The notes beneath the pieces were generated by a model. The model worked only from the letters and a program-made list of their open reading frames with translations. It did no database searches and was not told the origin of the DNA. From Limnomonas spitsbergensis (taxonomy: Eukaryota; Chlorophyta; Chlorophyceae; Chlamydomonadales), in NCBI GenBank assembly GCA_037349105.1, contig JAYJMM010000037.1:3038001-3102000 (forward strand): a stretch of DNA of 64,000 nt, in the 5' to 3' direction. Shown piece after piece: positions 1-64,000 of the stretch (position 1 is its first letter; every line of letters begins with the position of its first letter). A program made the position numbers and the translations under genes.

Positions 1-1668
1 CTGGCACCCGACAAGCCCAATGGGGAAAACACAGACGACATGCCTTTGGCGCTTGGTGCCACAACCGGAGCTGCCGCGGCGTCAGCAGCCCAGTCCCTGC
101 CTCATGCCCCTACCCAGAAGGGACCTACCAGGATGACAAGGGTCGATAGCGAGGGTGGCTCCGTGGGGATAGCTGGCCTTGGGGCAAAGCCTCCACGACA
201 GAAGCGGAAGCCGGACCGGGAAAGTAACTGCATTCAACAAGCTGTTCAGATGGTGCAGCCAGCCGCACCGGAGAGGAGCCTGCTGTCAGCTGCTGCCGCT
301 GCCGCTCCTGAGAGGCCGCACGCTGATGGAGAGGGCCGTTTGAAGAAGGCTGGCAAAGGCGCAGCAGCAAAAGCTGCGGCCAGGCCTGCTGGCAAGGCAG
401 CCGGTGAGGGTGGCGGTGACTGCGTGGAGGCTGTGGAGCTCGTTGCAGAGGCGGAGGGCGCAGGCGAGGCTTCCACAGCGAAGGCTGCCAGGCGGCGCGC
501 CGCTCCTCTATCTCCTGGGCAGCCTTCCCACTCATTCAACAGGGCCCGTCGCAACAAGCAGCCAGCAGCTTCTGTTAGCCTTGCCGCTGCAGCTGCATCT
601 GATGCTGGGCGTGTAGAATCGGAGCCAGCGCCGTCTGACGGTGCGGCCACTGTCAACACAACAGCTAGGGTCGGTCGCCGCCACCACAAGGCCCCAGATG
701 TCCAGGTGACGGAAAGTAGCCCAACAGTCACCAAGGCTGCACGTACGCCTGACGCTGCTGCCGCAAAGGGCAGGCGCCGCAGGGGCGAGGGCGTCGCGCA
801 GCCCCCAGCGGAGGAGGCTGAAACAGCAGCTGCCCCGAGCGTTGGGACGGCCAAAAGACGCCGACGCGACGCAGCAGCTGATCAGGAGGCGCCGGCTGTT
901 CCGACCTTGCCTTTGACTGCTGGCCAGGCAGCAAAGGGGCCCGCCGTCGCCCGCTCCGGTGTCTGCGTCTTAGAGGATGTGGCGGCGCTCCCGCAGAAGC
1001 AGACGCGAGGGAAACGGGGTCGCTCCGCACGCCAAGAGACCAGCGAGGTGGTTATGCCGGCAGCCATGGAGGCCCCCAATCCGGAGCCGCAACAACCAGC
1101 AGCATCTCCCGTTGTTGCCGTGAGACGAGGCCGTGCCAGGCCGGTCAAAGAGGTGGAAGAGGCTGGTGCATCTGCAGCAGTAGTCTCTGGGCGACATAAA
1201 AGCTCAAGGTCGGTGGTGTCAGAGTGTGCCAAGCCACAGCGGGCGCCCACAGAGCCTGTATCGTCACCCGCCCCTAGGCCTGCCCTCGAAGAGGCGGCGG
1301 CCTCGACTCAGCCGCCCACGGCAGCCAGAAGGCGTGGCAAAAAGGTAGCAGGTCCTGCCGCCGCCAATGAGGCGCTCCCAGAAGAGGAACAGCAAGTGCC
1401 TCAGCCGGTGGTCCGCAGCCGTCTGGCCATCAGAGCAGCTGAGTTGGCCGCTGAAGCTGCAAAGTCAGTTGGGGAACCGACAGGCCGGCGCCAGCGAGCG
1501 GCCCCCGCTAGCTCGACGCAGGAGGCGGAGGGCGCGGGCGGGGCCTCCGTGGCAGGCAAAGGGAAGCGGCGCCGAAGGAGGGAAGTAGAGGCAGTAGAGG
1601 AGCCTGCCCCTGCTGACTCTGCCAGCGCGGGCGGTCAACGTGGGAAGAGGCGTGGCCAGGCTAAGTGA
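1..1668 (+). CDS. 3' part of a gene for an Ala/Arg/Lys-rich low-complexity, probably nuclear protein (5' truncated by window)
   Basis: The frame is already open at base 1 and stays open to TGA at 1666-1668, so the first Met in view (base 40) need not be the start. About 555 residues are visible, dominated by Ala, Arg, Lys, Pro and Glu. Short basic clusters such as KRRRR, GRRRR, RRGRARP and KRGRSAR recur every 30-60 residues, separated by acidic or Ala-rich linkers. No globular domain, membrane segment or catalytic motif is seen. Basic clusters of this kind resemble nuclear localisation signals and degenerate AT-hook or H1-like tails, so a chromatin or nucleolar role is possible but is inference. 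GC content and codon use are much richer in GC than the DNA that follows. A last exon, or one long exon, is the likely status. Coding is likely because the frame is open over 1.6 kb of non-tandem sequence. Confidence 0.6.
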   Translation: MAPDKPNGENTDDMPLALGATTGAAAASAAQSLPHAPTQKGPTRMTRVDSEGGSVGIAGLGAKPPRQKRKPDRESNCIQQAVQMVQPAAPERSLLSAAAAAAPERPHADGEGRLKKAGKGAAAKAAARPAGKAAGEGGGDCVEAVELVAEAEGAGEASTAKAARRRAAPLSPGQPSHSFNRARRNKQPAASVSLAAAAASDAGRVESEPAPSDGAATVNTTARVGRRHHKAPDVQVTESSPTVTKAARTPDAAAAKGRRRRGEGVAQPPAEEAETAAAPSVGTAKRRRRDAAADQEAPAVPTLPLTAGQAAKGPAVARSGVCVLEDVAALPQKQTRGKRGRSARQETSEVVMPAAMEAPNPEPQQPAASPVVAVRRGRARPVKEVEEAGASAAVVSGRHKSSRSVVSECAKPQRAPTEPVSSPAPRPALEEAAASTQPPTAARRRGKKVAGPAAANEALPEEEQQVPQPVVRSRLAIRAAELAAEAAKSVGEPTGRRQRAAPASSTQEAEGAGGASVAGKGKRRRRREVEAVEEPAPADSASAGGQRGKRRGQAK

Positions 1669-4600
1669 TGACTATTGTTCAGGCCCTGCTGAATTTTGTG
1701 CTTTGGCCGGTGCTAGGATCCATAGGCCATATGAAGCCCAGGAAGTGTGGAACAGGGTGTACAGTTCTGATATCGGGAGATACATTATCCGCATGCCACA
1801 TTAAATATGAATGCATTGACACTTTTGGCTTGATGCCCTTTATTTTATACGTTCACCCCAACCCCTGACCCCAACTGTACATACCGGTTTTCGCTCGCTG
1901 TCCTAGCGTATTTAGTGCCTGTACCGGTTTACGGGCACAAGTCCCATGCATCAAATGTGATGCCCCGTTGGACTGTAAAAACTTCACATACCAGTACTGT
2001 AAGCTCAAGCAAGAGACTTGTGCCTGCTGAATATCTGGATCAAATTGCTGATGCCACATCAAGGTGAAATGCACATTGGATGCCCTGTTGTGTGCTACAT
2101 ACTTGCGGTCCGTGCTGGTGCTATTTCTTTGCATGAAGTATCAGCAATTTTAGTTATATGGCCGAGGCATGTATGGTGGGCTCCTTCGACCCAAATGGAA
2201 TCTGTGGGCACGTCTGTGTCTAGTTTCGGTGCTGATTAAGTTGTGTCAGCATTCCCAACGTTAATATACCGGTACTTGTCCATAATCTATTGCATCAAAA
2301 ACCATCTAACAATATGTGTTCTTCATCTACCGGTAGTGGTAAGACACAATTTCAGCCATCCACACCCTTCACGTATTCAGCAAGAAAATACATGATGCTA
2401 GTACAAATGTTGCCTCCCAGTATGCAGGAAGTAACTTGAGCTGATAGCTTCGGGCACAGGAAAACAGGGTGTTCGGGAAATGCATAGCATGAAAGAAAGA
2501 GAAAAGGAGACAACCGAGGTAGCAGCTGACGAAGTGGCATGTTGTGCAGTGTAGGCTAAGCAACTGGTAGCATCCACGACGTGCTTACCCGGTTTCCGCC
2601 ATCATGGTTTATTATTATTATTTGGCAATACCAACTACAGAGGCACAGTCCCAGACCCAAGTGGGCAAAGAGGTGTCTTTTACCCAAATCCATCTGCTCA
2701 ACACAGTATTTCCAGCTGGGCAATGGGGTGTTGTCTACCCAAATCCATCTGCCCAACACAAGTATTTCCAGCTGGGCAATGGCCGCCACTGACATCATAC
2801 ATGGCCCCAGCTGTCAACAGAGGCTATCAGCACACAGTATAGGGACTGACAGGCTAGAAGAGTGGACCTCTTGGCCTCTTCTACCACAGCTGGGGAGCAG
2901 AGCTTGCAGCAAAACTATTCGTTCAGGAATTGCGAGCCTGATACAAGCGATCCTAGAGATTCATGCGGATGCCGGCAGTTTGGGATATCAGTATACCGTT
3001 TCATGTCCAATGACATCGAAAACATCGGCGGCCCTACCTGATGGCTAGAATACGGCTGATGTCCCCCTGGTGAACGTGATGATGGCCATGTTGGTGGCCC
3101 CCTAGCAATGGCTCCCTAGGTTATCTGACAGGCCTGCTGATGTTCATCAGTTCATGGTCCCAGCCTTGGCAATCCAGGCGGTGGCGGAGGCCCTGGTGAA
3201 GGCTGTCTCCTAAGCTTCTAACTCCCCGGTCAGACCTCATTAGCAGGAGCGGCCTGTTTTCATGCCGGTATTCTCCCTATTAGGGTGATGACATTTGCAA
3301 CTGCTGGCCTGTAGGCTGGGATGTTCTGGGGGATCTCCCCTCTTGCATCTTTTCTTTGTCTGAGTGGGTAAAGATTTCTGTGCAAATCCTGGAGATCCAC
3401 CTCCTGAGCAGGCTGGAGCCCTAAACAATATGCCGATGGCATTAGCCTTCTGTAGATTATGCATTTCCAAGGCCCATGGGTCTGATCCAGTATTTATTTT
3501 ATGGTGTACCCGAGGGTGTACCTTAACCGGAAGGGCAGGCCACTGGGTAGCCTCCAATGGGACAATGGGGGCACAATCTTCACCGGCCTAGCACTACATG
3601 CCCATGCAGCAGGGCTTGCTGCAACACGGCATTCCTGCAACATGCCATGATGCGACTGAATTATTGCTGGGGAACCTTAAAGCAAACTGTGGTCTGAACC
3701 TTCCTCAAGACCTTGGGATCCATTCACCGGTCTACTAGTATGAACAAAGTTTTGATCCAATGATAGCAAGAAAACACAAGTCAGCTGGCCAACATGTTGC
3801 AAGGCCTCATAAATCTACGGCATGTGCAGTGCTTCTCTTTTTGTGGCTTGACTTAAGTTCATCTACAGTCGAACAATTCAGCTGCATCCTGGCCTTTTGC
3901 ATGAAGCTTAATGCGCAGACAGCCATGCTGCATACTAGTATCAACAGAGGCCTGTTTATGAATGCCAGAAATGTTTGAGTGTTTGACCCAGGGACGTCAG
4001 CGGCTGATGGGCGGCATGCATAAGCTAAACTTGCAGCCTGAAAAGTAATCACTTGACTTCCGAGAGCCTACCCTGGTGCCACCAGAGCGTGGATCATGAA
4101 TTTGTGACATGAGTTATGACACATAATTGATGTCGGCAGCCCAATTTTGAGTTTTCTGGCGAGTTTTCTGGTACTAACTCAACGATCACGAGGCCTAAAT
4201 TTCTCACATGGTCTAGTGTATGAGCGGTAGAGTCTCATGACTTATCCAAAAGAGCAGCAGTGAGATTATTCATGGATGGGAGAGCATGGGAGATCGCATG
4301 GCTGGGAGAGCAACGGGTTTATAGTGGTTCCATTGATCACTTGGTCTCTCGTGTCTCTATTCTGAAGACTGCTGTACAGTGATACAAGACCTTACATTGT
4401 TTGGAATTCTGGATGGCTTAAATTTTGTCTGCATGGGTCAGCAAAGTCGCATGTCTTCCTTGGCGCGACCGCCCACCATTCATGCACGCACGCGCCAGCC
4501 ATACATGTTGGGTGTCGTGCAATGAGCCTCCCTGGCGATGCCTCTGATCCAGCCGACGCCGCGACGCACACATGGCCCAATGCTGCGCGGCTGCTCGGGT

Positions 4601-5092
4601 CAGGGGGCGGATTTGAAATGTTGGCATCTGGCAGCGGATCTGGCAGCAACAGCCAGCTTCCGATGGTTCTTGGTCCAGTTCACTCTGATGCCACCCTTTC
4701 AGCTACACCTGTGCTTATGACATCATTTTTTGCGCTTGGTGGTTTACGCCTTTGTCCCTTATCACGCCGATTTCTCTTGGCATCATCATTCGGTCCGCTC
4801 GATCTCTATCATCAGCGACCCCTCTTGCTCAGCCTGAGGGCCAAACATCTTCCACACCCTCCTCACTTTCTCCCTTATCGAGAGGTGTACGTGTCTCGAC
4901 ATTTACAGAGCCCAACATCGACAGCGTGACAAACCGCTGCTTCATCACAATCGAAACAGTCAGGAATCACTCAGCTCTTTGTGTCCATAATTCGACTCCG
5001 GTTAACGACACCATATCCCCGCCCGTCAAGGCGACACACCTGCCCCCCGCACGGACATCACCACTTGCACCAGGGTGTTACTGCTCCCCAAG
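1669..5092. other. 3' UTR and intergenic DNA, no gene recognised
   Basis: Two TGTAA pentamers, the usual green-algal polyadenylation signal, lie at 1974-1978 and 1998-2002 and could end the upstream transcript. A 55-bp sequence is tandemly duplicated at about 2682-2790 and is followed by nothing coding. A short ATT microsatellite lies near 2606-2622. Open frames here (for example + 2581-3048 and + 4522-4929) lack domain or codon support. The stretch 4500-5090 is GC-richer and may include the promoter and 5' UTR of the peroxidase gene. Confidence 0.5.
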
Positions 5093-8000
5093 ATGCCCTC
5101 TTCTCAGCGTCAAAGATGTGCTAGTACCAGACCTGTCTTTGCTGCGCTGCTGCTGGCGCTGATAGCTTCACCTTCCTGCTGGTGAGCGCCCCAGCTGCCC
5201 TGCTGAGATCGTCACGCTAGCTACGGCACAGTATCGCAACCTTATTACAGCCGTTAAATCTGCATCTGGTGATTCACATATGCCTTGACCGCTGTCATTT
5301 TGGTAAAAGCTCCAGAAACGTGTGCCTAGCACATGTGGCGGTTTCACCCCCCCCTCCCCCCATTCCCGCCTAGCTCCACCCCTAGGGGTTTCGCTCGCCC
5401 TCTCGTCTTATGTCGCCCTCTTCTACCCGGCATGATTCGTTGAACTCAAAATAGGACCATATCTGCCCTGCCTCACACAGGTCAAAGACTATCCTGAGCC
5501 CTGAGGCTCTGTATGGATCTGAGCAGGTCAGTGCCATGCGCCCATGCATCCATGGGTCCCTATCTATATTGCAGGTGGCAGGTCCATGTTCTATCCACTG
5601 TAAAAGTAAGTGCCACATCAGGACACTGCTGATTTTAACACACAGATACACAGAATCACGTGCATAACCAATTCATGCCAACATCAGGCATCAGAGCGTA
5701 GACCTTGTTGCGGCGAGTCCATGTCCTGGGCCAGGGCTGCATGGTACCCCATGTGACGTGGCATCCTTTGCCATTCAACGTAACTGAGTGGGCCGCATGT
5801 TTTGTTACTACCTGGCATGCAGAATTCAATGCAACTGGGCCAGCCACAAGCCCTCATATCCGCTATAATTGCTTGATCGTCTCAAATGTGATCATCAGCC
5901 CTCACATGTTCTGTCCAGGGTGCCCGGGAATGCCTGTTCGTGGCCTTCAACCTGACTAGGATACAAATGGAGAGCTATGATGAGTACATGCCGGACGCCG
6001 CATCTAACTGCTTGCGATTTGCTTTCCACGACGCTGGCACGTACCGCAACACCTCCGACACTGGCGGGTAGGTTACCTGCCAGCCTTGAAGCTACAAGTG
6101 ATGAGACGATAGGGCTTGACGAAAATGATTCTGTATCCAAATGCCATGGTACTGGTATTCATGATGCCAGCATATACCACAGCAACTCGCGGGTGGTTCA
6201 GCTGTTGGTGGTGTAATAAAGTGGTATTGCTTATTTGCTTTATGATGCAATTCGAGGTGGGGGGACTTTGTGTGATGACCTGGGAGAGCTTGATGTAAAC
6301 GTCTGGGCTTGATCGAAATGTCTGAGCTTGATGCAACGGCTATCTGTGTTCGAGTGTGCTGCTTCCTGATGTTTTGTTTTGATGCTTCTGACCATAGGGC
6401 TGCCATTTGATGAGGTGATATAGCCTAAGAAGAATGGGAGGGCTTGTTGCATCGGCTATCTGGGCTTGTAGAAGAATAAGAATCATCTGGGCTTGTATGT
6501 GTGCTGCCGGAAGCTGCTCCCTGATGATTGTGATGATACTGGCAATGCTGCTGACTGGATTTCCCCCCTGTCTCTATGGATTCGATTCCCATCAACTGAT
6601 AACCCTAGGGCTTGGAGCTTTTTAATTGTGCCCTAATGTTTCCAATCTGCTGTCGACTGGATTTATCTCTTGACTTCATCACCATCAAGAGATGACCCTA
6701 TGCTGTCAGCTGCTACCTGACAGTCAATCTGATGCCACTGACTTCATCACCACAAACTGATGGCCCTTGACCCTGATCATTAATGTCATGTTGTGTGGCC
6801 TTGCAGTGCAAACGGATCCTTAATGATTGAAGCGGAGCTGTCAGAGCAGCCCAGCATGACGGGTGCCCTATGCCCAGGAATCATTGATGTGAGAACAGCA
6901 GGGAATGGGAAACGGGCGTTCTGTCGGGGGGGAGTGGTCCATAATGATTCCAGAGAAGCTGCAGTTCTTCACAGCCCAGCATGATGAACATTCTCTGCCT
7001 TTGCATCATTGATGTGAGGACAGGGGCCGGGTACTCAGTGATGAGGAGTAGGTATTTATCCAACCATTCAATGGATGCGGCCATGCCGCGATTATGCCTG
7101 GATTGCCTGCTTGCCCCAGCTGTTGTCCCATTTCTTTTACCTGACCCCACTGTGTCATGCTGAGGGGACCCCCCTGCTGCTCTGCCCCTGCAGTCTGTCG
7201 TCTATGAGGCCAAGCTCTACATGAACGATGAAGGAGTCAGCGTGTGTGAGAACCTGACGTATGCAGACACCATTCAGGTGAGGGGGTGGGAGGACGGGCT
7301 TGGCTGTGATCAAAATTTACATCAGCCGTGGACATGAATGAAGATGGGAGTTAGTGTGTGTGAGAGCCTGTGCATATGCAGACACCATTCAGGTTTGGGG
7401 GAGGAGGACTCTCTGTTTTATTCAGGAGCCTGAAGTGGGGTTCTGGCGGTTGTATGGCTAGAATCCATCTTTCCATCTCCACCTCCACCCTCTGTCCCTC
7501 CGTTCCTTTGTATCAGATTGCAGTTACTGTCAGAGTCCATCTCCTGTCCGGTGGCAATTTTGCATTGCTGTATTCAGATGGTCTGACTTTTGCCAGCAGT
7601 TGGCAGCAGTTTGGGGCAGAGTTGGTAGTAGGCAGCAGCAGTTGAGAGCATGTAAGAGGGGAGAGGGGAGGAACAATGGGGGGTTAGGTAAGATAGGGCA
7701 GAGTCCAACCTTGTCTCTTCCTCCTTTCAGATTGCCGGCACTGTTTCAGTCCACCTGCTGTCCGGTGGCAATTTAACTTGCAGCTGCCTGATGGTCTGAC
7801 TCGAGTCCAACCTTGTCTCTTCCTCCTTATAGATTGCCGGCACTGTTTCAGTCCACCTGCTGTCCGGTGGAAATTTGACTTGCAGCTGCCTGATGGTCTG
7901 ACTCGAGTCCAACCTTGTCTCTTCCTCCTTTCAGATCGCCGGCACTGTTTCAGTCCACCTGCTGTCCGGTGGAAATTTGACTTGCAGCTGCCTGATGGGC

Positions 8001-10455
8001 AGGCCGGACGCCGATGTCATCGATGTCGTCAAGAGACTGCCCGTCCAATGCCTCAAAACCAACGCACTGGTTACAAGGTATGCTGTCGGGGTGGGGTTGA
8101 GGGTTGAGGGGCAAAATCTGAAATCGGCCCTCAATCACGTTGTAGCCATGTTTAGGGTTAAGCGGGCACAAGACTCCTTTCGGCAGGCTGCTGGGCAGCA
8201 GCCATTGATCCAATGTGGACCAGACATGGACTAGCCTAAGGCTTGAGGCACAAGCAGCAAGGCCTTATGCACCAAGGCCCACCAGCCACAGGCCGTGATT
8301 TAGCTGAAATGAAGCTGATTTTTTTTTGTAGCCTACCTAGACGAGCGGATAGCTCCCTTCACCCAGACGGTTAGGGCTTTCTTATTTCTATCCCGCTCAT
8401 CATGGCACCTTTGAGGAAATGGGTCCTTGTCCCAACTTGCCTGCCTCCCACCCTCTGCTGCTGCTCACATAAGTCCCTGTCCCAACTCACCTGCCCCCCC
8501 CTCCCTCATCATCGCAGCTTCGAGAGAATGGGGTTTTCGGATCCGGAGCATGCGCTGATCGTCCTGTCCGGCGCTCACACCATTGGCATGTCCAGGTCAG
8601 TGGTCTTTGATGATGCCCTTCTTGCTGCATGTATGCACACGGCCCGTGGCATACAGTACGAGGCAGGATCATTGGAGCTCGCTGGCAGCTGCCCTTACAT
8701 GGTGCTTACCAGACTGTCCATCGATGGCTTGCTTACTCATCATTAGGATCATCATTATTATTCATTATCATTCATTATTGATTATCATAATTATAACCCT
8801 GCCGGCTGTTGAACTCGTTGAAGCATCCCGTTTGCTGTTTGTGCTCCCCTTGTATCATCATAAAGGAGGGTATGGGCCCAAAGTCTTACCCCCATAAGTC
8901 CCTATTTTTTTCATCATTCTGAGTTTTGGAAGACATGGCCCCTTCATATCAAAAGGCATGAGGAGGAGTAGCTCTTCACTCTCTTCTTATTGTTATCTTC
9001 ATGATTATTATTACAGCATACTGAACAGAATTGCATGAGTAGTACCGTAATGATAATTACATTACCGTAGACTAATTACATTATACCCCCCTCGTAACAT
9101 CAGGGCTACTTCTGAATCCACGTGTCCCTTCTCTCGAAAAACTTCTGGTGGCACCAAGGATAGCATTGGCACGGTGAGCAGCCGGCCCAGTAGTCAGGCC
9201 CACTGGAGGAGTGGGGGCAGAAAGAAATGCCTGAGGTTGCAATGTCGCTCGCTTGACCCTGGACAGCAGAGTGCTGCACTGACGACAAAGCCTAATTGGG
9301 TGTTCTGCAACACTGGCATTTGAGCGGACAATTTAGGATGAGTATTGCAGAACCTGCCTCCCCTGTAGCTGAATCGCTGTGTGCAGCAATGGCATAGAAG
9401 CGTAGATAAGGGCACGGATTTTGAATATTGTGTGCCGCAGAATCCACCTCTGATGCTGAAAGGCCACATGCAGCACTGACATTCAAATATTTTTGGCTGT
9501 GGGTCGCAGGACCTGCCCCTGACGCTGAACAGCCTAGTGCAGAAATTATATTAGTGCATCCGATGTGTTGCTGCGCTGACTTTGGGTTCAGAGTCAAAGG
9601 TGCACAGCCTTTTTGTGTGCATATTTTAGAACCTACCTCTGACACTGACCTGCCAAGTGCTGCACTGACATACCAGCATTATTGTGTGATTTGTGTCACT
9701 TCCGTCCAGGGCTTACTAGATGTGTGCTGCCGCCCTGATATTGAAGCGTCGTTGCATGTGCGATGCAGAACCTACCTCTCACGCTGAACCCCCAAGTATT
9801 TGACAACAGCTACTACCAAGAGATTGTCTACAAAACGGGACAGAAGGGATTCTTTCAGAGCGACAGAGCCCTGTACAACATCAGTGCAGGTAAGGGACTG
9901 ACAGGTCTTCCATAGTCTTGGACAAAATAGATTTTTCCAGAGCGATCTAACTAGTCTGTGGGTGAAGGATTGAGAGATGCAGTCAGGCCTGCTGGCCTGT
10001 CCACCTATGCACGCATTTGAAGGATGGGAGGATGATAACAGATATTGAGCGTGTCCACTTGATCCGTGTGCCCAAGCACATGCATGCTAAATTGTTGAAT
10101 ATGTCTAAGGCGGCACTCCTGCGTCAGCCTTAAAGAAGCTGAACTGTCATAAGAAGCCCCAACGCCCATGCACACGCTTGATCTCACCAAAAATCGAAAA
10201 TTACGTCGCGTGCCTGCATTCATGTGACTATCTGAGCACAATTGCAATGTAGATCATAATCCCAACATCTCCTGTTTGTCTGGGCACACAGGCGCCACCT
10301 GCAGTATGAGGGCCCGGATGCTCGAGTATGCCACGAACGCATCAGCCTTCTTGGGCGACTGGTGCAGATTCTACAAGGAGATGGGCATGCTGGGCGTGGA
10401 CCCCGCGCCCGCCGGCTACACGATCGCTGACGGATGGGATCCCTTGTCGATGTAA
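5093..10455 (+). CDS. Secreted plant-type haem peroxidase, ten exons, 341 aa
   Basis: Exons: 5093-5181, 5481-5526, 5919-6067, 6807-6888, 7194-7277, 7935-8077, 8518-8595, 9104-9173, 9769-9889, 10292-10455. All introns are GT-AG and every phase closes (1026 nt including TAA). Residues 1-30 form a signal peptide (basic start, then ALLLALIA). The distal haem site is LRFAFHDAGTY with Arg78 and His82, followed by GGANGS. The usual GRxDA element is GRPDAD (172-177). The proximal ligand is His218 in SGAHTIG, and Asp259 of VFDNSYY is its expected hydrogen-bond partner. Six or more N-glycosylation sequons and many Cys support secretion. These motifs define the plant peroxidase superfamily, which oxidises donors with H2O2. 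The distal FHDAG lacks the class III FHDCFV, so class I-like and class III-like traits are mixed and I do not assign a class. Exons 1, 2 and 8 were chosen by phase and splice consensus and are the least certain. Confidence 0.78.
6940..7022 (+). pseudogene. Decayed duplicate of peroxidase exon 4 inside intron 4
   Basis: This stretch repeats the 3' part of the real exon (6807-6888) and its donor. Both contain ATAATGATT or TTAATGATT, then AGCCCAGCATGA and ATCATTGATGTGAG, in the same order and at similar spacing. The intervening bases have diverged and the peroxidase frame is lost. A cryptic donor (GATGTGAGG) survives. The copy is best read as a local tandem duplication that is no longer used. 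Confidence 0.6.
7333..7398 (+). pseudogene. Decayed duplicate of peroxidase exon 5 inside intron 5
   Basis: The real exon end at 7194-7277 (ATGAACGATGAAGGAGTC ... GCAGACACCATTCAG) is repeated here as ATGAATGAAGATGGGAGTT ... GCAGACACCATTCAG. The copy carries an in-frame TAG, and its donor has changed from GTGAGG to GTTTGG, so it cannot replace the real exon. Confidence 0.65.
7517..7587 (+). pseudogene. Old degenerate copy of the 5' part of peroxidase exon 6
   Basis: A 71-bp stretch following TATCAG matches the first part of exon 6. It shares the CTCCTGTCCGGTGGCAATTT core and ends with the same GATGGTCTGAC found in the tandem copies downstream. It is more diverged than those copies, which suggests the duplication process has acted here more than once. 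Confidence 0.6.
7701..7996 (+). repeat. 102-bp tandem repeat of intron end plus start of peroxidase exon 6 (about 2.9 copies)
   Basis: Units begin at 7701, 7803 and 7905, exactly 102 bp apart. Each holds a pyrimidine tract, a splice acceptor (TTTCAG at 7730, TTATAG at 7832, TTTCAG at 7934) and the first ~70 bp of the exon encoding IAGTVSVHLLSGGN. The first two copies run into ATGGTCTGA, a stop codon in the peroxidase frame. Only the third continues as ATGGGCAGGCCGG into the essential GRPDAD segment. The functional exon is therefore 7935-8077, and the two copies upstream are near-identical decoy acceptors that would truncate the protein if used. Confidence 0.85.
9280..9768 (+). repeat. Reiterated, decayed copies of the exon 9 acceptor region of the peroxidase gene
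   Basis: The real junction is GATGCAG/AACCTACCTCTCACGCTGAA at 9769. Similar sequences occur upstream at about 9345 (GCAGAACCTGCCTCC), 9430 (CGCAGAATCCACCTCTGATG), 9507 (CGCAGGACCTGCCCCTGACG) and 9628 (TTAGAACCTACCTCTGACAC). They are spaced about 75-140 bp apart. Several also share a following GTGC(A)GCACTGAC element. None extends into the FDNSYY-encoding part of the exon. Confidence 0.6.
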
Positions 10456-11586
10456 TGGGACACATGTGAATAAGTGATCGTGACAGTGTGACTGTTGTTG
10501 TTCATGCGCTCGGATCCAAGCAGGCATGGCAGTAAATATGACACTATTGTGGCTGGGTTGCAGCGCCTGGTAGCTGCTGGGCATGGACCACGGGCCTGTT
10601 GTCTACACCACTGCAAATGGGCAGGACGCATCCCGCCTAGATGTGAAGGATGGGTCCTTATCGGCCCACTGGTGGCTGCTGCCCAACAGCCCGCCTCTGG
10701 ATAGGTCACCATTGGCCCAACAGTGATGGCTGCTGCACGACAATCTGCTTCAGATGGTCTACTAGTGCCCTCTGAACTTTGCACTACTCCCGATTCTGTT
10801 GTTCTGCAATAAAACGGTGATCTGTTATACCCCCCTCCGGCCGCCCCTGGGTAATATGCACTCGGCTTCTCGGAAATGAGGCTGGGTGGCCCGGGAGGGC
10901 CTCAGGTCCCTGCCTCAGTACATAAATGCCTACTACCTACTTCGAAGGCCAGACCTGTCTTTCACAGGGTCGATATATCCCTTGCTACCTTGAGACGGCG
11001 AGTCTTGACTTCCGATGAACTTGCTGCTTACGGTGCTTGACTACTTGTGGCCTTGTGCCAGCACCAGTTTTCCCCCACTGCTGTTGCCCTGGAGGTTGTC
11101 CACCGGGCCGTTAAGTAGTGATAGAAAAGTTTTTGTGTCGCTAGGGCACGTTTGGGGGCTGGACTGCAGAGCTTCCTCCCTCTAAATCTGAAGGTGATTG
11201 CAGCACGTAAATCGTTACTTATCGGAGCAGCTGTGTTTGCTTCATTCTCATGTAGGTCTGTAGTCAATGCTGGAACCATAAGCATATTGCTTTAGACTTT
11301 GTAAACAATAATAAGGAAGCCATTTCAGCCCCGTCATAATTTTTGTCATCATCATCAGAGGATCATCTGAGCGGTTCTCAATTATGTTTGCATCCGAGCC
11401 TGCTGGGAGCTTTATAAATTTGGGACGGGAGATCAGTTACGGAAGATATCCCTCCCCTCTAGACCTAAGCAGTCAACAACTGTAACCACATATTACAAAA
11501 GCTAGAGCGCGCCTCCCATTCCTGCATAACCCGGTACAACTATTAAAAGACTGCCTACCTCTGGGTGTGTGCCCTACCCTGCTCCC
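10456..11586. other. 3' flank of the peroxidase gene and start of the segmental repeat region
   Basis: Around 10568-10615 a GCTGGGCATGGACC...TCTACAC stretch resembles the last part of the final peroxidase exon (GCTGGGCGTGGACC...GCTACAC). This is another local duplicate. From about 11470 the sequence matches 21170-21290, where the next unit's family X copy begins. No gene is seen. Confidence 0.45.
10808..10813 (+). promoter_or_regulatory. Possible polyadenylation signal AATAAA for the peroxidase transcript
   Basis: AATAAA lies 353 bp after the stop codon at 10455. TGTAA also overlaps that stop codon (10451-10455). Which of the two is used cannot be told from sequence. Confidence 0.35.
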
Positions 11587-12470
11587 CTAATTCCTCCTGG
11601 ACGCTAGGGCCCTAGCAGTAAGCATATCATAAGTTCTCCTCACGCTTGACATCTCCGTTTTTAAAGCAATGTTGGCATTCTTTTGTCTCACGCTAGGTGA
11701 GATGTTAGCCCTGAGTCGCAGCCCTTGGTTTATGCCAACACCAACACACTCCTTGTTGTTGGTGTGCCAGCATGGCACCCGCTATAGAAACTAGGCATGG
11801 TGGGCTGCTGCAGACCTGGGCTCAGTGGCGCAGAAACTAGGCGAGGTGGGCTGCCGCAGCCGTGGGCTCAGTGGTGGGAGCCCTAGGAACCCTTGGCCTG
11901 ACGAGTCAAGTTACGACTGCTCAGGCTTCGTCCATTGGCGCCAACACCTTTGTGACGCAGGGCTGCTGTAGGTCGGTTGCTGCCTCACACAGCCGCTGCA
12001 GATCCTCGAGCTCACCCAGCGCTTCTTTGCACCAGGTGCTTCTTTGAGTGCTTTGTCCGACCACATATTGCATATTGGCCGCCATGGCTGCCGCCATGAG
12101 TTGGCTGTCTTGTTCTGCTGCTGGTGCCACATCTGCATTATGGCAGCGGAGCACGTGATGCCACCGGCCTCGCTTTAACGATGTTCCTTACCCCCAGCTG
12201 GCTGCGGACGTGGGCAGCCTCGAAGTTGGACATAGTTGCTGAAGCAGGCTGGACTGCATCCTACTGTTGAGGTACTGCCTCGGCCGGGGTTGACCAGTGG
12301 CCCACACCACATCTCCATATTCGGCTGCGGGCGCCGCATACATAGCCGACAACCAGATTTGTGAAGGCAGATGGGCCTGAGGCGCACCTTGGCGGGCATG
12401 CGGCGTACATTGTGCAGCGCGGCAGCCTTAGTCACCTTTGTACGTAGCATGGCCTTCCTCATGATGCCGC
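11587..12470 (-). pseudogene. Family X gene, copy X1 (minus strand, degenerate)
   Basis: Read on the minus strand, the copy starts near 12462 with MRKAMLRTKVTKAAALHNV. It continues through a segment ending EALGELEDLQRLCEAATDLQQ (12154-11921) and closes with SSVRRTYDMLTARALASRRN and a stop at 11587. These pieces are in different frames, so the copy is broken. The same N-terminal, central and C-terminal segments recur in the same order at 21293-22058 and 32343-33158. The predicted product (about 270 aa) is Ala/Leu/Arg-rich with a helical central part. I recognise no known family. It may be a decayed host gene or a non-autonomous element's gene. Confidence 0.5.
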
Positions 12471-12489
12471 TCTCATTCTGAATGATGCA

Positions 12490-13245
12490 TGATCACTGAA
12501 TTTTTTGATAGGCTTTTGCATGGCCCTGTCTAAAACTGAGACCTCACCACATGCTCCCACATAGGCCTAATTGGAAGAGGACCATCTGTTTGACCTGCCC
12601 GCCCATGTTGAACAAGATTAAGCTAGCATTTAGAGCTAGGCAGCCAAATGGGGATCTTGAGTAGTTTCAAATGTTTCCTCAGCTAGGACGGCTGGTCTAT
12701 CTGTGTGTTGTACTGCAAGCACTGCTTTTTGATACCGGAACAAACGCTTAATGTTGACACACTGCCTGCATGCCATGAAGGGGATATGTTCGAGTGGCTA
12801 GGCTGCAATTATGAATTTCTTTCACCTTTCAGCCTCCAGCCTGACTGAGGCCTCATGCACGTGCAGCCTCACTGCTAGGGCATGCGTTCGATAGCCGGTC
12901 AAGGTTTAACCCAGAATGGGCAATGTCGGGTACGCCAGGCAGTATGTTTTTATCTGATGGCAAAGAAATGAACACTGGCTGTGGTGAGTGACTTTGATGA
13001 GCACCAGGATCAGCATGAACGGGACACGGTGGAGAATTATTGGAGACATGGTGCAAAGAAGGCATCCAGCTGATGCAAAGCCATGTTGTCCAAATAACCG
13101 AACTTCAACAATTCCGGTATACTGACAAGGCAGTTCATTTTGCATGTTTATTAATGAATTAAACTCGGGTTACCATTTACCTTCAAGGCATATTGTAAGA
13201 CATAATGAAGGCCCCTCTGGTCAGAGTTGTCTAGAGCAGTTGATT
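12490..13245. repeat. Unit spacer with two internal deletions relative to the other units
   Basis: 12500-12650 matches 22060-22180. At AGAGCTAGGCAGCC (about 12632-12645) it jumps to sequence matching 23520 onward, so the + strand family X copy present in the other units is missing. 12700-13070 matches 23580-23890 and 34680-34950. The whole WD40 part of the next gene is then missing. At 13209-13240 a GGCCCCTCTGGTCAGAGTTG scrap matches exon 3 of the BTB-WD40 gene (26081-26105) just before the BTB exon. Confidence 0.6.
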
Positions 13246-13272
13246 TAAACAGTTGATACTCGTTTCACTTAC

Positions 13273-13506
13273 TGACACGGTAGAGGATGCTGCATCAACC
13301 GCAGCTTGGCTAGCGTGCCTCTTCCGAGCTGGATCGTCGTGTTCCGACCTGGCTCCCGGCAGGAAACTCTCAAGAACTTCAGAGGCCAGCCCAAGAAGGC
13401 TTCGATGTGCCCTGACGGAGCGTCCATCGGAGAAGTTTAAATTGACGTCACCCCGAGATAGAGCCTCCTCAAGCGATTGCCGACTACGGTACTCATTATT
13501 GCACAT
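13273..13506 (-). pseudogene. Orphan BTB/POZ exon (copy A of the BTB-WD40 family)
   Basis: The exon encodes LEEALSRGDVNLNFSDGRS, then VRAHRSLLGLASEVLESFL, a typical N-terminal half of a BTB/POZ domain (D-V-x-L, then AHR-x-x-L). It ends at a good donor (GTAAGTGAAAC) like its paralogues. A 5-bp insertion (CGGTA on the + strand, about 13487-13492) puts the ancestral ATG at 13496 out of frame. An upstream ATG at 13506 could substitute. Exons 2, 4 and 5, including all WD40 blades, are absent, so this is a remnant. Confidence 0.75.
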
Positions 13507-13969
13507 ATTTAGTTATGCCAGTGAACCATGGAGTCCCTTCCTTCCTTTTCATGCGCAGATGAGCACACATTTCCGAATGGCAGAAAAACGTGACGGGAAT
13601 GAGGGTGTGATCCCCTGGTGTGAATCGTCAGTTGGGAAGAGGGGGCGAGCTTATAAGCGACCTTACAAAGCAAATTCCAACTTGTGCTGCTGAACCGGCG
13701 TAGATACTTCAGCGCAGAGAGCTTCAGCGTATGCAAATTATTTTTTGTGATGACACAATATCAGACTTGAGCTGAAAGCCTGAAACAGCTCTCCATTTGT
13801 TCGGTTTGTCTGTCAGGGATCTGGCTCTCCAGATCAAAGGCACCAATTAAACAAGCACTATTGTTCTGAAAGCACAGTACAGCTTCGCATCAGCCTACCT
13901 ACAATAGGAGGCGGTCGGCATCAAGAAAACGCGGTCGCCAAAAAGCCTGCATGAGCCTACATAAGCCTA

Positions 13970-14446
13970 CATGAGCAAGGTAGCACGATGTAGTCTTTGG
14001 AGCCATCATATCATATCATATCAGCAATATGATATGATATAGTAAATTCTGATATGTCTCCATGCATGGGCATGGTAAATCAGTAATGAGTTGGGAATAG
14101 GGCTCTTCTGCCGGTCATGCTACACCAGAATGGGCCTAGTTGTTGCAAGATTTTGCGACAAATAAGGCATTTATCATGGGAAATTTGGATGCATGGACGC
14201 ATGGTGACCCTTGGGCCGTAGGGATCAGTGGGAGCGCCTGCATGCTGCATGCTGCCATGTCAGTATGTATGTGAATGGGGTCAAGGGTCATGCACCCGCC
14301 AAATGCATGGGCACGTCCTTTTTCAATTCTGCAGATTTTAGGCTAAACTGTTTTTTCGACTGCAAAATATGATATGATCAGAACACCATATCATATCATA
14401 TTCATATCAGATCAGATCAGGTCCATATCGTGCTACCTTGTTCATG
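13970..14446. mobile_element. 477-bp foldback/MITE-like element with 20-bp terminal inverted repeats
   Basis: CATGAGCAAGGTAGCACGAT (13970-13989) is repeated inverted at 14427-14446 with one mismatch. Just inside, each end has an AT-rich hairpin. At 14008-14040 the hairpin has perfect 14-bp arms (ATATCATATCATAT) and a 5-nt spacer. At about 14366-14405 it has 12-bp arms. The element interrupts family Y exon sequence that is continuous at 27930-27970 and 54870-54900 (GCCTGCATGA followed by CCCCATGGTGG). No ORF is evident inside, so it would be non-autonomous. Target-site duplication is unclear. Confidence 0.65.
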
Positions 14447-14477
14447 AGTCCCATGGTGGATGCACCTGAAAGACAGG

Positions 14478-15171
14478 TGTAAAGTAGAGTGATGCGAGCA
14501 TTCTGGACGTGGATATGGCTAGGCCCCTTGAGCTTGATGTCCCTAAGGCCTGGCATGCCGTGGGGCTGCGCTGTGGCCTTCAGGGACAAACAATGTATGT
14601 ATTTATTCGTGATCTGTATTCTGTCACAAACGAGTTGCCCAGCAGCCACACAGATGTCATTTTTTGCCCCCTTTCTAGTTTCTTCTCTTCTCCCTTCTGA
14701 TCAGTGGGGCGCCCTCGCGGCAAAGCAGGGGGTGGGATTTGCTTGCTTTGTGGGGTTTTTGTTTTTGTTGTAGGCTTTGTTGAGGGCTGGTCTCTAGTGG
14801 AACTCAGGTGTCGGACTTGGTCTTCTTTGCCTTCCCGTCCTTTCCTTTTGTTCCTTTCCCCCCCTCTTCCTTTTATTTTCTTCTTTGTTCTTCTCCCTTC
14901 TGAACAGTTGGGCGCCCACGCGGCCGAGCTTTGAGCGGGCCCAGAGGTGTAACGTTATTGACAGATCTGTCCTGCACAACTACACAGGGTGGATGAACTG
15001 CTAGTGTGTATCAGCTGAAGGCGCTTTCCACTTCAAAGCACCGGTGTCTAAAAGTGTCGCCTCTCCTGCGCACACAGGTCCTGCCTGTCCATCACCGACT
15101 GTACCAGCACTGGAGACTTGTCCAGACATGCCATCCGGGACTTCCTCGAAGAGGCCTTCAAACTCCCCTGA
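14478..15171 (+). CDS. Family Y gene, copy Y1: two linked exons of an unrecognised gene
   Basis: The upstream exon ends at 14594 (GTATGT donor) and encodes a segment with LDVPKAWHAVGLRCGLQGQ. The next exon, 15078-15171, follows a CGCACACAG acceptor, is phase-compatible, and reads SCLSITDCTSTGDLSRHAI, then RDFLEEAFKLP and TGA. Five copies in the window (about 14.5, 28.0, 39.0, 41.4 and 55.0 kb) share the WHAVG exon and its following intron. Upstream coding sequence is broken by the inserted 477-bp element, so a complete gene is not visible. No known domain is recognised. The conserved reading frame in Y1 and Y2 despite DNA divergence is the only evidence for coding. Confidence 0.35.
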
Positions 15172-15639
15172 GAGGTCGTGTGCAGATTGGAACCGCATGA
15201 ACAGCCCCTAATTGAGAAACCATCATAAGACAGGTGAGTCAGCAGTGTTTATTTTACCGCACTTCAGCATGTAAATAATTGCCAATGGCCTTGGGGGACA
15301 GTTTGCCCTGTAACGTGTACCCTTCACCCTGTACCATGTTATGTAAATATCTAAGGTTCTAACCTCTTAAAACCCCCTAAATTCTTTCTGTAACTTCTTC
15401 TGTCCTGCCTGTCCTTTCAATGACACTTATGCTCTGCGATATTCGCTTTGTTTTGTGAATCAGCTCGTTATTGCACCCTTGCTCTTGGATGGATTCATTT
15501 CCTGGGCCTTCTTTGTGTCGTACATTTGCTCTCGGACCACTTCTTTGTCGCACCCTTGCTCTTGGACCTCCTGTCCATATCAGTGCCTGCTCTTTCTTTT
15601 TTGGAGACATAATCTGTATTGCACTTTGACCAACTTTTC

Positions 15640-16040
15640 AGTCCATCAATCTGAAAGACCAGCTCTGCCTCCTCCCTCACAGCCGCCCTCCTCTTCGATT
15701 AAGCCACTGCATGAAGTGAAAAATCTGCCTGGCTGCTACAGCCAGCTTTGACCTGCCCTGCTGGGCCCCCCACCTGTTTTTCTACCATTGCTGCGGGGCG
15801 GATGGGATTCACATTCAAATTTGACCTGTGTATTTTGTCTTCCCTTCTTTTACATACCTGCTGCTTGGGCCTCAGAGGCCGTATATCTATTTTCAGCCCT
15901 GAACTCGTCAAGCCCAGTTGTGGCCACTGGGCAGGTCATGTCAAGACTGTAAAAGGACTGGTTGATACCCAGTATTTGAGCATGCACTCCAAACTCGATC
16001 CCTGTCCTGGATCCTGAACCCCAAACCTGAACTCTTGCAG
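15640..16040. repeat. Unit block ii, copy 1 (dispersed non-coding repeat)
   Basis: A pyrimidine-rich lead (TTCAGTCCATCAATCTGAAAG) is followed by CCAGTTGTGGCCACTGGGC and AGGTCATGTCA. The same order recurs at about 19440-20040, 29090-30130 and 39980-40760. No consistent reading frame is shared between copies, so I treat it as repeat rather than gene. Confidence 0.55.
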
Positions 16041-16712
16041 GTCTTGCCTTCTGGACGTCACTCCTGAAGGAATGGGAGCGGTATGCCGCAGAATTATGCC
16101 AGGTTGAGCTTGATGAGGCTGTAGATTTTAGCGTTTTGTGTGACGTCAGGAAGGGAGGCATGAAGCCATGGACATATTGTTTTGACGTTGGGCTCATTTG
16201 CAAACAGCTGTGATCATTACGCAAGACAGGTATTGATATTAAGGCTTTGGGGCTTAATGTTTTACAGGAGAACATATGTGTTGCCAGCAGCACAGGCCAT
16301 GAAAGGCACTCCTGCCAACATTATTATATTATTCCAATACCAGTACACGGTCCAAAACACTGTTTCCTAACATTTGAGGCCGATCTAGGTCCCTTCCATG
16401 ACCTGCAGTGTCTAATCAGGTAGAATAAAATGCGACCCGCAAAGCTTAAAATAAACAAATGTTAAGCGTTGTATTGAAATGCACCATCCAGCTCCTGCTG
16501 TGAGATCCTGTCTTCACTCTTATTTGAATTCCTGGTGAATATTCAAGGTCCCTTCCCCTTGCATTGGGATCCTGACGTCATATGCTTTTATTTGAATACA
16601 CACTCTCAAATGCCCCCCCCGCCCCCTATGAACACTGACATTAGCCCCATCCCCATCCCCCCCCCTACACGCACACACTCTCATTCTCTCACACTGCAGG
16701 TATGGTGAATAG

Positions 16713-16958
16713 ATGCACGCTGTCAGCCTCAAATGTGTCCCAGCAGCTTTCCAGGCAGACTGCGGGCATTTGAGGCAAGGCTTGGTCAGACCTGCCAGGT
16801 GTGTGACATGTGTCAGCCTATGCTGCAGCCTGGTAGAAGTGGTCAATGAAAGGAGGGACCACGATGTTGTTCATCTTAATTACCCGCCAGAGCTTCGCAA
16901 GCGATGGTCCACAGGATGGTACCTTCATTTTCTCTGGAATCTGAATGGATGGCACTGA
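16713..16958 (+). CDS. Family Z exon-like ORF, copy Z1 (Cys/His-rich)
   Basis: This open frame encodes HAVSLKC...ADCGHLRQGL, then CVTC and LVEVVNERRDHDVVHL. A second copy at 42231-42446 keeps the same frame and residues (SLKYAC, ADCRHLRQ, VTC, VVVNERRDHNAVHL) although the DNA has diverged. That indicates past purifying selection. An AC-rich stretch and a CTGCAG or CTGTAG acceptor precede both. Spaced Cys residues hint at metal binding, but no known zinc-finger spacing is met. Confidence 0.35.
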   Translation: MHAVSLKCVPAAFQADCGHLRQGLVRPARCVTCVSLCCSLVEVVNERRDHDVVHLNYPPELRKRWSTGWYLHFLWNLNGWH

Positions 16959-17265
16959 TGCACCAACCCCTGGCAAACCTATTATGGTAAGTGTAGCTGA
17001 AGCACCCTAAATTAACATAGAACCATGCGAGTGTGCCTACACTGCCATGTGGCTACATTGTGTGGTCTTTATCACACACTGATGTCCTTGTATGGCTCCA
17101 TTGTTTTATGGGTTTTCAAAAAGTGGCTCAAGGGCTGAGGGTCCAGCCTGTCACTGGATGGCTCATAGCAGATCACCAAGCCTTATATAGTTATATGTCA
17201 ATATGCGTGTCAACGCTTTTTCATGGCTTGGCTTCAGTTCAGTTGCATTTACTCATGTTATGTGA

Positions 17266-17303
17266 TCCGATGTCCTATGCACAGCTAGCCATGCCGTTTG
17301 CGC
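17266..17303. repeat. Single-copy locus of the 37-bp minisatellite
   Basis: GATGTCCTATGCACAGCTAGCCATGCCG is one unit of the array expanded at 20630-20908 and 30161-31347. All three loci are followed by the same flank (TTAGGCC...CAATCAGGCCT, then GGCGGC and GGTGGACT), so they are paralogous sites. Confidence 0.7.
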
Positions 17304-17337
17304 CGCGAGCACTAGATCGTTCGAGGTTAGGCCCCAA

Positions 17338-17357
17338 TCAATCAATCAATCAATCAG
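17338..17357. repeat. AATC tetranucleotide microsatellite
   Basis: About five tandem copies of AATC lie in the flank of the single-unit 37-bp locus. The paralogue at about 31388 has one copy. Confidence 0.8.
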
Positions 17358-17589
17358 GCCTCTGGGAAATTGGCGGCCGCAGGACGGCCTGGTGGACTTG
17401 TAGCCATAAACAGCGTCACTTACCGTATTCATATCCCAAATCTTATGGACTGCTGCAAATCTTGCCCTAGCCTGAAATCACAGATTCATCCATATCCCGA
17501 AATGAGCTTGAGGAGCATCGTATCCAAACTTGCTGTACAGGATGGTGCAGATGCTGGCTGAGTGGACGGTAATTATAACTAAAAAACAG

Positions 17590-19430
17590 ATTTCACAACC
17601 ATGTCAAGGCTTTTCAGATCCGGATCTGCCACTGATTTGAAGATAAGCGAGGAATTATACGACCTGATCGAAATCAGGTCGAAATCCAGTTGATACTCTG
17701 TTCCGATAGCACCGTTTTTTCGACTCTCAGTCGACTGATTTTCACCAGCAAATTCGCGGTGCTTTCGAATTCGGATTATTCTCTTCTTATTGGAGTGCTA
17801 GGAGCCTTTTACAAGGGATTACCTGCTGTCCAGGAGCGAGAAGCTGCCTGGCAAACAGCTTAACCTCAATCTAATCCTCGGGCTACTGCACTAACCTTTG
17901 GATAATTCTTCTCTTATGGTTGACAGCAGTACGAAGTAACAAGATCCTGTTGGGGTCTTTTTCTCTGATGGCGACTGTTGGGCGACTGGTAGGCGGCCTT
18001 GACGAAATTGGGGACGAGGCAGACCGTAGTTCTAGTGGGTGCTGAGTCGATAGTTCATTGTTGATGAGAATCGACTGCTGGAGCAGTATATCGACTTGAT
18101 GCCAGGAAAAGGCTGGATTGAAAGCTCACAGTCACGACTTATAAGCGAAGCTAAGTGGAAGATAGTGCTTCAGGTGGGTGGAGGTGCGATCAGTTGAAGA
18201 GTGTAAGATAAGTAGAGGCGTCCTGGACTTATTAAGTCCCAAAGGCTCCAGGCAGTCACACAGTCTCTGGCCTCGATAAGAGGCAATATATCACAAGTGG
18301 AGATTAGTCCCAGAACAGATAAACAAGATAGGGTGATTCAACTTCGGTGCATACTTGAGTAAGAAGAGAAGAATTCCTGGAACGATCCAGGCATTCACTA
18401 AGTACCACAAACACTACTACTAAAACCCCCTGTTTTGGTAAGCAGAAAACCTACCAGTTTCAAGGCAAACGCATCATTTGGACAAGGCCCCTAAAATGAT
18501 TATGGTAGGTGAATTGGTAAGGCTTTTGGTAGGTTCAATCGACCGAAAACGCGACATCTACCGATTTGCATTCTGGTAGGTTTAAATTTCGGTAGGCCTA
18601 GAACCTACCGAAATAGCTACTCCTTGGCTACCATTTTTGCCTGGGTTGGCCTACCGATTGCACTACTGTCGCTACCATATTTACCTACCAGTTTTCATCA
18701 TTTGGTTGACCATTTGCTGCTTAGATTGGCCTACCGATTCCTCTGCTGCCGCTACCATATTTACCTACCAATTAGCATAATTTGGTCCATCAGGCGTTGC
18801 CCAGAATAGGCCGATTGCGCTCCTTTTGGTACCAATTGGGAGCGGCTTGCTGTACCCCTTTGTGCGGGTGGGGCTGACTAATGATGTGCTGGCTATTTCA
18901 ATAAACTGGTTTGCTCATCGCTTGCTGGAGGAAACAATTTGCAAAGAAACAATTGCCTGGAGAATAATTAAATCAATATTTTACAGCCATGAAATCTTTA
19001 CCGGTGGAATATATTAAATCAATATTTTACGGCCAGGAGATCTATACCGGTAGAATAATTAAATCAATATTTGACAGTCATGAAATCTATACGGGAAGAA
19101 TAATTCAAACAATATTTGACGGCAATGAAATTTATACCAGTAGAATAATTAGATCAATATCTACGGCCACGAGATATATGCGGGTAGAATAATTAAACCA
19201 GTATTTGACATTTGGTCTTCGAGGTCCTCAAGTGTTCAATCCTCCTGTCATCAACTACTCATTCAAGAAAGTGCTCCATAATAATGTCAGGATATAAAAC
19301 AGAATGCTTGCTCGCAAGCAAGGAAATGTATAGCAAAGGAAACTAATACATCATAAGTAAGTAATAAACCATCAGGATCCGAAATTAAAAAGAATGTACA
19401 AGCCACCCATTCGTGCGGTGCACCCATACG
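17590..19430. other. Unit-junction segment with no match to other units and several small inverted and direct repeats
   Basis: This 1.8-kb stretch separates the end of one unit from a partial re-start of block ii. It contains a hairpin at 17660-17681 (CGACCTGA, 6-nt loop, TCAGGTCG). It also has a perfect 11-bp inverted repeat at 18586-18614 (ATTTCGGTAGG, 7-nt spacer, CCTACCGAAAT). A roughly 80-bp direct duplication lies at about 18645-18790 and shares GGCCTACCGATT and GCTACCATATTTACCTACCA. No gene is recognised. It may be a foreign insertion or a recombination filler. Confidence 0.5.
18957..19203. repeat. AT-rich 45-bp tandem repeat (about 5.5 copies)
   Basis: The unit GAATAATTAAATCAATATTT continues as ...GAAATCTATACCGGTA and repeats every 45 bp with substitutions. 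Because 45 is a multiple of three, a 15-residue peptide (RIIKSIFDSHEIYTG) repeats in the + frame for 67 codons. No flanking coding evidence supports translation. Confidence 0.75.
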
Positions 19431-19439
19431 TCGTGACAC

Positions 19440-20040
19440 TGCCTAGGGGACGGGCGGGTTTAAGATTATAATTTCAATTTTCGAGAGTTGTGTATTGGAT
19501 CTGTGGGTACAACGACCATCACCAGAGATCTCTTAGTATCTGGCCATAGATTTTGGCAACGCCATGGCCCTGAGACCTAACCTCCTTGACCGAGCCTGTG
19601 TATTTAGTCTCCCCTCGCATTTACATACATACCCGCTGCTTGGGCCCCAGAGGCCGCTGATCCATTTTCAGCGCTAAACTCGTGGAGGCCAGTTGTGGCC
19701 ACTGGGCAGGTCATGTCAGGACTGTAAAAGGGCTGATTGATCCCCGGTATGGCAGTATTTGAACATGCACCCTGAACTTAAACCCTGCCCTGAATCCTGA
19801 CGCCCAAACCTCAACTCTGGCAGGTCCTGCCCCCATGGACGAGATTCCAGAGGCCACGGAGGCAGAATGCTACTTATGGATGCCAGGGTGAGCTCGCTTG
19901 ATGCGGCGGTGGATTTTGCTTTAAGTGTGATGACATCAGGAAGGGGGGCGCAAACACGATGTTTAACGTTGGGGCCCATTTGCAAAGATCTGTGATCCAG
20001 GTAGCGCTTGTGCAATCAAGACAAGAGAGGTATTTTAATA
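19440..20040. repeat. Unit block ii, copy 2
   Basis: The sequence matches 29275-30130 (GGGTTTAAGATT, GAGAGTTGTGTAT, ATCTCTT, GAGACCT, GAGCCTGTG, CCAGTTGTGGCCACTGGGC). Compared with 29781-29795 it lacks a TACCG micro-insertion after GCCTGTG. Confidence 0.6.
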
Positions 20041-20629
20041 TTTAACGATAAGGCTCTTATAATTTGAAGCATTAGATCTTCATAGTATATAAGTCGCTGA
20101 CAGGAAAGTGTGGATGCCTGGGCTTTGTGTTATTAGGCGGGCGGGTATGGTGCCATCAGCACAAGCCGTGACAGACACTCATAAAAGTAGAAACATAATG
20201 CATGGTTCAAAACCGGTACACAGTCCAATCAGACATCCAATGCACATTTCTCTTCCTCCTGCTGATGCGGATCTAGGTCCCTTAAAAGACCAGCAGTGTC
20301 TGCACAGGCAGAATATAAGCGGCCCATACCGATTGAAACAAATGTTGACTCTGATATTGCAATATACCAAGAAACCCTGGTAGCCGTATTCCGGGTTATA
20401 GCTGACTTGTAGCTGAGGCACCCATAACGAACACTGAACCCTGCCATGTAGCCACATTGTGTTGTATTCATTATGCTATGATGTCCTTCTCTGGCTCTTT
20501 TGGTGGGAGATTTAAAAAAGAAACAAAAGGGGCTGAGAGTCGAGTCTCATCTACACCTTGTATATGTGGTAACATTTTTTTTTTCGAGGCTAGGTTTCAG
20601 TTCAGTTGAATTTACTGCTGTCCATCCAT

Positions 20630-20908
20630 CGGATGTCCCATGCACAGCCAGCCATGCAGCTTTGGCCGGATGTCCCATGCATAGCCAGCCATGCTACTTG
20701 GGACGGATGTCCCATGCACATGTTGGCTGGGCCGGATGTCCCATGCACAGCCAGCCATGCTGCTTGGGCCGGATGTCTCATGCACAGCAGCCAGCCATGC
20801 TGTTTGGGCCGGATGTCCCATGCACAGCTAGCACAGCCAGCCATGCAGGTTTGGCCGGATGTCCCATGCACAGCCAGCCATGCTACTTGGGCCGGATGTC
20901 CCATGCAG
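20630..20908. repeat. 37-bp minisatellite, about 7.5 units
   Basis: The unit is GGATGTCCCATGCACAGCCA, then GCCATGCTGCTTGGGCC. Since 37 is not a multiple of three, the same peptide cycles through all three frames, which explains overlapping ORFs on both strands here. Confidence 0.9.
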
Positions 20909-21292
20909 AGGGACGACCTGATGGACTCGTAGCCATAAATATGATCACTTATTCACACTTCGTAATTTCTCGCATGCTGCAATTCTGGCCCTAGCTTGGA
21001 ATTACAGATTCATCCATATCTCATGGGAATCGGCTTGAGGAGTATCGGATCCATGCTTGATGTACACAGTGGTGCACATGCTGGCTGGGAGGGGGGGCAA
21101 TGGTGACTAAAAGTGCGGATTGCACAACCAACATGTCCATGCGATTGCAGTGTCCCATGTGCCCTTATCAGTCAGCAACTGCTTCATAGTACAAAAGCTA
21201 GAGCACTATGCCCAGCATTCCTGCCCCGGTACAACTGCTGAAGGACTGTGGCTGCGAATGGGTATGTGTGCCCATTGCCCAACCCTGCTCCC

Positions 21293-22058
21293 CTAGTTCC
21301 TCCTGGACACTAGGGCCCTGAAAGTAAGCATGTGATACGTTCTCCTCGAGCTTGACATCTCCGTTTTACAAGCGATGTTGGCAGTCGATTGTCTTATGCC
21401 GTTCAATGTTGCGCGGTCCTCTAGTGTCGGCGGACCTGTTGGCGCCGAGTCGTAGCCCTTTGTTTGTTCCCACATCAACGTCAAGTTGCGCCTGCTCTTT
21501 GTCTATGTCCACTAGCGCCATCACCTTTGTGACGCAGGGCTGCTGAAGTTCAGTTGCTGTCTGACACAACCGCTGCAGGTCCTCGAGGGCACCCAGCGCT
21601 TCACCGCACCAGGTGCGCCTTTTCAGTACTTTGCCTGACCGTGAGTTGCATGGCAGCCGCCATGAGTGTGCTGCCTTGCTGTGCTGCTTGTGCCACAGCT
21701 GCATTATGGCAGCGGAGCACGTGATGCCAACTGCTGTAACAATTTTTAATACCCCCGGCTGGCTGCGGACGTGGGCAGCCTCTAAGTTGGACAAATTTGC
21801 TGAAGCAGGCTGGAGTGCATCATCCTGTTGCAATACAGCCTCGGTCGGGGGTGACCAGTGTCCCACACCACATCTTCTTATTCGGCTACGGGTGCCGCGT
21901 ATATAGCCGCCAAGGCAGATGAGCCCGAGGCACACCTTGGCGGCCATGGGGCGTATACTGCACAGCGCGGCAGCCATAGGCATCGTTGTACGTAACATGA
22001 CCTTCCCCATGATGCCGCTTTCATGCTGGTAATTGAATTCTTGGGCAGGCTTTTGCAT
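21293..22058 (-). pseudogene. Family X gene, copy X2 (minus strand)
   Basis: A 230-codon open frame (22058-21366) is the longest of the minus copies. It contains IMGKVMLRTTMPMAAALCS, a TRSRIRRCGVGHWSP segment and EALGALEDLQRLCQTATEL. The conserved C-terminal tail (SSSRRTYHMLTFRALVSRRN and stop at 21293) lies in another frame, so a frameshift separates the last fifth. The central helix-forming segment aligns with the + strand copies at 22500-22640 and 43200-43340. Function is unknown. Confidence 0.5.
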
Positions 22059-22163
22059 GGCCTGCTAAAAAACTGAAACCTCATCACATGCTCCCACATT
22101 GTGTAGGCCTATAAGGAGGAGGACCATCTGAGGCTGACCTGCCCGCCCATACTGAACACAATT

Positions 22164-23530
22164 ATGCCATTTAGAGCTAAACAGAGCATTCATGCAGCCA
22201 ACTACGGTGATGTGGTGTGGGCCACCGATCACCTCCGATCGCAAAACCATCTCCAGAGCACGCCACAGTCCAGCTTTATACAGCACCTGTGTCAGGCAGC
22301 TGGGCTCCCTGTGTCAGCCGCCAGTTGGAGAGTCGTGAGGGAGCTACAGATCCAACCGTTTCAGCGAGGTTGGTGGCGCCATGTCCATCGCTACTACAAT
22401 GCAGCGGTAGTACCGGCAGCACTTGACGACAGCCTACCCATGGCGGCGTCCATGGCGGCTGATATGCAGCTCGCGCTCAGGCCAATGGAGGACGCGTTTG
22501 GTGAAGTGAACTGCTAAGTGCCTTAGAAGAGCTAGAGCGGGGAGCAGCCGCCTCTAAATTGTGTCTTGCAGTGGCTGACCTACAAATTCTCCCCGACGCA
22601 AAGATGCTAGTTCTAGTTGACGCTGCCTATGAGCGGGCGCAGATGGAGATCGTCGGCAGGGAACACCCTAGGGACCCCGCCACCAAACACAGGTCTGCGG
22701 CCGCCTACCACACCTGGTTTCAGCCTACAGCAGGCGCACGTCAGGAACCGCATTAGCAAAAGGGCGTGCGCTCGTGTGTGCAGTAACTTGAGGCTGCGAC
22801 TCCGAGGGGCCAACACAGCTGATAATAGAGGACGGCACAGCGATCAGCAGCGTGGCATACGCTACTGCCAATGGTCACCGGGGCTGGGCTGAGGGACACG
22901 GCCAACATATGGAGGAATGGAGGATGCACTGCATGTGTGCTTTTTGCCCTACCGTAGTGTGAAAGAGAGGCTGAGGGCGAGAGGTTGGCCGGCCCCCCAA
23001 AGGCCGCCACGGACTTTCAGCAGTTGTACCAGGGCAGGCATGGGTGGGAGGCTCTGGCTTTTGTTGAGGACGTGGTAGACGTTGTTGAGGGCTAGTCTGC
23101 TGTCGTTTTTCGCCTCCCTGGGGACGGGCTCATTCCCTTTTTGTCTCTCTTGCTTTTAGAGGCGGGGATCCTTCGGTCTGCCTTTGGAGGGGTGCTTTTC
23201 TTGGCCCTTTGTGCTCCTCTCTGTCTGTCCTCTAGCCTTAAGTTCCTTTCATTTTTTTCTCCCAACCAGACAGAACGTTGGAGAGCCCACAGGCAGCGGT
23301 GGGAAGCCCTGGTTTTGTGCAACTTATAGTTGAGCTGTTTGAAGGCTGTTCTCTTCAGGGGCAGGGGATGCAGTTTACGTGACCTTTGTTGTTTCTTGAG
23401 TGAAATTCCTAACCTTTCTTTCCTCTTATGCCTTCTTCTTTGTCTTTCCTAGCTGAGTTTTTGTTTGCCGACGTGGCCGAGCTTTATTTCCAGAGGTCTA
23501 GAGGCGTGACGTCACTAAAGCTAGGCAGCC
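22164..23530 (+). pseudogene. Family X gene, copy X3 (plus strand, divergent from X2)
   Basis: One frame (22164-22517) carries CQAAGLPVSAASWRVVREL, then QIQPFQRGWWRHVHRYYNA and MAADMQLAL. Another (22559-22756) carries DAAYERAQMEIVGREHPRD. They join only through a frameshift near 22510. Further on, a Cys-rich segment (HCMCAFC, about 22930) and YQGRHGWEALAFVEDVV (about 23030) follow. The 3' region ends in a pyrimidine-rich, CTCCCAAC...GACAG sequence and GACGTGGCCGAGCTTT. This end is shared with 14890-14970, 34350-34590 and 43880-43960. X2 and X3 start head to head about 100 bp apart. Confidence 0.5.
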
Positions 23531-23589
23531 ACCTGAGGATGTTGAGCAGCTTAAAATATTTTTATCAACTAGGACGGCTGGTCCATCTG

Positions 23590-24650
23590 AGTGTTGTAAT
23601 GCACTGCTTTTTCATACCGGAATAAACGTTCCACGTTGACATCCTGCCTGCATGTCATGTAGGGGATATGTAAGTAGATTCTCGTGGCTGGGCTGCAATT
23701 GAGAACTTCTTATACCTTTCAGCCTCCAGCTTGAGGCCTCATGCACGGGCAGCCTCGCTGGTTGGGCATGCGTTTGAAAGCCGGTCAAGCGGTTCAGCCC
23801 CCACCCGGTGATGTCGGGTATGCAGCCTGATGCCAGGTAGTAAACCTCTCTGATAGCAAAGAAATGAACACTGGCAGCTAATGATATCATTTTACACAAC
23901 CAACCTTATAGAAGTTGATATGAAATTAATCAAACTGTCAAATATCCAAATAAAATTTTAAGTAGCAGCATCCCAGACAATCAAGCTTCCAGCTTGCCAA
24001 CATCTTGCCTACGCTTTGATAGACTAAACAACTTGCCGTCATCCACTGTTGCTCCCAGGAAAGAAATACAGCAGGTGCCAAGGTACAGATGAACGGCCGG
24101 ATATTGACAGTACCAAAGGCGGAGTACCGCATTACTGGCATGACGGCATATTAAATGACTTTTAAACAATCTCGGGTGGGTTGTAAGTTTGAAGTTAAAG
24201 ACAGAGAAGAGGCCAGGTTCTGGAAATACTAGGGAGACAAATAATGAATACAATAAGCTACAATGTTATTTTAGTGCCTGCATACTATTTTTTGCAGGCC
24301 AAGAGGTAAACCTTAAACCCTTGACCACAATGCCCATGGGGACCAAACGTTGCACTGCCTATGGCCGGCAACCCAAGCAACTGGGCCTGGGTATCTAGCT
24401 CCCTCGGCCATTAATCCTTACACAGCTGACTCGTACCTACTGCAGCCTTAAGTAACCCTGGTCAGCAAAGGGACAGGCCAGCAAAACCAGAAGACGCAGC
24501 ATCAAGTTGTTGCTCAACTACCCGTCAAGCTCATAAAATATAAATAATCGTACTTCCGCTCCCCCATGATCATCTGGTAAAGCAACCTTTATCCCTGCAG
24601 CATATATTAAATAATCTTCAAAAGGAAGGCATAATCTTAAGTTGGGCAAA
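23590..24650. repeat. Unit spacer and 3' flank of the BTB-WD40 gene, copy B
   Basis: 23590-23890 matches 12740-13070 and 34690-34950. 23930-24650 matches 34990-35739 and 44080-44830, directly downstream of each WD40 exon on the minus strand. It probably includes 3' UTR sequence. No gene is seen. Confidence 0.5.
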
Positions 24651-24657
24651 GAGCACT

Positions 24658-27600
24658 CTAGCGCCACACTAGGATGCTGGATGAGAATATGCCCTCCTCT
24701 TCCACCGGAGCTGCTGTGATTAGGCACAGAGTCGTCAGGCCAGGGTCGTGGCAGTACGTCCAAAGAATGTGTCCCTCTTCAGGCTTGTAGTCATCCAAAG
24801 CCACCTGCCTGCTGATGTCCCAGGTTCTCAGCCATTGACCATAGGAGAATGAGGCCAGCACAGTAGCCCCCGAAGCGTCTAGGGCAACCTGGGTTGCATA
24901 GTCAGGATCGCATGGATCCTCAAACGCTGAGCCTCTGCACAAGCCGGTACCAAGATCCCACACCTTGATGGTCTTATCATGAACACAGCTGCTGACTGCG
25001 GTGCGGCCGCTGAAATCCATTCCAACGCTGTCGACTCCACCTCGGTGTCCCTCCATGGTGCGCACACATTCACTAGTGCGTGTATCCCACAATCGTACGG
25101 TCTTATCGTTGGAGCACGAGATGATCAAGCTGGTTTCTCCTAAGGATTGCCAATCATTGACTAGGCCGCTGTGCCCTGTCAGGCTCGGCATAGCCTCCAT
25201 CTCTCTTGAAATGTCCCACATGCTGATTGTCTCAGAGGAAGCGCCTTCACAGGTATATACTACACTGCTGACGCCGTGCCATTTAGTCCGATAAAGCGGC
25301 CCTGCTCCCTCAGGCTCAATTGAACCTCGGACCTGACGGCTGGCCAGGTCCAAGATATTGCTGTCAGAATCATTGACAACCAATGCCAGTCCATTGGCAT
25401 TGATGTCAAGGTCAAGATGACAACTCGTCCCAAGCTCCGATCGGTATGCGACCTGCCATTCTCTGATTGTCAATATCCCACATTTGGAGATACACTTGGC
25501 CAAGATGGCAGATGCTGAAAACAAGTTGAGAGTTCCACAGACAGCTCGTTGAGCCTGTCTTAGTTCCATCCCAGTTTTCAACAAGGCCATCACCCTGGGG
25601 GATGGAAAACATAGGTTAACAGTCATTCCCTTTGAATAAATAACCTCCCAGGTGATCTCATTATTGAGGCAATGAAAACCAACACATCCGCACTATCTCC
25701 CCTCCTTACTCACCTCCGCCACTAATGCGCACTTCACAGACAGGGGCTGGCTGATCCGAGGAACACATGATCCCTGAGGATGTGGGGAAACATAAACGTA
25801 AATCAATGCCATGCAACGTGCCCTGTATAAAGTGGTGATAATGAGGGTCATGGCAAAAGGGGCTACGGTACGCATCGCAGATTTCATTGCTGTTTTTTCA
25901 AGACATCAGAGCTGTTATTTAATGGAAATAACCATCTGGATGTCACCGGCATATGATGGGAAAAGCAATCATGTGTATCTCAATCAAAACTGCGCACACC
26001 CTCACCTTGAACCCAAACGGCAGGCCTGACATCACATTAATGACCTCCATACATGTTTCCTGACGGAGCCCATGCAGTAGGCCCCTCTGGACAGGGCTGT
26101 ACAGAGCACTCAGAATGGGAGAGACAGCTGGCTTTGTCGCCGCAGAGAGCTGAGACAGGCATGCCCGAATCATGGGCGTGTACTGCAGGGAGTCAGACAG
26201 CGCGAGCCATTCAAACAGATCTGGGCCGGATGCTGAGCTGGCAGCTGATGCCGATGATTGCACAAGAGTAGGAGGTGAGGGCCAGAACTGAGGCTTGGCA
26301 GCATCAAAGGCATTTGAACAAAGCTCCAGCACAGCCGGCATGTCGTACTGGTGCGCGATAGGCAGAATCCGAAAGGCTATGGCTGGGGTCACTGTGGATG
26401 CTGCCCCCTTGATCACTGCAAGATAAACATGAGGGCAATGGGTATTAGACACTGATGATTGGACATGCCAGTTGAGGTAAACAAGGGCAATGGCCATTCG
26501 ACGCTGAGTTATGAGACATGCCAGCTGACATAAACGCTCAGCCGATAAACCAAGCTTACCTGCGCGGTACAGTAACCTGAGCACTTCCATCCAGTCCTCC
26601 AGGCATCCATCAACCTATGGTAGTCAGAACAATATTTCTTTTTTGTCCCAGTCAGTAAACGGGGGTGAAGTTTTACACCCTAAAGGTGTAGAGCTTGATG
26701 TGCATAAGGCTCTAGGTCTATCAAGATCTGGTGTTAAAATGATTTTGGTCCAGGTGGGGGGTCCATAGGGGTGGGGCAACGTTGAAGGGGGGGCCAGGCT
26801 GGGGGTCTCCCGAAAAGTCCGAAGTCAGAAAGAAAGAAAATAACATTCCCTGCCCCAACAGGTCAGTGACTTTCACCATCTGCAATAGCGTTGAGGGTAC
26901 GAGTTAGGGGGGAAGCTGGGCAAGGAGGTCACTAAGAAGCACAGGGGACAGGTGCTCAAGGTGCATATATTCAAGCTGGCGTTAGATTCTAGCGTTATGC
27001 CTAGAGTCTCCCGTATATGACGCATTTTGAATTCTAGCAAAGGTAGTTAGGTAGTTAGAGCGCAAGCAGCAGCCCGGGCTGGATCCCATGCCTTCTTTCT
27101 GTTTCATTACTTGGACATTAGATGACTCGATAAATTGATGGTGCCTGGGTTCTCTGAGCGGATGATGATTGAATTATTGACGACCCTGTGTGATCCAATA
27201 CAAGACTGCACCATCTTTTAATTTAATGTAGTCTGCATCCATGTAAGCCTTTGCGCCAAATTATTGATTAACCGGGCTGCGCGAACCTCTGCTGCGCGCT
27301 TACTATCAATTCCAAAACCGCATAGTGGTGGATAGGTATGACCCCCTGGTATGACAGTCTCCTCATGATGGGACCATTGATCCAGGTGATCTATCACTTG
27401 TCCACGCAAAGATCTCAAGCAGTTGATACTCAGTTCACTTACTGACACGGTAGAGGATGCTGCATCAACCGCAGCTTGGCTAGCGTGCCTCTTCCGAGCT
27501 GGATCGTCGTGTTCCGACCTGGCTTCCGGCAGGAAACCCTCAAGAACTTCAGAGGCCAGCCCAAGAAAGCTTCGATGTGCCTTAACGGAGCGTCCATCGG

Positions 27601-27661
27601 AGAAGCTTAAAGTGACGTCACCCCGAGATAGAGCATTTTCAAGCGTATGCTGGCTGCTCAT
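24658..27661 (-). pseudogene. BTB-WD40 fusion gene, copy B, frameshifted
   Basis: The five-exon structure equals the intact copy at 44831-48608: 27661-27443 (BTB N-half), 26614-26560, 26415-26006 (BTB C-half and BACK-like helices), 25773-25714, and 25594-24658 (WD40 propeller). Splice sites are all GT-AG and phases agree through exon 4. Exon 5 is 937 nt, one more than a multiple of three. The first blade (to AGRIPIGAWDELSS, about 25412) is in one frame and the remaining blades from DLDINANGLALV are in another. A single-base indel near 25410-25425 therefore breaks the protein unless it is a sequencing error. The blades otherwise look conserved (KTVRLWDTRTSECVRTMEGH). Confidence 0.8.
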
Positions 27662-27879
27662 TGGGTTATGGATTCCCAAAGACGTGATTGTACTTTTGTC
27701 GAATTGATTTGTTTTGTTTTGACTTCAGATGAGCGCAAATTCTCAGCCCACTCCGGACAAACATGGAGACTCCTGAGTGGCAGAATACGGCGACGCGGTT
27801 GGATCTGGCCCAGATCAGTGGTTGTGAATCGTCAGTTGGGCATGGGGTCGACCTTACGACTCCCATGTGCTGCTGAATC

Positions 27880-28411
27880 GGCGCAGATGCACAAGAAGGA
27901 GGACTGCATTAAGAACAATCGGTCACCGAACAGACTGCATGAGCCTGCATGAGCCTCATGAAGGCAGATACTGCCGAAAGATAGGTGCTGAGTAGAGTGA
28001 CGCCACCAGCCCTGAGCACGAGGTCTCTAGCACCTGGCATGCGGTGGGGCAGCGCCAAAGCCTTAAGGGGAACACAAGGTATGTATTTATTTGTGGTATG
28101 CATAGTGTGGTAAACGAGTTGCCCAACAGCCATGCAGCACTGTCACGCACAACTACACAAACACGGTGGATGAGCTGCTAGTCTTAAGCAGTTGAACACG
28201 CTTTCCATTGTAAAACATGGGTACCGGTATTTGAAGGTCCCATCAACTCTGCGCACATAGGTCCTTACCATTAGCGACTGTGCCAACACAGGGGACATGT
28301 CCGGTCATGCCATTATTGGCATCCTCAAAGCGGCCTTCGAGCTCCCCTGAGGGGCATGCACCACTCGTAACCGAATGAACAACCGCTAATTGAGAAAGTC
28401 ATCATTGGGCA
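27880..28411 (+). pseudogene. Family Y gene, copy Y2
   Basis: An exon ending at 28078 (GTATGT donor) encodes SPEHEVSSTWHAVGQRQSL. After a CGCACATAG acceptor (to 28260), the frame LTISDCANTGDMSGHAI, IGILKAAFELP and TGA (28348-28350) matches Y1. The direct splice would, however, enter in a different frame from the conserved one, so the copy is probably not functional. GGGCAG/GTGCGT at about 28412 corresponds to a further donor in the other copies. Confidence 0.4.
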
Positions 28412-29089
28412 GGTGCGTTACCTGTGTTTATTTTCACACACTTAAGCTACAATTTACACACTTCAGCTACACTTCAGCTAAATCATGGCCTATGGCTGTG
28501 AAGCTGCAGTTTGCCCTGACGCTTGGACCACCAGCCTCCGCCTAAATTTGGTCATAAATTCGTAGTCAGCTTAGTGTTGGCCGTCCAGTAGCCCCCAGCG
28601 GGGGGTTTAGCGCGCTTAAATAAATAATTGGGTCACACGGCACAGCCATGCTGCTGTGAGTCCTGACCGGAGGAGCCCTTCACGCTAAGCCCTGTACCCT
28701 TCACCCTGAACTAGTCCAGGGCCCGGGTGTTGCTTGGCATTCCTCAATGATGCATGCATGTTCCTAACAAGTCAGGCAGCTGAGCCAATGGAGTATACAG
28801 GTGTGAGGTCAATCACTTCATGCGTCTAAATTATTGACAAAGCATGACCCCACTCGGCCGTCCACACCTGTGATCTCACTAGCACTGCCCAAATGTCGTA
28901 AGGAGGAAAATTCCGATTAAGCTCATCAAACCCCTGTTTGTTTTTCCGGAACTCCTCTTCCTCTTCTGCCTCTCTCGTTAATTGCATGGTGGCTCTTGCA
29001 TATTATTTTGTTCCGTATAGGCCTCCTCTTTATTGTACCTTAGCTCTTGAACCCCCTATTTGTTTTTCTGGATGATTTATTTTGCACTT

Positions 29090-30130
29090 GCATCTCCTTT
29101 TTTAGTCCATAAATCTGAAGGACCAGCTGTGCCTTTTCTCTCACAGCCGCCTTCCTCTATGGCTAAGCCAGAGCAGAAAGTGACAACTCGGTTGGGCCGC
29201 TACAGCCTTGACCCGCCCAGCCTTGACCCGCCCTGCTTCGACCCCCTCCTGTATTTCTACATGAACTGCCTAGGACAAGGGTGGGTTTAAGATTCAAAAT
29301 TCAAATTTGGAGAGAGTTGTGTATGGGGTATTTTGCAGGGGAGGTCTGTTGTGTGCAACTGCTATCACCAGGGATCTCTTGCCACCACAAATGATTCTTG
29401 AACGGTGAATATTCAAATTGTTGTGTCTGGCACGTATAACAGCCAGGCCTTCCTGAGTTATGTATCAATCTGCTTCGTAAAATACATTTTTCGTCGCGCA
29501 GGTAAAAAGAATGTAAAAACAGTGCCGCAGCATTATTATTTTATGCATCGCCACGCAGGGGTCATTTCAGACACTTTTCGGCCTCCGCCCACCGACCACA
29601 ACGTAAACCCTAGTTCAACACCGCGCACCGCTGATTTTTTAATTATTATTAGCGCGCAGCATGTCCGCGCAATCCAACAATTAATTAATTTGAGATAAGT
29701 CAAAGGCATTCTACGGTATTCAAATGGGCGAAATCGTTTTCGGCAAGGCCCTTGCCCTGAGACCTCACATCCATGACCGAGCCTGTGTACCGTATTTAGT
29801 CTCCCTCAGCATTACCATACCTGCTGCTTGGGCCCCTGAGGCCGCTGATCCATTTTCAGCGCTGAACTCGTGGAGGCCAGTTGTGGCCACTGGGCAGGTC
29901 ATGTCAGGACTGTAAAAGGACTGGTGGATCCCCAGTACATGAACATGCAAACGGAACTCAAACCATGCCCTGAATCCTGAGCCCCAAACCTTAACTCTTG
30001 CAGATCCTATTTCCAGAGGCAGCAGAGGCAGCATGCCACGGATGGATGTTAGGGTGAGCTTGATGAGGCGATGGATTCTGCGTAATGTGATATCAGGAAG
30101 GGGGGGCGTAAACATGATGTTGAACATTGG
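29090..30130. repeat. Unit block ii, copy 3
   Basis: Matches copies 1, 2 and 4 (CCAGTTGTGGCCACTGGGC, AGGTCATGTCAGGACTG). It has extra AT-rich sequence at about 29440-29740 that is not obvious in copy 2. Confidence 0.5.
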
Positions 30131-30160
30131 GGCCCATTTGAAAAAACTTGTGATCCTTAC

Positions 30161-31347
30161 GATGTCCCATGCACAGTCAGTCATGCTGCTTGGCCTGGAT
30201 GTCCCATGCACAGCCAGCCTTGCTGCTTGAGCTGGATGTTCCATGCACAGCCGGCCATGCTGCTTGCGCTCATTGTCCCATGCACATCCAGCCATGCTGC
30301 TAGGACTGATTGTCCCATGCGCAGACAGCCAGCCATGCTGCTTGGACCGAATGTCCCATGCACAGCCAGGCATGTTGCTTGGGCCTTATTTCCCACGCAC
30401 AGTCAGCCACGCTGCTAGGACCGAATGTACCATGAGAAGCCAGCCATGCTGCTTGGGATGGATGTCCCAAGCACAGCCAGCCATGCTGCTTGGGATGGAT
30501 GTCCCATGCACAGCCAGCCATGCTGCTTGGGATGGATGTCCCATGCACAGCCAGCCATGCTGCTTTGGCCAGATGTCACATGCACAGCCAGCCATGCTGC
30601 TTGTGCCGGATGTCTCAATCACAGCCAGCCATGCTCCTTGGCTCAGATGTCCCATACACAGCCAGCCATGCTGCTTGGGCTGATCGTCCCATGCACAGCC
30701 AGCCATGCTGCTTGAGCTCATTCTCCCATGCACAGCCAGCCATGCTGCTTGGGCTCATTTTACCATGCACAGCCAGCCATGCTGCTTGGGCTGATCGTCC
30801 CATGCACAGCCAGCCATGCTGCTTGAGCTCATTCTCCCATGCACAGCCAGCCATGCTGCTTGCTCCGGATGTCCCATGCGCAGCCAGCCATGCTGCCTGG
30901 CCCCGATGTCCCATGCACAGCCAGGCATGCTGCTCGGACCGGATGTCTCAAGCACAGCCAGCCATGCTGCTTGTGCCGGATGTCACGTACACAGCCAGCC
31001 ATGCTGCTTGCTCCGGATGTCCCATGCACAGCCAGCCATGCTGCTTGCTCCGGATGTCCCATGCCCAGCCGGCCATGCTACTTGGGCCGGATGTCCCATG
31101 CACAGCCAGCCATGCTGCTTGGGTCGATGTCCCATGCGCAGCCAGCCATGATGCTTGGGCTTAAATTCCCATGCACAGCCATGCATGCTGCTCGCGCCGG
31201 ATGTCCCATGTGCAGCCAGCGATGCTGCTTGGCCCAGATGTCCCATGCACAGCCGGCCATGCTGCTTGGCCCAGATGTCTCAATCACAGCCAGCCATGCT
31301 CCTTGGCTCAGATGTCCCATGCACAGCCAGCCATGCTGCTTGGGCCA
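30161..31347. repeat. 37-bp minisatellite, about 32 units
   Basis: This is the same unit as at 20630-20908. Units differ mainly at the GGATGTCCCAT segment. Higher-order structure is present: a block of about 110 bp (three units) containing CTGATCGTCCCATGC and CTCATTCTCCCATGC occurs at about 30678 and again at about 30788. The variant TCTCAATCACAGCCAGCCAT occurs at about 30612 and 31278. Confidence 0.9.
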
Positions 31348-31650
31348 GGAGCCGTAGATCGGTGGAGCCCATGGAGGTTAGGCCGCAATCAGGCCTTGGG
31401 AAACTTGGCGGCGGCGGAACGGCCCGGTGGACTCGTCACCATAATTTGGTCACTTATTCATAGATCCTATTTTCTTTATTGATCCCATTCTGAGCCTAGC
31501 TTTGAATCACAGATTCATCCATATCCCAAGGAAATTGGTTTGAGGAGTATCGGACACATGCTTGCTGTACAAATTGGTGCACATGCTGTCTGGGGGGGCA
31601 ATTCTGACTAAAAGTTTGGATTGAACAACTAACATGTCCGTGTCATTACG

Positions 31651-31816
31651 TAGTCCTATCAGGGGTCCTATGTACCCATCCATGCAGATCCATCAGATGA
31701 GGCCTTGGCTTATGCTGTGTTATTCTATGTATGGGAACTGATCACCCCGGAGAATGTGATGGAAGAGCATCAGATGCAGCTCAATGAGTCAGATGGCAGG
31801 ACACAGCTGGGCAGCT
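31651..31816 (+). CDS. Short exon-like open frame of unknown function
   Basis: Between an in-frame TAG and TGA lies a stretch reading HADPSDEALAYAVLFYVWEL, then ITPENVMEEHQMQL. Its balanced composition looks protein-coding, unlike its surroundings. It lacks an in-frame start codon, so it would have to be a terminal exon. A second open frame (31835-32026, ending VPMEYGPYTMPAVPARQF) follows in another frame. The region 31640-32340 has no counterpart in the other units. Function is unknown. Confidence 0.25.
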
Positions 31817-32342
31817 GAAACTTCATCGTCCTGAATGAAAGTAATCAGAGGTGCTGCCGCGCAATACGTAAATGGCAAGCATCTCAAACGTTGTCTTATA
31901 GAGATAATGTTTGAGAGACAAACTAGTAGCTGGGTCATGAATCAAGCCATGCCACACATTCAGATGTTAGTGCCTATGGAGTATGGACCCTACACGATGC
32001 CGGCTGTCCCTGCACGCCAGTTTTGAGGTGGGGGGCCCTGCCTGCTTGGCTCCGTAGTTGGATCTGCGGCCGATCAAGCGGAATGGGTTCAACATATTTC
32101 GTCAGGAACAAGAACCCATGCGAAGTTTTAAGAGCACCCAGCGGTGTCGAGCCAGGGTTAGCCTTGGACGTTCTTTAAGCAGATGGCAGGGCCATATGTA
32201 GCACGATTTCAACGATCGTTTCGGGAGCCCAGGGATCCATGATGAGGATGCAGATATTTAGCGCTTACTTAAGCTGCACTCATCTGAGTTATGTGCATAG
32301 ATCAATGTGTGCTCCTCGCTCGCTCCCGTCATCCTTGCTTCC

Positions 32343-33158
32343 CTAGTTCGTCATGGTCGCTGAGGAACTAGAAGTAAGCATGTGGCAGGTCCTCCTCATG
32401 CTTGTCATCTCTGTCTGCCATGCTATGTTGGCAGTCCTTTTTCTCAAGCCGCTGACTGTTGTGCCGTCCTCTAGTCTTGGCTGAGCTGTTGGGGCTGAGT
32501 CGCAGCCCTTAGTGTATGCCCACACCAACGCACTACTTCTTGTTGTTGGCGAGCTAGCATGAACCCGCCATAGGATCAATTTGCGCCTCCTCTTAGGCTT
32601 TGTCCACTAGCGCCATCACCTTTGTGACGCAGGGCTGCTGTAGGTCGGTTGCTGCCTGAAACAGCCGCTGCAGATCCTCAAGGGCACCCAGCGCTTCAGT
32701 CATTGCACCAGGTGCGCCTTTGGGTGCTTTGCATGACTACTTGTTGCGTGTTGGCCGCCATGGCTGCTGCCAATAGTGGGCTGTCTTGCTCTGCTGCTGG
32801 TGCCACATCTGCACCATGGCAGCGGAGCGTGTGATGCCACCCGCCACGTGAAAACATTATTAATTTCCCCCCATCTATCTGGCTGCGGACGCGGGCAGCC
32901 TAGAGGTTGGACACAGGTGCTGAAGCAGGCTGGAGTGCATCATCCTGTTGAGGTACTGCCTCGGCTGGGGTTGACCAGTGGCCCACACCACATGTTCGTA
33001 TTCGGGTGCCGCGTATATAGCCGACAACCATGTGTGTTAAGGCAGATGGGCCCGCGGCGCACCTTGGCGGTTGTGTGGCGTATACTGTGCAACACGGCTG
33101 CCATACGCACCGTAGAACGTACCATGGCCTTCCTCATGATGCCGCTTACATGATGCAT
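32343..33158 (-). pseudogene. Family X gene, copy X4 (minus strand)
   Basis: Pieces in several frames match X1 and X2. They include an N-terminal GIMRKAMVRSTVRMAAVLHS (33158 downward), NMWCGPLVNPSRGSTSTG (about 32945) and a C-terminal EMTSMRRTCHMLTSS with stop at 32343. Frameshifts separate them. Confidence 0.45.
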
Positions 33159-33239
33159 GATGCATGATAGTTGAATTATTGGACAGGCTTTTGCATGGCC
33201 CTGTTAAAAAACTGAAACCTCATCACATGCTCCCACATT

Positions 33240-34610
33240 TGGTAGGCCTATAAGGAGGAGGACATTCTGAGGCTGACCTGCTCGCCCATATTGAACAAGA
33301 TTATGACATTTAAAGCTAGGCAGAGCATGCAGCCAACTACGGTGATGTGGTGTGGGCCAACGGTCACCTCCGACCGCACCACTATCTCCAGAGCAAGCTG
33401 AAGTCCAGCTTTCGACAGCAACTGCGTCAGGCAGCGGGGCACCCTGCGTCAGCCGCCAGTTGGGCAGTCCTGAGGGAGCTACAGATCCAACCGTGACATC
33501 GTGGTTGGTGACGCCACGTCACTAGCTTTTACAATGCAGCGGTAGCATCGGCAGCACATAACGACAGCCCACTCATGGTGACAGCCATGGCGGCTGATAT
33601 GCAGCTGGTGCTCACTCAGTCAGACCAATGGAGGACGGAATTGGCGCACTGAACTGCTAGGTGCCTTAGACGAGCTAGAACGGGTGGCAACCGCCCTTAA
33701 ACTGCGTCAGGCAGTGGCTGACCCACAACTTCTCCCCGTGGCAAAGGTGGTAGCGCTGGTGGACGCTGCTTATGTGCAGGCGCAGATGGAGGTTGTCGGC
33801 CGGGAAGACCCTAGGGACCCCGCCACCTAACACTGGTCTGCGGCTGCCTAGTGCCTACCACGCCTGTGCGCCAGCCTACAGCAGGTGCACGTCAGGAACG
33901 GCACTGGCAAAAGGGCGTGCGCTCGTGTGTGCACCAACTAAAGGCTGCGACTCGGAGCAGCTAGCACAGCTGATAATAGAGGACAGCGCAGTGACACACG
34001 CGACTGCCAACGGTGCTGGGCTGAGGGACACGGCCAACGTATGTGCTTTCAGTACCCTACCGTGAAAGAGAGGCTGAGGGCGGGAGGTTGGCAGGCTCCC
34101 CGAAGGAAGCCACGGACTTAAAGCATTTGTACCAGGGCAGGTATGGTTAGAACATGGTAGACTTTGTTGAGGGATAGTCTGTTAGTCCCTTTTTTGCCTC
34201 CCTGGGGGTTGGCTCTTTCCTTTTTTGTCTCTCTCTTGCTTTCAGAGGCGGGGATCCTTCGGTCTGCCTTTCCGTTTTCTGGAGGGGGGGTTCTTGGCCC
34301 TTTGTGCTCCTCTCTGTCTTTCCTCTAGCCTTTAGTACCTTTCATTTCCCTCCCAACTAGACAGGACGTCGTAGAGCCCGCAGGCAGGGGTGGGAGGCTC
34401 TGGTTTTTTTAAGGCTAGTATTTTCAGGGGCAGGGGACAAAGTTTTCCTGACCTTTGTGTACTTGTTGTTTGGCGGGTGAAATTGCTATCCTTTCTTTCC
34501 TGTAGTGTCTTCTCCTTTGACGTTCCTACCTACTTTTTGTGTCCCTTGACGTGGCCGAGCTTCATTTCAGCATGGTCCAGAGGTGTAACGTCATTAGAGC
34601 AAGACAGCCT
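33240..34610 (+). pseudogene. Family X gene, copy X5 (plus strand, divergent from X4)
   Basis: Aligns along its length with 22140-23530: the shared lead (GCAGCCAACTACGGTGATGT), the central helix-coding segment, LIIEDSAVTHATANGAGLRD (about 33970), and the same pyrimidine-rich 3' end with GACGTGGCCGAGCTTC. Stops and frameshifts are frequent, so it is broken. Confidence 0.45.
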
Positions 34611-34689
34611 CCAGGGGTTCTTGATCAGCTTTAAATATTTTGTCAACTTTGACGGCCAGTCCATCTGTGTGTCGTAATGCATGCACTGC

Positions 34690-35735
34690 TTTTTGATACC
34701 GGAATAAATGTTCAATATTGACATGCTGCCTGCATGCCATGTGGGGGATATGTAGATATGTTCTCGTGGCTGGGCTGCAATTGTCAATTTCGTATACCTT
34801 TCAGTCTCCAGCCTGATGCCTCATGCACGAATAGCCACGCTGCTTGGGCATGCGTTTAAAAGCCGGTCGAGGTTTAGCCCCAATCGGGCAAAGTCGGGCA
34901 TGCGGCCATATGACTGGTAGTATATTTTATCTCATAGCAAAGATATAAACACTGGCTGCTGATGGATATTATTGTATACATCGAACCTCATAGAAGTTGA
35001 AATCATATTAATCAGACTGTCACATATTCAAACAAATCTGAACTAGCAGCATCCTAGACAATGAAGCTTCTATCTTGCCGACGCTTTGATAGACTGAACA
35101 ACTGGCCGTCATCCACTGCTGTTCCCAAGAAAGAAATACCATACTGTAGGCAGGTGCAAAGCTACCAAAGTACAGATGATCGGATATCGACGGTAACGAA
35201 GGAGAAGTACCGAATAAGTTACCAACATGACGGCATTTTAAATAAATTTTGAACAATCTTGGGTGGATTGTAAGTTTGAGGTAAAGACAAAGAAGAAGCC
35301 AGGTTCCGGAAGAAGAAGGGAGACAAAGAACTATGAAAGCCTATATCAGCTACCATGTTTTTAGTGTGCCCCATACCACTTTCGGCAGGCCAACTGGTAG
35401 CCACCACTACACCCATGGAAGCCACAGGTTGGACTGCCTATGGCCGGCGACCCAGGCACCTGCGCCTGGTGCACCTAGCCCCTTCGACCATAGACCCTTA
35501 CAAAGCTGAGTTGTGTCTAAAGCGCCCTAAAGTAGCCATGGTCAGCAAGGGGACATCACGCCAGCGAAATCATAATACGCATCGTAACAGTTGTTGCCCA
35601 AATGCCCGCCAAGCATATAAACTACAAAATAACAATCTGCCACTCCCCCCTGATCATCTGGTGAAGTAACCTTCATCCCTGCAAAGTATATTATATAATC
35701 TTCAAAAATAAGGCATGATAATGTTATGCATGGAG
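34690..35735. repeat. Unit spacer and 3' flank of the BTB-WD40 gene, copy C
   Basis: The sequence is paralogous to 23590-24650. No gene is seen. Confidence 0.5.
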
Positions 35736-35739
35736 CACT

Positions 35740-38314
35740 CTAGCGCCAAACCTGGATGCTGGATGAGAACGCGCCCTCCCCTTCCACCGGAGCAGCTGTG
35801 ATTAGGCACAGAGTCGTCAGGCCAGGGTCGTGGCAGTATGTTCTCAGTCCATGTCCCTCTTCAGGCTTATAGTCATCCAAAGCCACGTGCCTGCTGATAT
35901 CCCAGGTTCTCAGCCGCAGACCCCCGGAGAATGAGGCCAGCACAGTGGTCCCTGAAGCGTCTAGGGCAACCTTAGTTGCATAGTCAGGATTGCATGGATC
36001 CTCGAACGCCAAGCCTTTGCACAAGCCGGTACCAAGATCAAACACCTTGATGGTCTTATCATGTACACAGCTGCTGACTGCGGTGCGGCAGCTGAAATCC
36101 ATTCCAACCCTGTTGACTCCACCTCGGTGTCCCTCCATTGTGCGCACACATGTACTAGTGCGTGTATCCCACAACCGAACGGTCTTATCGTCGGAGCATG
36201 AAATCATCATGTTGGTTTCCTCCGAGGATTGCCAATTATTGACGGTGTCGCTGTGCCCTCTCATGCTCGGCATAGCCTCCATATCCCTAGAAATGTCCCA
36301 CATGCTGATCACGTTTACAGCGGCTCCAGTGATATATACTGCACAGTTGACACCGTGCCAGGTAGGGCAAAAAATGAATCCTGCACCCTCTGGCTCAAAT
36401 GCACCTCGGAGCTGACGGCTGGCCAGGTCCCAGATATTGCACGTGTCCTCATACCTGCTGAACAATATCAGTCCATTCGCGTTGACGTCAAGGCCAATCA
36501 GGGTGTCCCAGCCCCGTTCAATTGGCATGCGACCTGTCATCCTCTGATTGTCAATATCCCACATTTGGAGATACACTTGGCCCTCATGGCAGACATCGAA
36601 AACCAGCTGGGAGTTCCACAGGCAGCTCGTGAACTGTGTATTAGTTCCAACCCAATCTTCAACAAGGCCATCACCCTGGGGAATGGAAAACATAGGTGAA
36701 GGCTGAGCTCAAGGCAGTAATTCCCTCTAAATAAATAACCTCCCAGGTGATCTCATTATTGAGGCAAATGCAAACCAGAACATCCGCACCATCACCCCTC
36801 TTTACTCACATCCGCCACTACTGCGCACTTCACAGACGGGGGCTGGCTGATACGAGGAACACATGATCCCTAAGGATGTAGGGCAACATAAACGTCAATC
36901 AAGACCATGCATCGCACCATGTAAGCGTTTACAGTGATAATGAGAAGGGCCATGGCTAATGGGACTACGCATCGCAGATTTCATTGCTGTGTTTTGATCA
37001 GATCATAGCTGTTTCAATGGAAACAACCATCTGGATGTCACCGGCATATTATAGGAAGATCAAAACAATTTATCTCTCAGACATTCACTCTCACCTTGAA
37101 CCCAAACGGCAAGCCTGACATCACATTAATGACCTCCAGACATGCTTCCTGACGGAGCCCCTGCAGTAGGCCCCTCTGGGCAGGGCTGTACAGAGCACCC
37201 AGAATGGGAGAGACAGCAGGCTTTGTCACCTCAGAGAGCTGGGATAGGCATGCCCGAATCATGGTCGTTTACTGCAGGGAGTCGGACAGCGCGAGCCATT
37301 CAAACAGATCTGGCCCAGCAGTGGACGCTGAGCTGGCTGCTGATGCTGAGGATTGCGCATTTGCAGGAGGTGAGTGCCAAAATTGAGGCTTGGCTGCATC
37401 AAAGGCACGTGAACAAAGCTCCAAAATAGCTGGCATGTTGTACTGGTGTGCAATAGGCAGAATACGGAAGGCTATGGCTGAGGTCACTGCTGAAGCTCCC
37501 CCCTTGATCACTGCAAGATGAGCATGTGCAGCAGGCATTAGACACCGATCATTGGTCGTGCCAGGCTACGACATGAACAGCCGAAGAGCTGATAAACGAA
37601 CATACCTGTGGAATACAAGATAACATGTTTTAGGGACCGCTCAGACTACGGTAATGATTTGATTATAAGCTATGGTTGCAGGTCAAGATAGATTTGTCAA
37701 AACTGTAGTGAGAAAATGGAATGCAAAACTAGTTTGAACATTGTAGTTGGAACACAATCGGTCACTCGTATACCGATAGGGAGGATCAAACATTCAAACA
37801 ATCAACATTGTTTGCACCATCTGATCATGCACTATACAGTAATGAGTGCACACATAACCGACTGAAGTTGAGTGGATGCCCCATGATTCAGGGCACTGGT
37901 TCTTCTGGATGCTTAACTTTTGCAAGGTTGTATGCATGGGCAGTTCGACACATGGGAGTATTGGGGCTATGCAGCCTCTTCATCATGGGACCATTGATCC
38001 TCATAGTTGCATCGATATTGACCCAGCAAGTTGCCTTTCACTTGCTTGTACACATATAGATCTTTATCAGCTAATACTCGTCCACTTACCGGTACTGACA
38101 TTGTAGAGGATCTTGCATCGACAGCAGCCTGGCTAGCATGCCGCTTTTGAGCTGGATCTTCGGGTTCCAACCTTGCCTCTGGAAGAAAATCTCTCAGAAT
38201 GATAGAGGCCAGCCCTAGAAGGCTCCGATGTGCCATGACGGAGCGGCCATCGGTAAAGCTCAATTTGACGTCACCAAGAGAAAGAGCCTCCTCAAGCGTG
38301 TGCAGACTACTCAT
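35740..38314 (-). pseudogene. BTB-WD40 fusion gene, copy C, with one nonsense codon
   Basis: Exons: 38314-38090, 37645-37606, 37510-37095, 36869-36810, 36675-35740. All splice sites are GT-AG and all phases close. Exon 1 is two codons longer because a CCGGTA insertion sits at the donor (38090-38096). Exon 2 is only 40 nt instead of 55 and has diverged. Exon 3 has a six-base in-frame insertion. A TAA (37271-37269) replaces the Tyr codon of SLQYTPMIR, truncating the protein after the BTB region. The WD40 exon is fully open (311 codons) with blades ending WDID, IWDL, MWDIS, LWDTR, VFDLG and TWDIS. The lesion is recent-looking, or the read is wrong at one base. Confidence 0.8.
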
Positions 38315-38819
38315 TGGTGTACAGATCTTGAAATGTCAGGGAACGGTTGAGTTCCTTCCTTCCTTACGATCCGCCGATCGGCACGAATTTCTGAATGGCA
38401 GAATTAAATGGCGGGATGTCTAGAACAGTGGTTCATTGAGGTCGGAGTTTGAATCAGTGTGGATCGTTTTGGGGGCAAGGGGACTAGGGTGGGTCGACCT
38501 GGCGATTCCCTCATGCTACGGAACCGGCGCAAATGCTGCGGCACACATGCATTCCGCGCATGCATTCTGGTAGTATTTTTACACTAAGTCACACGTAACA
38601 TGCTTTCTCTTTTACCATGCAGCTGCTTCGAAAGCTCCACGGCGAAATCGCTGAGCGGGTGCCTTGAGCAAGGCGGGTGCCCCTGGTTCCGACAGTCCGA
38701 CCCCCTGGTCAGACATTTGAATTGACGCATGGCCACAGAGCGGGGGTGCCCCTGCATGGAAACACCCATGCACAAAATATGGCTCGAGGATCAGTGTTTC
38801 AGATGTAAATATCATATGA

Positions 38820-39444
38820 ACAAGCACTATTGTTCTTCAAGTACAGCGCAACTACGCATCAGCCTACATACAGAACTAAGGAGGGGGCCGGCATCGAGAG
38901 TTCGAAACTGCCCCCGCACGGCCACTGAGAAGCCTGCATGAGCCCCATATTGGCAGGATGCTGCGAATAGATAGGTGCAGAGTAGATTTGACCGCGCATC
39001 ATGAGGTGATTGAGGTCATTGAAGCTTGGACTCCTTGGAGTGCCACCATGCTGGGCATATATAAAGCCTTGAGGGGCACAAGCATATGGATTCTGAGAGG
39101 CACAGGCACATCACAGTATCCGTATACGAATCGACCAGCAGCCTCTCAACACTGCCCTGCGCCACTACACAGGGTGGTCGAAATGCTAGTCTGTTTCAGC
39201 TGAACACGCTTTTCATTGCAAAGCACATATTTTAAAGTCCTGTCTCTCCTGCGCCCCCAACCAGGTCCTGACCATAATCAGCGATTGACCATGAGCGACT
39301 GTGCCAGCACTGGAATGGACAAAGGCCTGTCAGGGCCGGCCATCTCAGGCTTCCTCACAGATGCCATCGAGTCCCGCTGGAAGGCCATGTAACGCCGTGT
39401 ACTGTCTAGTACAGCACCTCATTCAGAACGCCATCATGGAGCAG
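38820..39444 (+). pseudogene. Family Y gene, copy Y3
   Basis: The WHAVG exon is degraded (HHEVIEVIEAWTPWSATM) and its GTATGT donor is lost. After the acceptor at 39263, the frame LSGPAISGFLTDAIESRWKAM ends in TAA (39390-39392). The family donor GAGCAG/GTGAGT is preserved at 39444. Confidence 0.4.
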
Positions 39445-39479
39445 GTGAGTCACCAGTGTTTATTTTAGCGCGCCTTGAC

Positions 39480-41200
39480 TACCGGTACATTGCTAAACTA
39501 AATCATCGCTCGCCTATGGACATGGGGGGTAGTTTGCCCAGCCGTTTTGACCACAGGACGCAGGCCGGTCAAGGTTGGGTCCCAAGTTCGTACCTTAATG
39601 CCGGCGGCCCGGCAGAACCAAGAAGTGGTTTGGCGTGCTTCATTAAATGCTGTGGGTCACACGGCACAGCCATGCAACTGAGAGTCCTGACCCTAAGATC
39701 CCTTACCCTTAAACCATGCACCATACCCCTTGGACTACTGGACTAGTACAGGGCCCAGACATGGGCATTTCTCAATGATGCACGTGTGCTTGTTAATAAG
39801 TCAGCAGGCAGCTGAGCCAATCGAGAAAACAGGTAGGTTCAAAACAGGTGTCTGATTTCATAATAGGGCATGACCCCTCATGGCCGTCCATACCTGCGAT
39901 TCTCCCTGGCGTTGCCGAGATGCTGAAAATAGGAGATCCATAGTTGTAAGCTTACAAAATCCGTACATTTTTTCTGGACCTCCTCTTTCTCTCCTGCTCC
40001 TCCTCTTTTAAATTGCACTGTGGCCCTTGGATATTATCTTTGTTTTCTGATACTCCTCCAGTCTATATTGCACCCTTGCTCTCTGACTACTTTACTTTCT
40101 TGGCCTCCTCTTTATGACACCTTTGCTCTTGGAGCTATGCCTCCTCCCTCGCTCACACCCACATTCCTCATTGGTTAAGCTACTTCAGAAGGATTCTGCT
40201 GGGCCGCAACAGCTAGTCTTCACCTGCCCTGCTTTCCCCTCTTCTACCGGTGCCCCTAGGCGCACAATGGGTTTCCGATTCAAAATCCAAATTCCGCGAT
40301 AGTTTTGTGGGGACTGAGAGTTACTGCCAAAAAACTGTTTCTTGAAAGGCAATACTACAATTGTTGCAGCTAGCACATTTGACAGCAAGGCCTTCCTGGT
40401 GTACCGGTTTATTTCGATTTATCATGGTATGGGCGAAATTGGTCTCTGGTTTGTGCGTTAGGTGCATGTCGCAATGCCCTGTTTTCACTTGTCGGCTAGT
40501 ATTCAGTAACAGCAAGAATATAACGGAGGAACCGGAGATTCCCTGGCCCTGGGACCTGACCTCCATGACCTAGCCTGTGTATTTAGTCTCCCATCGCATC
40601 CACATACCTGCTGCTTGGATGGGCCCCCGAGGCCGTAGATCCATTTCAGCGCTGAACTCGTCGATCCCAGTTGTGGCCACTGGGCAGGTCATGTCACGAC
40701 CCAGTATTTGAACATGCACCCTGAACCTTCAATCCTGCCCTGAATTCTGAACTCGATGAAGAATTCTTGCCGGTCCGGCCCCCAGGGACTGGACGCCGGA
40801 AGCACATCTCCCTAGCCTCTGCCCTCTGAGGCCGATCAAGGTTCCCTTTGTAGCCAGCAGCATCTGGTCAGGCAGAAAAAAATGCGACACCTACCTCTTT
40901 AGACACATCTTACTGTTATATTGAAATGTACCAGCTGTGCAGTGAGATCCTGTCTTCGCTCACTTTGAAATACTGGTGGACATCCAAGAACCCTTTTGTT
41001 GCTTTATGAACCTAATGTCATTGAATTTGAATGCACATGTGAACGTCCGTGAGTCCTTTCCCCTTGCTTTTCCTATGGTAGGAATCCTGTCCCTTGATTA
41101 CCGGTACGGGGGTTTTGTTTTTGAACACACACACACACACAAACACACATATATTTCTAAAGCACACACACAAACTGTCACGCTGATGCTGCAGGGATAG
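39480..41200. repeat. Unit block ii, copy 4, and flanking non-coding DNA with an AC microsatellite
   Basis: 39980-40760 matches the other block ii copies. An AC-rich microsatellite lies at about 41125-41175. 40920-41110 resembles 16470-16600 and 41990-42130 (ATCCAAGAGCCC, then a TTTGAAT or TTTGAAC run), so a family Z-type upstream region is duplicated here too. No gene is seen. Confidence 0.45.
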
Positions 41201-41229
41201 TGACCAGATGTTCAATCCACCTGGGTGCA

Positions 41230-41800
41230 GGTTAAACAACACTATTGTTTGTCTATGGCAACGCAACTACGCATCAGCCCACCTGCACAAGGAGGAGGCT
41301 GACATCAAGAATGCGCGGCCACTGCTCAGCATGCATGCGCCCCATGTAGGCAGGTTGCTGCAGATCGAAAGGTGCGAAGTAGAAATATCCACCCTGGCAT
41401 CCTGGAGGAGGATGTGGCTAGACCGCTTCATCATGAGGTATTTGAAACCTGGAATGCAGTGGGGCTGGGCGGAAGCCTCAAGGTTCAGACAAGGTATGCA
41501 TTGTGTCGTGAACGAGGTGCCCAGCGGCCAGTGAGCACTGTCATGGACAACTGCACCAGGTGGTCGAGCTGCTAGTCTGTACCAGCTGAACACTCTTTTC
41601 ATTACAATGCCCACATGTTTTTAGGTACCCGCCACTGCTGCTCTGACAGGACCTGACCTCAGCGCCTGTGCCAGCACGAAGACCTGCTGTCAGGGCTTGT
41701 CATCCTCAGCTTCAAAGACGCCATCAATTCCTCCTGGAAGGCCGTGTTCCGTGTAGTACAAGATCAACAACCCTCCATTGAAATAGCCATTATTGAGCAG
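41230..41800 (+). pseudogene. Family Y gene, copy Y4 (longest downstream frame)
   Basis: The upstream exon ends at 41493 and encodes GILEEDVARPLHHEVFETWN, then AVGLGGSLKVQTR. The downstream exon 41650-41800 has small indels at its start. It then stays open through DLLSGLVILSFKDAINSSWK and AVFRVVQDQQPSIEIAIIEQ to a GTGGGT donor. This shows that the family originally read past the point where Y1-Y3 stop. No domain is recognised. The indels make an active gene unlikely. Confidence 0.4.
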
Positions 41801-42230
41801 GTGGGTCTCCAGTGTTTATTTCAGCGCGCTTCATTGACAATGCAGCTAAAAGATGCCATGACAGGCACACCTGCCAGCAAGATCATATAGGTCCAATACT
41901 GGTGCATGGTTCGATTCGAGATCCAATACATATTTCCTTGCCTGTGAGGCTAGATTGGCCAATCTAGGTCCCTTCATTCACCATCAGGCTCAATTTGAAT
42001 TACTGGTGGACATCCAAGAGCCCTTTCCTTGCATTGAGATCCTGACTTCATTCAAATTTGAATTAACATGTTTAAATCCAAGAGCCCCTATTCCCTGTTT
42101 TTTCCTTCGTGGGGATCCCGTCGTTTGAATACCAGTACAGACGCTTTCGTTTATTTGAGCACACAACACACACGCACACACTCTCAGTCTCTCTCACTGA
42201 TGCTGTAGGTATGGTGATTAGATACGCGCA

Positions 42231-42446
42231 ATGAGCCTAAAGTATGCTTGCACCTACAGCTGTCCAGCAGACTGCAGGCATCTGAGGCAACGTCTTGGTC
42301 ATAAACCTGCCTGTTGGGTGACGTGTGATATCATTTTTGCAGCCTTGCTTGTCGTAGTGGTCAATGAGAGGAGGGACCACAATGCTGTTCATCTTGATTT
42401 ACCCGCCAGAGCAGCGCAAACGAGGGACGAAAGGTTGATGCCATAA
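42231..42446 (+). CDS. Family Z exon-like ORF, copy Z2
   Basis: This frame is paralogous to 16713-16958. It keeps SLKYAC, PADCRHLRQRLGHKPAC, VTC and VVVNERRDHNAVHLDLP. An AC-rich stretch (42165-42185) and CTGATGCTGTAG acceptor-like sequence precede it. Cys and His positions are mostly shared between copies. Function is unknown. Confidence 0.35.
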   Translation: MSLKYACTYSCPADCRHLRQRLGHKPACWVTCDIIFAALLVVVVNERRDHNAVHLDLPARAAQTRDERLMP

Positions 42447-42739
42447 TTTTCTCCCAGCTCGTAACGGATGGCATTGCTGCTTGAAAATCTGACGGATATT
42501 GGGCGGGTTGTATCTGAAGTTTTGCTGAAGCACCCTACAATAAACCCTGGACCATGTGAATGTGTCTATACGGCCATATGGCCACATTGAGGGGTTATTA
42601 TCACATCATGTGATCATGATGTGCTTGTATGGGTGCACAGGTTATTGTGTTAGGGCTTTCAAACAACTGCTGAAGGGGGGGGGGGTCAAGCCGTATCCCT
42701 CACTGTCATTGAATGCATGGGTGATCACAATATCTGGCT

Positions 42740-43970
42740 TGTATGTTCTGCATGCTCATACTGGTTTGTGTTGAAGCATGTCCAAGAATTCAAATTGTTG
42801 GGTGTCATTCAGCACGAGAGCGGCAGCATGAGGAAAGCCATTTAAGGTCAAGAGGCACCTATGGCTGCCATGTTGCATCGTGTCCGCTGCATGGCCGCCA
42901 GGGTGCGTTTGTGGCATCATCTGCCTATGCGCATCCGGCTAGCGACAGTCCAGCCTACCTTCAGCATGTGCCAGGCTGCTGGGCTGCCTGCCTCCGCTGC
43001 CAATGGGGGGGTCATGAGGGGGATCATGCAGATCCAGCCGTTCCAATGAGGCTTGTGGCAGCACGTGCTCCGCTTCCACATTTCAGCGGTGGCACCTGCA
43101 GCACATTATTACAACAAGACAGCCCATTCATGGCAGCAGGCATGGCAGCCGACATGCAGCTCGCGCTTCGACATGACACTGGCGGGCGCACATGGTTCGA
43201 TGAGCTGATGGAGGCGTTGAAGAAGTTGGGGGGTGGAGCAGCTGTCTCCGATCTGTTTGAGGTCACTGAGGCAGTCTCTGACTTGCAGCCGCTCCCTGTC
43301 CTAGAGGTGCTACACCTAGTGGATGCAGCCTACAAGCAGGTGCAGCTTCAGGCGACTGGCAGAGGAGACCCCAGGGACCCCGCCACCGAGCACAGGTCTG
43401 CGGCCAACCGCGTTTGGTTCCAGTCTACGCCGAGCGTCGTGTTGGCGTAAGCTAGGAGCCACACCAGCAGGAGGGCTTGTGTGTGCGCGAACTTACGGTT
43501 GCGGCTCGGTGCGGTTAGCACGGCTGGCACGAGAGGACGGCGGAGCGGTCAACAGCGTGAGACACGCTGCTGCCAGCGGTGTTGGGCAAGGGGAGATGAC
43601 AGCATGTGGAGCATGCGATTTCTGCTTCCATTGCCATATTGCGAAGGAGAGGCTTAGGGAGAAAGGTTGGACATGCCCCATGGAGGGCGCCACGGACTTT
43701 CAAAAAATTGTACTGGGGCAGGCTTGAGTGGGAGGCTCTGACTTTAGTTGAGGACGTGGCAGGCATTGTTGAGGCCTAGTTCGTTTCTTGTCTTTGCCTT
43801 CTTAGGATATTTTCAACTTTGGGGGGGAGGGGTATTTCTTTCTCCTTGGTGTTCTTCGCCTCCTCTCCTTTATACTTTTCCATGAAGTTACCTTAATTTT
43901 CTCCCAACGGGACAGTTGGGCGCCCACGCGGTCGAGCCTTTTTTGAGCAGGGCCCAGAGGTGTTAGACCC
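42740..43970 (+). pseudogene. Family X gene, copy X6 (plus strand, no divergent partner)
   Basis: This copy contains the N-terminal region otherwise seen on the minus strand (MAAMLHRVRCMAARVRL). It continues through QAAGLPASAA and QIQPFQ, where a TGA replaces the Arg codon of X3. The frame ending at 43450 then carries FDELMEALKKLGGGAAVSDL and LQPLPVLEVLHLVDAAYKQ. A last frame (to 43727) carries CGACDFCFHCHIAKERLREK. The Cys/His cluster C-x2-C-x2-C-x-H is the only motif of note. At least one nonsense codon and two frameshifts break it. The 3' end matches the other copies (CTCCCAAC.GGACAG, GGCGCCCACGCGG). Confidence 0.5.
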
Positions 43971-44830
43971 TAACTGCTGGGTCATTTTTAAAGATCCAAC
44001 GTGTTGATGGTAGTAATTTTAAATCGTTTTCAATATGCAACCGAACAGAAGTTGATACCTGTTACAGTTTCAAAGAAATGTGTTACAAAAGCATCCAAGA
44101 CTAACCATAAAACTGCCTATCTTGTCGGCATCTACATCTGTTTAGTTGAACCGGATCGGGATACCCCATATGCAGCAAACATGACGCTTTGATAGATGAA
44201 ACAACTGCCATCATCCACTGTTCCTAGACAAGAAATACATGTGGTACGTGCAAAGCTTCAAAGGTACAGATGATCGGTTATTGACAGTACCGAAAAAGGA
44301 GTAGCGCATTACCGGTATGATGGCATTTGAATGACTTCTGAACTATCTCTGGTGGATTTCAAGTTTGGCGTACAAGACATAGAAAAGTCAAGGTTCCTGA
44401 AAAGTATGGGAGACAAAGAAAGCCTTCAGTCAGCAACCATGTTTCTTTTAGTTCACCCTAAAACACTGTTGGCAGGCCAAGACATAGCCAACACTAGGCC
44501 CATGGGGACCAAACGTTGGACTGCCTATGGCCGGCGACCCAAGCAGCTGGACCTGGTGTACCTAGCCCCCTCAGCCATGAAACCTTACGAAGCGGACTTG
44601 TACCCAAAGCAGCCTAAAGTATCCCAGGTCAGCAGGGGGACATCATGCCAGCTAATCAGAAGACGCATCATAACATTTGCTGCTCAGCTGCCTGTGAAGC
44701 TGATCAAATACAAAATAAGCATACTTCCACTGCCCGCCCCCTGATTATACGTTATAGCAACCTTCATCCCTCCAGCCTAAATTACAAAGTCTTCAAAAAG
44801 AAGGCATGATAATGATAAGCATGGAGCACT
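43971..44830. other. 3' flank of the intact BTB-WD40 gene
   Basis: Paralogous to 23930-24650 and 34990-35735. It may hold the 3' UTR of the minus-strand gene. No independent gene is seen. Confidence 0.45.
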
Positions 44831-47800
44831 CTAGCGCCACACCCAGATGTTGGATGAGAACTTGCCCACCCCTTCCACCGGAGCTCTTGTGATTAGACAC
44901 ACAGTCGTCAGGCCAGAGTCGTGGCAGGACGTTCTCAGTCTTTGCCCCTCTTCAGGCTTGTACTCATCCAAAGCCACCTGCCTGCTGATGTCCCAGGTTC
45001 TCAGCCGCTGACGTTGGGAGAAGGAGGCGAGCACAGTGGTCCCTGAGGCGTCTAGGGCAACCTCAGTCCACATGTCACTACCACATGGATCCTCAAAGGC
45101 CAGGCCTCTGCACAAGCCAGTACCAAGATCCCACACCCTGATGGTATGATCAGAATGAGAGCTGCTGACGGCTGTGCGGCCGCTGGAATCCATTCCAACG
45201 CTGATGACTGGACCTTGATGTCCCTCCATGGTGCGCACACATTCACTAGTGCGTGTATCCCACAACCGCACGGTTTTATCGTGAGAGCATGAAATAACCA
45301 AGCAGGTCTCCTCCGAGGATTGCCAATCATTGACCATGCCGCTGTGCCCTCTCAGGCTCGGCATAGCCTCCATATCCCTGGAAATATCCCACATGCTGAT
45401 CTCGTTTTCAGCCCAATAAGTGCGATACACAACACAGTTGCCGCCGTGCCAGGTAGTGCGATACAAGTCGTCTTCTTCATCCACTGGCTCAAATGCACCT
45501 CGGAGCTGACGGGTAGCGAGGTCCCAGATATTACACCTGCAAGACCCTGTAACCAATGCCAGTCCATTGGCATTGATGTCAAGCTCAGACACGTCCCCAG
45601 CTTCAACTGGTATGCGACCTGCCATCCTCTGATTGTCAATATCCCACGTTTGGAGATACGCTTGGTCCTCATGGTAGACACTAAAAACCAGCTGGGAGTT
45701 CCACAAGCAGCTCACACAGTATGGACCGAACCCATCAAGCCATGCTTCAAGAAGGCTATCACCCTGGGGGACAGAAGACACAGGTGAGGCCCAGCTCAAG
45801 GCAGTCATTATCTCTGAAAAATAACTAATTGCCCAGATGATCTCATCATGGTTGCAAATTTAGACCAACACGCCCGCACTACGCTCCCCCCCCTCCTACT
45901 CACATTCGCCACCATTGTGCACTTGACTGATGGGGGCTGGCTGATCCGAGGAACACATGATCCCTGTGAATGAGGAGCAACATAAACGTTAACATGACGT
46001 TAAAGTTGAGCAATGCAATGCAGTCTCTAAAATCTTGAACTGGTGATAAGGAGGGGCCAGGGCAAGAGGGAATACCTAGTGTAGATTTCAACCCTATATT
46101 TTAGTTCAGTGTAATGTTTTTCATCAGATAACCAGAACTGTATTTCAACGGCAAGAAACATCCGGATGTCACCGGCATATAATGGGAAGATCAAAACAAT
46201 GAGTACCTCAAACAACATTGCGCACACCCTCACCTTGAACCCAAACGGCAGGCCTGACATCACATTAATGACCTCCAGACATGTTTCCTGACGGAGCCCC
46301 TGCAGTAGGCCCCTCTGGACAGGGTTGTACAGAGCACCCACAATGGGAGAGACAGCTGGCTTTGTCGCCTCAGAGAGCTGAGACATACATGCCCGAATCA
46401 TGGGCGTGTACTGCAGTGAGTCGGACAGCGCGAGCCATTCAAACAGATCTGGGCCGGATGCTGAGCTGGCAGCTGATGCTGACGATTGCATAGGTGTAGG
46501 AGGTGAGGGCCAGAACTGAGGCTTCGCTGCATCAAAGGCACTTAAGCAAAGCTTCAGCACGTCCGGCATGTCGTACCGGTGCGCAATGGGCAGAATCCGG
46601 AAGGCTATGGCCGGGGTCACTGTGGATGCTCCCCCCTCGATCACTGCAAGATAAACATGAGGGCAATGGGTATTAGACACTCATTATTGAAAATCTTAGG
46701 TTGTGGCAAGACACACAGTCAAGTAGCCGCTATTGTGTGGGTATTAGACGCTGATCATTGGACATGCCACAAAATATGACACACAGCACATGTTGTGATT
46801 AACACAGCTGACCAACCAAGCTTACCTCCGTCGTACAGTAACCTGAGCACCTCCATCCAGTCCTCCAAGCATCCATCAACCTGTGGTAGACAGAACCATT
46901 TTGTAAGCAACAGTCAGTAAGGGGGGGAGGGGGGGCAATAGGTGAAGTTATGCACCCTCCAAAGTCATAGAGTTTGGTGACAGCTTTCCAAATCTGGTAT
47001 TAATAAAAACTGTGGCCCAAGTGGAAGGGCGGTGTACGGAGGGGGGCAAATTGGAGAGGGGTGTTACTTTGTGTCAGGCTTGGGGGCTTGCCCCGAAGTG
47101 CAAATTGATAGTGGTGGAAACAACAATACTTGCACTAACGGGCCTGTAGCTAGCCCCAAAAGCAAGAGCGTTGAGAATGGGGGTCAGGCCTTTCCTTTCG
47201 CTTGCCTCCCCCACCAGTCGGGCAGTCAGGACCAGATTATGAAGAGCTACTGTTTGCACCAGGGGTTTGCACTGTCATATGTTGCGTGAGGAGCAAAGAA
47301 CCCTTCAAATGAGTGAAAGTGAAAAGAAAATTGCGCTTGGCTTTGGATGCTTTTATGGGCTACCAGTACCATACTGGTGCCCGAGTGACAGAAACGAAAA
47401 GGGATAGGGTTTGGGTTTTCAGTTGGGATGACAAGGAAATCGGTTCCCAAAGCGTCGCAGTTTGAATAGGTCGGTTCTTCGCGCACGCTCCTTTGCTTCG
47501 AGTCATGTCTTGCACCGATGGTGTATCTCGTGTATCTTTACCGTATGGCAGTGCACTGCAACAGAGGCGCATGGAGTGCAGAGAATGGCCCGTGCTTTTG
47601 TGGGCATGCTATTTTAGGGGTTTGTTTGAGGTGAAACTTGTGCCAGTGCATGACAGACATCACCGCGTGGCTCTGTGTTGGGCGCAAACTTGTTTGCAAT
47701 TAGATTTGCAAGCGCACTCGAAAAGTTACATGCAAAAATCATGCACCTTCTTATTGACAGTTCACGCTCAGGTTCATGTGACGGACCACGTGCGCATGAC

Positions 47801-48608
47801 CTACTGCTACGCAACCGGTCCTCGCACAGGAAAGCATCCCATGATCCCACTTCATTTTGAGCTCATACCGGTTGGCATGCACGTCATGCAATAAAGGTGC
47901 TGCCTCGCTGGACTGTAAAACAAGTGCTTGGCAGATATGGTGACACAGCTGATATTTACAGCCGACCATCAGCAACTAGGCACATGCACAAGCAGTAGTA
48001 CCCTACCTGCACAACATCTTCAGTACACCCCACCGCATAAGCAAGACACAGTCACACACATCACCAGCAACACCCAACATCCAACCAACAGAGCAGCACC
48101 ATCACCCAGCATGTTCAGAATGCAAACAGGCGAAGGGACAAAGTCGGCAACTGCCGCCGGAACACACAGCCTAGGACACGCACCTCACCAGCTTTCAGGG
48201 CACACACGTCACTTGGGGGCTGCGCCAAAGGCATAGCGTTTACAAATGCATGGGCGGGTGGGCGCATGGTGGTGGGTATGACAGTCTCCTCATGATGGGA
48301 CCATTGATCCAAAATGGATATTGATCCAGGTGATCTATCACTTGTCCACTCAGAGATCTCGAGGAGGTCATACTTGGTTCACTTACAGACACGTTAGAGG
48401 CAACTGCATCAACCGCAGCTTGGCTAGCGTGCCTCTTCCGAGCTGGATCGTCGTGGTCCGATCTGCTGGCTTCCGGCAAGAAACCCTCAAGAACTTGAGA
48501 GCCCAGCTCAAGAAAGCTTCGATGCGCCCTGACGGAGCGTCCATCTGAGAAGCTTAAAGTGATGTCACCCCGAGAGAGACGATTTTCAAGCGTACGCTGA
48601 CTGCTCAT
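44831..48608 (-). CDS. Intact BTB-WD40 fusion protein gene, copy D, five exons, 559 aa
   Basis: Exons: 48608-48387, 46880-46826, 46643-46234, 45963-45904, 45763-44831; 1680 nt including the stop, all GT-AG, all phases closed. Residues 1-93 form a BTB/POZ fold: GDITLSFSDGRS, VRAHRSFLEL, then WMEVLRLLY from exon 2 and the PIAHRYDMPDVLKLC helices from exon 3. Residues 94-249 continue as a BACK-like helical linker with a Ser/Ala insert. Residues 250-559, from one exon, form a WD40 propeller of about seven blades (QTWDID, NIWDL, SMWDIS, KTVRLWDTR, IRVWDLG, RTWDIS, IWVWR). BTB proteins commonly bind cullin-3, with the second domain choosing substrates. That role is inferred here. The ATG was chosen because MSSxxTLE is shared by paralogues. 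The other three copies are broken. Confidence 0.85.
46881..48386. other. Intron 1 of the intact BTB-WD40 gene
   Basis: This intron is 1.5 kb, against 0.83 kb in copy B and 0.44 kb in copy C. 46900-47040 resembles 26640-26790 in copy B. 47870-47930 contains TGGACTGTAAAA, like 1968-1980. Scattered ORFs on both strands show no domain. Confidence 0.5.
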
Positions 48609-49239
48609 TGGGTTATTACGTATTCCCTGAGATGTGATCGTGATTCGTCGTGTTGCTTCCTTCCTCTTGTCTTGACTTCTGATTAGCGAAAATTCCCAGC
48701 AAACTCCGGACAAACCTCTCTGGGACAAACATGTCGACTCCTGAATCATACAGGAAACCGACTTATGGACACACTTCGGAAGTGCTGAGTCGGGTGCAAA
48801 TAACGGTTCGGAAGTGCCAAGGCCACTTTCGAAAGCCACCCAGGTATTATCAGGGCGTGCCCAAAGAGTTTATTCTCCTGCCTCAATCCTAAGCATCTGG
48901 GTATAGAATGCATTTTAATATGCTTAACTGTGCCCATCTCGTGGCATTTGGTGGGCTGGTTTTGGTGAATATGGTGGAAAATAGGAAGGATTGCGCTATC
49001 GACAGATGCTCGGACGATCGCGACAGCACTGGAGGAGCCCCCGCAGGCAGGTTTTATAAAGCAGGGCCACAAGAATTATGATGTCCCTTCAGAGTCACGC
49101 GGTGCGGGGTCAGATACTGACACCCGGGCCCTGGGCCTGGCAACTGAGGCAAGGGAACTAATGCCCTGGGTTGGGATCATGCCTTACTACAGATTTGCAA
49201 TTGCCCCTGAAACTGGAGCTGGAAACATAGGTGGCCCTG

Positions 49240-50115
49240 TCTGCTTTGCATGCTCGGTGCCCTACACATGTGCGAAATGCGCTTCACCAGTTCATCCTAC
49301 CCTCATGCGCGTCACCCCTTCCATATGAGCAGTGCCTGCCCATATGCGCTGCACCCTATTCTCATGCGAATCGCCCGCCCATATGCGCTGCCCCCAACCC
49401 TGATGGTCATCGCCTCATCTACGGTATTTGAACAGTGCCCACCCATATGAGCTGCACCCTACCCTCATGCGCATCAGCCCGTCCATATGTATAGCACCCG
49501 CCCGCTTGCGTTGCAAACCCTATCCTCATGCGTATCCCTCCAGCCGTATGAGTAGCGCCCGCTGCCCGTCCATGTGCGCTGCACACTATCATGCGTAAGA
49601 GCCTGCCCATATGCGAGCCCCCAACCCTCATGCGCATCACTCCAGCCATATGAGCAGCGCCCGCCCATGTTCCCTGCACACTATCCTCGTGCATAGGAGC
49701 CCGCCCATGAGAGCAGCACCGCCCATTTGCGCTGCCCCCAACCCTCATGCGTATCACTCCAGCCATATGAGCAGCGCCCGCCCATGTGCGCTGCACACTA
49801 TCCTCATGTGTAAGAGCCCGCCTGTAAGAGTAGCGCCCGCCCACTTGCGCTGCACCCTACCCTCATGCGCAACAGCCCGCCCATAAACACTGCCCCCGAC
49901 CCTCGTGCGCATGGTCCCGTTTCTATGAGCAGCGCCCACCAATATGCGCATCACTACAGCCATACGAACAACGCCCGCCCATTTGCGTTGCACCTTGCCC
50001 TCATGCGCATCACTCCACTCCAGCCATATGAGCAGCACACGCCAATATGGGCCGCACCCTGCCCTCATGCGCATCACCACGTCCATACGAGCAGCGCCCG
50101 CCCATACATGCTGTT
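49240..50115. repeat. Imperfect ~58-bp minisatellite, about 14 units
   Basis: The repeated elements are CCTCATGCGCATCACTCC, AGCCATATGAGCAGCGCCC and GCCCATATGCGCTGCAC, with the first recurring about every 50-65 bp. Units are diverged and of unequal length. ORFs across it on both strands are repeat artefacts. Confidence 0.8.
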
Positions 50116-50130
50116 AAGAGCACTGCTATT

Positions 50131-51973
50131 CAGCTGGTAGCAGGACAGCCGGTAGTGGGACAGCTGGTAGTGGGGTAGCTGGTAGTGGGTCAGCTGGTAA
50201 TGGGACAGCTGGTAGGGGGACAGCTGGTAGTGGGACAGCTGGTAGTGGGACAGCTGGTAGTGGGGCAGCTGGTACTGGGACAGCGGGTAGTGGGACAGCT
50301 GGCAGTGGGACACGTGGTAGTTAGACAGCTGGAAGTGGGACAGGTGGTAGTGGGACAGGTGGTAGTGGGACAGCTGGTAGTGGGACAGCCGGTAGTGGGA
50401 CAACTGGTAGTGGGACAGCTGGTAGTGGGACAGCCAGTAGTGGGACAGATGGTAATGGGACAGGTGGTAGTGGGACAGCTGGTAGTGGGACAGCCGGTAG
50501 TGGGACAGCTGGTCGTGGGACAGGCGGTAGTGGGACAGCTGGTCGTGGGACAGCTGGTAGTGGGACAGCCGGTAGTGGGACAGATGGTAATGGGACAGGT
50601 GGTAGTGGGACAGCTGGTAGTGGGACAGCCGGTAGTGGGACAGCTGGTCGTGGGACAGGTGGTAGTGGGATAGCTGGTCGTGGGACAGGTGGTAGTAGGA
50701 CAGGTGGTAGTGGGGCAGCTGGAACTGGGACAGCTGGTAGTGGGACAGCTGGCAGTGGGACAGGTGGTAGTTAGACAGCTGGTAGTGGGACAGGTGGTAG
50801 TGGGACAGGTGGTAGTGGGACAGCTGGTAGTGGGACAGCCGGTAGTGGGACAACTGGTAATGGGACAGCTGGTAGTGGGACAGCCGGTAGTGGGACAGAT
50901 GGTAATGGGACAGGTGGTAGTGGGACAGCTGGTAGTGGGACAGCCGGTAGTGGGACAGGTGGTCGTGGGACAGGTGGTAGTGGGACAGCTGGTAGTGGGA
51001 CAGGTGGTAGTGGGACAGCTGGTAGCGAGACAGCTGGTAGTGGGACAGCTGGTAGTGAGACAGCTGGTAGTGAGACAGCTGGTAGTGGGACAGGTGGTAG
51101 CGAGACAGCTGGTAGTGGGACAGCTGGTAGCGAGACAGCTGGTAGTGGGACAGCTGGTAGCGAGACAGCTGGTAGTGAGACAGCTGGTAGTGGGACAGCT
51201 GTTAGCGGGACAGCTGGTAGTGGGACAGCTGGTAGTGGGACAGCTGGTAGTGGGACAGCTGGTAGTGGGACAGCTGGTAGCGAGACAGCTGGTAGTGGGA
51301 CAGGTGGTAGCGAGACAGCTGGTAGTGGGACAGCTGGTAGTGGGACAGCTGGTAGTGAGACAGCTGGTAGTGGGACAGCTGGTAGCGAGACAGCTGGTAG
51401 TGAGACAGCTGGTAGTGGGACAGCTGGTAGCGAGACAGCTGGTAGTGGGACAGCTGGTAGTGGGACAGCTGGTAGTGAGACAGCTGGTAGTGGGACAGCT
51501 GGTAGCGAGACAGCTGGTAGTGGGACAGGTGGTAGCGAGACAGCTGGTAGTGGGACAACTGGTAGTGGGACAGCTGGTAGCGAGACAGCTGTTAGTGGGA
51601 CAGCTGGTAGTGGGACAGCTGGTAGCGAGACAGCTGGTAGTGGGACAGGTGGTAGCGAGACAGCTGGTAGTGGGACAGCTGGTAGCGAGACAACTGGTAG
51701 TGGGACAGCTGGTAGTGGGACAGCTGTTAGCGGGACAGCTGTTAGCGGGACAGCTGGTAGTGGGACAGCTGGTAGCGAGACAGCTGGTAGTGAGACAGCT
51801 GGTAGTGGGACAGCTGTTAGCGGGATAGCTGGTAGTGGGACAGCTGGTAGTGGGACAGGGGGTAGCGAGACAGCTGGTAGTGGGACAGGTGGTAGCGAGA
51901 CAGCTGGTAGTGGGACAGCTGGTAGCGAGACAGCTGGTAGTGGGACAGGTGGTAGCGAGACAGCTGGTAGCAA
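50131..51973. repeat. 15-bp minisatellite, about 123 units
   Basis: The unit is CAGCTGGTAGTGGGA. From about 50221 to 51961 every unit is exactly 15 bp, with substitutions only. The left part (to about 51000) has a higher-order pattern with CAGATGGTAATGGGA and CAGGTGGTCGTGGGA variants. The right part alternates TGGGA and CGAGA unit ends. As 15 is a multiple of three, long ORFs arise on both strands (QLVVG, SHYQL, PLPAV repeats). Each is broken somewhere, for example by TAG at about 50675 and 51833. Confidence 0.95.
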
Positions 51974-52109
51974 GCCGTCTTGTGGATCAACATGTCAGGG
52001 ATAGGAAGCTAACACTGCATGGGGAGTGGCTGCCTGGCCAATAAGGGACATGCTGAAGCAGAGCAGTGTTGCTTGCGCATATAAGCTTTATCATAGCATT
52101 ATACAGCTG

Positions 52110-53370
52110 TATTTACTTGCTGAATCAGTCTTACGGCCACAGTCAAGCTGCGGCGCAGTGCATAGCCCGACCAGCAGGTTAGTAATATCTGGCGCAGCAC
52201 ATGGGACATGCCAGCAGTTGAATCAATTCACAGCACTTACCCGGGTTTTACATGGGTGGCTTCCATACCCAGAGGTTGAGGGAGCGAACCCGCCACACGA
52301 TATTTTCGCTCACTGCGCCTAGAACGCCGGGTTCCATGTTCTTGCCCCCTCACATACGAGGATGGCATGGCTGCACCATGGCCCAGGCTGTGAAAGGTAG
52401 GTGGAATTGAGCCTAGTCATTCCCTACCAGCCCCACCCAGCCGAGCGTCCAGCAAGGCCCAGCAGGTATGCACCGTACTAAACTTACCTGAGTTTATATC
52501 CAGGCTGAGACGAGGTAATGGGGGATCTTTTATCTTCGAATATCATCCAACAGTTGGATTGCCTTGCTGGATCAGTCTCATGTCCGCAGTCTAAGCTGTA
52601 GCACAGTACACGGCACAGACCAGCAGTTGAATCAATTCATAGTGCTCACCTTGGTTTATGTCTAGGTTGAGACGAGGTGCCTTACGTACCCGGATACGGT
52701 AGCATTATGTAGCTGAATTAACTTGCTGAGTCCGTCTCGTGGTTTCAGTGTAAGCCAGGGCGAACATATTATCATAGAGCGCCTACAAACTTTTAGGATA
52801 TTTAAGATTGAACATGTGCACATTCAGTCCATTCAGGAACAAACTCGAAACAGAAACCTCACAACCCAGGTTTTCAGCCTATCAGCCCACCCTGATAGGT
52901 GTAGCCAGAGCATGTAATGGGAAAACAGTAACATGTAATGCTTTCAAACTTGTAGGATGGGCAACAAGGAACATTTGGACATGGAATTCTGAAACAAACT
53001 AAAAAAAAACTCACAGACCAAGTTTCCAGCCTGTCCGCTTACCGTGGGCCCCCCGCAAGAGGCATAGCCGGAGGTCCTGATGGGAAAACAGTACCATATA
53101 ATGCTTCCAAACTTGTAGGATAGTAAAGAAGGAACATTTCGAAAAGGAATTCATTCTGAAACAATATAGAAAAAGTCTCACAGACCAAGTTTTCAGCCAT
53201 TCGGCTGCATCGGGCCCCATGAGAGGCATAGCCAGGGCACATGCTGAAACAAATAATAATAGTATGCATCCAAACTTGCAGGATAGTTAACAAAAAACAC
53301 GTGGGCATAGAATCCATTAGGAACAAACAATAAACAAATCTCACAGACGTAGTTCCCAACCTGTCGACCG
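52110..53370. repeat. About 160-bp tandem repeats, degenerate
   Basis: The marker CAAACTTGTAGGAT occurs at 52786 (as CAAACTTTTAGGAT), 52945, 53108 and 53271, spaced 159, 163 and 163 bp. Shared parts include TCACAGACCAAGTTTTCAGCC, GAGGCATAGCC and AACATTT. A related marker (TTGCTGAATCAGTC-like) lies at 52117, 52564 and 52723. No gene is seen. Confidence 0.75.
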
Positions 53371-53438
53371 GCCCTAGTGCTCAGTGGGGTCCCCAAACAG
53401 CAATATACCCCATTATCAGCTCTGATATTCCACCAGCA

Positions 53439-54453
53439 TTACTCATTTGAAACATGCCAATTCCTGTGAATGTCAGTTGTCCAACTACCGATACTCAATC
53501 GCATTATTGATCTTTGAAACAGGCTGATAATTTCCTTTTCGTGTCGTGCTGGCTGCTTGCGAATCAATGGATGTTGGTTCTCTGACGTGTCCAGCTCCGA
53601 CTCCTTTGCAACCACTGTGGGAGGAACGAGAAGCACACCTCTGCCAAAAGCCTGCTGAAGTTTCTTCACGACCCCATCTGCTGCATATAGGCTGACCACA
53701 CAATTCACTGGAGGAGTGACCAGCATCCTTGTTCTGTCAACAAACATCTAGGCTGTGACTGTTTTATATGCACAAGTTGTTGTGGGTTCTGACACACCAG
53801 CTGCTACATGGGTCCACCCAATGGGCATGTACCCAGCTTCTGCATGGGTCTACCCAAGGGGCCTGGGGTCCATTACTGCCTGAGTCTACCTAAGGTGCCT
53901 GGAGCCAGCCAGCTGCTGCAAGGAGCTAACCAAGGAGCCTGGATCCAGGTGCTGTCCTTGTCCACCCAATGGGCATGGAGCCTGCTGCTGCATGGGTCCA
54001 CTCACGGTGGCTGCTGGAGCCAGATGATGCATCAGTCCACCCAAAGGGTTTGGAGCCAGCTGCTTCTCGAGCCCACCCAAGGGGCCCGTAGCCAGCTGCT
54101 GCCTGAGTCCACCCAAGTTGTCGGCCTCATAATTTACGCTCATGAGCACAAGCGCCTATCGCCTTGCTACGTGCTCCCTCTTCTGCTCTGTCGCTGATGC
54201 CAACAAGCTTGTGGGAGACTCCGTTCACAGCACGAACGGCTTTCGACATGGCCTGATTGGCCGGAATGGACAGTGTTCCTGGGCTGTGTTTGTCTGCGAG
54301 CATTTTCTGTACCAGCTTCTTCGCCCGAGTCGCTACACATTCATGAAGGTGATTAATTATAGAATAAGAACATCGCATGCACGGTCGTGGAACGAGGAAA
54401 GAAAGAGAGAAGGAAGAAGCTGGAGGCGGGTTTGAAACAGGGTTTAGCCACAC
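53439..54453 (-). CDS. Candidate two-exon gene inside the 5.8-kb element, unknown function
   Basis: Just inside the right terminal repeat, a minus-strand frame (54453 to about 54138) reads HLHECVATRAKKLVQKMLAD, SIPANQAMSKAVRAVNGVS and HKLVGISDRAEEGARSKAIG. It meets a possible donor (GAGC/GTAAAT). A second frame starting after CCTAG at 53747 reads MLVTPPVNCVVSLYAADGVV, KKLQQAFGRGVLLVPP and HEKEIISLFQRSIMRLSIG, with a stop at 53439. Both have balanced, protein-like composition. The link between the two is a guess, because a 42-bp repeat region lies between them. Position suggests an element-encoded protein, but I see no DDE or other transposase motif. Confidence 0.35.
53800..54125. repeat. About 42-bp imperfect tandem repeat, about 7 units
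   Basis: The unit is AGCCAGCTGCTGCATGGGTC, then CACCCAAGGGGCCTGG. On the minus strand it gives a 14-residue periodicity (GPLGGLxQQLAPN). It lies between the two candidate exons of the element gene and could be an intron or a repetitive coding linker. Confidence 0.6.
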
Positions 54454-54557
54454 TTTAACAAACAGGCGGGCACTTTCGAACGAGGCCTTGGCACTTCCGA
54501 ACCCTCATCTTGCCTTCAAGTCGCACTTCCGAAGTGTGTCTATAAGTGCCTTTCCTG

Positions 54558-55042
54558 ACTCCCTGAATGGAAGAATACGGCGACGGGGGAGGGGCGGGGG
54601 TCGGGGAGGGTGGATCAGGGTGTGAATCGTCAGTTGGGCATGGGGGTCGACCTAGCGACTCCCATGTGCTTTTCTCAGAAGCCGATGAGGGCCCCATGTG
54701 CACCCGGGCTGTTGTTTTTTTGTTAGCGTTTCAGGTTTCTAGGGTTGGGTGGCCGGCCTCGCACCTTGTGAATGCCATGCAAAAGATGTGCTTTTAAACC
54801 GGCGCAGATGCACAAGGAGGACGCCGGCACGAAGAACATGCAGTCACCGAACAGCCTGCATGGCGTGAGCCTGCATGATCCCCATGGTGGCAGTATGCTG
54901 CAGATATATAGGTGAGGAGCAGAGTGACATCACCATGGCATCCTGGATTCCTGGAGGAGAATGTGGTTGGACCCTTTGAGCATGAAGTCCCTAAGGCCTG
55001 GCATGCTGTGGGGCTGCGCCGAACCCTTGAGGGGAACACAAG
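54558..55042 (+). pseudogene. Family Y gene, copy Y5 (upstream exons)
   Basis: 54558-54830 resumes unit sequence matching 27790-27890. The exon ending at 55042 (GTATGT donor) encodes PGFLEENVVGPFEHEVPKAW, then HAVGLRRTLEGNTR, the best-preserved version of this exon. Its downstream exon begins at about 55968 (CTGACCATCAGCGACTATGCC) but is overrun by the 7.7-kb minisatellite after GACTTGTCCAGG. Confidence 0.45.
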
Positions 55043-55204
55043 GTATGTATTCATTCATGGTATACACGTTCCAGTATTTTGTCGTAAACGAGTTGCCCGG
55101 CAGCCACACAGCACTATCTTGCACAACTACAAAGGGTGGATGAGCTGCCAATCTGAATCAGTTGAACACGCTTTCCATGTAAACACAGGTATTTGTAAGT
55201 CCCT

Positions 55205-55972
55205 GCGCACACAGGTGCCTGCGCACACAGGTCCCTGTGCACACAGGTCCCTGCGCTCACAGGTACCTGCGCTCACAGGTCCCTGCGCACACAGGTCCCT
55301 GCGCTCACAGGTCCCTGTGCACACAGGTCCCTGCGCACACAGGTCCCTGCGCTCACAGGTCCCTGCGCACACAGGTCCCTGCGCACACAGGTCCCTGCGC
55401 ACACAGGTCCCTGCGCACACAGGTCCCTGCGCACACAGGTCCCTGCGCACACAGGTCCCTGCGCACACAGGTCCCTGCGCACACAGGTCCCTGCGCACAC
55501 AGGTCCCTGCGCACACAGGTCCCTGCGCACACAGGTCCCTGCGCACACAGGTCCCTGCGCACACAGGTCCCTGCGCACACAGGTCCCTGCGCACACAGGT
55601 CCCTGCGCACACAGGTCCCTGCGCACACAGGTCCCTGCGCACACAGGTCCTTGCGCTCACAGGTCCCTGCGCACACAGGTCCCTGCGCACACATGTCCCT
55701 GCGCACACAGGTCCCTGCGCACACAGGTCTCTGCTCACACGTGTCCCTGCGCTCACATGTCCCTGCGCACACAGGTCCCTGCGCTCACAGGTCCCTGCGC
55801 CCACAGGTCCCTGCGCTCACAGGTCCCAGCGCACACAGGTCCCTGCGCGCACTGGTCCCTGCGCTCACAGGTCCCTGCGCACACAGGTCCCTACGCACAC
55901 AGGGACCTGCGCTCACACGTCCCTGCGCTCACAGATCCCTTCGCACACAGGTCCCTGCGCACACAGGTCCTG
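55205..55972. repeat. 16-bp minisatellite, about 48 units, made of a splice-acceptor sequence
   Basis: The unit is GGTCCCTGCGCACACA. The CGCACACAG/GTCC junction is the exact acceptor of the family Y downstream exon in Y1 (15069-15081), and Y2 has CGCACATAG/GTCC. The array lies at that position in Y5. Because 16 is not a multiple of three, one peptide runs through all frames on each strand. Confidence 0.9.
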
Positions 55973-56012
55973 ACCATCAGCGACTATGCCAATACTGGAG
56001 ACTTGTCCAGGC

Positions 56013-59000
56013 TCCCCCCTTGATACCTGGCAGGCCCTGTCTCCCCCCTTGATACCTGGCAGGCCCTGTCACCCCCCTTGATACCTGACAGGCACTGTCT
56101 CCCCCCTTGATACCTGGCAGGCCCTGTCTCCCCCCTTGATACCTGGCAGGCCCTGTCTCCCCCCTTTGACACCTGGCAGGCCCTGTCTCCCCCCTTGATA
56201 CCTGATAGGCCCCGTCTCCCCCCTTGATACCTGGCAGGCCCAGTCACCCCCCTTGATACCTGGCAGGCCCTGTCTCCCCCCTTGATACCTGGCAGGCCCT
56301 GTCTCCCCCCCTTGATACCTGACAGGCCTATCTGTCTCCCCCCTTGATACCTGGCAGGCCCTGTCTCCCCCCCTTGATACCTGGCAGGCCCTGTCTCCCC
56401 CCCTTGATACCTGACAGGCCTATCTGTCTCCCCCCTTGATACCTGGCAGGCCCTGTCTCCCCCCCCTTGATACCTGGCAGGCCCTGTCTCCCCCCTTGAT
56501 ACCTGGCAGGCCCTGTCTCCACCCTTTGACACCTTGCAGGCCCTGTCTCCCCCCTTGATACCTGATAGGCCCCGTCTCCCCCCTTGATACCTGGCAGGCC
56601 CAGTCACCCCCCTTGATACCTGGCAGGCCCTGTCTCCCCCCCTTGATACCTGACAGGCCTATCTGTCTCCCCCCTTGATACCTGGCAGGCCCTGTCTCCC
56701 CCCCTTGATACCTGGCAGGCCCTGTCTCCCCCCTTGATACCTGGCAGGCCCTGTCTCCCCCCTTGATACCTGGTAGGCCCTGTCTCCCCCCTTAATACCT
56801 GACAGGCCCTGTCTCCCCGCCTTGATACCTTGCAGGCCCTGTCTCCCCCCTTGTTCCCTGACAGGCACTGTCTCCCCCCTTGATACCTGGCAGGCCCTGT
56901 CTCCCCCCTTGATACCTGACAGGCCTGTCTGTCTCCCCACATGATACCTGACAGGCCTGTCTGTCTCCCCACATGATACCTGGCAGGCCCTGCTTCCCCC
57001 GTGATACCTGACAGGCCTGTCTGTCTCCCCCCTTGATACCTGGCAGGCCCTGTCTCCCCCCCTTGATACCTGGCAGGCCCTGTCTCCCCCATTGATACCT
57101 GGCAGGCCCTGTCTCCCCCCTTGATACCTGACATGCCTGTCTGTCTCCCCCCTTGATACCTGACAGGCCCTGTCTCCCCCCTTGATACCTGACAGGCCCT
57201 GTCTCCCCCCCTTGATACCTGACAGGCCCTGTCTCCCCCCTTAATACCTGACAGGCCTGTCTGTCTCCCCCTTGACACCTGACAGGCCCTGTCTCCCCCC
57301 TTGATACCTGGCAGGCCCTGTCTCCCCCCTTAATACCTGACAGGCCCTGTCTCCCCGCCTTGATACCTGGCAGGCCCTGCTTCCCCCGTGATACCTGACA
57401 GGCCTGTCTGTCTCCCCCCTTTGATACCTGGCAGGCCCTGTCTCCCCCCCTTGATACCTGGCAGGCACTGTCTCCCCCCTTGATACCTGGCAGGCCCTGT
57501 CTCCCCCCCTTGATACCTGACAGGCCTATCTGTCTCCCCCCTTGATACCTGGCAGGCCCTGTCTCCCCCCCCTTGATACCTGGCAGGCCCTGTCTCCCCC
57601 CTTTGACACCTGGCAGGCCCTGTCTCCCCCCTTGATACCTGATAGGCCCCGTCTCCCCCCTTGATACCTGGCAGGCCCAGTCACCCCCCTTGATACCTGG
57701 CAGGCCCTGTCTCCCCCCTTGATACCTGGCAGGCCCTGTCTCCCCCCCTTGATACCTGACAGGCCTATCTGTCTCCCCCCTTGATACCTGGCAGGCCCTG
57801 TCTCCCCCCCTTGATACCTGGCAGGCCCTGTCTCCCCCATTGATACCTGGCAGGCCCTGTCTCCCCCCTTGATACCTGGTAGGCCCTGTCTCCCCCCTTA
57901 ATACCTGACAGGCCCTGTCTCCCCGCCTTGATACCTGGCAGGCCCTGTCTCCCCCCTTGATCCCTGACAGGCACTGTCTCCCCCCTTGATCCCTGGCAGG
58001 CCCTGCTTCCCCCCCCTTGATACCTGGCAGGCCCTGTCTCCCCCCTTAATACCTGACAGGCCCTGTCTCCCCGCCTTGATACCTGGCAGGCACTGTCTCC
58101 CCCCTTGATACCTGGCAGGCCCTGCTTCCCCCGTGATACCTGACTGGCCTGTCTGTCTCCCCCTTTGATACCTGGCAGGCCCTGTCTCCCCTCTTGATAC
58201 CTGGCAGGCCCTGTCTCCCCCCTTGATACCTGGCAGGCCCTGTCTCCCCCCTTGATACCTGACAGGCCTATCTGTCTCCCCCCTTGATACTTGGCAGGCC
58301 CTGTCTCCCCCCCTTGATACCTGGCAGGCCCTGTCTCCCCCCTTGATACCTGGCAGGCCCTGTCTCCCCCCTTGATACCTGGTAGGCCCTGTCTCCCCCC
58401 TTAATACCTGACAGGCCCTGTCTCCCCGCCTTGATACCTAGCAGGCCCTGTCTCCCCCCTTGATCCCTGACAGGCACTGTCTCCCCCCTTGATACCTGAC
58501 AGGCACTGTCTCCCCCCTTGATACCTGGCAGGCCCTGCTTCCCCCGTGATACCTGACAGGCCTGTCTGTCTCCCCCCTTGATACCTGGCAGGCCCTGTCT
58601 CCCCCCCTTGATACCTGGCAGGCCCTGTCTCCCCCATTGATACCTGGCAGGCCCTGTCTCCCCCCTTGATACCTGACAGGCCTGTCTGTCTCCCCCCTTG
58701 ATACCTGACAGGCCCTGTCTCCCCCCTTGATACCTGACAGGCCCTGTCTCCCCCCCTTGATACCTGACAGGCCCTGTCTCCCCCCATAATACCTGACAGG
58801 CCTGTCTGTCTCCCCCTTGATACCTGACAGGCCCTGTCTCCCCCCTTGATACCTGGCAGGCCCTGTCTCCCCCCTTAATACCTGACAGGCCCTGTCTCCC
58901 CGCCTTGATACCTGGCAGGCCCTGCTTCCCCCGTGATACCTGACAGGCCTGTCTGTCTCCCCCCTTTGATACCTGGCAGGCCCTGTCTCCCCCCTTGATA

Positions 59001-62000
59001 CCTGGCAGGCACTGTCTCCCCCCTTGATACCTGGCAGGCCCTGTCTCCCCCCCTTGATACCTGACAGGCCTATCTGTCTCCCCCCTTGATACCTGGCAGG
59101 CCCTGTCTCCCCCCCCTTGATACCTGGCAGGCCCTGTCTCCCCCCTTGATACCTGGCAGGCCCTGTCTCCCCCCTTTGACACCTGGCAGGCCCTGTCTCC
59201 CCCCTTGATACCTGATAGGCCCCGTCTCCTCCCTTGATACCTGGCAGGCCCAGTCACCCCCCTTGATACCTGGCAGGCCCTGTCTCCCCCCTTGATACCT
59301 GGCAGGCCCTGTCTCCCCCCTTGATACCTGACATGCCTATCTGTCTCCCCCCTTGATACCTGGCAGGCCCTGTCTCCCCCCCTTGATACCTGGCAGGCCC
59401 TGTCTCCCCCATTGATACCTGGCAGGCCCTGTCTCCCCCCTTGATACCTGGTAGGCCCTGTCTCCCCCCTTAATACCTGACAGGCCCTGTCTCCCCGCCT
59501 TGATACCTGGCAGGCCCTGTCTCCCCCCTTGATCCCTGACAGGCACTGTCTCCCCCCTTAATACCTGACAGGCACTGTCTCCCCCTTGATACCTGACAGG
59601 CCCTGTCTCCCCCCTTGATACCTGGCAGGCCCTGTCTCCCCCCTTGATCCCTGACAGGCACTGTCTCCCCCCTTGATACCTGGCAGGCCCTGTCTCCCCC
59701 CTTGATACCTGACAGGCCTGTCTGTCTCCCCACGTGATACCTGACAGGCCTGTCTGTCTCCCCCCTTGATACCTGGCAGGCCCTGTCTCCCCCCTTGATA
59801 CCTGACAGGCCCTGTCTCCCCGCCTTGATACCTGACAGGCCCTGTCTCCCCCCTTAATACCTGACAGGCCTGTCTGTCTCCCCCCTTGATACCTGGCAGG
59901 CCCTGTCTCCCCCCCTTGATACCTGGCAGGCCCTGTCTCCCCCCCTTGATACCTGGCAGGCCCTGTCTCCCCCCTTGATACCTGACAGGCCCTGTCTCCC
60001 CCCTTGATACCTGACATGCCCTGTCTCCCCCCCTTGATACCTGGCAGGCCCTGTCTCCCCGCCTTGATACCTGGCAGGCCCTGTCTCCCCCCTTGGTACC
60101 TGACAGGCCCTGTCTCCCCCCCTTTGATACCTGACAGGCCCTGTCTCCCCCCCTTGATACCTGGCAGGCCCTGTCTGCCCCCTTGATACCTGGCAGGCCT
60201 TGTCTCCCCCCTTGATACCTGGCATGCCCTGTCCCCCCTCCTTGATACCTGGCAGGCCCTGTCTCCCCCCCTTGATACCTGGCAGGCCCTGTCTCCCCCC
60301 TTGATACCTGGCAGGCCCTGTCTCCCCTCCCTTGATACCTGGCAGGCCCTGCCCCCCCCCCTTGATACCTAGCAGGCCCTGTCTCCCCCCCCTTGATACC
60401 TGGCAGGCCCTGTCTCCTCCCCTCGATACCTGGCAGGCCCTGTCTCCCCCCCCCTTGATACCTGGCAGGCCCTGTCTCCCCCCTTGATACCTGGCAGTCC
60501 TGTCTCCCCTCCCTTGATACCTGGCAGGCCCTGCCCCCCCCCCCCTTGATACCTAGCAGGCCCTGTCTCCCCCCCCTTGATACCTGGCAGGCCCTGTCTC
60601 CCCCCCCTTGATACCTGGCAGGCCCTGTCTCCCCTCCCTTGATACCTGGCAGGCCCTGCCCCCCCCCTTGATACCTAGCAGGCCCTGTCTCCCCCCCCTT
60701 GATACCTGGCAGGCCCTGTCTCCCCCCCTTGATACCTGGCAGGCCCTGTCTCCCCCCCTTGATACCTGGCAGGCCCTGTCTCCCCTCCCTTGATACCTGG
60801 CAGGCCCTGTCTCCCCCCCCTTGATACCTAGCAGGCCCTGTTTCCCCCCCCTTGATACCTGGCAGGCCCTGTCTCCCCCCTTGATACCTAGCAGGCCCTG
60901 TCTCCCCCCCTTGATACCTAGCAGGCCCTGTCTCCCCCCCCTTGATACCTAGCAGGCCCTGTCTCCCCCCCCTTGATACCTGGCAGGCCCTGTCTCCCCC
61001 CCTTGATACCTGGGATGCCCTGTCTCCCCCCTTTGATACCTGGCAGGCCCTGTCTCCCCCCCCTTGATACCTGGCAGGCCCTGTCTCCCCCCCTTGATAC
61101 CTGGGATGCCCTGTCTCCCCCCCCTTGATACCTGGCAGGCCCTGTCTCCCCCCCTTGATACCTGGCAGGCCCTGTCTCCCCCCCCTTGATACCTGGCAGG
61201 CCCTGTCTCCCCCCTTGATACCTGGGATGCCCTGTCTCCCCCCCTTGATACCTGGCAGGCCCTGTCTCCCCCCCCTTGATACCTGGGATGCCCTGTCTCC
61301 CCCCCTTGATACCTGGCAGGCCCTGTCTCCCCCCCTTGATACCTGGGATGCCATGTCTCCCCCCCCTTGATACCTGGCAGGCCCTGTCTCCCCTCCCTTG
61401 ATACCTGGCAGGCCCTGTCTCCCCCCCCTTGATACCTAGCAGGCCCTGTCTCCCCCCCCTTGATACCTGGGATGCCATGTCTCCCCCCCCTTGATACCTG
61501 GCAGGCCCTGTCTCCCCCCCCTTGATACCTGGCAGGCCCTGTCTCCCCCCTTAATACCTGACAGGCCCTGTCTCCCCGCCTTGATACCTGGCAGGCCCTG
61601 CTTCCCCCGTGATACCTGACAGGCCTGTCTGTCTCCCCCCTTTGATACCTGGCAGGCCCTGTCTCCCCCCTTGATACCTGGCAGGCACTGTCTCCCCCCT
61701 TGATACCTGGCAGGCCCTGTCTCCCCCCCTTGATACCTGGCAGGCCCTGTCTCCCCCCTTGATACCTGGCAGGCCCTGTCTCCCCTCCCTTGATACCTGG
61801 CAGGCCCTGCCCCCCCCCCCTTGATACCTAGCAGGCCCTGTCTCCCCCCCCTTGATACCTGGCAGGCCCTGTCTCCTCCCCTCGATACCTGGCAGGCCCT
61901 GTCTCCCCCCCCCTTGATACCTGGCAGGCCCTGTCTCCCCCCTTGATACCTGGCAGTCCTGTCTCCCCTCCCTTGATACCTGGCAGGCCCTGCCCCCCCC

Positions 62001-63695
62001 CCCCTTGATACCTAGCAGGCCCTGTCTCCCCCCCCTTGATACCTGGCAGGCCCTGTCTCCCCCCCCTTGATACCTGGCAGGCCCTGTCTCCCCTCCCTTG
62101 ATACCTGGCAGGCCCTGCCCCCCCCTTGATACCTAGCAGGCCCTGTCTCCCCCCCCTTGATACCTGGCAGGCCCTGTCTCCCCCCCTTGATACCTGGCAG
62201 GCCCTGTCTCCCCCCCTTGATACCTGGCAGGCCCTGTCTCCCCTCCCTTGATACCTGGCAGGCCCTGTCTCCCCCCCCTTGATACCTAGCAGGCCCTGTT
62301 TCCCCCCCCTTGATACCTGGCAGGCCCTGTCTCCCCCCTTGATACCTAGCAGGCCCTGTCTCCCCCCCTTGATACCTAGCAGGCCCTGTCTCCCCCCCCT
62401 TGATACCTAGCAGGCCCTGTCTCCCCCCCCTTGATACCTGGCAGGCCCTGTCTCCCCCCCTTGATACCTGGGATGCCCTGTCTCCCCCCTTTGATACCTG
62501 GCAGGCCCTGTCTCCCCCCCCTTGATACCTGGCAGGCCCTGTCTCCCCCCCCTTGATACCTGGGATGCCCTGTCTCCCCCCCCTTGATACCTGGCAGGCC
62601 CTGTCTCCCCCCCTTGATACCTGGCAGGCCCTGTCTCCCCCCCCTTGATACCTGGCAGGCCCTGTCTCCCCCCTTGATACCTGGGATGCCCTGTCTCCCC
62701 CCCTTGATACCTGGCAGGCCCTGTCTCCCCCCCCTTGATACCTGGGATGCCCTGTCTCCCCCCCTTGATACCTGGCAGGCCCTGTCTCCCCCCCTTGATA
62801 CCTGGGATGCCATGTCTACCCCCCCTTGATACCTGGCAGGCCCTGTCTCCCCTCCCTTGATACCTGGCAGGCCCTGTCTCCCCCCCCTTGATACCTAGCA
62901 GGCCCTGTCTCCCCCCCCTTGATACCTGGGATGCCATGTCTCCCCCCCCTTGATACCTGGCAGGCCCTGTCTCCCCCCCCTTGATACCTGGCAGGCCCTG
63001 TCTCCCCCCCCTTGATACCTGGCAGGCCCTGTCTCCCCCCCCTTGATACCTAGCAGGCCATGTCTCCCCCCCCTTGATACCTGGCAGGCCCTGTCTCCCC
63101 CCCCTTGATACCTGGCAGGCCCTGTCTCCCCCCCCTTGATACCTGGCAGGCCCTGTCTCCCCCCCCTTGATACCTAGCAGGCCCTGTCTCCCCCCCCTTG
63201 ATACCTGGCAGGCCCTGTCTCCCCCCCCTTGATACCTGGCAGGCCCTGTCTCCCCCCCCTTGATACCTGGCAGGCCCTGTCTCCCCCCCCTTGATACCTG
63301 GCAGGCCCTGTCTCCCCCCCCTTGATACCTGGCAGGCCCTGTCTCCCCCCCCTTGATACCTGGGATGCCATGTCTCCCCCCCTTGATACCTGGGATGCCC
63401 TGTCTCCCCCCCTTGATACCTGGCAGGCCCTGTCTCCCCCCCTTGATACCTGGCAGGCCCTGTCTCCCCCCCCTTGATACCTGGGATGCCATGTCTCCCC
63501 CCCTTGATACCTGGCAGGCCATGTCTCCCCCCCTTCATACCTGGCAGGCCCTGTCTCCCCCCTTGATACATGACAGGCCCTGTCTCCCCCCCCTTGATAC
63601 CTGGCAGGCCCTGTCCCCCCCCCCCCCCTCGATACCTGGCTGGCAGGCCCTGTCTCCCCCCCTTGATACCTGGCAGGCCCTGCCTTCCCTCCATG
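56013..63695. repeat. 7.7-kb minisatellite of ~29-31-bp units, about 250 copies
   Basis: The unit is TTGATACCTGGCAGGCCCTG, then TCTCCCCCC. Length varies mainly through the C run (6 up to about 13). Common variants are GACAGGCCTGTCTG, GGGATGCC and TAGCAGG. A segment of about 1.25 kb (about 60280-61530) is repeated nearly identically at about 61740-62990, offset 1459-1460 bp. A composite block containing CTGCTTCCCCCGTGATACC recurs at about 57370, 58925 and 61595. Long minus-strand ORFs rich in GIKGGRQGLP-type repeats follow from the array and have no other support. Confidence 0.95.
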
Positions 63696-64000
63696 ATACC
63701 TGGCCCGTGCCTGCGTACTGTGCCCCTGTTTTCCAGCCCTGTCAGAGGATAGGAAGGAACCCTGATTGCCGAAACAACCCGGTGTTGTTAGGTTGCCTGG
63801 TGGCCCGTTTTGAAAAGCTCTGATGTTTTGGTTTGAAGAACTCATAACCTCCAATGCTGTAATCCTTTTACAATTTCCTGTTGCCACTTCAACAGACTGA
63901 TCTGACAAACCATATGTTACCAGTAAATTTCCAGCCATGCCACCTGCCTTACTATAATACCCTATTTTGGCGGCTTGCTCTGGGCACGAGAGACTGACAA
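63696..64000. other. Right flank of the large minisatellite, no gene recognised
   Basis: Unique sequence resumes. A TTTTCCAG acceptor-like site lies at about 63729-63736, but no convincing exon follows within the window. It does not match the missing half of the family Y exon. Confidence 0.4.

Follow-up and report, generated by a model that had tools for sequence, protein, structure and literature searches.

Do the short insertions that separate paralogous copies in this stretch of Limnomonas spitsbergensis DNA record the departure of a transposon? The window, the whole stretch of 64,000 nucleotides that was analysed, is part of a eukaryotic genome of 260 Mb. A preliminary description had noticed insertions of CCG or CCGG plus a duplicated TA and read them as possible footprints of a TA-targeting transposon. 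By pattern count, the window holds 20 motif sites: TACCGGTA eight times, the number first described, and TACCGTA and TACGGTA six times each. Outside tandem arrays, TACCGGTA occurs seven times against 0.24 expected under a second-order Markov model and ranks first among the palindromic octamers of the window; the copy at 19045..19052 lies within a 45-bp tandem array and was left out of the scar tally.

The excess extends well beyond the window. In a set made of the window and a 200-kb sample, of which 158 kb remained after tandem masking, we counted 16 copies of TACCGGTA against 0.85 expected (about 19-fold) and 37 of TACCGTA/TACGGTA against 6.3 (about 6-fold), while the maxima in 200 dinucleotide shuffles were 4 and 11, respectively. 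The sample minus the window gave the same picture (9 versus 0.60 and 25 versus 4.45). The genome-wide count proposed in the preliminary description also showed both motifs enriched over matched controls: 20,538 copies of TACCGGTA compared with about 2,000 for the control palindromes TAGGCCTA (2,364) and TACTAGTA (1,971), and 45,855 copies of TACCGTA/TACGGTA compared with 7,422 for the matched 7-mer TACGCTA/TAGCGTA. ATGCCAT, the reversed-pattern control for TACCGTA, is more frequent than the motif (64,196), though it is free of CpG and TpA, both of which are depleted here. With tandem arrays included, TACCGGTA is just 14th among the palindromic octamers of the unmasked sample; a tandem-repeat artefact was rejected because the excess persists in the masked counts. 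A restriction-site effect was likewise set aside, ACCGGT outside TACCGGTA occurring 30 times against about 22 expected. In masked DNA, TACGTA, TACCCGTA and TACCGATA showed no enrichment and TACCGCGGTA did not occur. We also considered TACTAGTA as a second scar (7 versus 0.41 in masked DNA), yet five of the seven copies lie in one locus, and its genome total is partly tandem. Longer scars of the CCGT...ACGG kind were not borne out either (TACCGTACGGTA 89, reversed control 121).

Paralogue alignments cover 10 of the 20 window sites, and insertion status was judged on those 10, half of which proved to be clean insertions beside a single TA. The candidate scar TA-CGG-TA at 13485..13491 has one empty paralogue (38188-38430), which reads GAC-TA-CTCATT. 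TA-CCG-TA at 17421..17427 faces a single TA in two paralogues (31336-31580 and 20830-21075), and the candidate of the same form at 29788..29794 corresponds to CTGTGTATTTAG in the paralogues at 19481-19727 and 40460-40705. The one CCGG candidate, TA-CCGG-TA at 38087..38094, is matched by a single TA in the paralogues at 27319-27561 and 48276-48505, the pairwise alignments showing a 6-base gap and a separate 1-base difference upstream. These four insertions had been described before; to them we add TA-CGG-TA at 25864..25870, where the paralogue at 36840-37086 has a single TA and a third copy (45934-46219), though more diverged, also lacks the five bases.

The remaining five alignable sites gave no clean insertion. 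At 41099..41106, TACCGGTA is a probable scar whose paralogue (42130-42137) carries TACCAGTA, and no empty paralogue was seen. Two further examples of the preliminary description did not hold: the octamer it placed at 28211 sits at 28222..28229, where several indels and substitutions break up the match to the paralogues, and the TACCGTA it gave at 22948 (22950..22956) falls in gapped alignments. The TACCGGTA at 44310..44317 is accounted for by substitutions (paralogues TACTGGCA and TACCAACA), and the sole alignment of TACGGTA at 49420..49426 is poor. The statement that the insertions are always built of CCG or CCGG plus TA was too strong, as the type makes up four sites (five by another alignment) among the 152 short indels collected between paralogues. 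Outside the paralogue alignments lie TACCGGTA at 2267..2274, 2328..2335 and 39480..39487 and a TACCGTA pair at 9043..9069 (starts 9043 and 9063, spacing 20 bp); pattern matches alone mark TACGGTA at 29712..29718, 37647..37653 and 52695..52701 and TACCGTA at 47539..47545.

The scars predict an element that begins with CCG, ends with CGG and is flanked by TA. A scan of 276 kb for TA-CCG...CGG-TA inverted repeats recovered a single element (L009:5762-5944), and the search suggested in the preliminary description thereby led to a dispersed, high-copy family of miniature elements (MITEs). Its members end in CCGTAGAC...GTCTACGG, follow the pattern TA-CCGTAGAC(N)4TTTGCCTC...-TA, have inverted repeats of about 20-30 bp around a short, non-coding body, and occur in a 183-bp and a roughly 400-bp form. 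Of the 158 candidates of a similarity search, 40 were scored as matches, and all 40 cover most of the element. In a set of 21 copies (20 fetched from the 40 scored matches, plus the first element), TA stands on both sides of 18, with flanks that differ between copies; all 21 start with CCG and 16 end with CGG. The left end is CCGTAGAC in 20 of the 21 and CCGTATAC in one, while right ends differ from CCGTAGAC by at most two changes. Across the genome, the terminal pattern has 492 matches, compared with one for the reversed pattern. For two copies, paralogous empty sites carry a single TA, which indicates that the MITE duplicates TA on insertion: L055 was compared with L003, and L051 with three window copies (TA at 43777..43778, 23093..23094 and 34175..34176). 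A sixth insertion lies outside the window in a MITE copy of about 410 bp (L061), which reads GGAA[TACCGG]TATGC where L062 and L063 have GGAATATGC. Among the copies compared, no locus had the element in one copy and a scar in another.

The enrichment, the aligned insertions and the CCG-ended elements together support the footprint reading; all three refuting outcomes named in the preliminary description were put to the test, and none overturned it. We consider it very probable that a TA-duplicating cut-and-paste transposon with 5'-CCG...CGG-3' ends left the inserts behind as scars when it excised. The element would insert at TA and duplicate it; on excision, the transposase would cut one strand exactly at the element terminus and its partner 3 nt within the element, leaving each broken chromosome end with TA and a 3-nt 3' overhang, CCG. 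If the ends were joined in register, two of the three bases would pair around a central C:C mismatch, and repair would give TACCGTA or TACGGTA; if they slipped by one base, CG would pair with CG and fill-in would give TACCGGTA. Overhangs of this length would account for both scar types. By the same reasoning, 2-nt overhangs would yield solely TACCGGTA, and 4-nt overhangs would also yield TACCGTTA/TAACGGTA, observed once against 1.29 expected; both were rejected. The CCGTAGAC family, moved by a putative Tc1/mariner-type transposase, would be the likeliest source of the scars, or one among several, and it is the matching ends that would tie it to them.

DDE_3 genes are present in the genome (150 scored matches), and among the 15 loci examined none is a transposase gene with matching ends: ten (L025-L034) have no credible inverted repeats, and five (L035-L039) have inverted repeats different from those of the MITE. 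The Tc1-like transposase of the 2.45-kb tandem arrays was rejected as the MITE's source for its different inverted repeats. Searches with the profiles PF01359 and PF03184 gave no matches, the controls being likewise silent, and at C57:546413-550000, where three terminal matches stand about 4 kb apart, no transposase was seen in the 3.6 kb read.

Did this family make most of the scars? Scars far outnumber recognisable elements, with one element in the 276 kb scanned and 53 motifs in 158 kb of masked DNA, so another CCG-ended element, now rare or unrecognised, could be the main maker. Other continuations of TACCG occur about as often as expected (TACCGA 34 versus 33), which shows the enrichment of the two motifs to be specific; the slight surplus in cases such as TACCGC (52 versus 43) leaves some room for further TA-targeting elements that share just the terminal CCG. 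However, the CCGTAGAC family is the only one with the predicted ends in the 276 kb scanned, and scans for TA inverted repeats with the first bases left free gave just three hits, not above some other dinucleotides. It seems rather unlikely that such elements made most scars and that the CCGTAGAC MITE contributed few.

A second alternative, that TACCGGTA is a protein-binding or recombination site enriched by selection, would fit its palindromic form and its dispersal across unrelated contexts. In masked DNA, words one mismatch away exceed expectation as well (AACCGGTA 9 versus 2.1, TTCCGGTA 7 versus 2.4), as does TACAATA (19 versus 10), but decaying scars would raise such neighbours likewise, and the most raised of them, TACCAGTA/TACTGGTA (14 versus 2.7), is the form expected from CpG decay of TACCGGTA, which speaks against a functional motif. 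Moreover, the odd-length TACCGTA/TACGGTA, with the same flanking TAs, is enriched too, and both forms align as 5- or 6-bp insertions duplicating TA, which makes a selected site very improbable. Chance combined with a biased reading of indels between paralogues about 78% identical, the octamer count reflecting composition or tandem repeats, could draw on 152 indels to choose from and on the motif copies in tandem arrays, but it is hardly credible given the excess over shuffles, Markov expectation and whole-genome matched controls and in the independent sample, and given four (or five) indels that are exactly CCG, CGG or CCGG between duplicated TAs.

Taking the inserts as excision scars, the excess counts give about 5x10^4 scars genome-wide, one per about 5 kb, compared with resident elements that may number about 10^3, a poorly measured figure. 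A genome saturated with scars, in a lineage where excision dominates by tens to one, is a tentative picture that we hold with slightly less than even confidence; if it is right, the rice picture, in which mariner insertions exceed excisions, fails for this lineage. In that case few non-simple octamers of the genome would be as over-represented as TACCGGTA, and the fixed spectrum of two products would form a natural genome-wide record of the registers in which a defined 3-nt overhang is joined. The excess counts put CCG/CGG to CCGG scars at roughly 2:1, a ratio that would report how the host joins such an overhang. As small insertions, scars could also frameshift genes or pass for binding motifs. 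This kind of scar is already known. The excision footprints in the literature searched concern one or a few loci, or modest sets of polymorphisms between two genomes, and here the signature of one element type is frequent enough for genome-scale counting. The MITE family was not found in that literature, with Repbase and Dfam outside its scope: TACCGGTA as text gave nothing relevant among the matches listed (title and start of abstract), and CCGTAGAC with 'terminal inverted repeat' gave an unrelated match only.

Among known systems, PIF/Harbinger (Tourist) elements duplicate 3 bp, TAA or TTA, and mostly excise precisely, whereas the empty sites here point to a 2-bp TA duplication and the scars keep terminal bases. 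Sleeping Beauty and Tc1 leave TA-CWG-TA, and Tc1 termini are CAGT; the MITE termini are CCGT, and TACAGTA/TACTGTA occurs 14 times against 11.2 expected, which separates our family from Tc1 proper and Sleeping Beauty. They share the TA target duplication and a footprint built from terminal bases, and according to excerpts of PMC7827188, it is the 3-nt 3' overhangs of Sleeping Beauty that end joining turns into the footprint. The difference lies in the overhang, CAG there and, as proposed, CCG here, which would allow the slipped CG:CG register and the second product TACCGGTA. In grasses, Stowaway MITEs and mariner-like elements are likewise short and non-coding, have inverted repeats, duplicate TA and leave footprints of 1-4 terminal bases between TAs (excerpts of PMC1925063 and PMC4561436), but the rice mariner terminal consensus is CTCCCTC (PMC4423477 Table 1) and our MITE ends in CCGTAGAC. 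CTCCCTC termini also characterise Stowaway, from which our family is thereby set apart. The portion of PMC4423477 consulted gives a rice mariner insertion:excision ratio near 2:1, while here scars seem many-fold above resident elements. Osmar5 and 14T32 excision in yeast links a mariner-type transposase and a staggered cut inside the element to terminal-base footprints (PMC1925063, PMC4561436, in part); that is an experimental system, whereas ours is fossil evidence alone. With its TA duplication, its inverted repeats around a non-coding body and its ends that match the terminal-base scars, the family fits MITEs of the Tc1/mariner type (IS630-Tc1-mariner).

TACCGTA, TACGGTA and the palindromic octamer TACCGGTA (TA-CCGG-TA) are scars of transposon excision, left by an element that inserts at TA and has matching ends, and their source is probably a Tc1/mariner-type family of MITEs, TA-flanked inverted-repeat elements. 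The preliminary description, which read them as possible footprints of a TA-targeting transposon, was correct in kind; the phenomenon is real, and a TA-flanked element with matching ends was found. The assembly holding the window comprises 260,226,709 bases in 124 contigs, and the window carries 8 copies of TACCGGTA, as previously counted, and 6 each of TACCGTA and TACGGTA. Because tandem arrays occupy about a fifth of the window, they were masked, leaving 50.5 kb of the window and 107 kb out of 200 kb fetched from elsewhere in the genome (158 kb combined). Long arrays have 37-bp (30161-31345), 30/45-bp (50131-51970) and 16-bp units (55199-55970), and about 256 tandem copies of a 29-bp unit, strongly skewed in C and T on the + strand, span 56014-63704. 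Telomere-like TTTAGGG words are present, a weak hint of plant or green-algal ancestry, and GC-rich DNA at 40-1668 holds a 542-aa open reading frame with no Pfam match.

In the masked window, TACCGGTA ranked first among palindromic octamers (7 versus 0.24 expected under a second-order Markov model). In the masked sample from elsewhere, it was outranked among palindromes by TTAATTAA only (9 versus 0.60 expected), and TACCGTA/TACGGTA reached 25 versus 4.45 expected; without masking, TACCGGTA ranked only 14th of the sample palindromes. Together, the masked sequences gave 16 TACCGGTA versus 0.85 expected and 37 TACCGTA/TACGGTA versus 6.3 expected, while the highest counts in 200 dinucleotide shuffles, a comparison proposed earlier along with genome-wide counting, were 4 and 11, respectively. 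Genome-wide, TACCGGTA occurs 20,538 times, compared with 2,364 for TAGGCCTA, a palindrome of the same composition, and 1,971 for the palindrome TACTAGTA; TACCGTA plus TACGGTA total 45,855, against 7,422 for the matched control TACGCTA plus TAGCGTA. Among the reversed-pattern controls (ATGGCCAT, 8,302; ATGCCAT, 64,196), ATGCCAT goes against a naive reading of the 45,855, but neither is a matched control, because CpG and TpA, both depleted in this genome (observed/expected 0.63 and 0.71, respectively), are absent from the two patterns. Subtracting the matched controls leaves an excess of about 18,000 TACCGGTA and 38,000 TACCGTA/TACGGTA. Arrays such as C3:690076-711020 (repeating about every 4 kb) inflate part of these unmasked totals, so we give the scar total as 5x10^4, in order of magnitude only.

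Other words were raised in the same tests, namely, TACTAGTA, TACCAGTA, AACCGGTA, TTCCGGTA, TACAATA and AT-rich TA-x-TA words. The abundance of TACCAGTA/TACTGGTA (14,149 genome-wide; 14 versus 2.7 expected in the masked sample) is what decay of TACCGGTA at its CpG would produce, and the difference between window site 41099 and paralogous 42130 is exactly of this kind. One candidate origin of TACTAGTA (7 versus 0.41 expected in the masked sample, 5 of the 7 from one locus) is slipped joining after excision of a CTA-ended element, though arrays may explain it.

By aligning paralogues, which covered 10 of the 20 window motif sites, we found clean insertions relative to a single TA at 13485, 17421, 25864, 29788 and 38087. 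Three of these five have two empty paralogues each, and therefore insertion is favored over deletion. Part of these alignments came from tandem paralogous regions at 21280-46902, about 78% identical and containing three WD40-repeat open frames. The other aligned sites (22950, 28222, 41099, 44310 and, judged outside the multiple-alignment set, 49420) are not clean insertions. Accordingly, four of the micro-insertions proposed earlier (all but 25864 among the clean sites) held, while the octamer at 28222 and the motif at 22950, also proposed, did not. Beyond the window, three repeat copies of about 410 bp provide an independent case, GGAA[TACCGG]TATGC in locus L061 versus GGAATATGC in L062 and L063.

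The search for TA-flanked CCG...CGG elements, also suggested earlier, scanned 276 kb for 20-bp inverted repeats with at most 6 mismatches and at most 10 kb apart; it returned a single match, the 183-bp element L009:5762-5944, and none in the reverse order CGG...CCG. Its sequence has 40 scored matches among 158 candidates, on many contigs and covering most of its length, 39 at 79-84% identity and the remaining one L009 itself. Among 21 copies (20 fetched plus L009), which diverge 7-20% from their own majority sequence, TA flanks both sides in 18, CCG starts all 21 and CGG ends 16. The terminal sequence TACCGTAGACNNNNTTTGCCTC, with at most 1 mismatch, occurs 492 times genome-wide, compared with a single occurrence of its reversed pattern; among the 100 places listed are pairs that delimit about 183 bp and others that delimit about 395-450 bp, three of the latter being read as sequence. 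Empty sites with a single TA were found at L003, paralogous to the L055 insertion, and in three window copies (TA at 43777, 23093 and 34175) for the L051 insertion. Neither form had a BLAST match in the window at E 0.01. Copies L041, L043, L058 and L063 have TACCGGTA, TACCGTA or TACGGTA within 100 bp of the insertion, and TACCGGTACCGGTA adjoins L041.

At least 150 DDE_3 (PF13358) genes were scored among 438 candidates, while Transposase_1 and DDE_1 searches gave no matches, control genomes being equally silent. One Tc1/IS630-type DDE_3 gene is repeated in tandem arrays about every 2.43-2.49 kb, exactly 2,448 bp in L035 (C114:3207500-3213500), also on contigs C4, C19, C21, C27, C84, C93, C109 and C123; in the five loci read (L035-L039), its inverted repeats, CGATACATCTGACCC..., differ from the MITE's. 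It has 751 homologues, nearly all of the 120 listed at about 43-57% identity, and 21 of the first 30 listed have a longest contig of 2.3-2.7 kb, as though tandem or circular arrangements of this sort were common. A distinct second set (L025-L034), clustered above all on C30 and also on C31, C67, C14 and C93 and possibly of viral or symbiont origin, showed no credible TA inverted repeats. Among these 15 loci, none thus supplied a transposase with ends like those of the MITE. No locus pair with the element in one copy and a scar in the other was found.

In Sleeping Beauty and mariner, nicking three bases within the element leaves three-base 3' overhangs and hence a footprint, as PMC7827188 describes. 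CCG overhangs in full overlap would pair at two of three bases and yield TACCGTA or TACGGTA, and a one-base slip, pairing CG with CG, would yield TACCGGTA. Products of other registers showed no excess: TACGTA (11 versus 11.9 expected), TACCCGTA (2 versus 1.8), TACCGATA (2 versus 1.5), TACCGCGGTA (0 versus 0.04) and, genome-wide, TACCGTACGGTA (89 versus 121 for its reversed control). With A or C as the next base, TACCG was close to expectation, and the scar flanks carry no strong common motif, although A is weakly over-represented two bases 5' of TACCGTA (18 of 34).

The masked 158 kb holds 53 motif occurrences versus about 7 expected, two of them the L009 element's own ends. One intact element in 276 kb scales to about 940 per genome, a figure that, coming from a single observation, carries an uncertainty of five-fold or more (standard Poisson limits); the 492 terminal matches provide another count, by a stricter criterion. 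Scars thus likely, though not securely, outnumber elements at least ten to one. For rice mariner elements, PMC4423477 gives an insertion:excision ratio near 2:1. This type of scar is already known in kind; what is unusual here is its abundance.
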